DNA of 64,000 nt, from assembly GCF_910592395.1 (NCBI RefSeq), contig NC_088322.1, forward strand, positions 312,001 through 376,000, given 5' to 3'. The notes under the pieces are model-generated. The model was given only the letters and a program-made list of their open reading frames with translations, was not told the DNA's origin and did not search any database. The DNA is from Lineus longissimus. Taxonomy: Eukaryota; Nemertea; Pilidiophora; Heteronemertea; Lineidae. Of the stretch, positions 1-64,000 are shown piece by piece (the stretch's first letter is position 1; every line of letters starts with the position of its first letter). The position numbers were made by a program, and so were the translations under genes.

Positions 1-48
1 AAATTATGGAAAAATGACTGTTAAGTGCAAAATGCTGTTTTCACAACA

Positions 49-1191
49 TTATTGCATCTTAACACTAGCTCGAGCTATGCTCTCAGGACGAAGTCCGGCT
101 CGAGCTGTGCTCTCAGGACGAAGTCCGGCTGGTGTAAACTTAATATTACTGATGCAGTTAATGTCTCGACCTGCACTGGCACTCAGTAAAACGTCAAACT
201 GCTTGTCAATATTCTGGTCATATTCCTTCTCAACCTTGTAATTCTGGAAGAAAATACTTTGAGTGAAATCATACCATAATATCTCCAAATCATTTACTCG
301 CTCCTTGTTGGTTAAAAAAGGTGTAAATATTACATAATCGATTTTCAGCGTTTTAAAGGCTTGGTGTAAAAATACCTTGTAGTTAATGGTGACCTTCACA
401 CCACAGTAATGCAGAAATCTAAGGAAAGCATAGTACACTAGTCTAAGGTCAGTGATATTCTCATCGGTTAATTGCGGTTTACCAATTGCCCTGTTAATAA
501 ATTCAATGGCAAGAAACCAATCATATTCCCCACAGTGAAATTTAAAAAGCATGGCTTCACCATGTAACCCTTGGTTACATAACTTAGAGGGGAGAGTGTT
601 AATACCCATTTTTAGGGCTGACTGAAGAGTACTTTCATATCTCTGCTTACTAAGACATTTTCTGTGACTTGAAAAGTAGCACTGTAAATACCCTTCCACA
701 AAGTCCTTTAAATACTTAACTGCCGATTCGGACAGCCGACTCCATCCAAGTTTCCTTAGAATACTGTCAAAGTAACGTGTCTTGTTGTCAATATTGATCT
801 CAAGAGTTTTAAAATCATCGTCGTAAGTAGTCGAATTGCAATTGGTGCAGAATTGATACTTCACAGTTTTAGCTGCGTACCTTGCTGAATTCAAGTTTTT
901 TTGATACTCAAAAAGTGTCCACCTTTTACAATTACGGCAGAATTGAGCATTAGTGTTGGTACTGACGTCATATTCTTTCATTCTTGGCAGGACTACTTTG
1001 ATTGTCTCAGTAGGCTTATCAAATTTCCCACTGTCATAATTCTTGCTGACATTTTCTTCACTAAAATTTCTATCCATGACCCTAGGACGAATGTATCCTT
1101 TAAGATTCTCATTGTTCCACTCGAGCTCTGCTCTCAGGACGAAGTCCGACTCACTAGAATAATAGTCTTTTAATGAGATGTATTTATTCAT
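49..1191 (-). CDS. Polinton 380-aa protein with Cys4 zinc motif, function unknown
   Basis: The 380-aa protein is intact, starting at an ATG preceded by the AT-rich GTAAAT typical of starts in this element. It shows two CxxC pairs (FCRNC and FCTNC, about residues 84-119), consistent with a small zinc-binding domain, followed by a mixed helical region of about 200 residues that I do not recognise. It does not look like the adenain-type protease usually found in Polintons: I see no His/Asp-Gln-Cys arrangement. The last 25 residues are almost wholly encoded by two tandem copies of the 30-bp double-hairpin unit (GLRPES repeats), and another unit at 1121-1150 adds ten residues near the N-terminus. 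The orthologue in Polinton-2 is split by a Tigger transposon and lacks the N-terminal unit. Function is not inferred. Confidence 0.7.
   Translation of the reverse strand: MNKYISLKDYYSSESDFVLRAELEWNNENLKGYIRPRVMDRNFSEENVSKNYDSGKFDKPTETIKVVLPRMKEYDVSTNTNAQFCRNCKRWTLFEYQKNLNSARYAAKTVKYQFCTNCNSTTYDDDFKTLEINIDNKTRYFDSILRKLGWSRLSESAVKYLKDFVEGYLQCYFSSHRKCLSKQRYESTLQSALKMGINTLPSKLCNQGLHGEAMLFKFHCGEYDWFLAIEFINRAIGKPQLTDENITDLRLVYYAFLRFLHYCGVKVTINYKVFLHQAFKTLKIDYVIFTPFLTNKERVNDLEILWYDFTQSIFFQNYKVEKEYDQNIDKQFDVLLSASAGRDINCISNIKFTPAGLRPESTARAGLRPESIARASVKMQ
71..130. repeat. Two tandem 30-bp double-hairpin units
   Basis: Two head-to-tail copies, period 30 bp, each with stem GAGC/GCTC (loops TAT and TGT), spacer TCA and stem GGAC/GTCC (loop GAA). 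They encode the repeated C-terminal GLRPES peptides of the overlapping minus-strand gene. The equivalent pair in Polinton-2 is at 47203-47263, with loops TAT and AGA. Confidence 0.9.
1121..1150. repeat. Double-hairpin unit, filled site
   Basis: A single unit of exactly 30 bp lies between the sequences ATTGTTCCAC and TCACTAG. Polinton-2 has the same flanks directly joined at 51023/51024, so this is an insertion, or a precise loss there, of ten codons that keeps the minus-strand gene in frame. Possible 2-bp flanking duplications (AC or TC) cannot be separated from chance. Confidence 0.92.
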
Positions 1192-1238
1192 ATTTACATA
1201 ATAATTATTTTTTAAACATTGTTTTGATAGAAGGTAAC

Positions 1239-2867
1239 CTAAGACCTTTTACGTGATTTTACTGTTTTACGTGATTTTAAGGCTTTAACACCCCCAATTA
1301 AACCATAAATTATGGAGCTCACAATAGCAATAACTGCTATGATCAGATGTTCAGCTAGAAAGCCAACAACTGCACCAATTGTTTTCAGGAGAAATGATAC
1401 GATAGAACCGATGATTCCCGGTAAAGCCGCAGCTGATTTCTTGGCTAGTTCTTTTAGCCATTCAGCAAACTTCTTGAGACCTTCTTTTACTTTATCTGGT
1501 ATTGATGGTTTTGGTCCTGGTTCTGGTGTAGGTCCTGGAGTTGGGTCTGGTCCTGGAGTTGGGTCTGGTCCTGGAGTTGGTTTTACAGATTTAGTGGCAC
1601 CACTTAAAGCACTACTGATACTAAGACCTAGAGTTGTAAATGTCATTACAACAGCTGTTATTATGGCGCTAATAGTTACACCATACGTCTTAAAAAGTAA
1701 CTTTATTCTGTCCTTCAGAGGAATAGTTGAATCTGGTTTCTTTAGAACATCAACAATTAAACGTTTAATTCTTCTAGTTTGTGACTCCCTGTCATTGTCT
1801 AACCTCCATACCTTTGACTGTTCCTCATGCAATTTGTCATTTAGTTCATCTATTTGCTTTTTCAACTCCCCCGTGTCTTTAGAATCTTCTTCTACAGACT
1901 TTACATAGTCTCTTGTTAAATTATGAAGTTGATTTTCTAGTTCTTGTATTTGCATGTCCTTATCCCTCTTTACTGCAGCTAGTTTATCACCAGCCTGTTT
2001 TAACCCTCTAAGTTCTCTCAAGGCATATTCAGTAAAACCCAGTGATTTAAGTTCATCATCATTAGAATCTATCAGTTTATCTATTGGTTTGTTTGAACTG
2101 TTTACCTCATTAATTACTGCCTGTGTTTCAGGGGTTACTAATGTAGGTTCCCTTACTGGTGGGTCAGGTGCAATCATACCTCTAATCATGTCAGCAAATC
2201 TAGTACCAAACTTAGTCTTTAATGTGCCTTCAGCATAGAAGTTTCCATTATCCTTAGTTAAAGGAATTAACTTTATCTTTTCTCCATTTTTATCAGAATA
2301 TTCAAATTAATTTTTGTTTCCTCGTTTATCTTTTATCAAATCAAATTCAGAATTTCTCGGATTGTAATAAAGTTTGTTTCCATTGTAACTAATGTGTGGT
2401 GAAAGATTACTCAATTTTTTCTTGTCATAATTCCAGATTGATCCTCCCAATGCTTTATCAAGTTTATCCTCTATTGTATCGTAACTTAACTCCTTTTCCA
2501 TCAATTCAGGGACAATACCTCTTACTCTTTCTGGTGTACTGAATGAAGTTTCAGTAGTAAGATTTCCACCTCCTGTGTTGTATGTTGTGCCGTCATCTTG
2601 AAAAGTTCTATTGATTTCACCTGTATTAGGATCTATCTCATCCATTTGGATATATTCACCTCCTGTGTTGTATGTTGTGCCGTCATCTTGAAAAGTTCTA
2701 TTGGTTTCACCTGTGTTGTATCTTGCGTGAATATATTTATTAATTAAATCATCCTTTCTCATTTCTTGAATTTGTTCAAGAATTTCATCAGGTGATAATG
2801 ATGATGATGATGATGATGATTGTGGATCGTAATCACTCATTTCATAATTTTCACCTCCTTCAGCCAT
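1239..2867 (-). pseudogene. Polinton coiled-coil and membrane protein, one in-frame stop
   Basis: The reading frame of 543 codons runs from the ATG at 2867 to 1239 and is interrupted once, by TAA at 2307-2309; the rest is in phase. The Polinton-2 homologue (51112-52575) is an open 487-codon frame. Features in order: a serine run (about residues 17-23) encoded by a GAT/TCA-type microsatellite; two copies of an NTGE-NRTFQDDGTTYNTGG motif; a middle part diverged from the paralogue; a long charged coiled coil; a hydrophobic helix; a Pro-Gly-Pro repeat linker (TPGPDP); an amphipathic segment; a hydrophobic block with two likely membrane helices; and a basic RKTVKSRKRS tail. It could be a virion membrane or fibre protein, but this is inference only. 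The stop might instead separate two translated products. Confidence 0.65.
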
Positions 2868-2877
2868 AATTACTTAT

Positions 2878-4263
2878 TTATCTAACCATAAAAACAATCA
2901 ATGTACCAACAACTGAGTAAAGCATGAATTTAATTGTTTCATGAGTATCATCCTCCTTCTCAACTTTGGTGTCAAGTTTAGTAGTAGTAAGAGTATTCTT
3001 TGAGGTTTCAGTTGTTTTTGGTGTATCAACATTACTATTTGGTTTATGACTGGTCTCGAGCTTTGCTCTCAGGACGAAGTCCGTCATTGATGTACCAACG
3101 CTACTCTTAACTCTTATTTTCTTAGAACTATTTCCTTCCATCAGTGGTGGTGGTAAGGTCTTTTTGTGGTTAATATCATTCTTACCGGGTTTAGCATTTT
3201 TTGGTGCTATTAAAATGTTATTATTGTAGTTATCCAGCTTACCAATAACGAGTACCATATTTGATCCTATGACATACAATCCTGGTGATATTACATAATC
3301 TAGTCTTGTATGAGTGTCACTCACTGCTTTTTGATATCTTTGAATTGAAGTGGGAATATCAGGATGTTGATTAATCGAGTCCTTTAATAGTTTGTTAAAT
3401 TCCTTCTGTGCATCCAATTCTGTACCCGGTACTCCAATTATTGGTGTTCTGGTCAACGCCTGAGCACCCAGAATACAGTAAACATATGTTCTTATTGTAT
3501 CATTTAACCTCTCTATTCCAGGATTAGAGAAACCATTTGATTTAAATATCATGAATTGTTGATAGGTTTGACATTCATTTTGTGTAATTACATCAAATAC
3601 ATTCTTGTGTCTCCTGACATGATCCTTGATGAAAATATCTGGATATTTGAAATTAGCCATTCCAGCATCCCAGTCTTTACTGAACATCGGTGGCATTCTA
3701 TTTTCATGAACTTGCATGAGGAAGAAATTGATTTTAGAATCATTGATATAATATCCGGGATCAGTTATGTTCGGGTTGTAATCCGGTACATTCCATGACC
3801 TCCAACCACCGTTATTTTCAAACACCGAGAAATCGTACTCGTCTTTTAAACCAAATTCACTCAATAACCCTCCTAGTTTCCTACGGTTAATGTTATTGTT
3901 TGTCTCATTAAAATCACTTTCAATTGGTATCTCTAGATTCTTCATGATCTTCAATATTTGATAGTAAACATGAAACCTGTAAATTGACCTTAACAATGGG
4001 TCACTGTGATTCAAGTGATCGTCTATTGAAATACCACAACCTGTTGTAGCAAACCAAACAGCCATGTTAAATTGGTTCTGGTAAAACGATAATGGATTCT
4101 TTTCCAGTAGCAGACAGTCTTTCTTATTTTTCAGGCTCAAAAACCCAGGTGTTATCTTAGTTTCTTGTAGTCTGAAGAAGTTATTAGTATTAACAGTTAC
4201 TTCTAAATTAAAGAAGTCATAGGTGAATTTACTTTTATGTTGATTTGCTATTGGATAATACAT
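2878..4263 (-). CDS. Conserved Polinton protein, 461 aa, C-terminal membrane anchor
   Basis: An intact 461-aa ORF, 10 bp upstream of the next minus-strand gene. The main body carries motifs such as SFYQNQFNMAVWFATTGCG and RLNDTIRTYVYCILGAQA and looks like a folded globular domain; I recall similar proteins in other animal Polintons but know no function. The tail is a Lys/Thr-rich linker ending in a single hydrophobic helix (MLYSVVGTLIVFMV), suggesting a C-terminally anchored membrane protein. One double-hairpin unit (3055-3084) is translated as DFVLRAKLE in the linker. The copy at 52586-53977 is 463 aa and nearly identical, differing by a two-residue indel around residue 115 and scattered changes near the hairpin unit. 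Confidence 0.75.
   Translation of the reverse strand: MYYPIANQHKSKFTYDFFNLEVTVNTNNFFRLQETKITPGFLSLKNKKDCLLLEKNPLSFYQNQFNMAVWFATTGCGISIDDHLNHSDPLLRSIYRFHVYYQILKIMKNLEIPIESDFNETNNNINRRKLGGLLSEFGLKDEYDFSVFENNGGWRSWNVPDYNPNITDPGYYINDSKINFFLMQVHENRMPPMFSKDWDAGMANFKYPDIFIKDHVRRHKNVFDVITQNECQTYQQFMIFKSNGFSNPGIERLNDTIRTYVYCILGAQALTRTPIIGVPGTELDAQKEFNKLLKDSINQHPDIPTSIQRYQKAVSDTHTRLDYVISPGLYVIGSNMVLVIGKLDNYNNNILIAPKNAKPGKNDINHKKTLPPPLMEGNSSKKIRVKSSVGTSMTDFVLRAKLETSHKPNSNVDTPKTTETSKNTLTTTKLDTKVEKEDDTHETIKFMLYSVVGTLIVFMVR
3055..3084. repeat. Double-hairpin unit inside the 461-aa gene
   Basis: Stem GAGC/GCTC with loop TTT, then GGAC/GTCC with loop GAA. Read on the minus strand it gives DFVLRAKLE. It is shared with Polinton-2 (52763-52793), but the residues just beside it differ between copies (TSMTD versus TVKSD). 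Confidence 0.9.
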
Positions 4264-4337
4264 TTAATTTACTTGAATTTTTTCCTTGAATTTTGGTTAA
4301 TAACATTTGCCTTTAAACCATAGTGATATTAAGTTGT

Positions 4338-4436
4338 ACAATGGCCATATCAGATGTTGCAGTAATTAATTATTTGTGCTTGCAAATTACAATGGCCATA
4401 TCAGATGTTGCAATCATTAATTATTTTTGCTTGTCA
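4338..4436. repeat. 51-bp tandem duplication in the Polinton right end
   Basis: Two direct copies spaced 51 bp apart, each beginning ACAATGGCCATATCAG and followed by an AT-rich stretch. The same pair is in Polinton-2 at about 54142-54240. It lies in the non-coding 550 bp between the last gene and the TIR; possible roles are promoter, origin or packaging signal. Confidence 0.8.
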
Positions 4437-4461
4437 AAGACATGAAAAGGCCTATTGTGTC

Positions 4462-4567
4462 TTAATGCGTTTATCCGACAGAATTTTAGAAAATATTTTC
4501 AGCGCTGAAAATTATTTTTGCGGTCGTTAAAATAATGTCTGGAAATTCTGTCGGATAAACGCATTAA
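4462..4567. repeat. Large palindrome near the Polinton right end
   Basis: Perfect 25-bp arms at 4462-4486 (starting TTAATGCGTTTATCC) and 4543-4567, enclosing a second palindrome (ATTTTCAGCGCTGAAAAT). The structure is conserved at 54266-54370 in Polinton-2 with changes confined to the loop. No counterpart exists at the Polinton left end, where the first gene starts only about 80 bp after the TIR. A cruciform replication or packaging element is possible; it is not a transcription unit that I can see. Confidence 0.85.
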
Positions 4568-4814
4568 CGAACAATAGACTTTTGTAATACTTTGGGACGT
4601 GAGTATTGTTTGGTAACATATGTTACCATGTACATGCAGACACTGTCAACATTATTTTAAATAGATTCAAGCAACAATGATTAATCACTGTAACAGCTGT
4701 ATTGTAGGCCTACAGCATTTATTGGAATACGCTGGGACTATCAAGATGTGCGAACTTCAATGGTTCATTTCTCTGCCATTTCTCAATGGATATTTGCAAA
4801 TGAGGTATCCTTTG

Positions 4815-5063
4815 AAAGCTATTGACGTGTACTTTCCGTTGGAATACAGTAAGTCATGATTACATTAACCCATTGAACTCTAGTATTCCCTTACCATTTC
4901 ACTGCAACGCTTCACTGGGAATCTAATGAATGATAGAATATATGTATTGTGGTGTCTGGTTCTTGGGGTTTCTAAGCTAATTTGAGACAAAAAGGCCTGT
5001 AAGGGCTTTTGTTAAAATAGCTTAGAATTACCTAGATTCCTACCACCACAATACATATATTCT
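4815..5063. repeat. Polinton-1 right TIR with terminal hairpin
   Basis: About 250 bp, the reverse complement of 33138-33400. The outermost 129 bp (4935-5063) fold back on themselves: arms at 4935-4954 and 5044-5063 are perfect 20-bp inverted copies (AGAATATATGTATTG...), and the inner part also pairs (TAAGCTA...TAGCTTA). The tip is identical to the left tip of Polinton-2 and differs from the right tip of Polinton-2. Confidence 0.85.
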
Positions 5064-6112
5064 TCCATCCTCAATAATTTGTTTAAAACAAACCACATTA
5101 TTTGAGAGAATGGAAAATATCACAAAATGTCATTTATTTAAAACTACAAAAATGCAGCTACTGTGTTCTGCCATTTCACTGTAGCGCAGAGCAGTTGATC
5201 AGGACCTACAGTGCCGTTTTTCCCTAGTTGTAATGTGTGGAACTAATGCCGAATAAAGTCATGATTTTAAGGTATAATGCACGCACGAAATATTCCAATC
5301 TTTTGCAGGGAGATTCAAATATGATCATAGAACACGATTAGCCTTAGATTCAGTAACTTTCTTTCACACGAGCCGAAATAACACATTGCTTAGGGTAGTA
5401 GAACATATAGTTCTTCTACCCTAAGCAGCCGCTAGGTGAAATATGGCGCTAATTCAACTTCAAAGTCATTTTTTGGCAAAACTGTTCACAATTATGGAAA
5501 TATTGTTTAACCTAACGTCTTATATTCGGGTAGAGATAGTATGTGCCAGCTTTCATCAAATTCGGTTCATTACTTTAGATTTTCGAAATTGAAAAAGTGA
5601 CATTTTTGCTCCTACCTATAGTATGATGCTCTTTCCCAATATAATGTATGAATTCCATGCTATGACCACGTGACATTTAATTATGTTAATGTGTTCTATA
5701 TTTGTAATTGTCATTGTACTATCATGACAATGTAAAAACATGCATTGTGTACTTTGTGCCGACTCGTTGCCTTATAGCACAGATGATGTGATGGCTGTAC
5801 TTGCTGCTTAGCTTGTACGAAGTCATGACTAGTGTTGTAGAGCCCAGCTCTGATAAGAAGTGATCATAGGCCTTAATCGTTATATCGCCGAGACCTGCAT
5901 TTTGACTTGTGTAAGGTTTGATAATGTAGACTTTGAACATCGAATGATGATGATATTGTTTATCAGGTTCGCCTGGGCGATTTGCAATAATTATTGCCAT
6001 GTAAGTTAAAAGTATGGAGTATGGAGAGCGATAGCTATAGGCGAACGGATCGGAATCCCGTCTTTGAGGCGCCTAGTGTACCGACTCAATTCCCGATTCG
6101 TCAAGAGTATAT

Positions 6113-6154
6113 CATATTATATTATATTATATTATATTATATTATATTATATTA
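6113..6154. repeat. ATATT microsatellite
   Basis: About eight uninterrupted 5-bp units of the ATATT type. Confidence 0.9.
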
Positions 6155-6865
6155 CTACTGATGATGTTCACCTCGGACCTTCTATCGTTCCGAGGGAGAA
6201 CAAGGATCCGTTAGCGAACTACGACGACATGGTGGCCAGTACGGGGATATTTTCACTGCAGTAGAAGACGATGTAAGAACATCTATTACTATATACTACA
6301 CACCTCAGTCTTCACGGGCAATAATCCAGGGTTCAGGAGATAAATGGATATTGGTGACTTTCGAGTGGAAAATATCTAGTCGTAAGATACAGCCGTTTAC
6401 GAGAGAGGGTTCAGCACGTTCAGGGAAACAGTCCTGATCAAGCCACTCCAAGTGAGTGACAAGGAAATCTGCACGAAAACGTGATCGCGATAGGAAGCGG
6501 AATTGTTGGAATTCCTCGGGAGAAAAAGAGCAAAGACCAACGTCGGGAAAAGTGCGGAGGAATTACCGAATAGTAGTAAGTAACAAGAAATCTGACAATA
6601 GTGTATATCAATAATATTATAGATGCTGTCCCGTTTAAATCCAGCAGCACGGAAGTGGAACAGTCAAACAAACAGACCGGCCGTAAATCCTTCACGCGGG
6701 ACCAGCAATTATTGATTACACTGTCATGCAGCTAGACTGATAACTCTACGCAAGAAATAATAAATGGTGCATTTCCCGGCGAAATCACCCGTTAAGCAAT
6801 TCAAGTCGAATGCCAGTGGAAGTTTGCATGCAGATGAACGAGACCGTCATAAAACAGGATACACC

Positions 6866-6910
<45 letters not shown>
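6866..6910. repeat. GAT trinucleotide tract
   Basis: About 15 GAT/ATG units. The poly-Asp and poly-Met reading frames across it are products of the repeat rather than evidence of a gene. Confidence 0.9.
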
Positions 6911-7763
6911 CCACAGACCGAGTCCGACAATCACAATTATTCTTTACCAACTCAGAGCATGCCATTTCTCGACACAAAAATCGCTGTACACCAACGAAAC
7001 AATGGCGAGAACGCAGTAATGCACAGCCTACAATAATATCTGCTGCAGGAGCGACTTGATAGACTTTTCTGTATGTGCCGAAAATGCCGCAGCTTGTGAC
7101 AATTCAGCAAAAAACCAGGACATTTACTCGGGAAATCTAAATGATGCAACCGCTATCACTGACTCGGACACATCAAGCATCAGAAACAGTGAGACGACTA
7201 CAATGGTCTACCTCGTCAGTCTCTGTCAATGTACCTCGATCGTCAGTCTCAAGTCTTGAAGTTTGTACAACTCACTGAGTGATGAAAAAATTTCTAAGTA
7301 CAAAAATTTTTTTCTTTACAAAAAATGTTTTTCCCTCAAAATGCACCTACATCACCAAAAACGTGCAGTCCCAAAATATTTTTGATTTTGAAATTTGTGA
7401 AAAATTTTCAACTGACTGAGTGATGAAAAAATTTCAAAGTACAAAATGTTTTTTCTTTACAAAATGTTTTTTTCCTCAAAATGCACCTACATCACCAAAA
7501 AACGTGCAGTCCCAAAGTATTTTTGATTTTGAAATTTTTGAAAAATTTTCAACTGACTGAGTGATGAAAAAATTTCTAAGTACAAAAATGTTTTTCTTTA
7601 CAAAAACTTTTTTTGGGCTCAAAATGCAACTACGTCGTCACGATGCAAGTGGTACACGAATTTCCTTTCCGAGAAATCCATATACCCATCTGACCAATTG
7701 ACGACATGCAGTGTGGCGATGCCTCTTGTGGTCTGGTGGCCGACCTCATAAGCCCTCCGCCCA

Positions 7764-7765
<2 letters not shown>

Positions 7766-7809
<44 letters not shown>
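7766..7809. repeat. CTG/CAG microsatellite
   Basis: About 14-15 CTG units; the corresponding place in the right block (about 9726-9739) has only three. It would be polyglutamine if the minus strand is coding. Confidence 0.9.
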
Positions 7810-7810
<1 letters not shown>

Positions 7811-7917
7811 ATAGCCAGCCCATGCGGCTGTGGCCAGGACATATTCGTCCAACGTTACATTGTCGAACCCCCTGTGTTCGGGCAATTCACATAATCTCGG
7901 GTCACAATAATCGATTA

Positions 7918-7962
7918 CAAATTCAAATTCAAATTCAAATTCAAATTCAAATTCAAATTCAA
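7918..7962. repeat. AAATTC hexanucleotide tract
   Basis: Seven or so CAAATT units, mirrored by a shorter tract at about 9854-9892 in the right-hand duplicate. Confidence 0.88.
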
Positions 7963-8221
7963 AGCAGTTTATTGAGCCAAATGAATGCTACATTCATATA
8001 GGTAGAAAATACAATGAACTGGTGCGGCGCGGGACAGAGAGAAGAAGCAGAGTGTGACAATTTCGGCGTCTGTTGACAGTCTCCTGCAAATATTCTACCA
8101 ATCTCTTTTTCCGCACGCAACAGCATCGTTGAGCTCGCGTTAACTGTAGTAGGGTTCCGAAAATACGATTCGACACTGCTGTCGATGACTCATGGTTCAT
8201 ACAACGTGAAGATGGTGACTT

Positions 8222-8302
8222 GACTGGATTATACTGGACTGGACTGGACTGGACTGAACTGGACTGGACTGGACTGGACTGGACAGGACTGGACTGGACT
8301 GG
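8222..8302. repeat. ACTGG-type minisatellite
   Basis: Degenerate tandem GGACT/TGGAC units (GGACTGGACT ...), about 80 bp. Confidence 0.88.
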
Positions 8303-8390
8303 AGCAAGTGTGAAAATTGTCTAGTGAGGGTTGTAACACTTGTGCTACAGGCACATGGACGACACTGCCAGCTTCACCTCGCCTATTGGA

Positions 8391-8512
8391 CACTTCAAGC
8401 ATGTTACAGGCTATGACTCATCTGGATACCTGGACACCCAGACACATTTCACACTTCAAGCATGTTACAGGCTATGACTCATCTGGATACCTGGACACCC
8501 AGACACATTTCA
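8391..8512. repeat. 61-bp tandem duplication
   Basis: Two perfect or near-perfect head-to-tail copies starting CACTTCAAGCATGTTACAGG at 8391 and 8452, upstream of the HMG-box ORF. Confidence 0.88.
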
Positions 8513-8612
8513 CTCGGAATATTGAAATGTCACTGTTGTTGGAACAGTGTGAGAGACTGAGGAAAGACACGGAAAAAACTGAAGCATCATCATCATCATC
8601 ATCATCATCATC

Positions 8613-9380
8613 ATGACCAGGTCGCCAGCACACGTCAAGAGACCGAGCAACGCCTTTTTCATATTTCGCAGTCAGTTTGCCAAATTATGTGGTGATTCCA
8701 TAAAGTGCCAGCAAGCGTTATCAAAGGCCGCAGCCAAACAGTGGCACAGTCTTCCCCGAGACTTCAAACAGTCTTTTGTGGAAATGGCCAAGCGAGAAAA
8801 GAAACAGCACCTCATCGATCATCCTGGCTATCGGTACGTACCGCAAAAGAAGAATACTACTCCTACCAGATCAACAACGCATCAAACACAATCAAAGCGG
8901 GAGTCGCCCAAGTCTAAATCGCCACGAGAATCTCCCACGGCCAAGTCGACAACTGTGAAGACCAACGAAAACCTGCACAAGATTATACTCAAATTCAGTA
9001 ACTGCGGACAATCACTGCAACAGGTACAACAGGCACAGCAAGACGGTGTTCTTCCCCAAATTGACATTCTAGACGAGATCACCAAGTATAACGTTGACGT
9101 TTGTCTGGATCATAACAGAAAAACCACCTGTGACCACCACGACGTTCTACTCGTACCGGAGCCTCAGCCGCGCCACGCCGACAAACCCACTTGGAAACAA
9201 GAAACCAGTTCTTTCATCACGCGCTCACCAGAAAAGTATCAGATGTACAAGGACGCCAATATTCAGACTTCCTGCGCACTAGATCATCTTGACACTTGGA
9301 CACTCACTATCCAGGTGGTGGACACTATCCAGAGTTGTCTGTGGTGGACACTATCCGCGGGTGTCTGCAATTGGTTATAG
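8613..9380 (+). CDS. HMG-box (Sox/MATA-type) DNA-binding protein ORF
   Basis: A 255-aa open frame. Residues about 8-82 form a sequence-specific-type HMG box: VKRPSNAFFIFRS at the start, a W (QWHSLPRDFK) in the expected middle helix, and an EKKQHLIDHPGYRYVPQKK end that closely follows the Sox/fungal mating-type HPxYxYxPRRK consensus. The rest is Ser/Thr/Lys-rich and Gln-rich with no recognised domain. The ATG directly follows a CAT microsatellite, so the true start may lie in an upstream exon. The family bends DNA in the minor groove as transcription factors. The ORF sits between two directly repeated blocks (7261-8052, 9397-9983), which raises the question of whether it is part of a repeated or mobile unit. 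No stop or frameshift is seen. Confidence 0.6.
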   Translation: MTRSPAHVKRPSNAFFIFRSQFAKLCGDSIKCQQALSKAAAKQWHSLPRDFKQSFVEMAKREKKQHLIDHPGYRYVPQKKNTTPTRSTTHQTQSKRESPKSKSPRESPTAKSTTVKTNENLHKIILKFSNCGQSLQQVQQAQQDGVLPQIDILDEITKYNVDVCLDHNRKTTCDHHDVLLVPEPQPRHADKPTWKQETSSFITRSPEKYQMYKDANIQTSCALDHLDTWTLTIQVVDTIQSCLWWTLSAGVCNWL

Positions 9381-9396
9381 GGCCGTGCAAGCGTCT

Positions 9397-9983
9397 ACAT
9401 CACCAAAAAGTGCAGTCCCAAAATATTTTTGATTTTGAAATTTGTGAAAAATGTTCAACTGACTGAGTGATGAAAAAATTTCAAAGTACAAAAATTTTTT
9501 CTTTACAAAATTTTTCACCAAAACGTGCAGTCCCAAAATATTTTTGATTTTGAAAATTTTGAAAAATTTTCAACTGACTGAGTGATGAAAAAATTTTTAA
9601 GTACAAAAATTTTTTTCTTTACAAAATTTTTTTTTTGGCTCAAAATGCACCTACGTCGTCACGATGCAAGTGGTACACGAATTTCCTTTCCGAGAAATCC
9701 ATATACCCATCTGACCAATTGACGATACTGCTGCTGCCTATAGCAAGCCCATGCTGTGGCCATGCTGTGGCCAGGACATATTCGTCCAACGTTACATTGT
9801 CGAACCCCCTGTGTTCGGGCAATTCACATAATCTCGGGTCACAATAATCGATTACAAATTCAAATTCAAATTCAAATTCAAATTCAAATTCAAAGCAGTT
9901 TATTGAGCCAAATGAATGCTACATTCATATAGGTAGAAAATACAATAAACTGGTGCGGCGCGGGACAGAGAGAAGAAGCAGAG
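9397..9983. repeat. Right copy of the direct repeat flanking the HMG-box ORF
   Basis: Same element order as 7261-8052 with two rather than three AT-rich units, a contracted CTG tract and a local duplication (CCATGCTGTGG twice). Similarity ends at GAAGCAGAG. Confidence 0.75.
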
Positions 9984-10429
9984 AGAAGTAAACAGGCAGG
10001 GATCTGTCTTAGAAAATATGTACCCTGACCGTTAGCGTGCGGAGGTAAGAACACAAGCAAGTTACTGTTAATACAGGTACAAGGATGAAGATCAATCTTT
10101 GATATATTAATCAATTCTCATGTTGCAAAAAACATGTAGCCAAAAGCAGTAGAAAACAAATGATGCGTTTTTTTATGTTGACGAGGATTGTAAATGATCG
10201 ACTAATGCTAATTAAGAATCTTCTCCTTGAGCCTATCACTCAAAGGCCAGTCTGTCATTACGAGATATCTACTTACTGCTGACATGACCTATAACCCAGG
10301 GCATGACTCACATAATTATCAGCCCGTTTTAAATCATGTACGCGATAGCCACAGCTCACCAACGCCACTCCTGCGGCAAGAAACGTTCATAGACTATTGA
10401 CCATATGTGTACACAACCATGAGTGTACA
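9984..10429. other. No gene seen
   Basis: Unique-looking DNA between the duplicated block and the BEL element. The start of the BEL 5' LTR probably lies in its last part, but I cannot fix it because no second LTR is preserved. Confidence 0.4.
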
Positions 10430-10559
10430 AACATCTAAATCATGTCTAGAAGCACCCAAACAACGAAAATATCGCTCGATATTAACTGCAAGGTCGATAG
10501 TAATGCCGCACTGAGCAGTAGAACGTCAGGTAGAAAAATGCCAAAAATGCCAAATAAAT

Positions 10560-10604
10560 ATAACCCTAACCCTAACCCTAACCCTAACCCTAACCCTAAC
10601 CCTC
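10560..10604. repeat. Interstitial telomeric (CCCTAA)n tract
   Basis: About seven CCCTAA units, the animal telomere repeat in its C-rich orientation, lying about 30 bp before the BEL primer-binding region and so probably inside the BEL LTR. Confidence 0.9.
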
Positions 10605-10674
10605 TAAAACCACTATACGATCCAACTCAATTCCACAACTGGTGCTGTGACCAGGATTGTGACGTCACACAACA

Positions 10675-11976
10675 ATGGATGATGTACGACAACTAATCGC
10701 TAAAAGAGAGGCAAGACAGCGCACCTTCGACAACTCTGTCGCAGATACAGAAGGCGCAGATGACATCACTCTCGGACGACTTTATGAAGAACTCAAGGAG
10801 ACACACCCCACGCTTGAAAACATTGACAATGAGATTGAAACGAAGTTGAGTGATCTAAAAGAAGATGCTGACATCGCTGAGCACATTGAGGAAAGCTCCA
10901 AACGTCGAAGAAAAAACCGGACACAATTCATACGAATCCAGAAGGTTCTACCGGACCGCACCAAGCCGGATCCGGATACAATCACCCGTCGAGATCCACC
11001 ACCACTAAAAACTGCGCAACTCCCAAAGTTAAAGCTTCCTTTATTCGAAGGGAATTACAACTCATTCACCAGCTTCTGGGACTGCATTGAAGCTGACGTA
11101 CTCGACGGCACATACTCAGACATCACCAAATTTAATTATGTAATGGGACAGCTAAGGGGAACCGCTCAGGAAGCGGCACGAGGAATTCATGCTTCGGGGA
11201 CGAACCTCCCAAACTTGATAGCTATTATGAAGGATAGATTCGGTCAGAAACGTAAAATTATCAGAGCGCATGTCAACAGCATTACGGACACTCCATCACC
11301 AGCTTACACTCATGCACTCTCACAAAATTATTCAACGGGATTAACGCCGATCTACGTTCCCTTGAACACCTGGGGGTCGATATTGAAAACAGTGCTTCGT
11401 TTATCATCCCAAAAATCCCTAAACAGCTTATGGAAAAAATGGTGACGTGCGGACAAGGAGAACACTTCTGTCTGAGACTTTTCATGAAATCATTTCAGGA
11501 ATATTTGGAAAATATTGGTGAACGACATGAGTCACAAGCTCACGCTTCACCCCGGGACACGACGCCGCCGACCCATTCTACCACGGAATCGTTTGTTGCC
11601 AGTGTGAGACCCCAAAGGGTTAAATGGTGTTCGCTCTGCAATAGTGAACACATTACCATTCGCTGCGCCCTTGATCCAAAGCAACGTATATATGGATCGG
11701 GCAAAGGCGCAACGCTTATGTTTTGTTTGTCTCAAAAGACACGACAGAAACACATGCCAACAAGGAGAGAAGGATTGGTACACATGCAACATATGCAAGA
11801 ACAATCGTAATCACACTGCCCTGCACGAGAATTTCCAAACACTCAGTTCGAATTCGCCGGCTGGGACAGCCCAACCGGTACATGCTACAGCCGCAAATAC
11901 CACGACGGGAATGACGGCTATCACTGATCGGGACACCACATTGATGTGTCCAACTGTGGAATCAAATTCCAAATGA
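10675..11976 (+). pseudogene. BEL/Pao gag, frameshifted
   Basis: The N-terminal part starts MDDVRQLIAKREARQRTF and has a charged coiled coil followed by LPKLKLPLFEGNYNSFTSFWD, the typical entry of the DUF1759 gag domain of BEL elements, and a capsid-like stretch to about 11280. The frame is then lost and resumes about 11430-11700 and again 11690-11976, where cysteine motifs (WCSLCNSEH, LCFVCLKRH, WYTCNICKNNRNH) mark zinc knuckles. At least two frameshifts separate the pieces. Downstream, gag would pass into the protease, but the nested transposon intervenes. Confidence 0.72.
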
Positions 11977-12171
11977 GGAGTGACGTCACTAGTGCTGTCA
12001 TTGTTAGACTGATCCCATTGCCTTCATACACAAACGCCATGCTGTAGATGCCTGCGCAAGACAGGAGACCAGTTTTGTTTTCATTCATCTGACAGCTGAT
12101 TCTACTTCCTGGTTGCGTTCACGCCGTTCCTACCATGTAAAACCAATTATTTTATATGTTCTAATGCAAAA

Positions 12172-13848
12172 ATGGTTTACTGCGTCGCACCAAACTGCAG
12201 CAGTGATTCAACGAAGTTGTTGAAAGTAGATGGGGTCGATTATTACAATTTTCCTCGCGACAAGAAGGCCCGATAAGTATGGGTAAGACACATGCATCGT
12301 CCGTCTTCTTGGGTCCCGTCTCTCGGTGCGAGGGTATGTTCGAAGCACTTCGTTGCCGGAGATTACCTGCTTGACCCAGCCATATGCCGTGCGATAGGAT
12401 TTGACCCTAAAAAACGCCTGTTGAAGCCACGTGCCTTCTCTACAGTCTTCAGTCATGGTGAAGGCGATGCCATGGCTTTTACGCCTACGTCCAGTACGCC
12501 GCGGTCAGCTGTGCAGAAGAGGGCACATCAGCAGGTGATTATTATTTATCATGAAATCAGTATAGTAGGTATGAAAAAATTATACCCCATGGCCATAGGC
12601 CTAGGCTAGGAATACCTCCATCTCGAGTGCATGACCATGGGATAGGCATGGTGAAGTCACTTCAGAAGTGTAAGATGCGGTGTTACTGGGGCCTTAGGAC
12701 CTTTTAAGACTACAACTTGATAATTTTCATAATTGATACTGCACGACTGCTCCTACTAGGCTACCTTCAGCTGCAGGAGCAAGTCAAATACAAAAGTCCT
12801 ACTTCTATTAGGTCTGTTATGATAGGCCTTCTATTCAACATTTTTTTTTCTCATTTCGTAGGCTGTAGCAGAGGCGGTAGCGGGATACAACGTGTTGTAT
12901 GGAGAGGAGGCGGATGAGGCAGCTGAGCAGGATGATGGTTTTGTGATGGCTGATGAAGGCCAATTTGAGGAGGTTGGCAATCACCTGATAGAAGATGCAG
13001 TACTGCCACAGAGTTAGGCGGTTTGCAGGTTTGGCCATAAGTATGTTCAATCATAACCCAGCCCCATGTATCATAAGCTTACTATTAACTGACTTCAGGG
13101 TGTGGCTCTACAAAAACTGGTTATATTGGGTGGCCATAGATAAATGTTCCGAACAGTGTAGACTAATAAATCAGAGGATGGATTAATCCCACAATCTTGA
13201 AATTAAAATTAGCTGCATTAATAGTGTAGTGAAAGTTAATGTAAACAACATCCCGGAACAATAGCCTCAATTCTATTTCTTATATTTGCAGGAACACCCT
13301 GAAACCTCTGCCATTGGGACACAAGTTGGCTCCTCAGTCTACATGCGGTTTGCCAAGGCTGTCCAGGTTAATATTGTCACTGGGTCTCGGAACAAAATGT
13401 CTGGAGATGCGAGGTGTTGCTCGCCAGGCCACACTGCCAAATATGGGAGCTACAGTTTGATGGATGAGTCAGCCAGTAAGGTGCTGGATGTAAGCCTTGT
13501 ACAGGTACGTTAGTAATAGTGCAGTAGAAAAAGAGGTCAAAATTGAATCGACATATGGTAATTAAGCAACGGCCAGCATCGTTACTTTAGTGCTAGCACA
13601 GCAAGAAACAAGAAGAAACAAGATTACTTGTATTAACACTTCCCGTCATGTTTTCAGACTATGTACAGCTAATTCTGGAGGACCTGCTGAAGCGGAGAGA
13701 TGACCTGCCATCTTACAAATTGGCAAGAGATGCAAAGGACAAGTACCAAGTGACTCATCCTATTCCAGGTCCAGTGTGCTCAAAGTACGACAAGCAGGAC
13801 AAGATGAAAGTCGTTGAAGAAACAAAAACGAGGTTTAACAAACTGTAG
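12172..13848 (+). pseudogene. THAP-domain transposase-like gene, broken, four candidate exons
   Basis: Exon 1 (12172 to about 12533) begins MVYCVAPNC and carries the THAP C2CH pattern (CVAPNC ... CSKHF), with an in-frame TAA in RDKKAR-stop-VWVRH. A donor GTGATT follows. Candidate exon 2 starts after TTTCGTAG at about 12860 (acidic sequence). Exon 3, 13292-13504, follows TTTGCAG and ends CAG/GTACGT; it contains MSGDARCCSPGHTAKYGSYS, a motif I associate with a large metazoan family of THAP-linked transposase-like proteins. Exon 4 (about 13659-13848) follows TTTTCAG and ends in TAG. The central catalytic part expected between exons 3 and 4 is missing. It is likely a deleted, non-functional copy. 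Confidence 0.55.
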
Positions 13849-14271
13849 AGTTCATTCATAGCACCATCAGAGTTCACTATCACAGATCAGTTGAACGGTC
13901 ACACCAAATCAATTGAACGTAGGATACTTGAATCATGTGTACCCGTCATTGTCCGGAGCAGGCCAAGCAGCACGTATCTTGTCCCGAGCACAAACAGGGA
14001 GCGGCAAACGGTTCCTTCTCCCCAACCTCTTCCAAACCCAACGGACAAGGTTCCTGTAGGCCATGTATCGATATAACCTGAAATTGTTGGAAAGAAAACA
14101 ATGTTTGTACATTTAATTGCCAGTTTTTTTAAAATTTATTGAAAACTTGTAACATTATTACTAAATAAATGTAGATCCATTTTATTATATCTATTTTCTA
14201 TATTTCTAGTCATCGAAGGGAGAAAAAAAATCTCATTTCTGAATTGATATTGCCTTTTCTTGTCTTGAATT

Positions 14272-15492
14272 ATACAGCGATGGAGGTGGTCATCATCGTT
14301 TGGCACTTACTTGTGAATGGGCTGGTCATCGCCTATTTGTCCCTGCTCTTCGATGTATTGATTCATCGACATTTCCAGCACCTATCTATCAAGACAGGTG
14401 CTGGAAAAACCTGGGTGTTGTGTGATGCACTCTACTTTCAGCTCATCCTTCTTGGCCTGGACTGGTGAATAGTCTGAGCAGCACAAGGATTCCCTCCCCT
14501 TCTCTTGTGGAGTGCAGACACCACAATGACACCTACAAATACAAGTATAATATAAATGTTATTGTTATACAGCAGTGATGATATTATGATAGTCACCGTC
14601 ATCAATGAATCAGGGCCTAGGCCTAGGGTAGGCCAAATTTGAACACGGGAGCCAATTTTGGCTCAGGTTGAGCATGGGTTGAGTCAAAAATGGCTCCCGT
14701 GTTCAAAGTTGGCTAATCCTGAGCCAGAACTAGGCCCAATTTCCACTTCCAGTGAGTGCAGGCAGGCTCCTGGAGCTCAGCTCAGTAATATTTCGCATGG
14801 TTTCAATCAATCAATCAATCTAGTATTGTCGAAGGCTTTCGCCTTAAGTTGTTGCGGTGAGAATTAACTGTTGTCTTTGCGCGGGTGTGGTATTTCACTA
14901 TTTGGTGTGGTAATGCTCCGCAATTGAAGAGTCTCAGTACAGTAACAATCCAAATTATTAGGCCTAGAGTTCACTCCATTCGAGTAGGCCTACTACCAAA
15001 CCCTGAGGTTTAGTATTCCGATCAGAGATCCTACTATAAAATAACCATGTGGAATGAACTCACTCAACTCACGATACGTTGTGGTTTCGACATATACGAG
15101 GAGAAAAACGCTGATTGTTTACTGACAACACTCGATCCGTGAACGATGGAGCCCTATGTAGAGATGTACATGAATACATGCACATGATGACATGGCTCAT
15201 ATCAGCATAGGCCCCCTATATGCCCAGCTGATGCCGCGCCTATACACATGGCATGCACAGTGCACTGCCACTGGGAACTCACCAATTGATATTTCCTATG
15301 CGATCAAGTCGCTCATCCTCCATCTCCCCATCATCACCTTCGCCCGATTCAGAACAAGAATCTGAATCGTCTTTCGCACTTTCCACAACTGGCTCGTACA
15401 TGTAGGGTTGAATCACACCATTGCCTTCATCAACAACCAAATCATCGTCAAACAAATCTCCCGCACAATCTTCGCTCGCCATGATTGCAGCC
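14272..15492 (-). pseudogene. P2RX7_C-like zinc-domain gene relic
   Basis: Minus-strand exon 1 (about 15492-15279) reads MAAAIMASEDCAGDLFDD ... VIQPYMYEPV, then an acidic run, ending at GNINW with a good GTGAGT donor. The next exon starts at 14532 after TTTGTAG with CRCHCGVCTPQEKGRESLCC and continues ECITQHPGFSSTCLDR before an in-frame TAG; another stop follows. The pattern IQPYxxEP, WCxCGxC, ECITxHPGFxxVCL matches the cysteine-rich domain also found at the C-terminus of P2X7 receptors and in many invertebrate and transposon-linked proteins. With two stops it is a pseudogene. It lies opposite to the THAP relic within the same nested element. Confidence 0.55.
14632..14713. repeat. 82-bp foldback
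   Basis: Arms of about 23 bp (GCCAAATTTGAACACGGGAG... and its inverse ...TCCCGTGTTCAAAGTTGGC), with part of the centre also pairing (TTTGGCTCA/TTGAGTCAAA). It lies between the THAP and P2RX7_C-like relics. Confidence 0.8.
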
Positions 15493-15751
15493 GCCATTTT
15501 TACTTGCGAAGTGGTCAATGATCGGGGATTTGACAGCACTAGTGACGCCACCAATGTGAACCTAGCGGCGAATAGCGTAACTACACATCTGGCGGTCTTT
15601 TCAAAAGCGCCTTCAAAAACGAGCTCGCAGAGGACTGAACAAATAGCACTTGTTTCTCAAAAAATCACTATTTTTTTAATTCCTTTCGGTTTATTATGTT
15701 TTTCAAGATAGCATATCATGAAAATTCACCACAAATACAGGTTAAATAGCT

Positions 15752-17730
15752 CAGCATTTGACCTTTAAGCCACACTCTCGGAAAACAATGTTCGTGAACG
15801 GATTCGGTGGTCATACAACCCGGAAAGTGTATGATGTCGCAAACGTCGGAATAATAACCTCGGATGGTACTATCTACATTGATGTTGTCATAAGTGATGA
15901 AATTGTGAAGCCCATCGTTCTTCCAGACTGGAAAACATGTCTGGACTTTGATTACATTGCGCAGGAGAATCTAGCGGATGATTTCAAGGATGACGTTTTT
16001 AAAGTTGATTGTTTGATCGGGTGTGATAGCGCCTACCTCTTCCTTGACAACAGGATGGTCAAGGGGGAGGGGCCAGTCGTTCAATTTTCAAATATCGGCT
16101 GCTTCGTTTCTGGTCCATTTAAGCCAGCACAACACTGCCATACAAATGTGAGCACTACCGCCATCATCTCAAATATGGTACACTTTGATGATTCGGATAT
16201 GATTGGAAATGTATTTCCCCGTGAACGTCTACATGACGTAGTGGATATCACACCGCTCGGCTTCAGAAATGCGAAGCAGGAGTACGATTATGATGAGAAC
16301 ACCTTCAAACAGGCCTACGTCGATCGCATTCAATTTGTGAATGGTGAATATCAGGTCCCCTAACCGTGGAAAGAGAATCACCCCGAACTTCCCAATAACC
16401 TCGCAACGTGTAGGAGCCGCTTCAGTCAGGTGACGACCAGGTTGGATAGGCTTAAGTTCACTCCGGCGTACATGAATGTCATGCAGGAAAACATTGATAA
16501 AGGGTGGATCGAGGAAGTCAAGAACCCCGATACCGCACTGCTGGAGAAGGAATGTTATTATTTACCGCATTTCTTCATTCTAAAGGAGAGTGAAACGATT
16601 CTCCTCAGGATTGTGTTTGACGCCAGCTGTGGCGAACCCTTTCTGAATTCATGCTTTTACGAAGGCCCAAACATAATGAATGACCTCCCAAAATTATTGG
16701 CGCTGTTTAGGACGGGAAAAATAGGGCTAGTTGCAGATATCGCACGCGCTTTTCTCTCGGTAAAATTACTGGAATCGGAACGCAAATACGTCCGCTTCCT
16801 ATGGTACAAGGATAATGATCCCACCAAACCGGTGGTCCCATGTCACTGTAACACGGTGATCTTCGGAAATGTGTCCAGCCCCTTTCTCTCGCCATCGTAC
16901 TGGATGAACATCTGTCAAAACACAATGATCCGGTCGCAAAGGATATGATTCAAAAACTCTATGTGGACAATCTGCTAATTTCGGTTGACTCTCAGACTGA
17001 GGCCCTGGCCTTCTACAAACACTCCAGAAAAATCATGAAGGAAGGGTCCTTCCTCCTTAGGCAATGGGCCAGTAACTCGTCCGAACTCACCAACCACGCC
17101 AAGGCCGAAAATATGGCAACCAAGTCGGCTATAACAGAGGTCCCAACACTTGGATTAAAATGGGACACGGAGACTGACACTCTCAAACATATGGATAAGG
17201 AGTTTGATGACTCCAAACCTCCCACCAAACGTCGTGTTCTGTCGGAGACATCATCTGTCTTTGACCCCCTTGGTCTAGTGGCGCCGCTAATCGTCCCTGC
17301 TAGGAAATTCGTAGATGAACTCTGGGAGAAGGGCAAATCGTGGGATGAGCCACTGACTCAGGACGAAAACAAAACTTGGAAAAACATCCGTGAATCGCTT
17401 GGGAAAGCTCAAAATTGTCGTTTCCTGGCGGACTCTCCATTAATCAGAACAAACCACTGAATTTGATTGTGTTTTGTGACGCAAGTCCCAAAACTACGTC
17501 AGCTTGTGTTGCGTATTTCCAACCGGGTTCTACCGTGCGTCTGATAGGTTCGAAGAACAAAATTGTTTCCAGCTCTGGCCTTACCACCCCCAAAACTGAG
17601 TTACAGGCCATGGCTATTGGTGTCAAGTACGCACATTGGGTCATGGAAACCTATGGCAAAACCTACCTGGACATCATACCGTTTTATTTGACTGATTCCG
17701 GCATCAATATTACCCTCAATTATTATTATT
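15752..17730 (+). pseudogene. BEL/Pao pol: protease, reverse transcriptase, RNase H start
   Basis: Pieces in order: DUF1758-type protease end (GFGGHTT ... VDCLIGCDSAYLF, 15752-16363); a stop after NGEYQVP with the same frame continuing; reverse transcriptase with LPHFFILK, RIVFDASC, LVADIARAFLSVKL and FGNVSSPF to about 16925; a frameshift; LYVDNLLISV, where the usual YVDD catalytic motif has become YVDN; then SSVFDPLGLVAPLIVPARKF, a BEL hallmark, to 17448; another frameshift; and an RNase H start (NLIVFCDASPK ... TPKTELQAM) to about 17710. No integrase follows. Frame breaks plus loss of the second catalytic Asp make it inactive. Confidence 0.78.
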
Positions 17731-17810
17731 ATTTTTCTAAATTTTGAATTTAAATTTTGTTCCATTTAAAATATATTTTTTTCTTAAATAGACATTTGAT
17801 TCGATAATAG

Positions 17811-18000
17811 TGTTGGTCCTCCATACGGAACCGTTGAAATTCCATCATCTAAAATATATCTCTTATCGTCGAATGGATTCAAACTTCGTTTATTAACTTC
17901 CTCTACAAACATATTGTGCTTGTCAGATCACAGAACCCTCATATCATGGTACCATGTTTTTTTTATCAACCAACGAACTGTAGTAGTCATCAAATGGTAT
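17811..18000 (-). pseudogene. Fragment of a third Polinton DNA polymerase B
   Basis: On the minus strand the segment reads SDKHNMFVEEVNK then NPFDDKRYILDDGISTVPYG, aligning with the last 50 residues of PolB in Polinton-2 (SDKHQIYLEEVDKK and FDDKRFILEDGISTLPFG). Upstream, FDDYYSSLVDKK matches FDDYVDCLEKSR in another frame, so there is at least one frameshift, and a stop precedes SDKHN. It is more diverged than the two other Polintons here, so it is an older insertion. A 577-bp element sits at its upstream edge. Confidence 0.7.
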
Positions 18001-18009
18001 GGTTCAGGT

Positions 18010-18586
18010 CAAGGAGGATACCGCGGTGACGTCACGGCTTTTCCAAGATGGCGCTGCATATTGTAAACAAACTTGATCCACGGCCAAGGGAAAATCAAGT
18101 CATCAAAAAAGTTAGATTTTTCGCATCAAATCAGAGTTATTAGTACTTTTCTGCTATGAAAAAGTCTTCAGATAATAAGCTATCATTTGAATAATGAAAA
18201 GTGCTGTTTTGATGGGGAAAAATAGGGTTTTTTAAACCAAATAGCCGGCACCGATCTTCCAAAATTAGCGATGGTTTCAAAACAGTCTCCCAGATATGGG
18301 GCAATCTCTTCATTATCATAATGGGATTTGGAGGCATGTTTACCGATTTTACAAGTTCGAGACCTGTAATACCTCTGTAAATTTTATTTTACACAGGAAG
18401 AATCCATACTAGGTATTGCAATATTTCATGTCTATTGGTGTTTTTGTGTACAGGAGCGCACCAGACAGTGAGACGTGGAGATGTGTTCAGTGCTGGTGCT
18501 GTCAGTAGACTGAATCTGATTGGCCATAGCGATCACTAATATGGGTCGGGATCACGTGATGTGACGTCACCGCGGTATCCTCCTTG
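18010..18586. mobile_element. Non-autonomous DNA transposon with 26-bp TIRs and 9-bp target duplication
   Basis: The termini are perfect inverted copies of 26 bp starting CAAGGAGGATACCGCGG and including the palindrome TGACGTCA. The flanks carry identical 9-bp copies GGTTCAGGT at 18001-18009 and 18587-18595. The 577-bp interior has no ORF of note. A 9-bp duplication with long TIRs fits a Mutator-like (MULE) MITE, though other superfamilies make 8-10 bp duplications. Confidence 0.88.
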
Positions 18587-18738
18587 GGTTCAGGTCAGGT
18601 GTAGTGCTCATGAGCAGCTCTCTGTCCTCCTACAAAATTCAAACTTTTTTATGGCTATATGATCAATGTAGTTATTAGGCTTTTGGAATAGTGTTCATGA
18701 ATACATAAGGACAAATCTGACTTTGTTTTTGAAGTGAA

Positions 18739-19381
18739 ATGGGACGATTTTCAGTGACTTTCTTCATTTTGTTTTTTCTCCACCCAAGGTGGATTCGGGC
18801 AGAGCAGCCATTCGTGTACAATTACACGTGTACATACTCAACTTGTGCATGTGCAGCCTGGGAGTACAATGTGTATTCAATGGACTGCCAAAGAACTGTT
18901 GTCAATCAACTACGACAAACAGTGGATTAAGGAACTAAAATGTGAACCAACTTTAAGAGCCAATGGAATCTTCAGAGGGAATCGGTCAAGGCGAACACAG
19001 CGAGGTGGAAGGAGAAGGAAACAGACACATGCCAATTTCGACAATCTGGTTGACGTTCTTTCTCTTAATCCGTCTGGACAATCCGTTGTTTGTGATAAAC
19101 GACTTAGCGCTTGTCTTCTTAATACCAGGTCAGTCAAGAATAAAACTATTTCTCTGTTAGATTTCATCATCACCAATGATTTTGATATCTTCGCCATAAC
19201 TGAGACTTGGCTGGAGACTACTATTGACGATCAGTGCATTGCGGAATTCGTTCCACAATGTTATGAGATAATTCATGTTCCCCGTCAGAATGGACAGGGT
19301 GTGGCCCTTGTTTTCAAGGCTGGTGTGGCTGCCGAAATGGGCTTCATGATGATTATGTTATTGTTTTTAGATTTAGTTTGA
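18739..19381 (+). pseudogene. 5' fragment of a CR1/L2-like LINE (endonuclease start)
   Basis: The frame from about 18870 to 19340 contains a basic linker (RSRRTQRGGRRRKQ) and then CLLNTRSVKNKTISLLDF and DIFAITETWL, the opening of the apurinic-like endonuclease domain of CR1/L2-group non-LTR elements. It ends after VPRQNGQGVALVFKAGV, so most of the endonuclease and all of the reverse transcriptase are absent. Upstream, a frameshifted 63-aa piece (18739-18930) starts with a hydrophobic stretch. The element is truncated at its 3' side, which is unusual for a LINE and points to a later deletion or insertion. Confidence 0.65.
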
Positions 19382-20624
19382 ATTTAGATTGATTAATATT
19401 GGTATATAAAGTTTATGTTTTATAAATGAACAGGAAAGTCTTCACTTCCGGGCATCCGTGAGAACGATTGAGTACGCTCGAGTAAAGTGAGCCTAATTAG
19501 ATCTGACAGTTTAAGGAAGTGTCCAGGATCTGAAGTTTATTGTGCGTGGGTGGAGAGGATATCTGTATATTGTTATAGTAATGAAAGACATGCTTATTCC
19601 AAGGTTATTGTGTTGCTAGGCCTGGCGGCAGATCAAAAATAATGCCTTTGACTAACCCATTGCCGCATCTTGCGTGGGCGGATGACTTCCGTTCTCAGAA
19701 ATAAGTAACCTGCTTTATCTTAAGAAATATTTGTACGATTGTAAACACTTGGTGGTCCTAACAGGGCCTGGTCTCTCCGAGCCCCTCCTACTCACACCCA
19801 CGCTTAGCATAAATGATGAAATCTTAGTTAGAAGTAGTTTAGTGTAAAAGTAAATTCTGAAGTGTTATGACCTCTCGTGCTCCGTGAATGTATCAGCGTT
19901 GATTGCAAATATATTGTTCCTTGATGAAGTTTAATACACGGATTATATAGTAGAACTGAAGTTGTTTGTGATTCCTCGTTACTAAACAGCCAAAGGATGT
20001 ATGGACTCCCCCGACAGAGCATTGCCTTTGAAACGAACCCAACGTTGCCGGCCAATCAACCAGGCGCACGAGACGCACGAGGCACAACAGGCCGATACAA
20101 TATACATGTTCTGTATTAAGTACGTCATCTGTCATGCACACCCAAAAAAAATCTTCCTGCAAGATGATTCACAGGTAATTCAAATATAAGAAAACAAACT
20201 TTGAAAAAAAGTTGGCGCAAAGCAACTACTGATATGGTCCCCTTATTCCAAACCTTAGATTCTATTGACTCATGAGAAAACCCCCAGTCTGCAGACGGTA
20301 TGCAGCATGCATTTTCTGCCCGCCGGTATAAGACCATGAGGTTCAGGATGGGGGTAAATCTAATTGAAAGGGCGCCTTTAAGGTCACATGGTTTTGGGCC
20401 GATGTAGAAGTTTAAAATGTCCTGGGATAGAATGTCCGGGAAACAATGGATTCTATTATGCGCTTTAATCTCTGAGCTATTGGCGGTCATGGCCTCTATA
20501 GAACCAGATAGCGGAATACGATAGAGCCGGACACTTTTTCCAGGGGGACATTTTCTTCTTTTACACCGGGACGGCTTGTTGCGATTAGAAACCATGGGCA
20601 AAGGAGCAGATCGATGTGACGTAT
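19382..20624. other. No recognised gene
   Basis: About 1.2 kb between the LINE piece and the Gypsy LTR. A minus ORF of 158 aa (20125-20601, starting MPMVSNRNKPSRCKRRKCPP) has biased composition and no family I recognise. The five bases CGTAT just before 20625 are the likely left target copy of the Gypsy. Confidence 0.4.
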
Positions 20625-21420
20625 TGTCATATCTGACAGTTCTTGCGTTCTGGGTCTGGTCTCTAAAATATCCACTCTAAACGTTGAATAACTGAATCAA
20701 GAAATACAGTTTAAATCTAATCAAAACTTTGTTCACTTTGTACATTAAAACCTACACTGCCTCGGATGCTTCCTGCACCTACGGCGATCCATTCACCACT
20801 CCCGCACAACGTACACGTGCCAATATTTACAAACAGAGAGACGTCACCTGCGCCTCGGCCAATCATGACGCGAGTACAACAGATGACATGACGTAACGAC
20901 AAAAAATGTAAACAGTGATGCGAGACGAAGAAAGGCCGTAGATATGTTTCAGAAAAACGATGTTTAAACTATAAAGACTGGGAATTATAAAGAAATGAAC
21001 ACACAGGTTTGATTCTACATTGCAAGATGAATCAAACCTGAGGCTACGTTTAGAAATAGAATAAGAATGACGGTCGTAATCATCGACGGAAGACGGGGTA
21101 AAAAGGCCGAATCTCAGCGAGAATGTACAGTGAAAATATACACGCAGAAACCGCGCTACAATGAAAGCTCTGAATCATAAATACGGCGACAGAAATACAT
21201 CTACAATATATAAAAACCTAACCAGAGAGTACAAATACATGCCTCCCGCAAGTTTGCATTACCGAACTTATCTTAAACTGAAGTTAGAAGAGAAAATAGA
21301 AGTGCGTCTGCACTGTTTACTTACATAAATTAGTTACCGGAAGAATCCCTTCCAAATATGGTCACACGTCGTCATGACGACGGGAACAACTGGTTTTCCC
21401 CGATCTCTGGCATTACAACA
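20625..21420 (-). repeat. Gypsy-1 3' LTR (LTR-A)
   Basis: 796 bp, in element orientation TGTTGTAATG...GATATGACA, so it has the usual TG...CA ends. Identical in length to LTR-C. Confidence 0.92.
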
Positions 21421-21447
21421 GCCCAGCCCCCCCCCCCCCCCCCCACT
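21421..21447 (-). promoter_or_regulatory. Gypsy-1 polypurine tract
   Basis: On the minus strand a run of about 18 G then CTGGGC directly precedes the 3' LTR, as expected for the plus-strand primer. Copy 2 has a much shorter G run (29941-29948), so the tract is length-variable between copies. Confidence 0.7.
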
Positions 21448-21915
21448 TAAAATTAATGCGTACCATCGCACGATTAAACTTCCGCAATATAGATATATGA
21501 AACAAATTAAATCGTCACTCTATCACTGCTGACTGCACATGACTTATCCTACTAAACTTATCCAAACTGTCAACTAGCCAAACTTCACGTAACCGATCAG
21601 TAGATATACCATAACAACTATTTACACAATACTAACGGTTCCCCTCTAAGCAGCTAAGAACTCAACTACATGTATTTTAAAATTATTAATATACACATGA
21701 AAGTCCAACTGTATATCTAAACTATTAGAAACTCTGTCAGTTCCCTTTAACTGCAAAAGTCCAACCTCAACCATTAAGGATGTAGTAACTACTACAATTC
21801 AAAGTTCGATCGCCAAGTCCGAATGCATGCTTGCTAAACAGTAAAAATGACAATAAAGTTCGATCAACAACAATTTCGAATATATATTATACGTGCTGCT
21901 TCCTCAAGTGCGAAA

Positions 21916-22728
21916 CTAGATAGATCCCGGATAGGTGATGATTTCCTCCATTCTGAGGCCGTCCGGCCAAACCCAGACACGTGAGGTCTTGAGTACCGTT
22001 TCTCCTGTCGGACGAGTCGGGCGTACGGGAACTTCTGGTTTAGACATAGCCTGGATTGGCGCTCTATTCTCCTTATCTCCTTCGTCATGAGGCTCGGCTT
22101 CTCCGACTACAACGTCTTCGTCGCTGCTACTACTACTGCCGCTACTGCTGCTGCTACGTGCCCTTCTCTGTGTCGGCGTATCGCTGGGTATAGGCTCTAC
22201 GGGGACCGCTTCAGATCGTTCTTCTGACGAAGCTACTGACTTCGCCCTTGGTCTAGTAGACTGCGCCCTCTCACTTCTCATTGTTGCAGGGAAACCGTTT
22301 TCTTTATAAGCAGTAGCGTGTTGCCTTTCATAGTGACGGCGTAGGGTAGTGCGACGGGTGGTGATGGTATTGCATTCCGAGCATTTGTGAATCGTGGACT
22401 TTCCGGCCGGCTGCTGTGACGGCTGTCTCGCGTCTTCAAGGGAAGGTACAATGCGTGTAACTACGGAATTTACTGCAACGGGTGTCTGCCGGCGTTCTGC
22501 TATCCTCGATTCGCGCTCCTGAGGTCGTTCTCTGGGATGTGGTTTGGAAACTTCCCGGCGTCTCTGCCCGCGTGGGCTACGGGAGCGGCTGTAGTCACGT
22601 CCTCGTTTTCGATTATAATAGTTGCTGTGGTTGTCTGGCAAAGGGTGGTCCCTACGTAAGTGATACGACAAATCCTTTATCGAACGACAAGTTCTTCTAC
22701 ACAGGGTGCATTGGTGTTGAAACCCCAT
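21916..22728 (-). CDS. Accessory zinc-finger, RS-rich ORF of Gypsy-1
   Basis: A 270-aa ORF downstream of integrase, where some Gypsy elements carry env. Residues 7-29 are a C2H2 finger (CTLCRRTCRSIKDLSYHLRRDH); a second lies at about 116-139 (CSECNTITTRRTTLRRHYERQH). Between them is an Arg/Ser-rich, basic stretch (YSRSRSPRGQRRRE) resembling RNA- or splicing-associated RS domains; after them an acidic, serine-run region (SSSSGSSSSSDEDVVVGE) and a Pro-rich end. No signal peptide or membrane helix is visible, so it is not an envelope. Copy 2 encodes the same protein with only two changes seen, suggesting it was functional recently. A role in nucleic-acid binding or nuclear targeting is inference. 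Confidence 0.75.
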   Translation of the reverse strand: MGFQHQCTLCRRTCRSIKDLSYHLRRDHPLPDNHSNYYNRKRGRDYSRSRSPRGQRRREVSKPHPRERPQERESRIAERRQTPVAVNSVVTRIVPSLEDARQPSQQPAGKSTIHKCSECNTITTRRTTLRRHYERQHATAYKENGFPATMRSERAQSTRPRAKSVASSEERSEAVPVEPIPSDTPTQRRARSSSSSGSSSSSDEDVVVGEAEPHDEGDKENRAPIQAMSKPEVPVRPTRPTGETVLKTSRVWVWPDGLRMEEIITYPGSI

Positions 22729-22786
22729 CCTGAAACGACGATATATCGATGATGAGTCTCAACAAGAGCATCTAAAAAAAGGACAG

Positions 22787-24586
22787 CTACAACCCTAAAA
22801 TATCCCAGAAACTTCTGGGAGAAGGTTCTTCAACGTTAGCTGGAATCAATGGCGCCGTAAGCGTTTGTGCGAAAGGTTGCGTAGCGACCACCATCACCCC
22901 TTCTTTTCTTATGTTCTCATGTGTCCCTGTACTAGTGTTAGCCCCATGTCGTTCGACGTTCTCATTATCATTTGCGTAATTGTTTTCATGTCTGTCTTTG
23001 TGTGTCTTGTTGTTTGTCTTCAACTCTATTTCCCATGTCTTAAATTCTGTGCCTTTATATGGTTTTAGCCGATCAAAGTGTATCACCACAGCTTTGGAAC
23101 ATTTTGACTTTTGCAATTTGTATACTGCGTCGTCGATCTTTCCAACAACCATAAACGGTCCTGTCCAATTTCGCTGCAGCTTCGGCGAAAATGCTTTCCT
23201 CCTGATCGGGTTCCACAGCCACACTACGTCTCCAACCTTGTAAGGCGATCCGTTTTTCAAACGGTCGTATACTTTCTTTTGTCTTGACTGTGCTGTATCT
23301 AGGTGAAGTCTTACATGCTCAAAAGCACTTTCCATCTTCTCTCTTAAATCCAAAGCATATTCTGTCTCTTCCAAAGGCTGTTCTGACTCCGGCAGTCCCA
23401 TCATGACGTCAATTGGTAGACTAACTTCTCTACCGAGCATCAGCGCATTCGGAGTTTCCCTTGTAGATTCATGTCTGCTTGATCTATATGCCATCATGAG
23501 ATATGGTAGATGTTCATCCCAATCTTTCTGGTTTGCTGACACGTACGACGCCAGCATGTTCAACAACGTCTTATTAAAACGTTCCACCATTCCGTCGGAT
23601 TGTGGGTGTCCTGGCGTACACCTTGTCTTTTCTATGTCCAACAGTTTGCATACTTCTGCCATAAGGTGTGACTCAAAATTTGATCCTTGATCTGTGTGAA
23701 ACTGAAAAGCGGCTCCGAAACGGCACAGAAATTATGTTACAATTTTCTTGGCTACTGTCGCTGCCTCCTGGTTCCTGAGAGGGTAGCATTCTGTCCATCG
23801 GGTGAAATAGTCTGTTACCACTAGAGCAAATTCGTTACCCCGGTTACTTCTCGGTAAAGGCCCAAGTATATCGGCTGCAATTCTTTCCATAGGGTTACCG
23901 ACACGGTATTTCTTCATGGGCGCTCTTCTTTTCTTTGGAGGACTCTTCCTAGACGAGCAGATGTCGCAACTAAGGATGCGTCTGGTCACTTCTGATGTCA
24001 TTCCATACCACGCAAATCTTTTCCTGAACTTGTCTAATGTTTTCTTCACGCCAAGATGAGCTGCCGTACGTACTCCATGCAGCTGCATGAAAGCTTCATC
24101 TCTTAGTTGTTTGGGCAGTAGTGTCTGCCACCAAGTTTTCTCTGAATCTGAATCGTGCCACTTCCGTTTAAGCACTCCGTCTTCCAATTGCATGCGATCC
24201 CGTTGCGTCCAGTAAAATTTTATTTCTCTGCTCTCTGAGGAAATCTCCTGCCAATCGGGCTTCTCATTTTTATTTTCTTTTGCTTTTATCATCCAATTGA
24301 TTGCATGGTCTTCTCTTTGTGCGGTGGCCAGGTTCTCGCGGGTCCAATTGCAGTGTGTGTCTTCTTCGTCCGTAATGGGACTTGAACTAGTCGTTGGCCT
24401 GGTTTCCCTAGCTTTCTCTTGTGTTTCGCCATTCTTCCTTGACTGCCTCGTGATCGCACGAATAGGGTGTGTCTTAACTGATTTGTCAGTTGCTCTTATC
24501 ATGTTTATTTCTGGATCAATCTCTAAAGTGGGGTCCTGCTTGGGATATCCGAGTTTGTCGCATTGGTTACACGGAAGTCTTGACAA
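22787..24586 (-). pseudogene. Gypsy-1 integrase with one in-frame stop
   Basis: In order: a zinc-binding HHCC-type region (LHGVRTAAHLGVKKT ... ILSCDICSSRK), a catalytic core with first Asp in AADILGPLP, second Asp in FHTDQGSNFE and Glu in VERFNKTLL, then a GPY/F-like end (WTGPFMVVGKIDDAVYKLQ). TAA at about 23732-23734 interrupts KKIVT-FLCRFG between the first and second catalytic residues; both sides are in phase. The identical stop exists in copy 2. The C-terminus ends with PRSFWDILGL. Confidence 0.82.
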
Positions 24587-25976
24587 GGCGTCCGCATTGA
24601 GTGAGCTTTCCCTGCGCGATGTACTATTTCAAATGTATACGTTCCTAAAACATTCAACCATCTGGCCAATTGTCCTTCCGGCTCCTTAAACTTCATGATC
24701 CACTTCAGAGGAGCATGGTCTACGCGTATGGTAAAGTTACGTCCTGACAGATGGTGGCGCCAGTGTTTAACGTATGTCACCACTGCTAATAATTCTCTTC
24801 GGGTTGTGCAATACTTCTGTTCTGTTTTGGAGAGTGATCTTGAACCATATGCTATCACCCTTTCATGACCGTCTTGTACTTGCGACAAAACCCCGCCGAT
24901 TCCAAAACCGCTTGCGTCTGTGTCGAGTATCATGTGATCAGTAAGGTTTGGGTATCCAAGAATTGGCGCTTCAATTAACTTCTGCTTCAACTTCAAGAAC
25001 GCTGAGTTAGCTTCGCTTGTCCAACAGAAGTCCCTGTTATTTTCCGTTAACCTGTACAATGGTTTTGCAATGTCAACAAAAGACTTCACATATCTTCTGT
25101 AATACCCCGCCAGTCCTAGAAATGATCGTACTTGCTTTGGGTTTCTCGGCACTGGCCAAGACTTTACTGACTCTATCTTTGCTGGATCTGTTGCTACCCC
25201 TGCTTCTGATACGACATGTCCTAGGTATAGAACTTCTCTTTGGAATAGATGACACTTCTTTGGCATTAACTTGAGTCAGCTTTTTGGAGACGGTCGAACA
25301 CTTGGTCGAGATTCGCTACTAATTCGTCGACTGTTTTTCCTTTTGTGATGATGTCATCCAAGTAAACTAAGCATATTTCCCATTGTAAATTTACAAGGAC
25401 TTTCTCCATCAATCTCTGGAAGGTACCGCTTGCATTACATAACCCGAAAGGCATAACTTTGAATCTGTAAGTCCCACTCCTACTACAGAAAGTACTGCGT
25501 TGTTTACTCCCCTCACTACCCATCTCTACTTGCCAGTAGCCGCTGGCTAAGTCTAGAGTAGCGAACCATTTGGACCCACTTAAACAGTCTAAACTATCGT
25601 CTATTCTACTTAAGGGATAGGAGTCCTTAATTGTTACCTCGTTTACGCGTCTATAATCCAGACAAAATCTTGTCGACCCGTCTTTCTTGGTCACCAGAGT
25701 GATCGGAGAAGCCCAAGGACTGGTTGCGGGTTCAATAACGTCTTGCTTTAACATGTCTTTGATTTGCCTCGTGATTTCATCTTGCTTTGGGGGAGGAAAA
25801 CGTCGTGGTAACTGACGAACAGGTCTGGCGTCACCTGTGTCTATTTCATGTTTAATTAATCCCGTTCTCCCTAAGTCACCATTCGATTTTGCGAAGATGC
25901 TTTGGTATTTCAAAAGTAACCCTTTCACTTTGTGTGTTTCACCTTCTTCTAGGTCTTCTGTACTTCTTTTGTACAA
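24523..25976 (-). pseudogene. Gypsy-1 reverse transcriptase and RNase H
   Basis: RT motifs are complete: LVTKKDGSTRFCLDYRRVN, DLASGYWQVE, FGLCNASGTFQRLM and the YLDD box. A one-base frameshift near 25266 separates RT fingers/palm from the connection ([16 protein letters not shown]). RNase H follows with [15 protein letters not shown] and RRELLAV. A second one-base deletion near 24595 (GKAHSM instead of the GKAHSN reading kept in copy 2) shifts the frame before the integrase. Confidence 0.85.
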
Positions 25977-26060
25977 ATCATGTAGATGTTCTGGTAGCTC
26001 CTCTTGCTCAGCTGGTTTCTCTTTATCAGGACTTTCAGTTTCATGGTTTTCTTTTCCAAT

Positions 26061-26705
26061 TTATACACTGTGTTCTACTGGGTGTAGGATGCCAGCGGTT
26101 GTCCCCTTGCTGAGCGTCACGGTATCATCGGTGATATTTAGTATCCTGAGTGGACAGGCTTTGCTCTCTGTATCCATGAAGCTACGTCCCATTACTAACC
26201 CTCGCTTTGCTAGGGTGATCTTACTGGGCTCGACCATGCTAAATCTTGCTGCGTTGCGCTTGTACACTGGTCTCCCTGGCACTATCACTTCTTGTCCAGG
26301 TGGAATCGCTACTGTCTTCTCCACCACGATGCGACGACAAAAATGTTTTTCACTTTTGGTGTGACAAAGAACTTCGTGTCCCTTACTCAGCAGACTGTTT
26401 TTCTTCATGTTCAAAATACATTCAGTAGCCTTGAGGAAATCCATCCCGAGTATGGCAGGAACACTAACGTGTGCTACAATCACATCTATTGTCGTCGGGT
26501 TATTAAATATTCCTAACTGTGTCGTGCATTCGCCAACAATGTCTATATTGCTTCCTCCAGCTGCTGTAAGAACAGTGTCGCATTTTCTCAATTCAGGCTT
26601 TAATGCGTTCGTCAACCTGTAGTACGTGTCTGCCGAAATTACTGAGACGGAGGCTCCGCTGTCAAGGAGACAGTCAATATCTAGATTTTTCAAACGTCCT
26701 GACAA
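26061..26705 (-). CDS. Gypsy-1 aspartic protease region
   Basis: Contains the catalytic DSGAS motif (IDCLLDSGASVSVIS) near the N-terminus and a downstream ILGMDFL, the retropepsin ILGxD hallmark. It ends at a TAA in phase with the RT frame, so protease and RT were once continuous. The gag-protease junction at 26705-27070 lies in a different frame, consistent with either programmed frameshifting or decay. Confidence 0.8.
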   Translation of the reverse strand: MSGRLKNLDIDCLLDSGASVSVISADTYYRLTNALKPELRKCDTVLTAAGGSNIDIVGECTTQLGIFNNPTTIDVIVAHVSVPAILGMDFLKATECILNMKKNSLLSKGHEVLCHTKSEKHFCRRIVVEKTVAIPPGQEVIVPGRPVYKRNAARFSMVEPSKITLAKRGLVMGRSFMDTESKACPLRILNITDDTVTLSKGTTAGILHPVEHSV

Positions 26706-27069
26706 GTAAAGTGCGTCTCCGTCGTCACTAAGCTTATAACACGTTGGAGCCTTTTTCGTTGTCTTTTTAGCATCACTGGGGTTGAATCGCTGTTTTATGA
26801 TCGGGGGACACCCCTCACCTCCGACCTGTCTTCGTTTCCCGCCTGGTCTACGGAATAATCAACACTTCGTCTTTCAGTTGTTTGATGTACGTTCCTTGGT
26901 TCGTGATCAAAGTTAACATGTTCGCCCCGTCTCTCGGGGTAATAATATCCGTAAGACTGGTTGTTCCTGTCCTCAAAGTTTCTGATAGGCCCTGCGTCCC
27001 TCCTGTGATAGCGATAATCGCCGCCATATCTGTCATTCCGCTCGTCGGATCCACTATCTGTGAAATGTC

Positions 27070-27918
27070 TCAGAGGACGGTTGTCCCTAGGATGGCCCCT
27101 GTTGTCTCCATTACGTGACGACTGGTTGCGCCTAGGTTGCTCACATTACATCCGTTGTTTGTTTGTGGTCTGTTGTTATTTTGATGAATGCTTGTAATCA
27201 CCAGCTCTTGTAACTTGGAGAAGTTATCAGCGAGCTGGTCAATTCTTGCACTCAACTTATCGTCGCTGGGAATACTCTTTTCAACTTGTCGCACAATCTT
27301 CTTGCCTAAACCGATGTTTCCCCTTTGTGCCTCTACCTTCCTAAAAGCTTCAACTTCCAAGGCTACAGCGACCGTATCGTTTAGCGTCGCTGGCCTTGCT
27401 TGAAATAAGCGCATCCTCATCTCACTATCATCAAGTGCATCGCAGAAGTGTATCTTGGCCATTCTCTCTTTTCCCGCCACATCAAGCTCAGGATACGCTT
27501 GACTGGCTAATCTGAACATTGCTTGTGCCATGTCTTTCAGACTCTCGTTCGGGCGTCTTGTGCGTGCCCTTAATTCTGACAAATGGAGTTCGCTCCTTTG
27601 GTTCCCTCCAAAACGACTGGCTATGCTATCTCGTAATGTCGCATAATCGCGGCGGGCGGCTTGCGCTAGGTCAGTGTAAATCTTCTGGGCCGGGCCCTGT
27701 AATGAGGCTGCCAGAAACTTCGCTCGCATGTCCTCGTTCCAGCCGTTAAGATTGGCAATGTTCTCGAAATGAGCCAAGAAATCTTTCCAATTTCCCCTTC
27801 CGTCATATTTCTCAGGCAACACCATGTTCTGGCTCACAACCAAAACTTGTGGTGGTTGCGGTAACACACCATCATCCCCTCCCATATGGGGTGCTTCCGG
27901 AACTCCCTGTATGTTCAT
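27070..27918 (-). CDS. Gypsy-1 gag
   Basis: The likely start is MNIQGVPEAPHMGG at 27918; twenty further in-frame residues upstream come from the leader repeat and look spurious. The body has a Retrotrans_gag-type segment (WKDFLAHFENIANLNGWNED, LSELRARTRRPNESLKDMA), then a region predicted to be coiled coil. I see no CCHC knuckle in frame; an Arg/Asn-rich tail continues in the next frame, suggesting a frameshift around 27110. Confidence 0.75.
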   Translation of the reverse strand: MNIQGVPEAPHMGGDDGVLPQPPQVLVVSQNMVLPEKYDGRGNWKDFLAHFENIANLNGWNEDMRAKFLAASLQGPAQKIYTDLAQAARRDYATLRDSIASRFGGNQRSELHLSELRARTRRPNESLKDMAQAMFRLASQAYPELDVAGKERMAKIHFCDALDDSEMRMRLFQARPATLNDTVAVALEVEAFRKVEAQRGNIGLGKKIVRQVEKSIPSDDKLSARIDQLADNFSKLQELVITSIHQNNNRPQTNNGCNVSNLGATSRHVMETTGAILGTTVL

Positions 27919-27959
27919 CGTACTTTCTAAAGATGCGAAGGTGGGTGCACAGGTGCAAA

Positions 27960-28320
27960 GGTGCAAGTGTGGGTGCAAAGGTGCAACTGACTAACGTGGT
28001 GCAACTGTATGTGCAAAGGTGCAACTGACTAACGTGGTGCAACTGTATGTGCAAAGGTGCAACAGTCTAACTTGGTGCAACTGTACGTGCACAGGTGCTA
28101 ACGTGCAAGGTGCAACAATCTAACCGGGTGCAAGTGTGCAAGTGCGGTGCACTGCTGGGTGCAAGGGTGTGAAGTTTATTCTTTATTCCTTGGTCCTCGC
28201 AGGTGTAGAGTGCAGGGTGCTTGGTGCTTGTGCAGATGTGCAATGTGTCGGGTGCAATGTGCTCGGTGCTCGGTGCAATGTGCTCGGTGCTCGGTGCAAC
28301 TCGCTGTGTCGTTGATTCAA
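27960..28320. repeat. GTGCAA-rich minisatellite in the Gypsy leader
   Basis: Between gag and the primer-binding site lie tandem units of about 41-42 bp built from GTGCAACTGACTAACGTG and similar, then GTGCTCGGTGCTCGGTGCAAT repeats near 28250-28300. On the sense strand of the element this is a TTGCACC-rich 5' leader. Confidence 0.85.
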
Positions 28321-28340
28321 CTGTTAAACTACGTTTTGCT

Positions 28341-28357
28341 TCACGCGTTGGGCGCCA
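28341..28357 (-). promoter_or_regulatory. Gypsy-1 primer-binding site
   Basis: On the minus strand, TGGCGCCCAACGCGTGA begins 2 bp after the LTR end (...GATATGACA-AT-TGGCGCC). TGGCGCC is the usual start of a tRNA-primed site, probably a Lys-type tRNA. Confidence 0.8.
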
Positions 28358-28359
28358 AT

Positions 28360-29141
28360 TGTCATATCTGACAGTTCTTGCGTTCTGGGTCTGGTCTCTA
28401 AAAGATCCACTCTAAACGTTGAATAACTGAATCAAGAAATACAGTTTAAATCTAATCAAAACTTTGTTCACTTTGTACATTAAAACCTACACTGCCTCGG
28501 ATGATTCCTGCACCTACGGCGATCCATTCACCACTCCCGCACAACGTACACGTGCCAATATTTACAAACAGAGAGACGTCACCTGCGCCTCGGCCAATCA
28601 TGACGCGAGTACAACAGATGACATGACGTAACGACAAAAAATGTAAACAGTGATGCGAGACGAAGAAAGGCCGTAGATATGTTTCAGAAAAACGATGTTT
28701 AAACTATAAAGACTGGGAATTATAAAGAAATGAACACACAGGTTTGATTCTACATTGCAAGATGAATCAAACCTGAGGCTACGTTTAGAAATAGAATAAG
28801 AATGACGGTCGTAATCATCGACGGAAGACGGGGTAAAAAGGCCGAATCTCAGCGAGAATGTACAGTGAAAATATACACGCAGAAACCGCGCTACAATGAA
28901 AGCTCTGAATCATAAATACGGCGACAGAAATACATCTACAATATATAAAAACCTAACCAGAGAGTACAAATACATGCCTCCCGCAAGTTTGCATTACCGA
29001 ACTTATCTTAAACTGAAGTTAGAAGAGAAAATAGAAGTGCGTCTGCACTGTTTACTTACATAAATTAGTTACCGGAAGAATCCCTTCCAAATATGGTCAC
29101 ACGTCGTCATGACGACGGGAACAACTGGTTTTCCCCGATCT
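28360..29141 (-). repeat. Gypsy-1 5' LTR (LTR-B), 15 bp short
   Basis: Same sequence as LTR-A and LTR-C but missing the terminal 15 bp (CTGGCATTACAACA side), ending at GATCT and followed by AAT and the start of LTR-C. Confidence 0.9.
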
Positions 29142-29144
29142 AAT

Positions 29145-29940
29145 TGTCATATCTGACAGTTCTTGCGTTCTGGGTCTGGTCTCTAAAAGATCCACTCTAA
29201 ACGTTGAATAACTGAATCAAGAAATACAGTTTAAATCTAATCAAAACTTTGTTCACTTTGTACATTAAAACCTACACTGCCTCGGATGCTTCCTGCACCT
29301 ACGGCGATCCATTCACCACTCCCGCACAACGTACACGTGCCAATATTTACAAACAGAGAGACGTCACCTGCGCCTCGGCCAATCATGACGCGAGTACAAC
29401 AGATGACATGACGTAACGACAAAAAATGTAAACAGTGATGCGAGACGAAGAAAGGCCGTAGATATGTTTCAGAAAAACGATGTTTAAACTATAAAGACTG
29501 GGAATTATAAAGAAATGAACACACAGGTTTGATTCTACATTGCAAGATGAATCAAACCTGAGGCTACGTTTAGAAATAGAATAAGAATGACGGTCGTAAT
29601 CATCGACGGAAGACGGGGTAAAAAGGCCGAATCTCAGCGAGAATGTACAGTGAAAATATACACGCAGAAACCGCGCTACAATGAAAGCTCTGAATCATAA
29701 ATACGGCGACAGAAATACATCTACAATATATAAAAACCTAACCAGAGAGTACAAATACATGCCTCCCGCAAGTTTGCATTACCGAACTTGTCTTAAACTG
29801 AAGTTAGAAGAGAAAATAGAAGTGCGTCTGCACTGTTTACTTACATAAATTAGTTACCGGAAGAATCCCTTCCAAATATGGTCACACGTCGTCATGACGA
29901 CGGGAACAACTGGTTTTCCCCGATCTCTGGCATTACAACA
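29145..29940 (-). repeat. Gypsy-2 3' LTR (LTR-C)
   Basis: 796 bp, complete, a few substitutions from LTR-A (for example CTTGTC for CTTATC near 29790). Confidence 0.92.
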
Positions 29941-30412
29941 GCCCCCCACTTAAAATTAGTGCGTACCATCGCACGATTAAACTTCCGCAATATAGATATA
30001 TGAAACAAATTAAATCGTCACTCTATCACTGCTGACTGCACATGACTTATCCTACTAAACTTATCCAAACTGTCAACTAGCCAAACTTCACGTAACCGAT
30101 CAGTAGATATACCATAACAACTATTTACACAATACTAACGGTTCCCCTCTAAGCAGCTAAGAACTCAACTATTTTAAAATTATTAATATACACATGAAAG
30201 TCCAACTGTATATCTAAACTATTAGAAACTCTGTCAGTTCCCTTTAACTGCAAAAGTCCAACCTCAACCATTAAGGATGTAGTAACTACTACAATTCAAA
30301 GTTCGATCGCCAAGTCCGAATGCATGCTTGCTAAACAGTAAAAATGACAATAAAGTTCGATCAACAACAATTTCGAATATATATTATACGTGCTGCTTCC
30401 TCAAGTGCGAAA

Positions 30413-31225
30413 CTAGATAGATCCCGGATAGGTGATGATTTCCTCCATTCTGATGCCGTCCGGCCAAACCCAGACACGTGAGGTCTTGAGTACCGTTTCT
30501 CCTGGTGGACGAGTCGGGCGTACGGGAACTTCTGGTTTAGACATAGCCTGGATTGGCGCTCTATTCTCCTTATCTCCTTCGTCATGAGGCTCGGCTTCTC
30601 CGACTACAACGTCTTCGTCGCTGCTACTACTACTGCCGCTACTGCTGCTGCTACGTGCCCTTCTCTGTGTCGGCGTATCGCTGGGTATAGGCTCTACGGG
30701 GACCGCTTCAGATCGTTCTTCTGACGAAGCTACTGACTTCGCCCTTGGCCTAGTAGACTGCGCCCTCTCACTTCTCATTGTTGCAGGGAAACCGTTTTCT
30801 TTATAAGCAGTAGCGTGTTGCCTTTCATAGTGACGGCGTAGGGTAGTGCGACGGGTGGTGATGGTATTGCATTCCGAGCATTTGTGAATCGTGGACTTTC
30901 CGGCCGGCTGCTGTGACGGCTGTCTCGCGTCTTCAAGGGAAGGTACAATGCGTGTAACTACGGAATTTACTGCAACGGGTGTCTGCCGGCGTTCTGCTAT
31001 CCTCGATTCGCGCTCCTGAGGTCGTTCTCTGGGATGTGGTTTGGAAACTTCCCGGCGTCTCTGCCCGCGTGGGCTACGGGAGCGGCTGTAGTCACGTCCT
31101 CGTTTTCGATTATAATAGTTGCTGTGGTTGTCTGGCAAAGGGTGGTCCCTACGTAAGTGATACGACAAATCCTTTATCGAACGACAAGTTCTTCTACACA
31201 GGGTGCATTGGTGTTGAAACCCCAT
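30413..31225 (-). CDS. Accessory zinc-finger, RS-rich ORF of Gypsy-2
   Basis: 270 aa, the same C2H2, RS-rich and acidic-serine layout as at 21916-22728. I see two residue differences (RPPGETV for RPTGETV, and GIRME for GLRME). The frame is intact. Retention of both fingers in two copies suggests the ORF belongs to the element rather than being a chance capture in one insertion. Confidence 0.75.
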   Translation of the reverse strand: MGFQHQCTLCRRTCRSIKDLSYHLRRDHPLPDNHSNYYNRKRGRDYSRSRSPRGQRRREVSKPHPRERPQERESRIAERRQTPVAVNSVVTRIVPSLEDARQPSQQPAGKSTIHKCSECNTITTRRTTLRRHYERQHATAYKENGFPATMRSERAQSTRPRAKSVASSEERSEAVPVEPIPSDTPTQRRARSSSSSGSSSSSDEDVVVGEAEPHDEGDKENRAPIQAMSKPEVPVRPTRPPGETVLKTSRVWVWPDGIRMEEIITYPGSI

Positions 31226-31283
31226 CCTGAAACGACGATATATCGATGATGAGTCTCAACAAGAGCATCTAAAAAAAGGACAG

Positions 31284-33083
31284 CTACAACCCTAAAATAT
31301 CCCAGAAACTTCTGGGAGAAGGTTCTTCAACGTTAGCTGGAATCAATGGCGCCGTAAGCGTTTGTGCGAAAGGTTGCGTAGCGACCACCATCACCCCTTC
31401 TTTTCTTATGTTCTCATGTGTCCCTGTACTAGTGTTAGCCCCATGTCGTTCGACGTTCTCATTATCATTTGCGTAATTGTTTTCATGTCTGTCTTTGTGT
31501 GTCTTGTTGTTTGTCTTCAACTCTATTTCCCATGTCTTAAATTCTGTGCCTTTATATGGTTTTAGCCGATCAAAGTGTATCACCACAGCTTTGGAACATT
31601 TTGACTTTTGCAATTTGTATACTGCGTCGTCGATCTTTCCAACAACCATAAACGGTCCTGTCCAATTTCGCTGCAGCTTCGGCGAAAATGCTTTCCTCCT
31701 GATCGGGTTCCACAGCCACACTACGTCTCCAACCTTGTAAGGCGATCCGTTTTTCAAACGGTCGTATACTTTCTTTTGTCTTGACTGTGCTGTATCTAGG
31801 TGAAGTCTTACATGCTCAAAAGCACTTTCCATCTTCTCTCTTAAATCCAAAGCATATTCTGTCTCTTCCAAAGGCTGTTCTGACTCCGGCAGTCCCATCA
31901 TGACGTCAATTGGTAGACTAACTTCTCTACCGAGCATCAGCGCATTCGGAGTTTCCCTTGTAGATTCATGTCTGCTTGATCTATATGCCATCATGAGATA
32001 TGGTAGATGTTCATCCCAATCTTTCTGGTTTGCTGACACGTACGACGCCAGCATGTTCAACAAAGTCTTATTAAAACGTTCCACCACTCCGTCGGATTGT
32101 GGGTGTCCTGGCGTACACCTTGTCTTTTCTATGTCCAACAGTTTGCATACTTCTGCCATAAGGTGTGACTCAAAATTTGATCCTTGATCTGTGTGAAACT
32201 GAAAAGCGGCTCCGAAACGGCACAGAAATTATGTTACAATTTTCTTGGCTACTGTCGCTGCCTCCTGGTTCCTGAGAGGGTAGCATTCTGTCCATCGGGT
32301 GAAATAGTCTGTTACCACTAGAGCAAATTCGTTACCCCGGTTACTTCTCGGTAAAGGCCCAAGTATATCGGCTGCAATTCTTTCCATAGGGTTACCGACA
32401 CGGTATTTCTTCATGGGCGCTCTTCTTTTCTTTGGAGGACTCTTCCTAGACGAGCAGATGTCGCAACTAAGGATGCGTCTGGTCACTTCTGATGTCATTC
32501 CATACCACGCAAATCTTTTCCTGAACTTGTCTAATGTTTTCTTCACGCCAAGATGAGCTGCCGTACGTACTCCATGCAGCTGCATGAAAGCTTCATCTCT
32601 TAGTTGTTTGGGCAGTAGTGTCTGCCACCAAGTTTTCTCTGAATCTGAATCGTGCCACTTCCGTTTAAGCACTCCGTCTTCCAATTGCATGCGATCCCAT
32701 TGCGTCCAGTAAAATTTTATTTCTCTGCTCTCTGAGGAAATCTCCTGCCAATCGGGCTTCTCATTTTTATTTTCTTTTGCTTTTATCATCCAATTGATTG
32801 CATGGTCTTCTCTTTGTGCGGTGGCCAGGTTCTCGCGGGTCCAATTGCAGTGTGTGTCTTCTTCGTCCGTAATGGGACTTGAACTAGTCGTTGGCCTGGT
32901 TTCCCTAGCTTTCTCTTGTGTTTCGCCATTCTTCCTTGACTGCCTCGTGATCGCACGAATAGGGTGTGTCTTAACTGATTTGTCAGTTGCTCTTATCATG
33001 TTTATTTCTGGATCAATCTCTAAAGTGGGGTCCTGCTTGGGATATCCGAGTTTGTCGCATTGGTTACACGGAAGTCTTGACAA
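31284..33083 (-). pseudogene. Gypsy-2 integrase with the same in-frame stop
   Basis: Same domain order as copy 1 and the identical TAA in KKIVT-stop-FLCRFG at about 32229-32231. Differences are few (GVVERFN for GMVERFN, TQWDRM for TQRDRM). Upstream, the frame runs open into RNase H (33084-33137: GKAHSNAD) because this copy lacks the one-base deletion of copy 1, until it is cut by the Polinton. Confidence 0.82.
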
Positions 33084-33137
33084 GGCGTCCGCATTTGAGT
33101 GAGCTTTCCCTGCGCGATGTACTATTTCAAATGTATA

Positions 33138-33400
33138 AGAATATATGTATTGTGGTGGTAGGAATCTAGGTAATTCTAGGCTATTTTAACAAAAGCCCTT
33201 ACAGGCCTTTTTGTCTCAAAATAGCTAAGAAACCCCTAAGAACCAGACACCACAATACATATATTCTATCATTCATTAGATTCCCAGTGAAGCATTGCAA
33301 TGAAATGGTCAGTGAAATGGTAAGGGAATACTAGAGTTCAATGGGTTAATGTAATCATGACTTACTGTATTCCAACAGAAAGTACACGTCAATAGCTTTT
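33138..33400. repeat. Polinton-2 left TIR with terminal hairpin
   Basis: The outer 130 bp form a foldback: arms 33138-33157 and 33248-33267 (AGAATATATGTATTG...) are perfect inverted copies. The rest matches the reverse complement of 54617-54748 and 4815-4934. Confidence 0.88.
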
Positions 33401-33478
33401 TTCCGTGCATTTTACCTGATATATGATGTTGGCACTGTTCCCTGCATGTACATAATTTTACTAGTAAATAAATAGAAA

Positions 33479-34735
33479 ATGGCAACAGGATATTTATTAA
33501 ATACCGAAAGGGCACATAAGATTCTACTTGGTTTGAAAGCTGAGAGGCAGCATCATATCATTACTCATAACCCATCATCTGCTAACCCCAAAGAAACACT
33601 GTATGTTAGAATACCGGCATTGCGAGAGAATACATTCTTTGTACCTAAATCTCTTTATCTGTCTGCTGATGTAACCATTTCTGGTGATTCTTAAAATAGT
33701 GTTGTAAATAATCTTGGTAGAAACCTGATTTCAAAGATGGTGGTTAAGTGGGGAACAGAGCAGATATTTGACCTTGACGAATACAGTCATTATTCTACAT
33801 TTAAAGATCTGTGGTTTACAGAAGAAGAAAGAAATGATAGAGTTTTTCAGGGTATTCAGTCAAAAAATCTTAGAGAATTAAGATCAGGAGTCGCTGAAGC
33901 TGATGTCACTGGAGAAACAGCTAATGAAAAGACTTTAAAGAAAGTGTTTGACAAGAAGTACAAAATACCATTAGATTTTGAACTATTCCATCATCATGCT
34001 CCATTTTACAAGTTTCCAATTCAAGAAGATGTTATCATTGAAATAACTTTAGCACCAAAGGAGGAAATCATAGTCACCACAACCACAGCTAGCATGGGCT
34101 ACAAACTAGAGAATATTTGTTTTGAATATGATACCGTAGCCAACAAAATGATTGCTAGTCAATTGAGTAACAAGTACAATTCTGGATTCTCAATATTTTA
34201 TGATTGGGTAGACCATTTTAAGACAGTCAATGTTACTGCTAATGAAACACTAATTAATGAGAACATCAACTTTCCAAGAATGTCTATTAAAGGATTATTA
34301 TTACTATTTGTGTCTGACTATGTAGATGGAGCTAGAGATTCAGAGAAGTTTGAAAACCCTAACATAAGTAAAGTGCAGATCACAATAGAGGGTGTTGCCA
34401 ATCAGGTGTTCCCAGAAGGAATGAGAATGATGGATCAATGGGAGGAGATCAAGAAACATTTTATGTCTGAAGATTTGAAGAAAACTCATGACTGTAACAT
34501 GACCATGGAAAAATACTATGGTGATTCTAATCACTATGGTTTATGGTTGGACCTGAGAACTTCTGAGGATAATCGTCTTCACGGATCAGGAAAGAAGCTC
34601 CAGAACACAAAAGATGGTATTCAATTATCTATTACAAAGAAATCTGGAAAGGGACCATACAAAATGCACATATTCGTGGTTTCTGACGCCCAGGTAAACA
34701 TCCAGAATTCTCAGATTGCTTCACTCCAGCACTGA
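33479..34735 (+). pseudogene. MCP: Polinton major capsid protein, one in-frame stop
   Basis: A frame of 419 codons from ATG at 33479 to 34735, interrupted once by TAA at 33692-33694; both sides are in phase. Just after the stop comes NSVVNNLGRNLISKMVVKWG, a signature-like stretch of Polinton double-jelly-roll capsid proteins, and the length fits that family. The remaining part has alternating beta-like segments (DVIIEITLAPKEEIIV, GKGPYKMHIFVVSDAQV). The protein would form the hexon-like shell. No double-hairpin unit lies within the gene, although degenerate stem-1 hairpins (GAACAAAGTTC at 34746-34756) follow its 3' end. An internal ATG at 33737 could start a shorter product. Confidence 0.75.
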
Positions 34736-34847
34736 GGTGCTGCAAGAACAAAGTTCGCTCCAACACTGAAACAAAGTTCGTACAACACTAAATTAAATAC
34801 TGAATACTAGATAAATGAGTTTTACTAGTGATTTTCTAAGTAATTAA

Positions 34848-35084
34848 ATGGATTCACCAGGAAAGAAAGATATCATAAATTTACTGTATCAAAGTTTACT
34901 GTTGGCATCAACAACAATTGGTTACTCTATGTTACTGAAAAGGTTCTTGAGAATCAATATTGGTCCCCCAAGTCAGGCCAACCTAGAGGAAATTCTTAAA
35001 CTGGGAGGAACTGTAGCTATTAGTAATGGAACATTAGAGTACCTTTACGATCAAGGAATCCTACCCAGAAATATTATGAAGTAA
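34848..35084 (+). CDS. Small Polinton membrane protein, 78 aa
   Basis: Starts at AATTAAATGG. It has one hydrophobic stretch (LLYQSLLLASTTIGYSMLL) and then a short conserved-looking tail (LEEILKLGGTVAISNGTLEYL). It lies between the two capsid genes. I recall similar short proteins in this position in other animal Polintons but know no function. Confidence 0.55.
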   Translation: MDSPGKKDIINLLYQSLLLASTTIGYSMLLKRFLRINIGPPSQANLEEILKLGGTVAISNGTLEYLYDQGILPRNIMK

Positions 35085-35141
35085 GAATAATTTACTTATT
35101 TGATAAAAGCTAAATTTGAAAACGAAAATTTGCTTAAGTAA

Positions 35142-35909
35142 ATGGTTACTGTAATGAACATAGATTCAAGTGACTATCCAGATCAGAGTTCAAGTGATTT
35201 AACAGTCAATCTCAAGACTGAAATTCAGGATGCATGTAGCATCACTTTAACTTTTGCAGTAATACCTTGTACATTCTACAACATAAGTGCAGCCAGGGAG
35301 AATAACCGAATCAAAGTTAAGGGGTTTGATGTGGCAGAGATTACGCTACCAGATGGTCTCTATGACCTACAGAGCTTTTCAAAAGTATTTGCGGATAAGT
35401 TGAAAGAAAATAGTATGAGTAGAGGTGCTGTCAGATTTGACCTTGAAGAACCAACAGGTAAGGCCATCTTACACTTCCTAAAGAGAAAAAATGAGGCGCA
35501 TTATCAGATCTATTTTATTGGTAAAAGTAATGAATTATTTGGCATGAAATCAGAATGGCCTTACCCTTTAGACAATAAAAGTAAGGATGATGTTGTAAGC
35601 GAGAAACCCATCAATTTTAGACCAATTAACCATTTTGTTTTTCACTGTGACATAATCGAATCTAATAGTGTATTAAGTAATGGTGAAGCATCTGATGTGC
35701 TAACCACAAGACCAATAAAGGAAGCTAATTTTGGGGATTTAATAGCATACACATTTGAGAAACCAATAGCAATTCCCTGTAAACCAAGATTCAATGAGCT
35801 GAATATTCGCTTAACTGATGAAAAAGGTGAAATCATCGATCTTAATGGTCATAATGTACAGTACCAATTGGTATTAACTCGAGCTATGCTCTCAGGGACA
35901 CATCATTGA
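35142..35909 (+). CDS. Minor capsid (penton-like, single jelly roll) protein
   Basis: 255 aa, starting after CTTAAGTAA. The length, beta-rich pattern (DLTVNLKTEIQDACSITLTFAVIP; FNELNIRLTDEKGEIIDLNG) and position beside MCP and ATPase fit the Polinton minor capsid protein. The C-terminal RAMLSGTHH is encoded by a half copy of the double-hairpin unit (35879-35898), which has replaced the original end. The 343-aa protein at 44581 shares the closing motif (FEITDENGKLVNFRG). Confidence 0.62.
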   Translation: MVTVMNIDSSDYPDQSSSDLTVNLKTEIQDACSITLTFAVIPCTFYNISAARENNRIKVKGFDVAEITLPDGLYDLQSFSKVFADKLKENSMSRGAVRFDLEEPTGKAILHFLKRKNEAHYQIYFIGKSNELFGMKSEWPYPLDNKSKDDVVSEKPINFRPINHFVFHCDIIESNSVLSNGEASDVLTTRPIKEANFGDLIAYTFEKPIAIPCKPRFNELNIRLTDEKGEIIDLNGHNVQYQLVLTRAMLSGTHH

Positions 35910-35931
35910 AATTAAAATTCATTGGAATTAA

Positions 35932-36390
35932 ATGGCTGGCATTGGCATGTTATTTGGATCTGCAATAATCAATGGACTAGCATTCACTGGATCCGGTTAC
36001 CTTTTTAAAAAACTAGACAAGAATGGCTATGAGACTGAAGTGAAAAGACATGATTTGGCTCAAGAGCAATTGCAAAGAGCATCCACAGAATGGGATGAGC
36101 ATAGGAAAAGTACCATTGACTTCGTTAACCTTGAATTAAAGAGAGAAAGAGACGCTTCTATTGATTTTAACAATACTGATTCAGCACTTACTGTTTACAA
36201 TCATTTACATCCAGAAAGAACTATTGTACTACCTCAGCGACCACAATTAAGTGATTACTACCAACCTAGTGATGAAATGAAGAAATACGAGTACCTATGG
36301 ATTATCCTAGGACTTAGTGGTTTAGGGTTAATAATTTATTATTTTACTAGGGTTAGAAAGACTAAGACAACTGATCGGACACAGTCCTGA
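35932..36390 (+). CDS. Polinton two-helix membrane protein, 152 aa
   Basis: An N-terminal Gly/Ala-rich hydrophobic segment (GIGMLFGSAIINGLAFTGSGYLF), a charged coiled-coil-like middle, and a C-terminal membrane helix (YLWIILGLSGLGLIIYYFT) followed by basic residues. The last residues (TDRTQS) and the stop codon come from the hairpin repeat at 36374. It may be a virion membrane component; this is inference. Confidence 0.55.
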   Translation: MAGIGMLFGSAIINGLAFTGSGYLFKKLDKNGYETEVKRHDLAQEQLQRASTEWDEHRKSTIDFVNLELKRERDASIDFNNTDSALTVYNHLHPERTIVLPQRPQLSDYYQPSDEMKKYEYLWIILGLSGLGLIIYYFTRVRKTKTTDRTQS

Positions 36391-36434
36391 TGATCGGGCA
36401 CAGTCCTGATGATCGGACACAGTCCTGATGATGA
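36374..36434. repeat. Three stem-2-type hairpins at a convergent junction
   Basis: Three tandem units spaced about 20 bp, each GGAC/GTCC (one GGGC variant) with loop ACA followed by TGATGAT. They cover the end of the 152-aa gene and the gap to the end of the ATPase gene on the other strand. Confidence 0.85.
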
Positions 36435-36443
36435 GAAGCGGGA

Positions 36444-37064
36444 CTAAGATTTTTGATGGGAAAGAGTAAATCCAAATGGATGTTGTAGTCTAATGATCAG
36501 TTTTGATCCTTTTTTCATCTTAAGTTCTTCTATGTAGTACTGTCTTTTCTCCTTAGGAATAACACTGTTTTCTTCTAAGGCATCTTTCATGGCTGATTCA
36601 TCCTTATTAAAAAATAATACTAAAATTCTTATGTTCTCTCTGTAGTCCTTGACAACTGAATTGTACTTCTGAACTAGTAACCAAACAGTGAGATTGTAGT
36701 GCCTGCCGGAAAAGGCAAGATTACATAACTCGGACACCTTCTTTTTTGTGTCTCTCAAATTAGCACAGTCATCAATGAGGAATAATGTGTTAGAACCAGC
36801 AAAGGTCAGAGTAGCAAACTGAAGCACAAGGTCCAAATTACTGGCCACAGCTTCGGGATTAACTATGTAGACGTTCTTGTCTTGGTAAATCCATTTCCTT
36901 TCATATGTCTTATTGTTGAAATATGTTGGACAGAAAATGACTATGTTCTGGAACTTGTGCCGATACTCCTTTTCTAAGAGGTCAAGGGCAAAATATGTCT
37001 TACCACAATTGGTAACACCAGAAATTAACATATTGTGTGGCTCGTAAATAAATACTTCACTCAT
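36444..37064 (-). CDS. ATP: Genome-packaging ATPase (FtsK/HerA family)
   Basis: 206 aa. Walker A is GVTNCGKT (residues about 16-23), Walker B is TLFLIDDCAN (about 94-103) with the expected run of hydrophobic residues before the acidic pair; a conserved SGRHYNLTVWLLVQ stretch follows, as in the A32-like packaging ATPases of Polintons and large DNA viruses. Its start codon is only 4 bp from that of the divergent integrase gene (37064/37069). No hairpin unit lies within it. The frame is intact. Confidence 0.88.
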   Translation of the reverse strand: MSEVFIYEPHNMLISGVTNCGKTYFALDLLEKEYRHKFQNIVIFCPTYFNNKTYERKWIYQDKNVYIVNPEAVASNLDLVLQFATLTFAGSNTLFLIDDCANLRDTKKKVSELCNLAFSGRHYNLTVWLLVQKYNSVVKDYRENIRILVLFFNKDESAMKDALEENSVIPKEKRQYYIEELKMKKGSKLIIRLQHPFGFTLSHQKS

Positions 37065-37068
37065 TTAA

Positions 37069-38220
37069 ATGAATGTAAAGGATGACACACAGCAGTATCT
37101 AAGGGATTTGTACTACAACCCCGAGAGTCCCGTGGCTTACAGTTCTTTGAGTAAAATCTGGAAACAGGTCAAGGAAGATATGACTTCGTCACGAGAGCAG
37201 AGCACAACTTCGTTGTTAGGGACAAAGTCCCGCTCAGGAAAACTTATTAAACAAAAAGAAGTGAAAGAATTTCTAGAAACACTACCAACTCACCAACTAC
37301 ACAAACCGGCCATTAAGAAATTCACCTTCAGGAAGACATTGGTATCGTACATCGATCAACAATGGCAAGCAGATCTGGTTGACATGCAAAAATTTGAGAA
37401 ACAGAATAAGGGTTTCAGATTCATTTTAACAGTCATAGATCTATTTAGTCGTTTTTCTTGGGCTCTAGCAGTTAAGAGTAAGAGGGGAGAAGAAATCAGA
37501 GATGCATTTAAAGTGATATTTTAGGAAGCAAAACCAACGAAAATCCAGTTTGATGACGGTAAAGAATTTTACAACAAACACTTCAAGGAACTTTTAACAA
37601 AAAATGACATAGACTGGTTCTCCACAAAATCTGATAAGAAGGCAGCAGTAGTAGAGAGATTCAATAGAACCCTTAAAGAAAAAATGTGGCGTTATTTCAC
37701 CGCTAAGGAGACTGACAAGTGGATTGACGTTCTGGATGACCTGGTCAGCGGCTACAATAACACATTTCACTCATCAATAGGTATGAAACCTGTAGACGCC
37801 AGAAAGATGGAAAACGAAGGAACAGTGTGGTACAATCTTTACGGTCTTCACCTCAAAGAGACATTTGGTGATCCAAAGTACAAAGTAGGTGACAGTGTAA
37901 GAATTTCAAAGTACAAGTCCATTTTCGGTAAAGGTTACATGCCCAACTACACTGAGGAGGTGTTCCAAATCAAACAGATCATCTTTACTCACCCTATCGT
38001 CTACCAGCTTGAGGATTACCACAAAGAAGAAATTCAAGGATATTTCTATGAAGAGGAATTGAGCTATGTTCCTAATCCTGACCAGCTAGAGTACAAGATC
38101 GAGAAAATCCTAAGGTACAAGACCAGTAAAGGCAAGAAATACGGATTAGTGAAGTGGAAGGGTTACAGTGATAAGTTCAATGAATGGTTACCAGTTTCTG
38201 ATATCAAATCATTGAAATGA
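37069..38220 (+). pseudogene. INT: Polinton integrase with chromodomain, one in-frame stop
   Basis: A 384-codon frame, with TAG at 37522-37524 interrupting it once. In order: an N-terminal region with an in-frame hairpin-unit insertion (SSREQSTTSLLGTKSRSG), then a retroviral-type core with Asp in QWQADLVDM, Asp in IQFDDGKEFYN and Glu in AVVERFNRTLKE, an SH3-like stretch (YKVGDSVRISKYKSIFGKGY), and a C-terminal chromodomain (YKIEKILRYK ... LVKWKGYSDKFNEWLP). All three catalytic residues remain. The stop lies between the first and second, so a full product is not made unless it is read through. Confidence 0.85.
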
Positions 38221-38229
38221 AATAAAGTC

Positions 38230-38262
38230 TCTAAAGTGACTTAAGTCACAAGAACAAGTTCG
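38230..38262. repeat. Small palindromes after the integrase gene
   Basis: GTGACTTAAGTCAC (38236-38249) and GAACAAGTTC (38252-38261) follow the integrase stop codon. The second resembles stem 1 of the double-hairpin unit in its GAAC/GTTC form. Confidence 0.6.
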
Positions 38263-38308
38263 AAAAACGTAATTAAAAAAAAAAATGTCCTACTAAATAA
38301 AGAAAGAA

Positions 38309-39469
38309 ATGGATGGAGCAATATTTGATAATCAAAATGGTATGATGAATCAAAATGGTATGATGAATCAGAATAATATGATGAATCAGAATAATATGAT
38401 GAATCATGATAATATGATGAATCAAAATATTCAGAAGTTTTTGTATTATTTGCATCAAAATAATATGTTAAATCAAAATATGATAAATCAGATTATGTTA
38501 AATCAAAATATGATAAATCAGTTTATCTTAAATCAAAACATGGAAAATCAAAATATGATAAATCAGAATAATATGATGAATCAAAACATGGAAAATCAAC
38601 CTACATTTAAATGTGTTAAGTGCGATGTAACAAAACCTGAAATTAATTTTGAAAAGAACAGGCGTAATAAACTACTTGATTACTGTAAAGAATGTGGTTC
38701 AAGTAAAATCAAGGGATGTAATAAATGTTATGAAAATAAATTACTAAGTGATGGTGAATTTGGTAAAGACGGAAATAGAGGTAATTGCAGATCATGTTTT
38801 AATTCATATTACAAAAAGGATTACCTTGACCAAAATAGTAATAGAGACAGACACAAAATTAGAGTTGGTCTAAACCGCATTTCTAAGGGAGAGTGTAATC
38901 GAGCTCTGCTCTCAGGACGAAGTCTGACCGGTAATTCATCATTCAATCTAGGATGTACAGACAGTTTCTTCTCACAGTGGTTAGAGTACCAGAGGAGTCT
39001 ATCTCCAATAGGACAAAGTCCCGAGAACAGAGTTCGAATAGTAGAAGAAGAGTTGGATCATGTCTTACCAATCAAGGAATTCAAAGATAAACCTGAACTG
39101 TGCTTTGCTTGGTTTAACATTAGACCAATGTCTAAAACACAAAACAGACAGAAGAGAGCTAAAGTAGACTACACACTATTTAAGGATCAATTGGATAGGT
39201 CAATGGATTTCATGGTAAAAATGAGAAGTGAAAACTGGTTTGTCTTTCGAGACCAGGATGTAATACCAAATTGGAAAATAGTGATATCACAGCATTTCGG
39301 GGATTATCTTCGTGATGAAAATATGATTCTGCTTGATAGATTATCGAATTTAAATAATAACATGAGAATGAACCAGAACATTAACATATGTAGTCAGACA
39401 GAAATCATAAACGAGATGATTAAGTTGAATAATAGACTTGAAAGAAATTTACTCTTTGCAGTGAATTGA
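38309..39469 (+). CDS. HNH-type nuclease with Asn/Met-rich repeat and zinc fingers
   Basis: 386 aa. Residues 1 to about 97 are a low-complexity run of NQN-MM repeats. Then come three pairs of cysteines (FKCVKCD, YCKECG, GCNKCY, NCRSCF), suggesting treble-clef or zinc-ribbon folds. The C-terminal half has EELDHVLPIKEF and WFNIRPMSKTQNRQK, which match the DH...P...N..P...N..K layout of HNH nucleases. Two hairpin units lie inside it, translated as RALLSGRSLTG and GQSPENRVR, just before the HNH motif. It may act in recombination or end processing; function is inferred from the motif only. Confidence 0.6.
   Translation: MDGAIFDNQNGMMNQNGMMNQNNMMNQNNMMNHDNMMNQNIQKFLYYLHQNNMLNQNMINQIMLNQNMINQFILNQNMENQNMINQNNMMNQNMENQPTFKCVKCDVTKPEINFEKNRRNKLLDYCKECGSSKIKGCNKCYENKLLSDGEFGKDGNRGNCRSCFNSYYKKDYLDQNSNRDRHKIRVGLNRISKGECNRALLSGRSLTGNSSFNLGCTDSFFSQWLEYQRSLSPIGQSPENRVRIVEEELDHVLPIKEFKDKPELCFAWFNIRPMSKTQNRQKRAKVDYTLFKDQLDRSMDFMVKMRSENWFVFRDQDVIPNWKIVISQHFGDYLRDENMILLDRLSNLNNNMRMNQNINICSQTEIINEMIKLNNRLERNLLFAVN
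38899..39038. repeat. Double-hairpin units in the HNH gene
   Basis: A forward unit at 38899-38928 and an inverted unit at 39009-39037 with the GAAC/GTTC form of stem 1. Confidence 0.88.
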
Positions 39470-39488
39470 TTTTATTTTACTTAATTAA

Positions 39489-39761
39489 ATGAATAGAACT
39501 TGGGGTTACACAAAACGACCACGTAATTGGAAAGAAAGATTAGAACGATTTCATAGAGAATTAGAGGCAGAAGTAGAGTCAAAGTTGGAGCCTGGTCCCG
39601 AAAAACCTTTAAAACCTGCTGTGCCTGCTGGGTCAGAAAAACCTGTTGGGTCAGAAAAACCTTTAAAATTTAATGTACAACAAAAACCTGTAGTGTCTGC
39701 AGGATCAACACTAAACACTAAAATGACAGAACAACTGATTCTAGTTATTCCCACTAATTAA
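39489..39761 (+). CDS. Small Lys-Pro-repeat Polinton protein, 90 aa
   Basis: Starts at CTTAATTAAATG; its stop TAA abuts the next ATG. The N-terminal part is basic (YTKRPRNWKERLERFHREL), then EKPLKP/EKPVG repeats follow. No known domain; it could be a DNA-condensing or virion core protein. Confidence 0.5.
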   Translation: MNRTWGYTKRPRNWKERLERFHRELEAEVESKLEPGPEKPLKPAVPAGSEKPVGSEKPLKFNVQQKPVVSAGSTLNTKMTEQLILVIPTN

Positions 39762-40421
39762 ATGGATGGAGACAATAAGGTTTATCCAGATTTAAGTAAT
39801 TTAAACTCTGAAAGTCATTTGAACTATGAAAGGTCTGAAAAGCATACAGAAAGTAACCCTCAGGCTTTCAGACTACAACAAATATGTGAGGTTAAGAGTT
39901 TCTTAGAAAGCGAGATTGAATTTAGAAGAAAGATATTTTCAAAGTACAAAAAAGCATTTAGCGTAATTACTGGCATTAGCCACTTCCTTAATTTAACTAG
40001 CGTAGCAGCCGGATCTGTTGGTGTTTCCGCTCTAGCTGGTGTCATCACGGCACCGATAGGCTTAGCTTTGGGTGGCGTAACAATAGGTAGTGCCATTATT
40101 TCATCAGCCTTAGGCTGGGAGAAAAAGAATATTCTAAGGAAAATTGAAAGGCATGAGAATATCAGAATGTTGGCAATTTCAAAACTGAACACAATCAATG
40201 ATTTGGTTAGTAAAGCCTTAACCGATTCTCACATATCTACAGATGAGTTTACTTTGATTCTCAAGGAGAAGGAGAAATACATTTCGATGAAAAATGCCAT
40301 TAGGAAAAAACAAAGGGAGGCAAGTTCAGCTGTTGATGTAGAGTCTTTAAAGAAGACCTTTTTAGAAGAAGGAAAAAAACTAGCACAGACAGAGATGCTA
40401 GAAAAACTAAAAGTTCAGTAA
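39762..40421 (+). CDS. Polinton Gly/Ala-rich membrane and coiled-coil protein, 219 aa
   Basis: Starts immediately after the preceding stop. Residues about 75-115 form a Gly/Ala-rich hydrophobic hairpin (GSVGVSALAGVITAPIGLAL ...), able to span a membrane twice, flanked by long charged coiled-coil helices. I recall similar proteins in other animal Polintons; function unknown. Confidence 0.6.
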   Translation: MDGDNKVYPDLSNLNSESHLNYERSEKHTESNPQAFRLQQICEVKSFLESEIEFRRKIFSKYKKAFSVITGISHFLNLTSVAAGSVGVSALAGVITAPIGLALGGVTIGSAIISSALGWEKKNILRKIERHENIRMLAISKLNTINDLVSKALTDSHISTDEFTLILKEKEKYISMKNAIRKKQREASSAVDVESLKKTFLEEGKKLAQTEMLEKLKVQ

Positions 40422-40551
40422 ATCAAACAGGACCCGGACTACGTCCTAATCCTAATGTGGTGTATCACTATCACTATTATCATGACTTCGGTGTTAGGGA
40501 TGAATTTCACCAAGTAACACTACCATCAGCACCACCCTATTCATTAGTTTA

Positions 40552-40681
40552 ATCGAACTTTGTTCTCTGGACGTAGTCCTAATCGAGCTATGCTCTCAGG
40601 ACAAAGCTCGACTCGAGCTATGCTCTCAAGACGTAGTCGGACTAGGACAAAGTCCAGAGAGCAAAGCTCGACTCAAGCGAA
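40552..40681. repeat. Array of double-hairpin units between convergent genes
   Basis: Four to five units in both orientations, with stems GAAC/GTTC, GAGC/GCTC and GGAC/GTCC, fill the space between the 219-aa gene and the 3' end of polB. The final unit overlaps the last codons of polB. Confidence 0.9.
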
Positions 40682-43600
40682 GTTTGAATCGCTGTAATCT
40701 ATGTAGCCTTCATAATACATTCCAAATGGTAAGGTGCTTATTCCATCTTCAAGTATGAACCTCTTGTCATCAAAAGGACTGTGGCTTTTTTTGTCAACTT
40801 CTTCCAAATAGATTTGGTGTTTATCTGATCTTAAGTGTCTCATCTTGTGGTAAAATGACCTACTCTTTTCAAGACAATCAACATAGTCATCAAATGAGAT
40901 ATTTCTCCTTACTACATTCTTGGCAATACCCTTCAATTTCTTAGAATCGTAATCTTTTGTCGATCCTTGCTCTCCAGACATAGTCTTGGTCCTGTAAGCG
41001 TACATCTTACTTCTCAGGGCAATGAATTCAGTCATCTCTACTCCTCCTAGCTCATCCTTAAAGTAGCCTGGTACCTTCTTCTTACTGGTGTCATAGAGTG
41101 TATGATCTTTTGGATAATTACTGAAGTCAAAATAGTGTTTCAACTCCTTTAAGTCTTTAGTTAAGTCATCAGTATTAATGTTAAGTACAAAGGAATCTGT
41201 ATCTAGATACAGTAGTTCAATATTTTTCTCACCAAAGTACGGTTGAAGAACTTCATAATAGAATTCATACATTAATAATTTAGACAATTCAAGTACTGAA
41301 GCTCCTATGTAGATTGGTTTGTTGAATTTCATTGATGTTTTCCTCATGCTAATAGCAGCATTATGTTCGTCAAATACGCATATCGATGAAAACCTGGGAT
41401 TGGCCATTACATTCCTGGCTCTCTCCCCGTCCGATACAAATTCAATTTCAACCCTGTTCCTTACATTCTCACAAGTTTTTCCATAGAACGCATTGTTCAT
41501 CAGTTTAAAATAGTCTTTCTCAAAATCAGTCTTAGAGTCCATACGTCTTTTAGTGTTAAAATCAATGTATGGTGCTAACCACTTTGATTGTTTAAAGCTT
41601 ATCACTGAATGAACCCTCTTAAGTACCATTCCGTGCTTGAGATAAAATTGTAGCATTTTGTAATGCACTATGTAATTAGTTTTATCCTTTTGTGTTAGTA
41701 TTAGTTTCTCTACATTTGATCTTTTATCATCACCCAGTAACTCTCTCTGGTAAGGACTTAATTCATCATCTTCAATAAAGAGAGATTCGGGACAGAATGG
41801 AAAGTTCCTTGACTTAAATTTAATATTTCCTGGATACTCCAAATCAACCTGTAAGAAGTAGCCTACTTCACTATCACTTGGAATTGCCATAATCTGCTCT
41901 TTACTGATAACATTCATGTTAAGTCGAGCTTTGCTCTCGGGACCTTGTCCTAGTCGGACTTTGTCCTGAGAGCATAGCTCGAGTGGATCAATATCTATCA
42001 TTTCAAAACTACCATAGGGTTGAGGTTCCATCATGGACCAGCCGTAGAGATTATTTGCGTCTACGTAGAGTAGTTTGTGGTGTTCATCTGCCTTGACATG
42101 TCTTGTTCCCATAACACCCGAAATTCCACCTCGTATTGCTTTCTCAAAAGTAAGTAAGATGTTGGTATCAGTCAGTAGTTCTAGGTTTATTCCTGTGTAC
42201 TTCAAACCAGCTTGCCAGGTTAGGCCTGGTGCCGAGTAACAGTGACAGGGATCTATCTGAAAGTAGTTCAAATTGACATCCCTGAATTTCTCAAATAAAT
42301 CAGCTAAAAGGATCACATCAGTTTTGAGGTAGAGGTCAATGAACTCACCGTGATTCCTGATCTTGAAATGATCCCATATTACCTTAGCCTCATCATAGGC
42401 AGAATCAGGTGCCATTTCATTTTTCAATTCGTCAAAAAACATAGACTTTTCTAGGTAAGTAACATTGTAGCTTTCATGTGATGTGTAAAAAGAGTAAGGT
42501 ACTGAACCCTTCTTCCTCAATAGCTTAAAGTCAGTGGTATTTGGGAACAGCTGTCTGGTAATTTTAAAATCATCATCCAACATTGATTTGGTTATGTTGT
42601 CTAAACTGGACTGCAGGAATCTGTACGAGTCCAAAAACCTGAAACAACCGAACTGAAATGAAATGTATTCCTCTGATGTTTTGGCAAGTATTTTCAGTTT
42701 CTTGTACTTCGGTAGCTTATTCATTAATTCTTTAATAAATAAGTGAGAATCGTAATTACTGAGATTGTGAAAAAACACTGGAACAAACATAGCTTTCTTT
42801 TCATTCAAATTACACGAGTTGTGAGCAGCACCTCGATATCTACCACAGTAGTGATCATGATCCTTGACCTTGTCATAACCCAAAGGTTGATTACAATAGT
42901 AACAATGTGTTTCTAATTGATATTTATGCCAGTCTTCATCTGTCATTGTTAGAGGAAAGTTACAGTTCAATAAATTGGAGAATTGTTCTTCCATCCTGAT
43001 TAACCAATTACAGAACACATCTACAACATCAGCACCCCTGTGAGACACATACTGGCTACTGTAAAGGTGTGTGTAGTCTGAGTGAACATAAACACCAACA
43101 GCTGATGCATTTTGTTTAAAAAGTTTCTTTGAACTCGGTTCTTTCATCATAGGTGGCTCTACTGATACTACTGGTATGTTGCCTTCGGCAGAAGAACAAG
43201 GTTCGCTTATCGCTTCGAAATCAGCATAGATCACAAACGGAACTCTATTTTTGAATGAGTGTTTTTCAAATTTAATTTGTGACCATTTACTGTTAGGTGT
43301 AGGCAAAGTAATCTTACAGTAATCGTGTTCTCCACATTTCTTTTTATGTTTATCTAGTGTTGACTTCCTGTAAAAGTAATTCATGCATCTCCTGCAAAGA
43401 TACACTCTATGAGCTAGTGTCCTGAAGAAAAGATTGATGTCTCTTATGTACATGAAATGGTCCTTGAAATACAACAGATCGATGACATCATCATCATCAT
43501 AATTCTTGGACAGGTAGAGAGGTTCTAGTTTTGCCTCACAGGTGCTCTTAGCCCATTCGTTCTCTAACTTGAACACATTAATCTTGAGATTATTATCACT

Positions 43601-44557
43601 CTCTATCTTAGGGATATCCTTTTGAATACATACAGGAAATGATTTGATTTGTACTCCGTACTGAGAGCAGAGCTCGATTTTGATATCAGTAGTTTTCGAA
43701 CTCTGTTCTCGTGACGAAGTCATTTCTAGCATATCGGTAGTGATATTGAATGTACTCTCGAGCTCTGCTCTCAGGACAAAGTCCGTCTCTGGATTTTCTT
43801 TCAGATATTTAGCGGCCAATAAAGACCAGAGAAAACATTTATTGTCATTTGATTCCACATTTATTACTGCTTTTGTTTTAAATGGTAATTTAGTGTAATG
43901 ACCACCTTTACACCTCTTGTAAGAACAGATGGTCATGTTACAAGACTCTATTTTATTTAAAGTAAGTCCAGAACCTTGAAAGTACCTTTCCTCAATCTGT
44001 GTCTTAATGTAGTTTAACTGGTTGGTTATGGCATAAATTGCCTGGTTCCTTGAAATTATGCTTTCCATTGGAGACTGTATGGGGTGTGTTACACTTTCAC
44101 CCTGACGATCAATGCTCTGCTCTTCGACCAAAGGTCGATCAAACTGAGCAAATACTGATATGCTAATTTTGTGATGGTAATCATTGAGTTGAAATAATAC
44201 CTCCTCTAATTTATCTCTGTATTCATACACTTGTTTAGCTTCTCTGTCAATCTTCAAACTAATGGTGACTACAGGCTTTCCAAATTGTTTTACTATTTCT
44301 ATTCCACTCACTTTCTTTATGCCATCTAGCTCATTTTCCTCAAATGCAAGTTTCTTATCCATAGTTTTAGGGATCAGTGATGGGGCTCGGGGTTGAGCAA
44401 TAGGGACATAATCCGGATTTAATTTACTTAAGTGACCTTTGGTTCTCCTGTGAATGGCCATATTATTGTATGATATGTACTTGTCACATGTAGTGCAAAG
44501 TATTTTCTGATTCTTATCAGTCATTCTATTTATTAGATTAAAATTTATTAAATTCAA
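40673..44557 (-). CDS. POLB: Protein-primed family-B DNA polymerase
   Basis: An intact 1294-aa protein. A C2H2 finger lies near the N-terminus (CTTCDKYISYNNMAIHRRTKGH). The middle has a cysteine/histidine cluster (CYYCNQPLGYDKVKDHDHYC), typical of Polinton and related PolB. Exonuclease motifs include PFVIYADFEAI and DLYLKTDVILLADLF. Polymerase motifs: LLYVDANNLYGWSM (motif A), KLMNNAFYGKTCENVRNR (motif B), ELLYLDTDSFVLNI (motif C, DTDS). Four hairpin units add in-frame peptides: DFVLRAELE, SREQSSK, IELCSQYG and LELCSQDKVRLGQGPESKAR, between folded blocks. It replicates the element with a terminal protein primer. The gene starts 23 bp from the divergent 343-aa gene. Confidence 0.93.
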   Translation of the reverse strand: MNLINFNLINRMTDKNQKILCTTCDKYISYNNMAIHRRTKGHLSKLNPDYVPIAQPRAPSLIPKTMDKKLAFEENELDGIKKVSGIEIVKQFGKPVVTISLKIDREAKQVYEYRDKLEEVLFQLNDYHHKISISVFAQFDRPLVEEQSIDRQGESVTHPIQSPMESIISRNQAIYAITNQLNYIKTQIEERYFQGSGLTLNKIESCNMTICSYKRCKGGHYTKLPFKTKAVINVESNDNKCFLWSLLAAKYLKENPETDFVLRAELESTFNITTDMLEMTSSREQSSKTTDIKIELCSQYGVQIKSFPVCIQKDIPKIESDNNLKINVFKLENEWAKSTCEAKLEPLYLSKNYDDDDVIDLLYFKDHFMYIRDINLFFRTLAHRVYLCRRCMNYFYRKSTLDKHKKKCGEHDYCKITLPTPNSKWSQIKFEKHSFKNRVPFVIYADFEAISEPCSSAEGNIPVVSVEPPMMKEPSSKKLFKQNASAVGVYVHSDYTHLYSSQYVSHRGADVVDVFCNWLIRMEEQFSNLLNCNFPLTMTDEDWHKYQLETHCYYCNQPLGYDKVKDHDHYCGRYRGAAHNSCNLNEKKAMFVPVFFHNLSNYDSHLFIKELMNKLPKYKKLKILAKTSEEYISFQFGCFRFLDSYRFLQSSLDNITKSMLDDDFKITRQLFPNTTDFKLLRKKGSVPYSFYTSHESYNVTYLEKSMFFDELKNEMAPDSAYDEAKVIWDHFKIRNHGEFIDLYLKTDVILLADLFEKFRDVNLNYFQIDPCHCYSAPGLTWQAGLKYTGINLELLTDTNILLTFEKAIRGGISGVMGTRHVKADEHHKLLYVDANNLYGWSMMEPQPYGSFEMIDIDPLELCSQDKVRLGQGPESKARLNMNVISKEQIMAIPSDSEVGYFLQVDLEYPGNIKFKSRNFPFCPESLFIEDDELSPYQRELLGDDKRSNVEKLILTQKDKTNYIVHYKMLQFYLKHGMVLKRVHSVISFKQSKWLAPYIDFNTKRRMDSKTDFEKDYFKLMNNAFYGKTCENVRNRVEIEFVSDGERARNVMANPRFSSICVFDEHNAAISMRKTSMKFNKPIYIGASVLELSKLLMYEFYYEVLQPYFGEKNIELLYLDTDSFVLNINTDDLTKDLKELKHYFDFSNYPKDHTLYDTSKKKVPGYFKDELGGVEMTEFIALRSKMYAYRTKTMSGEQGSTKDYDSKKLKGIAKNVVRRNISFDDYVDCLEKSRSFYHKMRHLRSDKHQIYLEEVDKKSHSPFDDKRFILEDGISTLPFGMYYEGYIDYSDSNFA
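41923..41984. repeat. Inverted pair of double-hairpin units inside polB
   Basis: One forward unit (loop TTT) directly abuts one reversed unit, so the 60 bp can fold into one long foldback. It lies between motif A and the next conserved block. Confidence 0.9.
43660..43786. repeat. Three hairpin units inside polB in three frames
   Basis: Half a reversed unit at 43661-43680, a GAAC/GTTC unit at 43697-43725 and a GAGC/GCTC unit at 43757-43786, translated as ELCSQ, SREQSS and DFVLRAELE respectively. Confidence 0.9.
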
Positions 44558-44580
44558 TAAATCTCTTGAATTAAATAGAA

Positions 44581-45693
44581 ATGGACTTCATAATCAATGA
44601 ACAAGAATGTAATGAAGCCAAATTTGAGTACTACTTAACAGACCAATTAGACATAAAATCCATTACTTTGAAATCGATAACCTTTTACAATTCATGGTGG
44701 ACAGGTGATTTTCTACCAGAGGGAGTAAGGATTTTCTCATTTCTAGTCGAAATAACCAGAATTACAACACATGAGCCCTTAGATAAACAATTATGGTGTA
44801 GGACATTATTTGCTCCTGGACTTGAAACAGATACACTTGAAAAGGAAGTCATGAAAATTTGCGAACGGCATTTGGAAAATGATTCTACCACAACTAAAGA
44901 CACCATTACTCAATACACATTTCCATACTCTCGACATTTTAGTTTAAGTGAGTTTTGTGAGGTATGGCAAAAATACATAAAAGAAATTGGAATTAGCCAT
45001 GTGAAAATTTACTGTGATAACAATAATTACATAACCCTTGAACTTACAGAGGATAAAGAGTACCCTCTGAAAGTGGACAAGTTAGATAAAAATGAAAAAA
45101 TCAAGATTGAGAGAAACACAGAAGGTTTTCAAATAAGCAAAACCATAAGAGAGGTGATAGAAAAACAGCTCACAGTGGTGAATGAGTGGTTTGGCTTTAA
45201 GCAAACTAAATTCACCAAGAAAGGAAAATACTACTCCACAAGACCACTCAACTTTTACAGGAAATATCTATTCCTGCAAGCTAATTTGGTTGACAAAGCT
45301 AAGACCCTCTACAACAATAAACCATCTAACATTTTCTGCATCATACCTGTAGAAGATGGTGACCAAATAAAAATGCAGCGATACGAACCGAATAGTAAGA
45401 AAACGATAAATAAGTGTACTAATCACATAAAATTCGAAATCACTGATGAGAATGGTAAGCTAGTTAATTTCAGAGGAACAGAGGTTTTTTTAGAGTTAAG
45501 AATCGAGCTATGCTCTCAGGACGAAGTCCGAATAGAGTTAAACTCTCAGGACAAAGTCCGAATAGAGTTAAACTCTTGTGGTGAAGACAAGCACCTCGGA
45601 CTCGAGCTCTGATCTCAGGACGAAGTCTGACTAGGACAAGGTCCCGAGAACAAAGTTCGACCACCTGATGAGATCATTCCATTAAAGGAATAG
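44581..45693 (+). pseudogene. Second minor-capsid-like protein, C-terminus broken by hairpin units
   Basis: The open frame is 343 aa and stops at 45612. The same frame continues, through one more stop, to PPDEIIPLKE and TAG at 45691-45693, which looks like the original end. The body is beta-rich, starts FIINEQECNEAKFEYYLTDQ and includes KSITFYNSWW and FEITDENGKLVNFRGTEVFLE, resembling penton-type minor capsid proteins and the 255-aa neighbour. After the last strand, five tandem or inverted hairpin units (45502-45661) encode IELCSQDEVR-type repeats; a base change in the fourth unit creates the TGA. A homologous tail (EIIPLK) occurs on the minus strand at 54016-54105. Confidence 0.6.
45502..45661. 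repeat. Array of five double-hairpin units
   Basis: Period about 30 bp. Stem 1 appears as GAGC/GCTC, then twice as GAGT/ACTC, then GAGC with a broken partner, and finally inverted as GAAC/GTTC. Stem 2 is GGAC/GTCC in most. The array lies at the junction of convergent genes. Confidence 0.92.
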
Positions 45694-46240
45694 TACATTT
45701 CTTCTCTTTAACTACAGGTTTAACAAGAGGGTTAATTGATCCCTTCATGACTGCTTCATTCGGACTTTGTCCAGAGAAAAAAGTTCGATTAGGACTTTGT
45801 CCTGAGAGCATAGCTCGATTCAAGCCTGATCGCTGCTCTTTACTTACTTTTTTAGGAAGTTTCTTAAACATAATGAATGCTGCTAAAATAACGGCACCTA
45901 AACCGAGTACATAGACATAAGTATTACTACTAGATTCACGCAGTGATACATCAGTATTTTGAGATTGTGGTTCTTCTTCCTCTACTTCTTCTTCCTCCTT
46001 TTCCACAACTCTGTTTTTTGGTGAGGAGTCCTGTACTTTAAATGTCGTCTTATCCTTTTTTATCCTCTTAAATTCCTTAGATCTTCTACCCAGTTCTCTA
46101 GACCATGCTAATTGTTTCTCTGATCGAGGTTTCTTAGACACTGAAACTTTAGTCGAACTTTGTTCTCGGGACGTAGTCCTAGTCGGACTTTCTCCTGAGA
46201 GCATAGCTCGAGTAGTATCAGTTACAGTTTCAAGTTCCAT
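45674..46240 (-). CDS. Polinton single-pass membrane protein, 188 aa
   Basis: N-terminal hairpin-encoded residues (RAMLSGESPTRTTSREQSST), a basic stretch (KKPRSEKQLAWSRELGRR), an acidic Glu run, one membrane helix (YVYVLGLGAVILAAFIMF), then a basic segment and two more hairpin units translated as RAMLSGQSPNR and FFSGQSPNE. The ending KKCTIPLME overlaps the end of the convergent gene. No family recognised. Confidence 0.55.
   Translation of the reverse strand: MELETVTDTTRAMLSGESPTRTTSREQSSTKVSVSKKPRSEKQLAWSRELGRRSKEFKRIKKDKTTFKVQDSSPKNRVVEKEEEEVEEEEPQSQNTDVSLRESSSNTYVYVLGLGAVILAAFIMFKKLPKKVSKEQRSGLNRAMLSGQSPNRTFFSGQSPNEAVMKGSINPLVKPVVKEKKCTIPLME
45759..45822. repeat. Two double-hairpin units in the 188-aa gene
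   Basis: Inverted units with stems GGAC/GTCC (loop TTT) and GAGC/GCTC (loop ATA); one stem 1 is broken (GAAA/GTTC). Confidence 0.88.
46151..46213. repeat. Inverted pair of double-hairpin units
   Basis: A forward unit with GAAC/GTTC and GGAC/GTCC, immediately followed by a reversed unit with GAGC/GCTC. It encodes the N-terminal region of the 188-aa protein. Confidence 0.9.
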
Positions 46241-46288
46241 TTATCTTGCTCAAATTAATTCGAACTATGTTCTCATAACCAGGTTAAT

Positions 46289-47131
46289 TTAGTCTTCTTT
46301 ATCATCACTACCTGTGATATCTAGACTTTCATCTATTGGTTTGTCACATTCAGAGACAGTCATATTTGGTGTATTAATATTTGATGCAGTCATACTCGAT
46401 GTATTCATAGATGATTCCTCATGACAATGACCTAAAGTAATAAGTGTTGTTGAGGCAAGTGCAGTTAGTGCACCCATTCTCAAACTCAACCATCCAAGCC
46501 ATTTATCCAACTCGTTAGTTATCAAATAATCATTTCTAAGATCATGGTAAAGATCATCTTCATCATCTATTGGTAATAACCACCTTGATAATTTAGTGTA
46601 AGCTTTAATTACTGTCTTACCCAAAGAATCATTAAGTCTGGCAGCCATCTTTGTTTCATACATTCTATGGTGTTTTAAGATTTCTTTTTCATTCATATTA
46701 TCTAAGTCATTAAAAGTTATTTGTTTATTAAGGAAATCCTTGCTTTTACCAGTTGCAACTAGAATCTCTAAGTCTTGTTTGGCTTTAAGGCCACTATCAG
46801 TCAAATAGTTCAAATTTTGTTGATTGCTACTTGAACCTTGTTGATTGCTAGTTGATCCTAGTTGGTAACTAGAATTGACTATTCCTTGACTGGGATTAAC
46901 TATTCCCTGACTAGGAGTAACTAAATTTAAATTATTCAACTGCTTGTTTGAAACTTGTTGATTTGTAGAACAGTTCTGTTGAAAATTAGTTCTGTTTTGT
47001 TGGTAATTACCAGTGTTCTGTTGGTTAGAAGCCCCAACTCGAGCTAAGCTCTCAGGACTCATAACACCAATCTGTTTCATCTGTTGTTCAATCACTGCAG
47101 ATGTCTGACTATTCATTTGCTGATTATTCAT
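46289..47131 (-). CDS. Gln/Asn-rich Polinton protein, 280 aa
   Basis: The N-terminal third is Asn/Gln-rich (SNQQNTGNYQQN ...); the C-terminal half is a more regular domain (AARLNDSLGKTVIKAYTKLS ... LGWLSLRMGALTALASTTL) with one hydrophobic stretch, ending in an acidic Ser/Thr tail. A partial hairpin unit at 47037-47058 gives MSPESLARVG. A degenerate stem-1 hairpin (GAAC-TAT-GTTC, 46258-46268) follows the gene. No family recognised. Confidence 0.5.
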   Translation of the reverse strand: MNNQQMNSQTSAVIEQQMKQIGVMSPESLARVGASNQQNTGNYQQNRTNFQQNCSTNQQVSNKQLNNLNLVTPSQGIVNPSQGIVNSSYQLGSTSNQQGSSSNQQNLNYLTDSGLKAKQDLEILVATGKSKDFLNKQITFNDLDNMNEKEILKHHRMYETKMAARLNDSLGKTVIKAYTKLSRWLLPIDDEDDLYHDLRNDYLITNELDKWLGWLSLRMGALTALASTTLITLGHCHEESSMNTSSMTASNINTPNMTVSECDKPIDESLDITGSDDKED

Positions 47132-47202
47132 TTAAAATTATGGAAAAATGACTGTTAAGTGCAAAATGCTGTTTTCACAACTTTATTGCATCTTAACACT
47201 AG

Positions 47203-47263
47203 ATCGAGCTATGCTCTCAGGACGAAGTCCGGCTCGAGCAGAGCTCTCAGGACGAAGTCCGGC
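47203..47263. repeat. Two tandem double-hairpin units
   Basis: Counterpart of 71-130. The second stem-1 loop is AGA here versus TGT there; the stems are unchanged. Confidence 0.9.
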
Positions 47264-47569
47264 TGGTGTAAACTTAATACTACTGATGCAGTTATTGTCT
47301 CTACCTGCACTGGCACTCAGTAAAACGTCAAACTGCTTGTCAATATCCTGGTCATATTCCTTCTCAACCTTGTAATTCTGGAAGAAAATACTTTGAGTGA
47401 AATCATACCATAATCTCTCCAAATCATTTACTCGCTCCTTGTTGGTTAAAAAAGGTGTAAATATTACATAATCAATTTTCAGCGTTTTAAAGGCTTGGTG
47501 TAAAAATACCTTGTAGTTAATGGTGACCTTGACACCACAGTAATGCAGAAATCTAAGGAAAGCATAGTA

Positions 47570-50309
47570 CAGTACAACCTCCCCCTGCGGACACCTCTGC
47601 CAGGCGGACACCTCTACTTTACGGACACCTCCGCCCAGTCCCGATTTTTACTAAGTCATTTCCACTCTGTAGGGCGGACACCTCTCTATTCCGAATTGCG
47701 GACAGGGCGACGGTCATTTTTTGGCCCGATTCCCTCCCAATTACGGACAGTCGGCAAAATCAATGGCTTCCTGTGTGCGCTTGGATAATCAGATAGGCCT
47801 GAGAGGTGTGATGTTTGCGCAATTAATCAAGGTAATTACCCCATGACACCTTGCTTTTGTATCCTAATCAAGCCGCGGCATTTGTTTAGTCATCTTCTCA
47901 GCTTTTCACTCATTGTCACCTGACAGTGTCAGCGACACTCACAAATCCACGCCGTGTTGTCAATGCTGCGGCGAATAAGCGTGAGTAGAGAAATAAAAAC
48001 AAAAATTAATTGTTGATCAAAGGTGGCCGATGAACTAAAATTGCACGGTTTTTTCACACATCATGGCGTACTGTTGAGATTTTGCAATAAAAAGGGCGCA
48101 TTTTACTCTAGAAATCATTCATTCTCCGAATACCAAAGAAGTCACGTCATTCAACGCAACACCGATCAGTTTACAAGTTCGAGATTTCAACGCAAGATGC
48201 CGACACAGAGCAAACCAAGACCAGCAAGACGGGAACTTCAACTGAAAGACAAGATCAAGTTGATAAAGGCCAAAGACAGCGAGGGGAAGTCATGTCGTCA
48301 ACTTGCTGAGATGTTTGACATCGGGAAGACCCAAGTTTCGACAGTCTTGAAGAGGAAGGCCGAATATCTCGATGCATATGAAGAAAATGCACCAACAGAG
48401 AGGAAGAGGCTCAATGTGTCATCAGAGTTGCAAGATGTTGACGATCTGACTTGGAAATGGTTCCAGCAAGCAAGGTCCCACAGCCTCCCAGTATCCGGAC
48501 CGATGATCCAAGAGATAGCCAGACAGATCGCCCTTGGTTTAGACAAGAAAGACTTCAAGGCATCGAATGGTTGGCTAGAAAAGTGGAAGACCCGGCACAA
48601 CATAAACCAAGTGACAATTTGCGGCGAAAGTGAGAGTGTCGACGACAATATGGTTGATGAATGGAAGAAGAAACTGCCTGAACTGGTTGCCGGCTACGAC
48701 CCGAAAGACATTTTTAACATGGACGAGACTGGCCTATTCTACTGCGCCTTGCCATGTAAAACGCTGAGAGTACGGGGTGACGAATGCAAGGGAGGCAAGA
48801 AATCTAAAGACCGCATCACAGCGTCATTATGCGTCAACCTCGAGGGTGATTTTGAACAGACTCTCATCATTGGAAAGTCGGCCAACCCGAGATGTTTTCG
48901 AAATCTTTCCAAGCGCCACCTGCCAATCGCATGGGAACACAACAAGAAAGCGTGGATGACGGGAGAAATTTTCGGCCGTTGGGTAAAATCATTCAACACC
49001 AGAATGCGACTCCAGGGAAGACACGTCCTGCTCTTCATCGACAATGCCCCGTCACACCCAAAATACTTCAGCCTGTCCAACGTCAAGATAATCTTCCTGC
49101 CAGCCAACACCACGTCCAAGCTTCAGCCCCTCGACCAAGGAATCATCGCTGCAATCAAGAAGAACTACAGACGCCGTCTCCTCCAGGCCGTTCTTCTTCG
49201 AATGGACAAAGAGGAGGACATTTCCAAACTCAGCAAATGCGTGTCTGTCCTTGATGCATGCGAGTGGGTGACGGCCGCAGTTAAAGAAGTCAAGTCCACA
49301 ACGGTTAGAGCGTGTTTTGCCAGGTCCGGCTTTACCGATGATGTTATCGACGAAGATCCAGAGGACAACCTCCCCCTTGCGCAGCTCATCCAAGAGGCTC
49401 AGATTCACTTCGGCATCGACGACATTATGGATGTCGAGGATTACATTGGCTTTGACGGTGATACGGCGGTTACGGATGACGTAATGGAAGGATACGAGCA
49501 GCGTCTTTTAGAGGAATTTCGCACGCCAGCCGCAACTGCAAACGCATTTGTTGACGACCAAGTACGCACTGCAGAAATCGCTGACGATGACGAAAATGAA
49601 ACGGCTGAGCCAGAATGCGAGATCAACTCCAACGCAATGGCTCTTCACTATGCATCGCAACTTCGCCTATTCTGCTTAGATCGGGACTATGGTGACGTGT
49701 TCCAGAACATTCTGAAATCTGAGACCTCACTACAAGAACGCATTTTAGATTCGAAACGGAATGCTAAGCAGACAACATTGGACAGTTTCTTTCGGCATTA
49801 GTGCTTTAGACATAAACTTTGCAATCATCTACCGGTATTGTTACATGATGTTGAATGATATTGAATTTATTCAGAGTGCCTAGGTCTATGCCTGGCTGGG
49901 CCTAAAAGTGCATGTGCTTAATTAAACTACAGAATGCAAAGCTATGTTATGACATTAATTGCAGTTTGAGTTGTTTGTCCCATTGTGCTAATAAAGTCTA
50001 GTGTATGTCCATGTAAAATAAACACGTACAATAATGTTTGAAATAAAACACGAATTGTTCCAATATATTTGTTTGTCATTTTTATTTCATTCTCTCTATA
50101 AAAACATTCCCTCCTGAATGGAAATGAGTTCAATACTTCAGTAAACTACATTGTACTTCCCTCCTGAATGGAAATGAGTTCAATATTTCAGTACTCGAAG
50201 GACTCCACCTGTTGGTCGATTATGGCATAACCTCCCTATTAAGGACACCTCTCTATTAAGGACACCTGGGCCCAGTCCCATGGGTGTCCGCAATAGAGAG
50301 GTTGTACTG
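47570..50309 (+). mobile_element. Tigger (pogo-group) DNA transposon
   Basis: The ends are inverted (CAGTACAACCTC... / ...GAGGTTGTACTG) and flanked by TA at 47568-47569 and 50310-50311. Polinton-1 has the undisturbed site GCATAGTACACTAG at about 428-441. Subterminal CGGACACCTCT motifs recur at both ends. A 50-60 bp direct repeat (CCCTCCTGAATGGAAATGAG at 50107 and 50160) lies near the 3' end. It contains one intact transposase gene. Confidence 0.95.
48023..49801 (+). CDS. Tigger transposase
   Basis: 592 aa in the open frame; the likely start is the ATG at 48197 (MPTQSKPRPARRELQLKDKI), giving 534 aa. In order: a psq/CENP-B-like helix-turn-helix (KDKIKLIKAKDSEGKSCRQLAEMFDIGKTQV), a CENP-B second HTH (PVSGPMIQEIARQIALGL ... 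SNGWLEKWKTRH), and a DDE domain with Asp in FNMDETGLF, Asp in LLFIDNAPSHP and Asp in KLQPLDQGI, with 30 residues between the last two. An acidic tail ends QTTLDSFF, a PIP-box-like motif also seen in pogo-type transposases. The frame is complete, so the copy may be young and potentially active. Confidence 0.92.
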   Translation: MADELKLHGFFTHHGVLLRFCNKKGAFYSRNHSFSEYQRSHVIQRNTDQFTSSRFQRKMPTQSKPRPARRELQLKDKIKLIKAKDSEGKSCRQLAEMFDIGKTQVSTVLKRKAEYLDAYEENAPTERKRLNVSSELQDVDDLTWKWFQQARSHSLPVSGPMIQEIARQIALGLDKKDFKASNGWLEKWKTRHNINQVTICGESESVDDNMVDEWKKKLPELVAGYDPKDIFNMDETGLFYCALPCKTLRVRGDECKGGKKSKDRITASLCVNLEGDFEQTLIIGKSANPRCFRNLSKRHLPIAWEHNKKAWMTGEIFGRWVKSFNTRMRLQGRHVLLFIDNAPSHPKYFSLSNVKIIFLPANTTSKLQPLDQGIIAAIKKNYRRRLLQAVLLRMDKEEDISKLSKCVSVLDACEWVTAAVKEVKSTTVRACFARSGFTDDVIDEDPEDNLPLAQLIQEAQIHFGIDDIMDVEDYIGFDGDTAVTDDVMEGYEQRLLEEFRTPAATANAFVDDQVRTAEIADDDENETAEPECEINSNAMALHYASQLRLFCLDRDYGDVFQNILKSETSLQERILDSKRNAKQTTLDSFFRH

Positions 50310-50885
50310 TACACTAGTCTAAGGTCAGTGATATTCTCATCGGTTAATTGCGGTTTACCAATTGCCCTGTTAATAAATTCAATGGCAAGAAACCAATCAT
50401 ATTCCCCACAGTGAAATTTAAAAAGCATGGCTTCACCATGTAACCCTTGGTTACATAACTTAGAGGGGAGAGTGTTAATACCCATTTTTAGGGCTGATTG
50501 AAGAGTACTTTCATATCTCTGCTTACTAAGACATTTTCTGTGACTTGAAAAGTAGCACTGTAAATACCCTTCCACAAAGTCCTTTAAATACTTAACTGCC
50601 GATTCGGACAGCCGACTCCATCCAAGTTTCCTTAGAATACTGTCAAAGTAACGTGTCTTGTTGTCAATATTGATCTCAAGAGTTTTAAAATCATCGTCGT
50701 AAGTAGTCGAATTGCAATTGGTGCAGAATTGATACTTCACAGTTTTAGCTGCGTACCTTGCTGAATTCAAGTTTTTTTGATACTCAAAAAGGGTCCACCT
50801 TTTACAATTACGGCAGAATTGGGCATTAGTGTTGGTACTGACGTCATATTCTTTTATTCTTGGCAGGACTACTTTGCCTGTCTCA

Positions 50886-50975
50886 GTCGGACTTCGTCCT
50901 GAGAGCTCTGCTCGAGTTGAGCTTTGCTCTCTGGACTTTGTCCTAGTCGGACTTCGTCTTGAGAGCAGAGCTCGA
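50886..50975. repeat. Three double-hairpin units replacing coding sequence
   Basis: Reversed, reversed-degenerate and reversed units in a row, translated on the minus strand as RALLSRRSPTRTKSREQSST and RAELSGRSPT. Polinton-1 has unrelated sequence of similar length here. Confidence 0.9.
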
Positions 50976-51111
50976 TCCATAACCCTAGGACGAAGGAATC
51001 CAGTAAGATTCTCATTGTTCCACTCACTAGAATAATAGTCTTTTAATGAGATGTATTTATTCATATTTACATAATAATTATTTTTTAAACATTGTTTTGA
51101 TAGAAGGTCAC

Positions 51112-52575
51112 CTAAGACCTTTTACGTGATTTTACTGTTTTACGTGATTTTAAGGCTTTAACACCCCCAATTAAACCATAAATTATGGAACTAACAATAG
51201 CAATAACTGCTATGATCAGATGTTCGGCTAGAAAGCCAACAACTGCACCAATTGTTTTCAGGAGAAATGATACGATAGAACCGATGATTCCCGGTAAAGC
51301 CGCAGCTGATTTCTTGGCTAGTTCTTTTAGCCATTCAGCAAACTTCTTGGGACCTTCTTTTACTTTATCTGGTATTGATGGTTTTGGTCCTGGTTCTGGT
51401 GTAGGTCCTGGAGTTGGGTCTGGTCCTGGAGATGGTCTTGGTCCTGGAGTTGGTTTTACAGATTTAGTGGCACCACTTAAAGCACTACTGATACTGAGAC
51501 CTAGAGTTGTAAATGTCATAACAACAGCTGTTATTATGGCGCTAATAGTTACACCATACGTCTTAAAAAGTAACTTTATTCTGTCCTTCAGAGGAATAGT
51601 TGAATCTGGTTTCTTTAGAACATCAACAATTAAACGTTTAATTCTTCTAGTTTGTGACTCCCTGTCATTGTCTAACCTCCATACCTTTGACTGTTCCTCA
51701 TGCAATTTGTCATTTAGTTCATCTATTTGCTTTTTCAACTCCACTTTATCTTTAGTATCTTCTTCTACAGACTTTACATAGTCTCTTGTTAAATTATGAA
51801 GTTTATTTTCTAATTCCTCTATTTGCATGTCCTTATCCATCCTTACTGCAGCTAGATCATCACCAGCCTGTTTTAACCCTCTAAGTTCTCTCAAGGCATA
51901 TTCAGTAAAACCCAGTGATTTAAGTTCATCATCATTAGAATCTATCAGTTGATCTATTGGTTTGTTTGAACTGTTTACCTCATTAATTAATATGTCTGTT
52001 TGAGTGGATGCAGATTTAGGTTCCATTACTGGTGGGTCAGGTGCAATCCTACCTTTTAAATTATTAACAAATCTCAGACCATACTTATTCTTTAATGTGC
52101 CTTCAGAAAGGAATGTACCATCTGATTTAATTAAAGGAATAATGTGGGTATCAAGTTTATTAAAAGGATCTATGACTACTTTAACATTTTTCTTTTGTTC
52201 TTCTGTTAATACATCGTATTCTGCTTTTGTAGGCCAGAAGTAAGGTTCATTGTTGTACAAATAAATACTTGATACTAAATTACTTAGTTTGTTAGGGTCA
52301 TATTTCCATCCTGTCCCTTTCAATGCTTCTGCAAGTTTATCCTCTTTAATTAGTAGAGATGACTTCTGCTCCTCTAGTTGCTGATCAAAAACTCTTACTC
52401 TTTCTGGAGTTGTAGTGAATGAAGTTTCAGTAGTAAGATTTCCACCTCCTGTGTTGTATGTTGTGCCGTCATCTTGAAAAGTTCTATTGGTTTCACCTGT
52501 ATTAGGATCATCCACATTACGAAAGCGATAATTATCTATCTCACCCATTTGGATATCTTCACCTCCTTCAGCCAT
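51112..52575 (-). CDS. Polinton coiled-coil and membrane protein, 487 aa
   Basis: The intact counterpart of 1239-2867. It has one copy of the NTGE-NRTFQDDGTTYNTGG motif (two in Polinton-1), a variable region (about residues 60-180) only loosely similar to Polinton-1, then a nearly identical coiled coil, a membrane helix (FKTYGVTISAIITAVVMTF), a PGP repeat linker, a hydrophobic pair of helices and a basic tail. Its start is 10 bp from the end of the upstream 463-aa gene. It may be a surface fibre or membrane protein. Confidence 0.68.
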   Translation of the reverse strand: MAEGGEDIQMGEIDNYRFRNVDDPNTGETNRTFQDDGTTYNTGGGNLTTETSFTTTPERVRVFDQQLEEQKSSLLIKEDKLAEALKGTGWKYDPNKLSNLVSSIYLYNNEPYFWPTKAEYDVLTEEQKKNVKVVIDPFNKLDTHIIPLIKSDGTFLSEGTLKNKYGLRFVNNLKGRIAPDPPVMEPKSASTQTDILINEVNSSNKPIDQLIDSNDDELKSLGFTEYALRELRGLKQAGDDLAAVRMDKDMQIEELENKLHNLTRDYVKSVEEDTKDKVELKKQIDELNDKLHEEQSKVWRLDNDRESQTRRIKRLIVDVLKKPDSTIPLKDRIKLLFKTYGVTISAIITAVVMTFTTLGLSISSALSGATKSVKPTPGPRPSPGPDPTPGPTPEPGPKPSIPDKVKEGPKKFAEWLKELAKKSAAALPGIIGSIVSFLLKTIGAVVGFLAEHLIIAVIAIVSSIIYGLIGGVKALKSRKTVKSRKRS

Positions 52576-52585
52576 AATTACTTAT

Positions 52586-53977
52586 TTATCTAACCATAAA
52601 AACAATCAATGTACCAACAACTGAGTAAAGCATGAATTTAATTGTTTCACGAGTATCATCCACCTTCTCAACTTTGGTGTCAAGTTTAGTAGTAGTAGGA
52701 ATATTCTTTGAGGTTTCAGTTGTTTTTGGTGAATCAACATTACTCTTTGGTTTATGACTGGTCTCGAGCTTTGCTCTCAGGACGAAGTCCGACTTGACAG
52801 TACCAACACTACTCTTAACTCTTATTTTCTTAGAACTATTTCCTTCCATCAGTGGTGGTGGTAAGGTCTTTTTGTGGTTAATGTCATTCTTACCGGGTTT
52901 TGCATTTTTTGGTGCTATTAAAATGTTATTATTGTAGTTATCCAGCTTACCAATAACGAGTACCATATTTGATCCTATGACATACAATCCTGGTGCTATT
53001 ACATAATCTAGTCTTGTATGAGTGTCACTCACTGCTTTTTGATATCTTTGAATTGAAGTGGGAATATCAGGATGTTGATTAATCGAGTCCTTTAATAGTT
53101 TGTTAAATTCCTTCTGTGCATCCAATTCTGTACCCGGTACTCCAATCATTGGTGTTCTGGTCAACGCCTGAGCACCCAGAATACAGTAAACATATGTTCT
53201 TATTGTATCATTCAACCTCTCTATTCCAGGATTAGAGAAACCATTTGATTTAAATATCATGCATTGTTGATAGGTTTGACATTCATTTTGTGTAATTACA
53301 TCAAATACATTCTTGTGTCTCCTGACATGATCCTTGATGAAAATATCTGGATATTTGAAATTAGCCATTCCAGCATCCCAGTCTTTACTGAACATCGGTG
53401 GCATTCTATTTTCATGAACTTGCATGAGGAAGAAATTGATTTTAGAATCATTGATGTAATATCCGGGATCAGTTATGTTCGGGTTGTAATCCGGTACACT
53501 CCATGACCTCCAACCACCGTTATTTTCAAACACCGAGAAATCGTACTCGTCTTTTAAACCAAATTCACTCAATAACCCTCCTAGTTTCCTACGGTTAATG
53601 TTATTGTTTGTCTCATTAAAATCACTTTCACCTGGAATTGGTATCTCTAGATTCTTCATGATCTTCAATATTTGATAGTAAACGTGAAACCTGTAAATTG
53701 ACCTTAACAATGGGTCACTGTGATTCAAGTGATCGTCTATTGAAATACCACAACCTGTTGTAGCAAACCAAACAGCCATGTTAAATTGGTTCTGGTAAAA
53801 CGATAATGGATTCTTTTCCAGTCGCAGACAGTCTTTCTTATTTTTCAGGCTCAAAAACCCAGGTGTTATCTTAGTTTCTTGTAGTCTGAAGAAGTTATTA
53901 GTATTAACAGTTACTTCTAAATTAAAGAAGTCATAGGTGAATTTACTTTTATGTTGATTTGCTATTGGATAAAACAT
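52586..53977 (-). CDS. Conserved Polinton protein, 463 aa, C-terminal membrane anchor
   Basis: Counterpart of 2878-4263, intact, start in AAGTAAATTAAATG. Same globular body and C-terminal helix. It is the outermost gene before the right end. Confidence 0.75.
   Translation of the reverse strand: MFYPIANQHKSKFTYDFFNLEVTVNTNNFFRLQETKITPGFLSLKNKKDCLRLEKNPLSFYQNQFNMAVWFATTGCGISIDDHLNHSDPLLRSIYRFHVYYQILKIMKNLEIPIPGESDFNETNNNINRRKLGGLLSEFGLKDEYDFSVFENNGGWRSWSVPDYNPNITDPGYYINDSKINFFLMQVHENRMPPMFSKDWDAGMANFKYPDIFIKDHVRRHKNVFDVITQNECQTYQQCMIFKSNGFSNPGIERLNDTIRTYVYCILGAQALTRTPMIGVPGTELDAQKEFNKLLKDSINQHPDIPTSIQRYQKAVSDTHTRLDYVIAPGLYVIGSNMVLVIGKLDNYNNNILIAPKNAKPGKNDINHKKTLPPPLMEGNSSKKIRVKSSVGTVKSDFVLRAKLETSHKPKSNVDSPKTTETSKNIPTTTKLDTKVEKVDDTRETIKFMLYSVVGTLIVFMVR
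52763..52793. repeat. Double-hairpin unit inside the 463-aa gene
   Basis: Same unit and frame as at 3055-3084. Confidence 0.9.
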
Positions 53978-54015
53978 TTAATTTACTTGAATTTTTTCCT
54001 TGAATTTTGGTTAAT

Positions 54016-54105
54016 GAAGACAGTAAAAAGACCATTTATTTTAATGGAATAATCTCACCAGATGGAGGAAGTGTGACGTTAACATCATGTCTCCATGGAC
54101 AGAAT
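54016..54105 (-). other. 90-bp insertion with a minor-capsid-like gene tail
   Basis: The segment is absent from Polinton-1, where TTGGTTAAT joins directly to AACATTTGCC. On the minus strand it reads DVNVTLPPSGEIIPLK and a stop, resembling the PPDEIIPLKE end found at 45660-45693. It is either a relic lost from Polinton-1 by deletion between short AAT repeats, or a captured piece. Confidence 0.6.
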
Positions 54106-54265
54106 AACATTTGCCTTTAAACCATAGTGATATTCAGTTGTACAATGGCCATATCAGATGTTGCAGTAATTAATTATTTGTGCTTGCAAATTACAATGGC
54201 CATATCAGATGTTGCAGTCATTAATTATTTTTGCTTGTCAAAGACATGAAAAGGCCTATTGTATC

Positions 54266-54370
54266 TTAATGCGTTTATCCGACAGAATTTTCGAAAATAT
54301 TTTCAGCGCTGAAAATTATTTTTGCGTCGTTAAAATAATTTCTCGAAATTCTGTCGGATAAACGCATTAA
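54266..54370. repeat. Large palindrome near the Polinton-2 right end
   Basis: Counterpart of 4462-4567 with the same 25-bp arms; the stem-adjacent bases change in a way that improves pairing (TTTTCGAAAA / TTTCTCGAAA). Confidence 0.85.
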
Positions 54371-54616
54371 CGAACAATAGACCTTTGTAATACTTTGGGA
54401 CGTGAGTATTGTTTGGTAACATATGTTACCATGTACATGCAGACTCTGTCAACAATATTTTCAATAGATTCAAGCAACAATGATTAATCACTGTATCAGC
54501 TGTCGTGTAGGCCTACAGCATTTATTGGAATACGCTGGGACTGTCAAGATGTGCGAACTTCAAGGGTTCATTTCTCTGCTATTTTTTAACGGATATTTGC
54601 AATGATGTATCCTTGG

Positions 54617-54879
54617 AAAGCTATTGACGTGTACTTTCTGTTGGAATACAGTAAGTCATGATTACATTAACCCATTGAGCTCTAGTATTCCCTCACCATT
54701 TCACTGACCATTTCATTGCAACGCTTCACTGGGAATCTCATGAATGATAGAAAGTGTATATTGTGGTGGATTGGTTCTTTGGGGGTTGTAGGCTTATTTG
54801 GGGCAAAAAGCCTGTAAGGGCTTTTGATCAAAATAGCTTAGAATTACCTACATTCCTACCACCACAATATACACTTTCT
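54617..54879. repeat. Polinton-2 right TIR with a distinct terminal hairpin
   Basis: The inner part matches 33268-33400 in inverse. The outer 131 bp form a hairpin with 21-bp perfect arms at 54749-54769 and 54859-54879 starting AGAAAGTGTATATTG, versus AGAATATATGTATTG in the other two ends. Confidence 0.88.
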
Positions 54880-55611
54880 CATTTCTTCCAAGGATACTTA
54901 GAGCTACACATGTGGCGTCGTAGTGTCAAGGAAACTAACGCAGACCCATTCATGGCTTTGTTAGACGGCATTGCAGCAGTGTATGATCCTTTGGAATGGA
55001 AATTACCAAGAAAGTGAACTAAGCTCAATCGAGAAACACATTAAGGAGTGAAGCGTTCGTGGACCGATTCATTCTCGAATGACATTGTGTTTACCCATAA
55101 TAGGTATCATGTCTCATGTCTTAACAAATTCAATTTGTTTTCCTGAATGCAATTAAAATTCTATTAACTTCAATATTAATTGTCAACTTCCTCTATCACT
55201 CTGTATGTCAATGACGTAAATTACATGATTGGTCTTGTTGTGACGCTTCCCCTCCTTCTTGCGTCTTTGACGCATTTACGACCAGTGAAGCTGCATAATC
55301 TGTTGCGCATCATAAAAATGGACGTCAAGTTTCAGGATCGGTCTTGTTGGGATGCTGCGCGACGCCATTGCGTCTTTGACGCATTTTTGACCAGCAAAGC
55401 TGCATAATCTGTTGCAAAAAAAAGAACTCCAAGTTTCACGATTGCTCTTCTCCTGATGCTGAGCGACGACGTTTTTGCGTCAATGACACATTCATCCCAG
55501 AAGCTGCATCATCTGTTGCGCCTCATATAAAGAGAGGCTGCAGCATCTGAAAACTCAAATAGCACTTCAAGATCGGACCTTGTGGCTTGCATCAAGTTAA
55601 AAAAAAAGACA
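54880..55611. other. Flanking DNA, no clear gene
   Basis: A short open stretch (54904-55014, YLELHMWRRSVKETNADPFM ...) may be an exon relic. From about 55220 the sequence has loosely repeated TGCGTCTTTGACGCATTT and AGCTGCATAATCTGTTGC motifs (three degenerate units of about 110 bp) up to the start of the next gene. Confidence 0.45.
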
Positions 55612-57601
55612 ATGAATAAATCTCAGACAAGAACACTTAAAGCGGAGGACGTTGATTCAATATACAAACAGGCGGCAAACATTAAGATACCTTGGCAAGA
55701 AGTTTTACCAGAAAAAACATATGAATGGCTTAAAACGTATGAGATGGCAAAAAATTGCAGCGTAGACTTAGTCATGCCTGGACTCATTAGTCTTACATCA
55801 GCGATATGCGGACCTGGAACGAAAGTACAATCTACAACGAGCGGTATGTACAAGTCCGTCCTCAACCAATTCATCTTTTCAATTTCTGCTCCTGGATCCG
55901 GAAAATCAAACGCCTACAGCCGGGTGCTGTTGGACGTCATGAACGACTACCAAGAGAGACATGGTGGAGAGAAAACTATACATATAGAGTCGTACACCAC
56001 AGCAGGTATTCAGGCCCATCAGAAGACAAACGATGGTTACGGACTTATCACAACAGATGAGGGTCACCGCTTGATTGCATCCATACAGCAAAAGTAGGCT
56101 AAGGGAGATTCGGAACGGGCACTCTTGTGCAAATTCTGGGGAGGCGTTGGCGACAGGGTTGCTCTATCAGGCGGAGACAGATGTTTTCAGCAAACTTCCA
56201 TGAGCATGTGCTGTTATATTCAGCCATATCCTTTACTTAATGAACTATCAACGATGTGCGCGGACGATGGATTCATAGATCGTATACTGTTCTTTGCAAA
56301 CAAGCCGACACTCTACAAAACAACTGTACAGATGCAATCGAACGAAAAACTGATGCAAGAACCGTTCCAGGATTTCCGAAATATCTTTAAGAACCTGGAT
56401 ATCCTACATCGTGGTAAACAGCAAAACTACACATTGGATGAAGAGGGGGCACAACTTTTCTACGATTACGCTGATGAGTTCGTGGAATTCATGTGCCAAC
56501 GATGGACCACAAATGATGGTAAGAATTACTCCCATTTAATTTTTGGAAATTATGACTTGTTTGACATTCAAAGCAAAAATGCATGTAATTACCGCAAATT
56601 ATTATAGAACAAGGAATAATACGGCATTGACTGCGGGATTCGAAGACGATACCATCCATGTACGGCAACACGTAATGCACGACGCCTTTTTATTAATGAT
56701 ATTTATCTTCAATATTCTTTTAGATGATATACAACCGGAAACTAAGAACGCACACGGACACGGTGACGGCATACAACCGACGGCGTCAACCAGCAAAGAC
56801 TCAATTCACGTTTTGAGATTGAGCGCAATTATACATATCTTGAACACGGCCATTCAACAATCGCTGGATGGTCAGGACATCCAGATCCACACACGAGTAC
56901 CCAAGAAATGTGTCCAAGCAGCAATAACCCTGTACTCATCACTCCAACAGATGAAGGAAATGTTCGTACAGGCGGCAAAAGGTGCCGGAATAAAAGACGA
57001 GGTGTCCATCCCAAATGTAATACCACTAAAGCAAAGAATATGCGAGGCCATTGTTAGCACTGGAGGCCCCGTCACAACTCCGAAACTGATCGGAAACAAA
57101 TTAAACAAGATTGCGACAACTACCATCAAGGGTAAGCAAACAAAGCCCCCCCCCCCCCTTAACCAGATTCATTACAAATGAACAATATCTAATTGGAAAA
57201 ATATGCAAATGTCAATTAAATTCCAATAAATCTTAATCAATACGGACATACGTGTCTTATCCGAAACGAAACTCACTAGGCCCAACTCACTAGTGTGTCT
57301 ATTATGGCGGCGCACATAATAAAAAATAAAACATGTCTTTCTCATTCCAGCTGTGCTAGAAGAACTTCACAGGGATGGACATGGGTATCTACACACTCCT
57401 GCCGAGGGTCGGTACAAGGTGCTCTTTTACAAATTGTCACCCAACACGGTACATGCCGAGAAATTCATTAAAGAAGCCGGGGTTGGCATGGAAAACTACA
57501 AGATCAAATTCTGTGCCGACAGCAAACTCCCACAAGAACTGAACCATAACCATCCACAATATGAACTCATCGTTGACATGCTTGACGACATCACAGTGTA
57601 G
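55612..57601 (+). pseudogene. DUF3987-like P-loop ATPase, copy A, one in-frame stop
   Basis: Exon 1 (ATG at 55612, or 55582, to about 56518, donor GTAAGA) includes IPWQEVLPEKTYEWLKTYEM, a Walker A in FSISAPGSGKSNAYS, LITTDEGH (Walker-B-like) and IQPYPLLNELSTMCADDGFIDRILFF. A TAG at 56095-56097 interrupts it in phase. Exon 2 (56724-57131) and exon 3 (57351-57601) follow good AG acceptors (TTCTTTTAG, CATTCCAG) and encode a C-terminal helical part and a possible winged-helix end. I match it to the DUF3987 family, found mostly in prokaryotic and phage proteins, by the Walker region and overall order. About 560 aa if joined. Function unknown; DNA helicase- or primase-related roles are suspected for the family. 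Confidence 0.6.
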
Positions 57602-57917
57602 ATCTACATATACTATACGCATACGTTGAGACAACACGTTAACCAAGTCGACGCTGCAACTTCTTCCAATCACATACGCTTTCAACCAAAATAGGACCTT
57701 AGACATGTTAGACTATAGTACTACTCGTAGACAAAATCTTGCCGGTGACAATTACATAACTGGAATGTACATTATAGGCCTACTGTATTATATTGTACAT
57801 TAATATGCTTTTTCAAACAAATAAACTTTTGGTTCCTTTTTTAGCAACATGCACGTTATTCATACTAAGTATCATGATTTTTAGCCGGTAGGTCGGTGCT
57901 GCTAAGCCCGAAACATG

Positions 57918-58140
57918 ACGACGAGCCGGTGGCCGGTGAAGCCGGTGGAGCCGGTGGCCGGTGGAGCCGGTGGCCGGTGGAATACACCAAGGCTCATCAG
58001 AACCATATCGGGGCGGTGGCCGGTGGAGCCGGTGTAAGATTTACAGAGCCTCATCAGAACCATATCGGGTCGGTGGCCGGTGTAGCCGGTGTAAGATTGA
58101 CTGCCATAAAGCATAAAGCCGGCAGACGGTGAGCCGGTGG
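57918..58140. repeat. GCCGGTGG minisatellite
   Basis: Short GCCGGTGGA/GCCGGTGGCC units, plus a duplicated block of about 60 bp (CTCATCAGAACCATATCGGG at about 57993 and 58051). Confidence 0.88.
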
Positions 58141-58471
58141 TCGGTGATTCGACGTTGTCCGTGCTTGCAAAAGAAGTCCCATGTCAATCATTCACCTATT
58201 TGCATAATTAATACGCGTAGTAATCACTTCGGACAACGCTTCATGTCGTAGAATTGTGGGGGATTGTAAAGTCGCTCCCCCCTTTTTCAGTTTTCCGTGT
58301 GCAGTGTCCAAAGTTGAGTGCAAACCGTCACCCCAAAGTGGGGTGATTCTGCGAGTTCTTCTAGGCATTGAACGGAGCGATCGACCAACCAAATATCACG
58401 AGATCTCGCAGTGAGGTGCGTGGTTTACTAGGCTGGGTCCATTTAGCGCACGAAAAACAAGCTTTTTTTAG

Positions 58472-58702
58472 GGTGAGACAAATGATGAGTCTGCGTCCCA
58501 TCCGTCCCATTTCGTCCAAGGATGAGACAAATGATGAGTCTGCATCCCATCCGTCCCATTTCGTCCAAGGATGAGACAAATGATGAGTCTGCATCCCATC
58601 CGTCCCATATCGTCCAAGGATGAGACAAATGATGAGTCTACATCCCATATGTCCCATATCGTCCAAGGATGAGACAAATGATGAGTCTGCATCCCATCCT
58701 GG
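58472..58702. repeat. 49-bp minisatellite
   Basis: Five tandem units starting GATGAGACAAATGATGAGTC at 58472, 58521, 58570, 58619 and 58668, period exactly 49 bp where complete. Confidence 0.93.
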
Positions 58703-58958
58703 CTTCCCATGGTGCAAAAAAAGAGTATTGTTCACGCAAAGTATGCCTACATCAGTACCCAAAGTTCTGATATTGCCCTGGTTTGGAATGGATGAAATTG
58801 CCATTCAGATAATTTTCCATCTTGGCGTAGACTAATGGTGAAATACTACATCCTACTACTAGATAGAGGATATTTTGAGTACGCAGTGAACAGTGGATCT
58901 GGATTAAAATTCCATGCAGTCCAGAGGTGATTTCATCCATTCCTTCCCTTTTTTCAGA

Positions 58959-61271
58959 ATGGCCTGCAGCAAACCGGCCAACTTTAAGTTTGACGATGTG
59001 CGACGTACATACAAGAGCGCATACAGAATCGCTATCCCGTGGGAGAGGATCTTTCCTCCGTTAGTGAACGATTGGCTGGAAAAGTACCAGAAGGGAACAA
59101 ATTGCCCCAGGCAACTGGTGGTCGCGTCATTGATCGTAATGACTGCTTCACTCTGTGGGCCAGATACGTCAATCGAGACGCGAGACGGTTGTTTTAAGAA
59201 CTGTCTGAACACATACTTGATCTCCGTCTGCTCGCCCGGAGGAGGCAAAACTAACACATTTGAACGAGTAGTCCAGCCAGTCATGGACGACTACGTTGAC
59301 AGGAAAGGCCACCAACTTCACCTCGAAACGTGGACAACGGCAGGGATCCACAACCACCAAACGAAGTCGAAAGGTTTTGGCCTGATTACCAGTGACGAAG
59401 GTCACAAGCTTTTGCAGTCGATTCGTCTCAAAGAGAGCAAGTGTGAGGGGGAACGGGCATTGATTAACAAGATGTGGGAAGGAAAGGGGGACAGGGTTTC
59501 GCTTCTATCGGGTGAACGTGGATTTGAGAAGACATCCATGTCAATCAACGTTGCAATCCAACCAGAGCCACTGTTGAGTGAGCTTGTCCACATGCGCCGT
59601 GAGGACGGATTCTTAGAACGTTTTTTATTTCTTGTGGCCAAGCAATCAATGACGGAGAGAGCAGAACAACGCCGAAACTATGAGCTGATCCGAGACAGCG
59701 CCCTACACGATTTCGTAGCACTTTTCCAGGACATCCACGAAATGCACCGGCAGGGAAGAAAGTATACGTGGAGTGAGGAAGCGCAAGTTCTCTACGATGA
59801 GATGAGCGACCAATATGTTGCGTACATCAACGAACAGTACAAGTCTGGCACAGGTGAGACAAACCCCAATGTTTTGATCAAACTCCTCAAAGTGACAGTG
59901 CATCACGGTTGATAATAAAACTGACTACGGTAGTTTATTTCTGCCATCGAACATTCAAATCAACACTTCGCATACTTTTGCCCATGATCATGATGATGGC
60001 GATCATCGATCATCATGATCACCGAGTAATTGCTCAAACAGTTGCCCTATTCTGATTTTCATTCTGTGTATCTAACGAATATTTATCTGTAATTCCAGAT
60101 ACTGAAGATGATGACCTACCAGCTTCACAAGAACGATCGACCGCCCTCATATCAAGCAAAAACACACAGCATGTCCTAAGACTGGCTTGTATACTCCATA
60201 TTATTAGCCATACGATGTTGGAGAGGCTCGAGAGAACCGAATCTACAGATATACCCTTAGAGGTACCATTTGGCCGCGTGGTTGCCGCAAAAGCTCTCTA
60301 TGCAGCCATGACACAACAAAAGAACATATTTGTCCAGGTAATCAATCATCTTTCGACTTATCTACTCTCTGCTTCTGAATTTTTGATAAAATGAGCAGAG
60401 TCAACTTAATGTCGCTCTCATCTCATTGGACGCTACACATATAAGGTGGTAATTTTCGCAACTGGTTTGACACCAAACACGGTTAACTTGCAGGGCGTTG
60501 ATGTTTTGGAAAAATTACAATAACAATCTTTAAAAATCTAATCAAATCCTTTCCTTTTGCATTGCAGTCCATTAGGCAAATATCTTCAGCGGACAGTCAC
60601 AGATTAGCCCCAGTCAAGAGCTTGCAACAGCGGGTATTACGCGCCATTTGCAACAAATCCGGTCCAATCACAACTCTTACCGAGGTTCAAAAACACGTGA
60701 AGGGATCTCTTGTACTGAGCCTTAAAGGTCAGCATCAGTTTACTTTAGTCTCCGGATAAAGAACTCAATCAAGTTGCTATGGGTTGCTATGAGGCATGAT
60801 CGCATAATACGCATTGCTCCTTCTACTTTTCACGCAACAAAAGAGCGTTTCACACGGTAGAAATAGACCTATAGGCATTGTTTTGTCACGTCAAAAGCTG
60901 TCAACTGTTATTGGCACACACCGACAGGTCCTTTTGGAGTCTGGATATCACAAAACTGTATTATTCTGAACAACACTTTACTATATTGTTGCTCTTTCAG
61001 ATGAAATGACCGAGATCACGCGAGGTGGCTTCGGGAAGGTGGTAACCACCAATGATCGATGGAAAACCACTGTCTTGATGAAACCCTGGCCAGGTTCAAT
61101 CAAGGAAATGGACAAGCATTTGAAGTTGGAAGGGTCAACCCTGGGCCGCTATACCGCCAACTTCGCCTCTCGGAACGACTTACCGACATCTGCCGGGAGC
61201 ACCACCCTCATATCGAGGCGATGGACAACATAATAAGCCAAAAGGAGGACAGCGAGACCGAACCGGAGTAA
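58959..61271 (+). CDS. DUF3987-like P-loop ATPase, copy B
   Basis: Exons by open frame and GT/AG borders: 58959-59853, 60099-60337, 60568-60727, 61001 to about 61271. Exon 1 has IPWERIFPPLVNDWLEKYQK, Walker A SVCSPGGGKTNTF, LITSDEGH, GERALINKMWEGKGDRVSL and IQPEPLLSELVHMRREDGFLERFLF, aligning through its length with copy A; the in-frame stop of copy A is absent here. Exons 2-3 hold the helical and winged-helix-like parts (SLQQRVLRAICNKSGPITTL). In the last exon a one-base frame change near 61180 is needed to match the end of copy A, so a late frameshift is possible. The paralogues lie head-to-tail about 3.4 kb apart. Its role is not inferred. Confidence 0.6.
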
Positions 61272-62069
61272 ATTGGACAGCACTTCACATCACAATAATC
61301 ACAGATATTTAATTCCAAAGTGGTCAATTCGGATGTCAAAGTATAGTTCGCACATCGATGTTTAGTATTATTTGTAATGACACAAGGAAGCAATTATTGT
61401 CTTTGCGCTTTGTTAATATTATATGTATAGGCCAACCTACATGAAACTGCAGATTTCGAAATGAGACTGCATGATCTCATTGTTTGAGTGAAACGTATGT
61501 TTTGAATAAAATGCATGTTGTCAAATTTCTTTCGGTGTTAATTTTAAATAATGTGATCTTACGAAAACGACCCAAAATTCACACTTACCCATTATTCAAC
61601 GGCCACTATTAGGGACCATCTCAAAATGAACTTGAAGCCAAAATGATTGAATATTTTCATCTCTTCTCTGTGAGTTTTTGCACAGCTACCCAAAAGGGCA
61701 TGGATATCTACTTATTAATGATAAGTCACATCTAAAGACGAAGTGGAAAAGGATGATGTACGGTATGTGCCCATTCTGCGATACCCAGCGTTAGACTTCT
61801 GTCGTCCCGGGCCCGGTTGCACAATCAGCGTTAGACAAAACACTGACGTTAACTCTTAAGCAATAACTCTTTTTAATGGAATTTACTAAAGGAAATAACG
61901 CTACACTATACTACCGGGAATGGCAGACGACTGTCGACAATCGAATTTCATAAATTTGACGTCTAAAGGGATCATCTCTTGCACTGGAGCCTTAAAGGTC
62001 AACTTTGGTCTCCTTTATTGAACTTTATTAAGTATTTTGCATTGAACCTTTTCAGGTAAGATCTTCTCA
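61272..62069. other. No gene seen
   Basis: AT-rich spacer between ATPase copy B and the transposase gene. No inverted repeat matching the region after 63662 is obvious to me. Confidence 0.5.
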
Positions 62070-63662
62070 ATGAATACCAACGGTTTTGGAAGTGGTTTTG
62101 AGTTTCCGAAAGTTCACATAGGAGACCATGGTGACTGTTCGGCGACGAAAATCGCGAGGGGCAGCTACTCTCGGTTTGAAAAGACTGGACCTACAACGCT
62201 CGAGGACATCCTCCTCCTGGTTCAACGTCCACAAATCGACATCATCAGATGGCTTCAAGACCACGGCCTATTAACAACACAGTACTTGTGTCCAAAATGC
62301 TTGCTACCGATGCACTTTAAACAAGCCACCGGATCGAAATGCAGCAGTGATGGATACGAGTGGACATGCCAAAAGACCATTGATGGAAAAAGACACAGGT
62401 ATAGTAACAATTATCTTGAGAACGTTTTAAATTCCACCAGAGTCCTAGGAGCGTCTATTGATTTCAATCACCCGTCAAAAACATCGGACCGGAGCGACGT
62501 TTGTTACTTAAGAGACCCATCCCAGTACATGTACTTCGTTTGAATGAATTGTTATAAATGTACCATCATCCTTATCATTTACATTTTTATCACAGGGTGA
62601 CTAGATCCATCCGCAAGGGGTCGTGGTTCCAGAGCATGAACCTTACCCTGGGCGAAGCACTTACGATTATTTATTACTGGACAAGGAAAGAGAGTCAAGC
62701 CAATGCTCAGCACGAGATGAAAGTTTCGAACAAGACAACAGTGGACTGGTTCAATTATTGTAGAGAGGTCGCGGTCAACATTTGTGCAGAGAACGGTTCC
62801 CCAATTGGAGGAGAAGACATCGAAGTAGAGATAGACGAGAGTAAAATTGGCAAGAGAAAATACCATCGGGGCCACCTCGTCGAAGGCCAGTGGGTGTTCG
62901 GTGGATGCGAGAAGGATTCAAGTGACAATATATTTCTTGTCGCTGTACCACAACGAACGAAGGAGGTATTGCTACCACTGATACAGAAATGGATTCGACC
63001 TCAGAGCATAATTTCATCCGGTATGTTTAGGTTGCCTCTGACAAAAAAAATGTTGTTGTCTGATCGAATAGAGGTACATAGAAGTAGTCGCTATTAGACG
63101 CGAAACGTTTTCCTTTCGTATTCACTGGGATGGAGGAACCTGTACCTAGAAATAATTTCTGCCATAAGCAGGCGACCTTTTGTTCGGTCATAAGACGTTT
63201 GTTTCCTTATCACACTAGCTTTCGCCAGAAAGGAAACCTGATGGCAAACACTACAAGTTATAGAAACTGGCAAGCCAGTCGCGGTGGCCAAAGTCATTTC
63301 ACGTTTTTTTAGAATACTCATCATCGTATCCTATAATTAATTCAATTCCTGTATGATCTTGTCATTTTTTTACAGATTGCTGGAAGCCTTATCAGGGGAT
63401 CTGCGATCTTCCCGAGTGCTACGTTCACAAAACCGTGAACCACTCCATAGAGTACAAGGCAGCAGATGGAACATGCACTAATACCATAGAAGGCACCTGG
63501 AGGTACCTAAAGAGATCTCTCCCGCCGGCGTGCCGACATGACTTCTACTGTGGGTATTTGGCCGAGTACCTTTGGAGGAAGAAGAACTCCAAGACCTACG
63601 ACCTCTTCGTGAAATTCCTATCCGACATTGCACAGTTCTGCCCACCAATGCAAAGGGACTGA
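62070..63662 (+). CDS. Merlin/IS1595 (ISXO2-like) transposase gene, three exons
   Basis: Exon 1 62070-62398 (donor GTATAG), exon 2 62596-63020 (acceptor TTTATCACAG, donor GTATGT), exon 3 63376-63662 (acceptor TTTTTACAG); joined they stay in frame, about 346 aa. Exon 1 has a zinc-ribbon-like CPKC...C...W-TC. The DDE domain has Asp in VEIDESKIGKRKYHRG, followed by LVEGQWVFGG, Asp in SSDCWKPY (formed across intron 2) and Glu in TNTIEGTWRYLKRSLP, matching IS1595/Merlin. All three catalytic residues are present and no stop is seen, so it may be an active element or a domesticated gene. The start could lie in an upstream exon (AG at about 62055). Confidence 0.78.
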
Positions 63663-64000
63663 ACTCATGACATTTTGAAGCGCCCTGCCTCTGGAAATTG
63701 TTATGACGTTAATCTTAAACCAGGCATATGGGACCACAGAATGTACTTGTACAGGTCCTCGGCTGAGACTAGAGACACATCAGAATGATGCATGTAAATG
63801 TGATGAATTGTGTACATATTTATAGTAGTACTAGTCACAATCATTTAAATATATCATCATCATCCTCAACAATTTGCACTTGTCTGGATTGAAGGATGCC
63901 CATTTATTTATAATATATCCCTTTGGAGTTCAAGCATGTTTTCAAATATGCTACCCCTTGGAATTCAAGCCTGTTTTAGGCTTTTTAGGCTTTTTGGTAC
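63663..64000. other. No gene seen; 3' region
   Basis: Downstream of the transposase, ending in a TTTTAGGCTTTTTAGGC repeat at the window edge. Confidence 0.5.

Follow-up and report, generated by a model that had tools for sequence, protein, structure and literature searches.

A 27-bp double-hairpin unit with a 3-bp target duplication in the Polintons of Lineus longissimus

Two Polintons lie in the window, the 64-kb stretch of Lineus longissimus DNA analysed here (C15:312001-376000), and both carry copies of a short double hairpin, some of them inside protein genes. What is this unit, how did it reach these places, and does it belong to the Polintons or to the genome at large? According to an earlier note on this DNA, the Polintons have been colonised by a mini-element that is compatible with coding. 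This proposal is supported, since units present in one Polinton copy are absent from another and are flanked by exact duplications of the target, which shows insertion.

Structure, number and distribution of the unit

The unit is 27 bp long, C-GAGC-nnn-GCTC-TCA-GGAC-nnn-GTCC-G, with a direct repeat of 3 bp (mostly A-N-T) on either side. It consists of two hairpins, each with a 4-bp stem and a 3-nt loop, and a 3-nt spacer between them. The two-hairpin design had been described before with a length of about 30 bp; the design stands, and the length resolves into a 27-bp unit plus a 3-bp target duplication, which is why adjoining copies are spaced 30 bp apart. One insertion is thus a step of 30 bp and adds ten residues to a protein. 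The ends were C..G, C..T or C..A in 250 of 274 units, and the two ends are similar as a short inverted sequence (CGAGC / CGGAC). The stems covary, with 36 two-sided changes across 88 distinct sequences; shuffled sets averaged 7.9 such changes and reached at most 14. With DNA folding parameters, the canonical unit forms two hairpins on either strand at -4.1 kcal/mol, and five single units showed a modest gain over shuffles (z -1.1 to -2.9). An Rfam scan of the window gave 0 matches at the gathering score.

Copies were found by plain pattern scans and stem-pairing scans. In a comparison with shuffled sequence, as proposed earlier, the pattern GAGCNNNGCTCTCAGGACNNNGTCC with at most 3 mismatches gave 28 matches in the window against 0.00 expected (100 shuffles). 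The looser stem-pairing scan gave 36 rows, or 35 places once a palindromic double match was merged; three simple letter shuffles of the window gave 2, 0 and 1 matches. The earlier count of about three dozen copies agrees with these 35 places, several of them old or diverged, and drops to 28 at the stricter threshold. In the whole genome, 3009 copies were found at up to 2 mismatches, and the reversed-pattern control gave 0.

The bulk of the units in the window lies in a large Polinton at 33138..54879 (inverted repeats 33135-33399 / 54617-54882). Its Pfam matches are Pox_A32 ATPase, DNA_pol_B_2 and Chromo, with rve below the cut-off. The end piece of a second Polinton on the minus strand (1..4263) has ORFs of 380, 316, 186 and 461 aa and four units. 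Unit matches were confined to 72-3082 and 35881-52790, and the scan found no unit at 4264-33134 or beyond 54882. The view that units occur only within the two Polintons therefore holds for the rest of the window, although four copies (72, 102, 1123 and 3058) fall outside the range 33138..54879 given for them. No unit was present in the approximately 38 kb of host DNA that the window contains, nor in one control stretch of 9.9 kb, so the equal density in host DNA that would speak against the proposal was not seen; the other Polintons sampled do carry units. Of the 100 perfect copies among the matches listed, 98 lay within the Polinton stretches analysed and the other 2 at most 300 bp away. Together with the genome count, these data support confinement, and we consider it very probable that the element is restricted to Polinton DNA.

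Exact matches to the unit pattern numbered 0 in IMG/VR and 0 in the GTDB species genomes, and blastn of one array against phages gave no match. A regular expression for the unit-like peptide found none among 120 listed of 4586 PolB relatives. A single-protein query returned no PolB relatives from IMG/VR; a search with an alignment returned two distant contigs, and a loose scan found no unit in either. Nine of the 20 Polinton stretches (window included) were also screened with 12-base words for other dispersed mini-elements. The words whose positions were checked proved to be ordinary tandem repeats, of 18 bp and of 15 bp, within the gene for the HNH-like protein; stretches L016 and L017 contained repeated 12-base words as well.

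Insertion sites, arrays and reading frames

The insertion survey took in the window and 19 Polinton stretches (L-numbered) of the same genome, with 212 arrays in all. Arrays were merged into sites by one matching flank, which fuses some neighbouring sites, so the resulting 53 sites are a lower bound. An empty allele in another Polinton was found at 36 of the 53 sites, an exact 3-bp duplication at 34 and both at 31; 17 sites had no empty allele among the stretches seen. For 40 of the 212 arrays, the empty allele was identical over all 60 flanking bases (0 mismatches). The duplication was 3 bp at every site where it was exact. In 21 of the 34 units of the window the 3-bp repeat stood at one and the same offset; unrelated offsets gave 0-3. 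At unique sites the target began with A in 30 of 35 cases and ended with T in 33 of 35 (binomial 5e-11 and 5e-15). The exact outer repeat was present in 99 arrays and absent from 113, some of which are composites of adjacent insertions or decayed units. When 18 Polinton stretches were aligned in pairs, which are not independent of one another, gaps of 30 bp (372) ranked second in frequency, behind those of 1 bp (637) and ahead of those of 3 bp (251). Stretches L025 and L026 differ by 0.54%, and one site is filled in one and empty in the other. Empty alleles with exact duplications show clean insertion events, neither slippage nor codon usage. The element is almost certainly mobile and makes a 3-bp duplication of its target.

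The PolB ORF (1283 aa, 40673..44524, minus strand; Pfam DNA_pol_B_2 3.5e-19) has many insertion sites. At 41925..41981, two units of opposite orientation have AGT at three of three junctions; L013 has the exact empty site, and L011, L022 and L026 have a single-unit allele. At 43650..43676, a minus-strand unit with a GTAC/GTAC stem 2 is flanked by ATT, and the exact empty site exists in L018, which also has the empty site for a diverged plus-strand unit without target duplication (40961..40987). Of two further plus-strand units, that at 43759..43785 has TCT as its duplication, and that at 43697..43723, in the SREQSS frame, is older, without duplication and with no empty site seen. The 343-aa ORF holds two plus-strand units at 45504..45560 (AAT at every junction; the second with a GAGT/ACTC stem), and its end is spanned by two units of opposite orientation at 45603..45659. 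In the 188-aa ORF, two minus-strand units at 45761..45817 have ATT at every junction, and two opposite units at 46154..46210 have AGT at every junction, with the exact empty site in L013 and a single-unit allele in L019, L022 and L027.

Two tandem plus-strand units in the 380-aa ORF of the second Polinton (71..127, GCT at three of three junctions) have a homologous site at 47205..47261, also with two tandem plus-strand units, where the array length ranges from 1 to 7 among the copies seen. Nine arrays of mixed orientation share one trinucleotide across all n+1 junctions, which shows repeated insertion into one target; 22 of 48 multi-unit arrays lack a single trinucleotide throughout. The element re-enters its own target duplications and so builds arrays. 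A four-unit array (+++-) lies at 40554..40670. Alleles may also have been transferred among Polintons by recombination or gene conversion.

Several units have decayed. The 255-aa protein ends in a decayed plus-strand unit (35880..35906) that is perfect at the same place in L032, and the decayed plus-strand unit of the 280-aa ORF (47040..47066) is a full unit with duplication ACT in L013. A weak, diverged minus-strand unit, in which 14 of the 19 fixed positions match and stem 1 does not pair, ends the 152-aa ORF (36376..36402), a diverged minus-strand unit without remaining duplication lies in the N-terminal integrase ORF (37180..37206), and a degenerate plus-strand unit lies between the 188- and 280-aa ORFs (46261..46287), with no empty allele seen.

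The units translate as parts of unrelated proteins. In the HNH-like ORF, the plus-strand unit at 38900..38926 reads RALLSGRSLT and is missing in L010 and L026; a minus-strand unit of GAAC/GTTC type at 39010..39036 is flanked by AAT, with the exact empty site in L015. A plus-strand unit in the 380-aa ORF (1122..1148, duplication ACT) reads DFVLRAELE and its site is empty in L023, and one in the 463-aa ORF (52765..52791) reads DFVLRAKLE. The 461-aa ORF contains a plus-strand unit at 3057..3083. The three-unit array (-+-) at 50888..50974, in a 294-aa protein homologous to the 380-aa one, translates as RALLSRRSPT RTKSREQSST RAELSGRSPT. Altogether, the PolB, N-terminal integrase, HNH-like, 343-, 188-, 280-, 380-/294- and 461-/463-aa ORFs contain units, which between them represent both orientations and each of the six phase classes, in line with the earlier description of many ORFs and several frames. 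That description also set MCP and ATPase apart as free of units, which we confirmed for the 332-aa 'MCP' in 7 stretches including the window and for the ATPase in 9 stretches.

The reading frame was left open by 183 of 186 in-gene units. This count was taken from gene matches flanking the arrays and not from open frames, because a count based on ORFs is partly circular, an ORF being by definition without a stop. In the phase where a TCA spacer would read TGA, none of the 37 units can carry it and 36 are open; the sole stop-bearing unit of the 37 has a TCG spacer.

Possible routes of movement

Overall, the best explanation is probably a non-coding mobile element with a 3-bp target duplication that is parasitic on Polintons, with movement by a single-strand route suggested. 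The element would be a non-autonomous parasite of the Polinton. The moving form is probably a folded single strand, exposed as Polinton DNA replicates by protein-primed strand displacement. The Polinton would most likely provide the nuclease or recombinase, which would cut ANT with a 3-nt stagger, and gap filling after the cut would give the duplication of 3 bp. Restriction of movement to replicating, extrachromosomal Polinton DNA would account for confinement. We put forward the single-strand, Polinton-supplied route tentatively. A candidate nuclease is the 386-aa protein (38309..39469, plus strand), which by eye has CxxC pairs and an HNH-like motif. It had no HNH match in Pfam, homologue searches found none for it or for the 380-aa protein, and tblastn of it against phages gave nothing usable. 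Structure models of the two proteins were too poor, with mean pLDDT values of 34.3 (HNH-like) and 36.6 (380-aa).

A conventional cut-and-paste or copy-paste transposase, from the host or the Polinton, could instead recognise the CGRRC-like ends of a double-stranded element. The constant 3-bp duplication, chiefly at A-N-T, and the short inverted similarity of the ends fit this explanation, and some members of the IS5-like, PIF/Harbinger and CACTA groups leave duplications of this length. We consider it unlikely, as 27 bp would be very short for the synapsis of two double-stranded ends and a longer relative of the element was not met in the Polinton stretches examined. Furthermore, the only transposase in a Pfam scan of 17 distinct ORFs (those of 487, 463 and 294 aa not among them) is of pogo/Tigger type (48197-49801, within the large Polinton), and such transposases duplicate TA.

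The hairpin could also be inserted as an RNA copy or by template switching of a polymerase, with no dedicated nuclease. Covarying stems fit RNA equally with DNA, and PMC2800124 states that an RNA route had been suggested for the double-hairpin elements of Allomyces. There the suggestion is based on absent flanking duplications, whereas duplications are common here; moreover, the A-N-T preference indicates an enzyme. This route is improbable.

It is very hard to believe that the units are immobile and that slippage, unequal crossing-over and gene conversion carried them from Polinton to Polinton. Array length does vary at 17 of the 53 sites, with up to 7 tandem units, but these processes by themselves do not create new sites at which the trinucleotide is exactly doubled and the empty allele survives intact, nor arrays of opposite orientation with identical junctions. 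Slippage or gene conversion alone was rejected for the gain of sites and retained as a contributor to array length. Equally slight is the case for selected functional sites, such as packaging, replication or protein-binding signals: the stems are conserved and covarying, but unit numbers and positions differ between copies as close as L025 and L026, which makes fixed functional sites unlikely. An origin by chance from codon usage is refuted by the zero expectation in the window shuffles and the zero genome control, and is practically impossible.

Returning to the Polinton-parasitic element, it may possibly live as an obligate hyperparasite on a virus-like element of animals; it would then move only while Polinton DNA is extrachromosomal and live in Polinton genes by its 30-bp step and stop-free variants. 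It would also be among the smallest DNA elements known with a target duplication, and its insertion pattern would naturally record the replication of Polintons as viruses. To our knowledge, the viral replication stage of Polintons has never been directly observed in animals. If all copies are confined, the long-standing question of extrachromosomal viral replication by animal Polintons becomes testable by sequencing. At 27 bp the unit is much too short to encode a transposase and barely exceeds a protein-binding site, yet it behaves like a transposon with a clean 3-bp duplication. The ten-residue blocks added to viral proteins are an unusually clear case of protein-length evolution by insertion under a stop-codon filter.

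Comparison with known systems

The earlier note knew of nothing similar in an animal transposon, and the open-licence literature searched likewise contained no described equivalent in animal nuclear or viral DNA; within that literature, the unit would have no precedent as a small hairpin mobile element of nuclear virus-like animal DNA. The nearest designs are organellar. For the mitochondria of fungi and sponges, PMC10085805 and PMC2800124 describe short hairpins or double hairpins that occur in several copies, with tandem insertions and some in genes; the stems of the sponge elements are more constant than the loops. The Polinton unit shares with them two adjacent hairpins, tandem insertions and some copies in genes. 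It differs in its location in nuclear virus-like elements, in the many units inside protein genes and in the fixed 30-bp step. Allomyces double-hairpin elements, as presented in the relevant passages of PMC2800124, are without flanking duplications, unlike the Polinton unit with its 3-bp duplication (34/53 sites). The same passages describe yeast mitochondrial GC clusters as small hairpin elements that are rich in G+C and believed to move in the form of DNA. These clusters differ from the Polinton unit in compartment and sequence. They have a short target duplication.

The likeness to Rickettsia palindromic elements noted earlier holds for behaviour and not for kinship. Those elements, according to the sections on them in PMC10969869 and PMC2229807, are inserted in frame in many unrelated protein genes, as is the Polinton unit, and measure 105-146 or about 150 bp; a table of PMC2229807 gives their duplication as '?'. 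The Polinton unit is 27 bp long with a 3-bp duplication, and, unlike these bacterial elements, its pattern had 0 exact matches in the GTDB species genomes. REP/REPIN are palindromes of 20-40 bp, hypothesised in the corresponding part of PMC3733652 to be mobilised in trans and at times located within ORFs. Unlike them, the Polinton unit has no GTAG/CGTC tag and frequently shows a target duplication. RAYT transposases act on single strands. The 17 distinct ORFs scanned had no Pfam match to a tyrosine transposase (RAYT, Y1 HUH). Very small mobile repeated elements of about the size of the Polinton unit are cyanobacterial, whereas the Polinton unit is animal and nuclear. Pandoravirus DNA transposons are far larger than 27 bp, with classical inverted repeats, and colonise a large DNA virus; the Polinton unit is likewise a DNA element colonising a virus-like host. 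Finally, the constant length of its 3-bp duplication, exact at 34 of 53 sites, resembles that of a MITE of a DDE transposon family.

Copy number and distribution of the unit

The pattern described in the earlier note, two hairpins (GAGC/GCTC and GGAC/GTCC) joined by a TCA spacer, does recur in Polinton DNA. At up to three mismatches, the window gave 28 matches, and the expectation from 100 shuffles was 0.00. A looser scan, in which stem pairing was scored as well, gave 36 rows for 35 distinct places, since one was matched on both strands. In genome G000 (391,118,348 bases in 30 contigs), where the window occupies C15:312001-376000, 1508 + 1501 matches were found at up to two mismatches, compared with 0 + 0 for the reversed pattern.

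Perfect matches among those listed numbered 100: C1 has 89 of them, apparently every one on that contig, and C2 has 11. Ninety-eight lay inside stretches with Polinton genes; one of the other two fell in a 99-base gap separating two Polinton stretches, and the last was 276 bp past the end of another. The window holds a large Polinton at 33138-54879 and the end of a second at 1-4263. No unit was present at 4264-33134 or 54883-64000, which bears out the claim that the rest of the window is free of copies, and the control stretch L028 had neither a unit nor a Polinton gene. The listed perfect places, the window and the control stretch so far point to a restriction to Polinton DNA. Exact searches of IMG/VR and GTDB genomes with the unit returned 0 matches, phage records gave none with one array as the query, and Rfam had no match for the element. 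The unit peptide was absent from 120 PolB relatives among the matches listed. Four PolB relatives from other sources (P0002, P0004, P0005 and P0006) contain other short repeated insertions, EVHERSEVHE, SRESRVESLESRE, NVNTS and NGETSALL, which may be further mini-elements in other Polintons.

Several further features were recorded. Several Polintons of this family (L015-L023, L031 and L032) are clustered within about 230 kb at G000:C1:12888000-13121900. The large Polinton in the window contains a pogo/Tigger-like transposase ORF of 534 aa at 48197-49801 (DDE_1, Tc5 DNA-binding and CENP-B N domains), and an inverted repeat of 77 nt with a 5-nt loop lies near its right end at 54239-54397. Two near-identical stretches about 8.5 kb apart (21916-28000 and 30413-33000) appear to hold a Gypsy-type retrotransposon polyprotein and a 270-aa zinc-finger-like ORF, both named by eye.

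Insertion sites and anatomy of the element

The units arose by insertion, not by coincidence. Nineteen unit-bearing stretches from C1 and C2, each 8-10 kb long (L009-L027), were sampled together with L028. Polinton genes were found in all 19, of which L016 and L017 belong to a more distant Polinton. These stretches and the window contain 286 units in 214 arrays, 212 of them with usable flanks, and the 212 arrays fall into 53 sites. At 36 sites another Polinton carries the empty allele, at 34 at least one copy has an exact 3-bp duplication, at 31 both are present, and at 17 the array length varies. For 40 of the 212 arrays, the joined flanks equal an empty allele over the full 60 bases, and the trinucleotide is there only once. 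L025 and L026 diverge by 0.54% over 8133 aligned bases and already show three gaps, each a multiple of 30 bp and between 30 and 120 bp long; one of these gaps, at L025:2707, is a single site that is filled in one stretch and exactly empty in the other. When 18 Polinton stretches were aligned in pairs, a motif-independent count over non-independent pairs, 30 bp was the second most frequent gap length (372 gaps, vs 637 of 1 bp and 251 of 3 bp). Counting against insertion, the exact outer duplication is missing in 113 of the 212 arrays, and the old units at window positions 46262, 43698, 37181 and 35881 have neither a duplication nor an empty allele.

When 34 window units were aligned with their flanks (the weak copy at 36377 excluded), the three bases before and after the unit were identical in 21 units at a single offset; the two neighbouring offsets, which overlap the same repeat, gave 12 each, and unrelated offsets gave 0 to 3. 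Because this identity peaks at one offset, the element is 27 bp long, C-GAGC-nnn-GCTC-TCA-GGAC-nnn-GTCC-G, and each insertion adds 30 bp, the element plus the 3-bp duplication. Among unique sites, the oriented target is A (30/35), N, T (33/35), and the next two positions are purines at 27 and then 32 of 35 sites.

Identical trinucleotides occupy all n+1 junctions in 26 of the 48 arrays of at least two units. Nine of the 26 contain both orientations, and several of these arrays represent a single site shared by different Polintons. Slippage cannot produce mixed-orientation arrays with one junction trinucleotide and is ruled out as their origin; the element therefore re-inserts at its own duplicated target. 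Slippage may also lengthen same-orientation arrays of near-identical units (up to seven, in L022).

Stem variation and the coding filter

The survey of variants scored 274 units, 12 weaker ones being left out. Stem 1 also occurs as GAAC/GTTC, stem 2 as AGAC/GTCT, TGAC/GTCA and GTAC/GTAC, and the spacer as TCG, TCT and TCC. Two-sided stem changes numbered 36 among 88 distinct sequences, a count inflated by kinship of copies; 500 shuffles averaged 7.9 and reached at most 14. Of 46 variants whose stems were both intact, 27 recurred at more than one site, vs 8 of 42 with a broken stem (Fisher 2e-4), near-consensus sequences being commoner for other reasons too. These data only suggest that the fold matters for movement. 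Counting against the reading as a whole, at least one stem pair is broken in 42 of the 88 sequences, and the folding of single units gave a modest gain over shuffles.

Read in one of the antisense phases, the TCA spacer becomes TGA. With every site-spacer combination counted once, TCA occurred in 0 of 16 combinations of this phase, vs 16 of 29 outside open frames (Fisher 2e-4). A non-circular test used only arrays with hits of one Polinton gene on both flanks, whether open or not; 96 units not so flanked were left out. Stop-free units made up 183 of 186, and the three stops, all in mutated units, fell at the end of the stem and never in the spacer. In the critical phase 36 of 37 units were open, so none of the 36 can carry TCA; the remaining unit has a TCG spacer.

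The claim that the MCP and ATPase genes lack units held: they contain 0 of 46 coding sites, vs 4.8 expected from length (P 0.006), a test weakened because fewer copies were sampled for the Polinton's left part than for its right, and no unit occurred in MCP-like (7 stretches with hits) or ATPase (9 stretches with hits) genes. The labels MCP and minor capsid go back to the earlier note and to how the sequence looks; Pfam gave no match for either.

The effect on coding is seen directly in the 380-aa protein, whose longer homologues have or lack blocks of ten residues at several positions and come in total lengths of 380, 409, 410 and 430. This protein (window 49-1191) contains two CxxC pairs, with predicted helices after them, and in a poor model may resemble a transcription factor combining a zinc ribbon with a helical part; the homologue search returned none. 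A unit forms the C-terminus of the 255-aa capsid-like protein (window 35880-35906; L032:1736-1760); it is perfect in L032 and decayed in the window and six other covering loci, with two matches in L021. The start of the HNH-like gene (window 38341-38583) carries an 18-bp tandem repeat (NQNNMM); at the corresponding place in L015 and L023 lies an unrelated 15-bp repeat.

Possible route of movement and known relatives

Any mechanism must explain why the duplication is 3 bp long and falls mostly at ANT, why there are two hairpins whose stems covary, how the element re-inserts beside itself, and the restriction to Polinton DNA observed so far, as well as an element length that leaves no room for a gene and makes synapsis as double strand difficult. 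The Polinton carries a PolB gene. PolB-type polymerases use protein primers and displace long single strands. A strand displaced during Polinton replication would fold, exposing the double hairpin to a nuclease. Among the Polinton's products is an HNH-like protein (motif seen by eye), and PolB contains a weak endonuclease VII match (6e-4, below its cut-off); either may be the enzyme. We tentatively favour such a non-autonomous, Polinton-supplied single-strand route, which we hold to be somewhat less than an even chance. A conventional double-strand transposase is a less likely alternative, and it would have to synapse this short length.

Among the open-licence papers listed on Polintons with palindromes, hairpins, short repeats or the host worm, no description of the element was found. 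The nearest kinds are fungal and sponge mitochondrial double-hairpin or repetitive hairpin elements, yeast GC clusters, bacterial REPs and Rickettsia palindromic elements. The present element fits their general description and differs from them in compartment, size, target duplication or tag.
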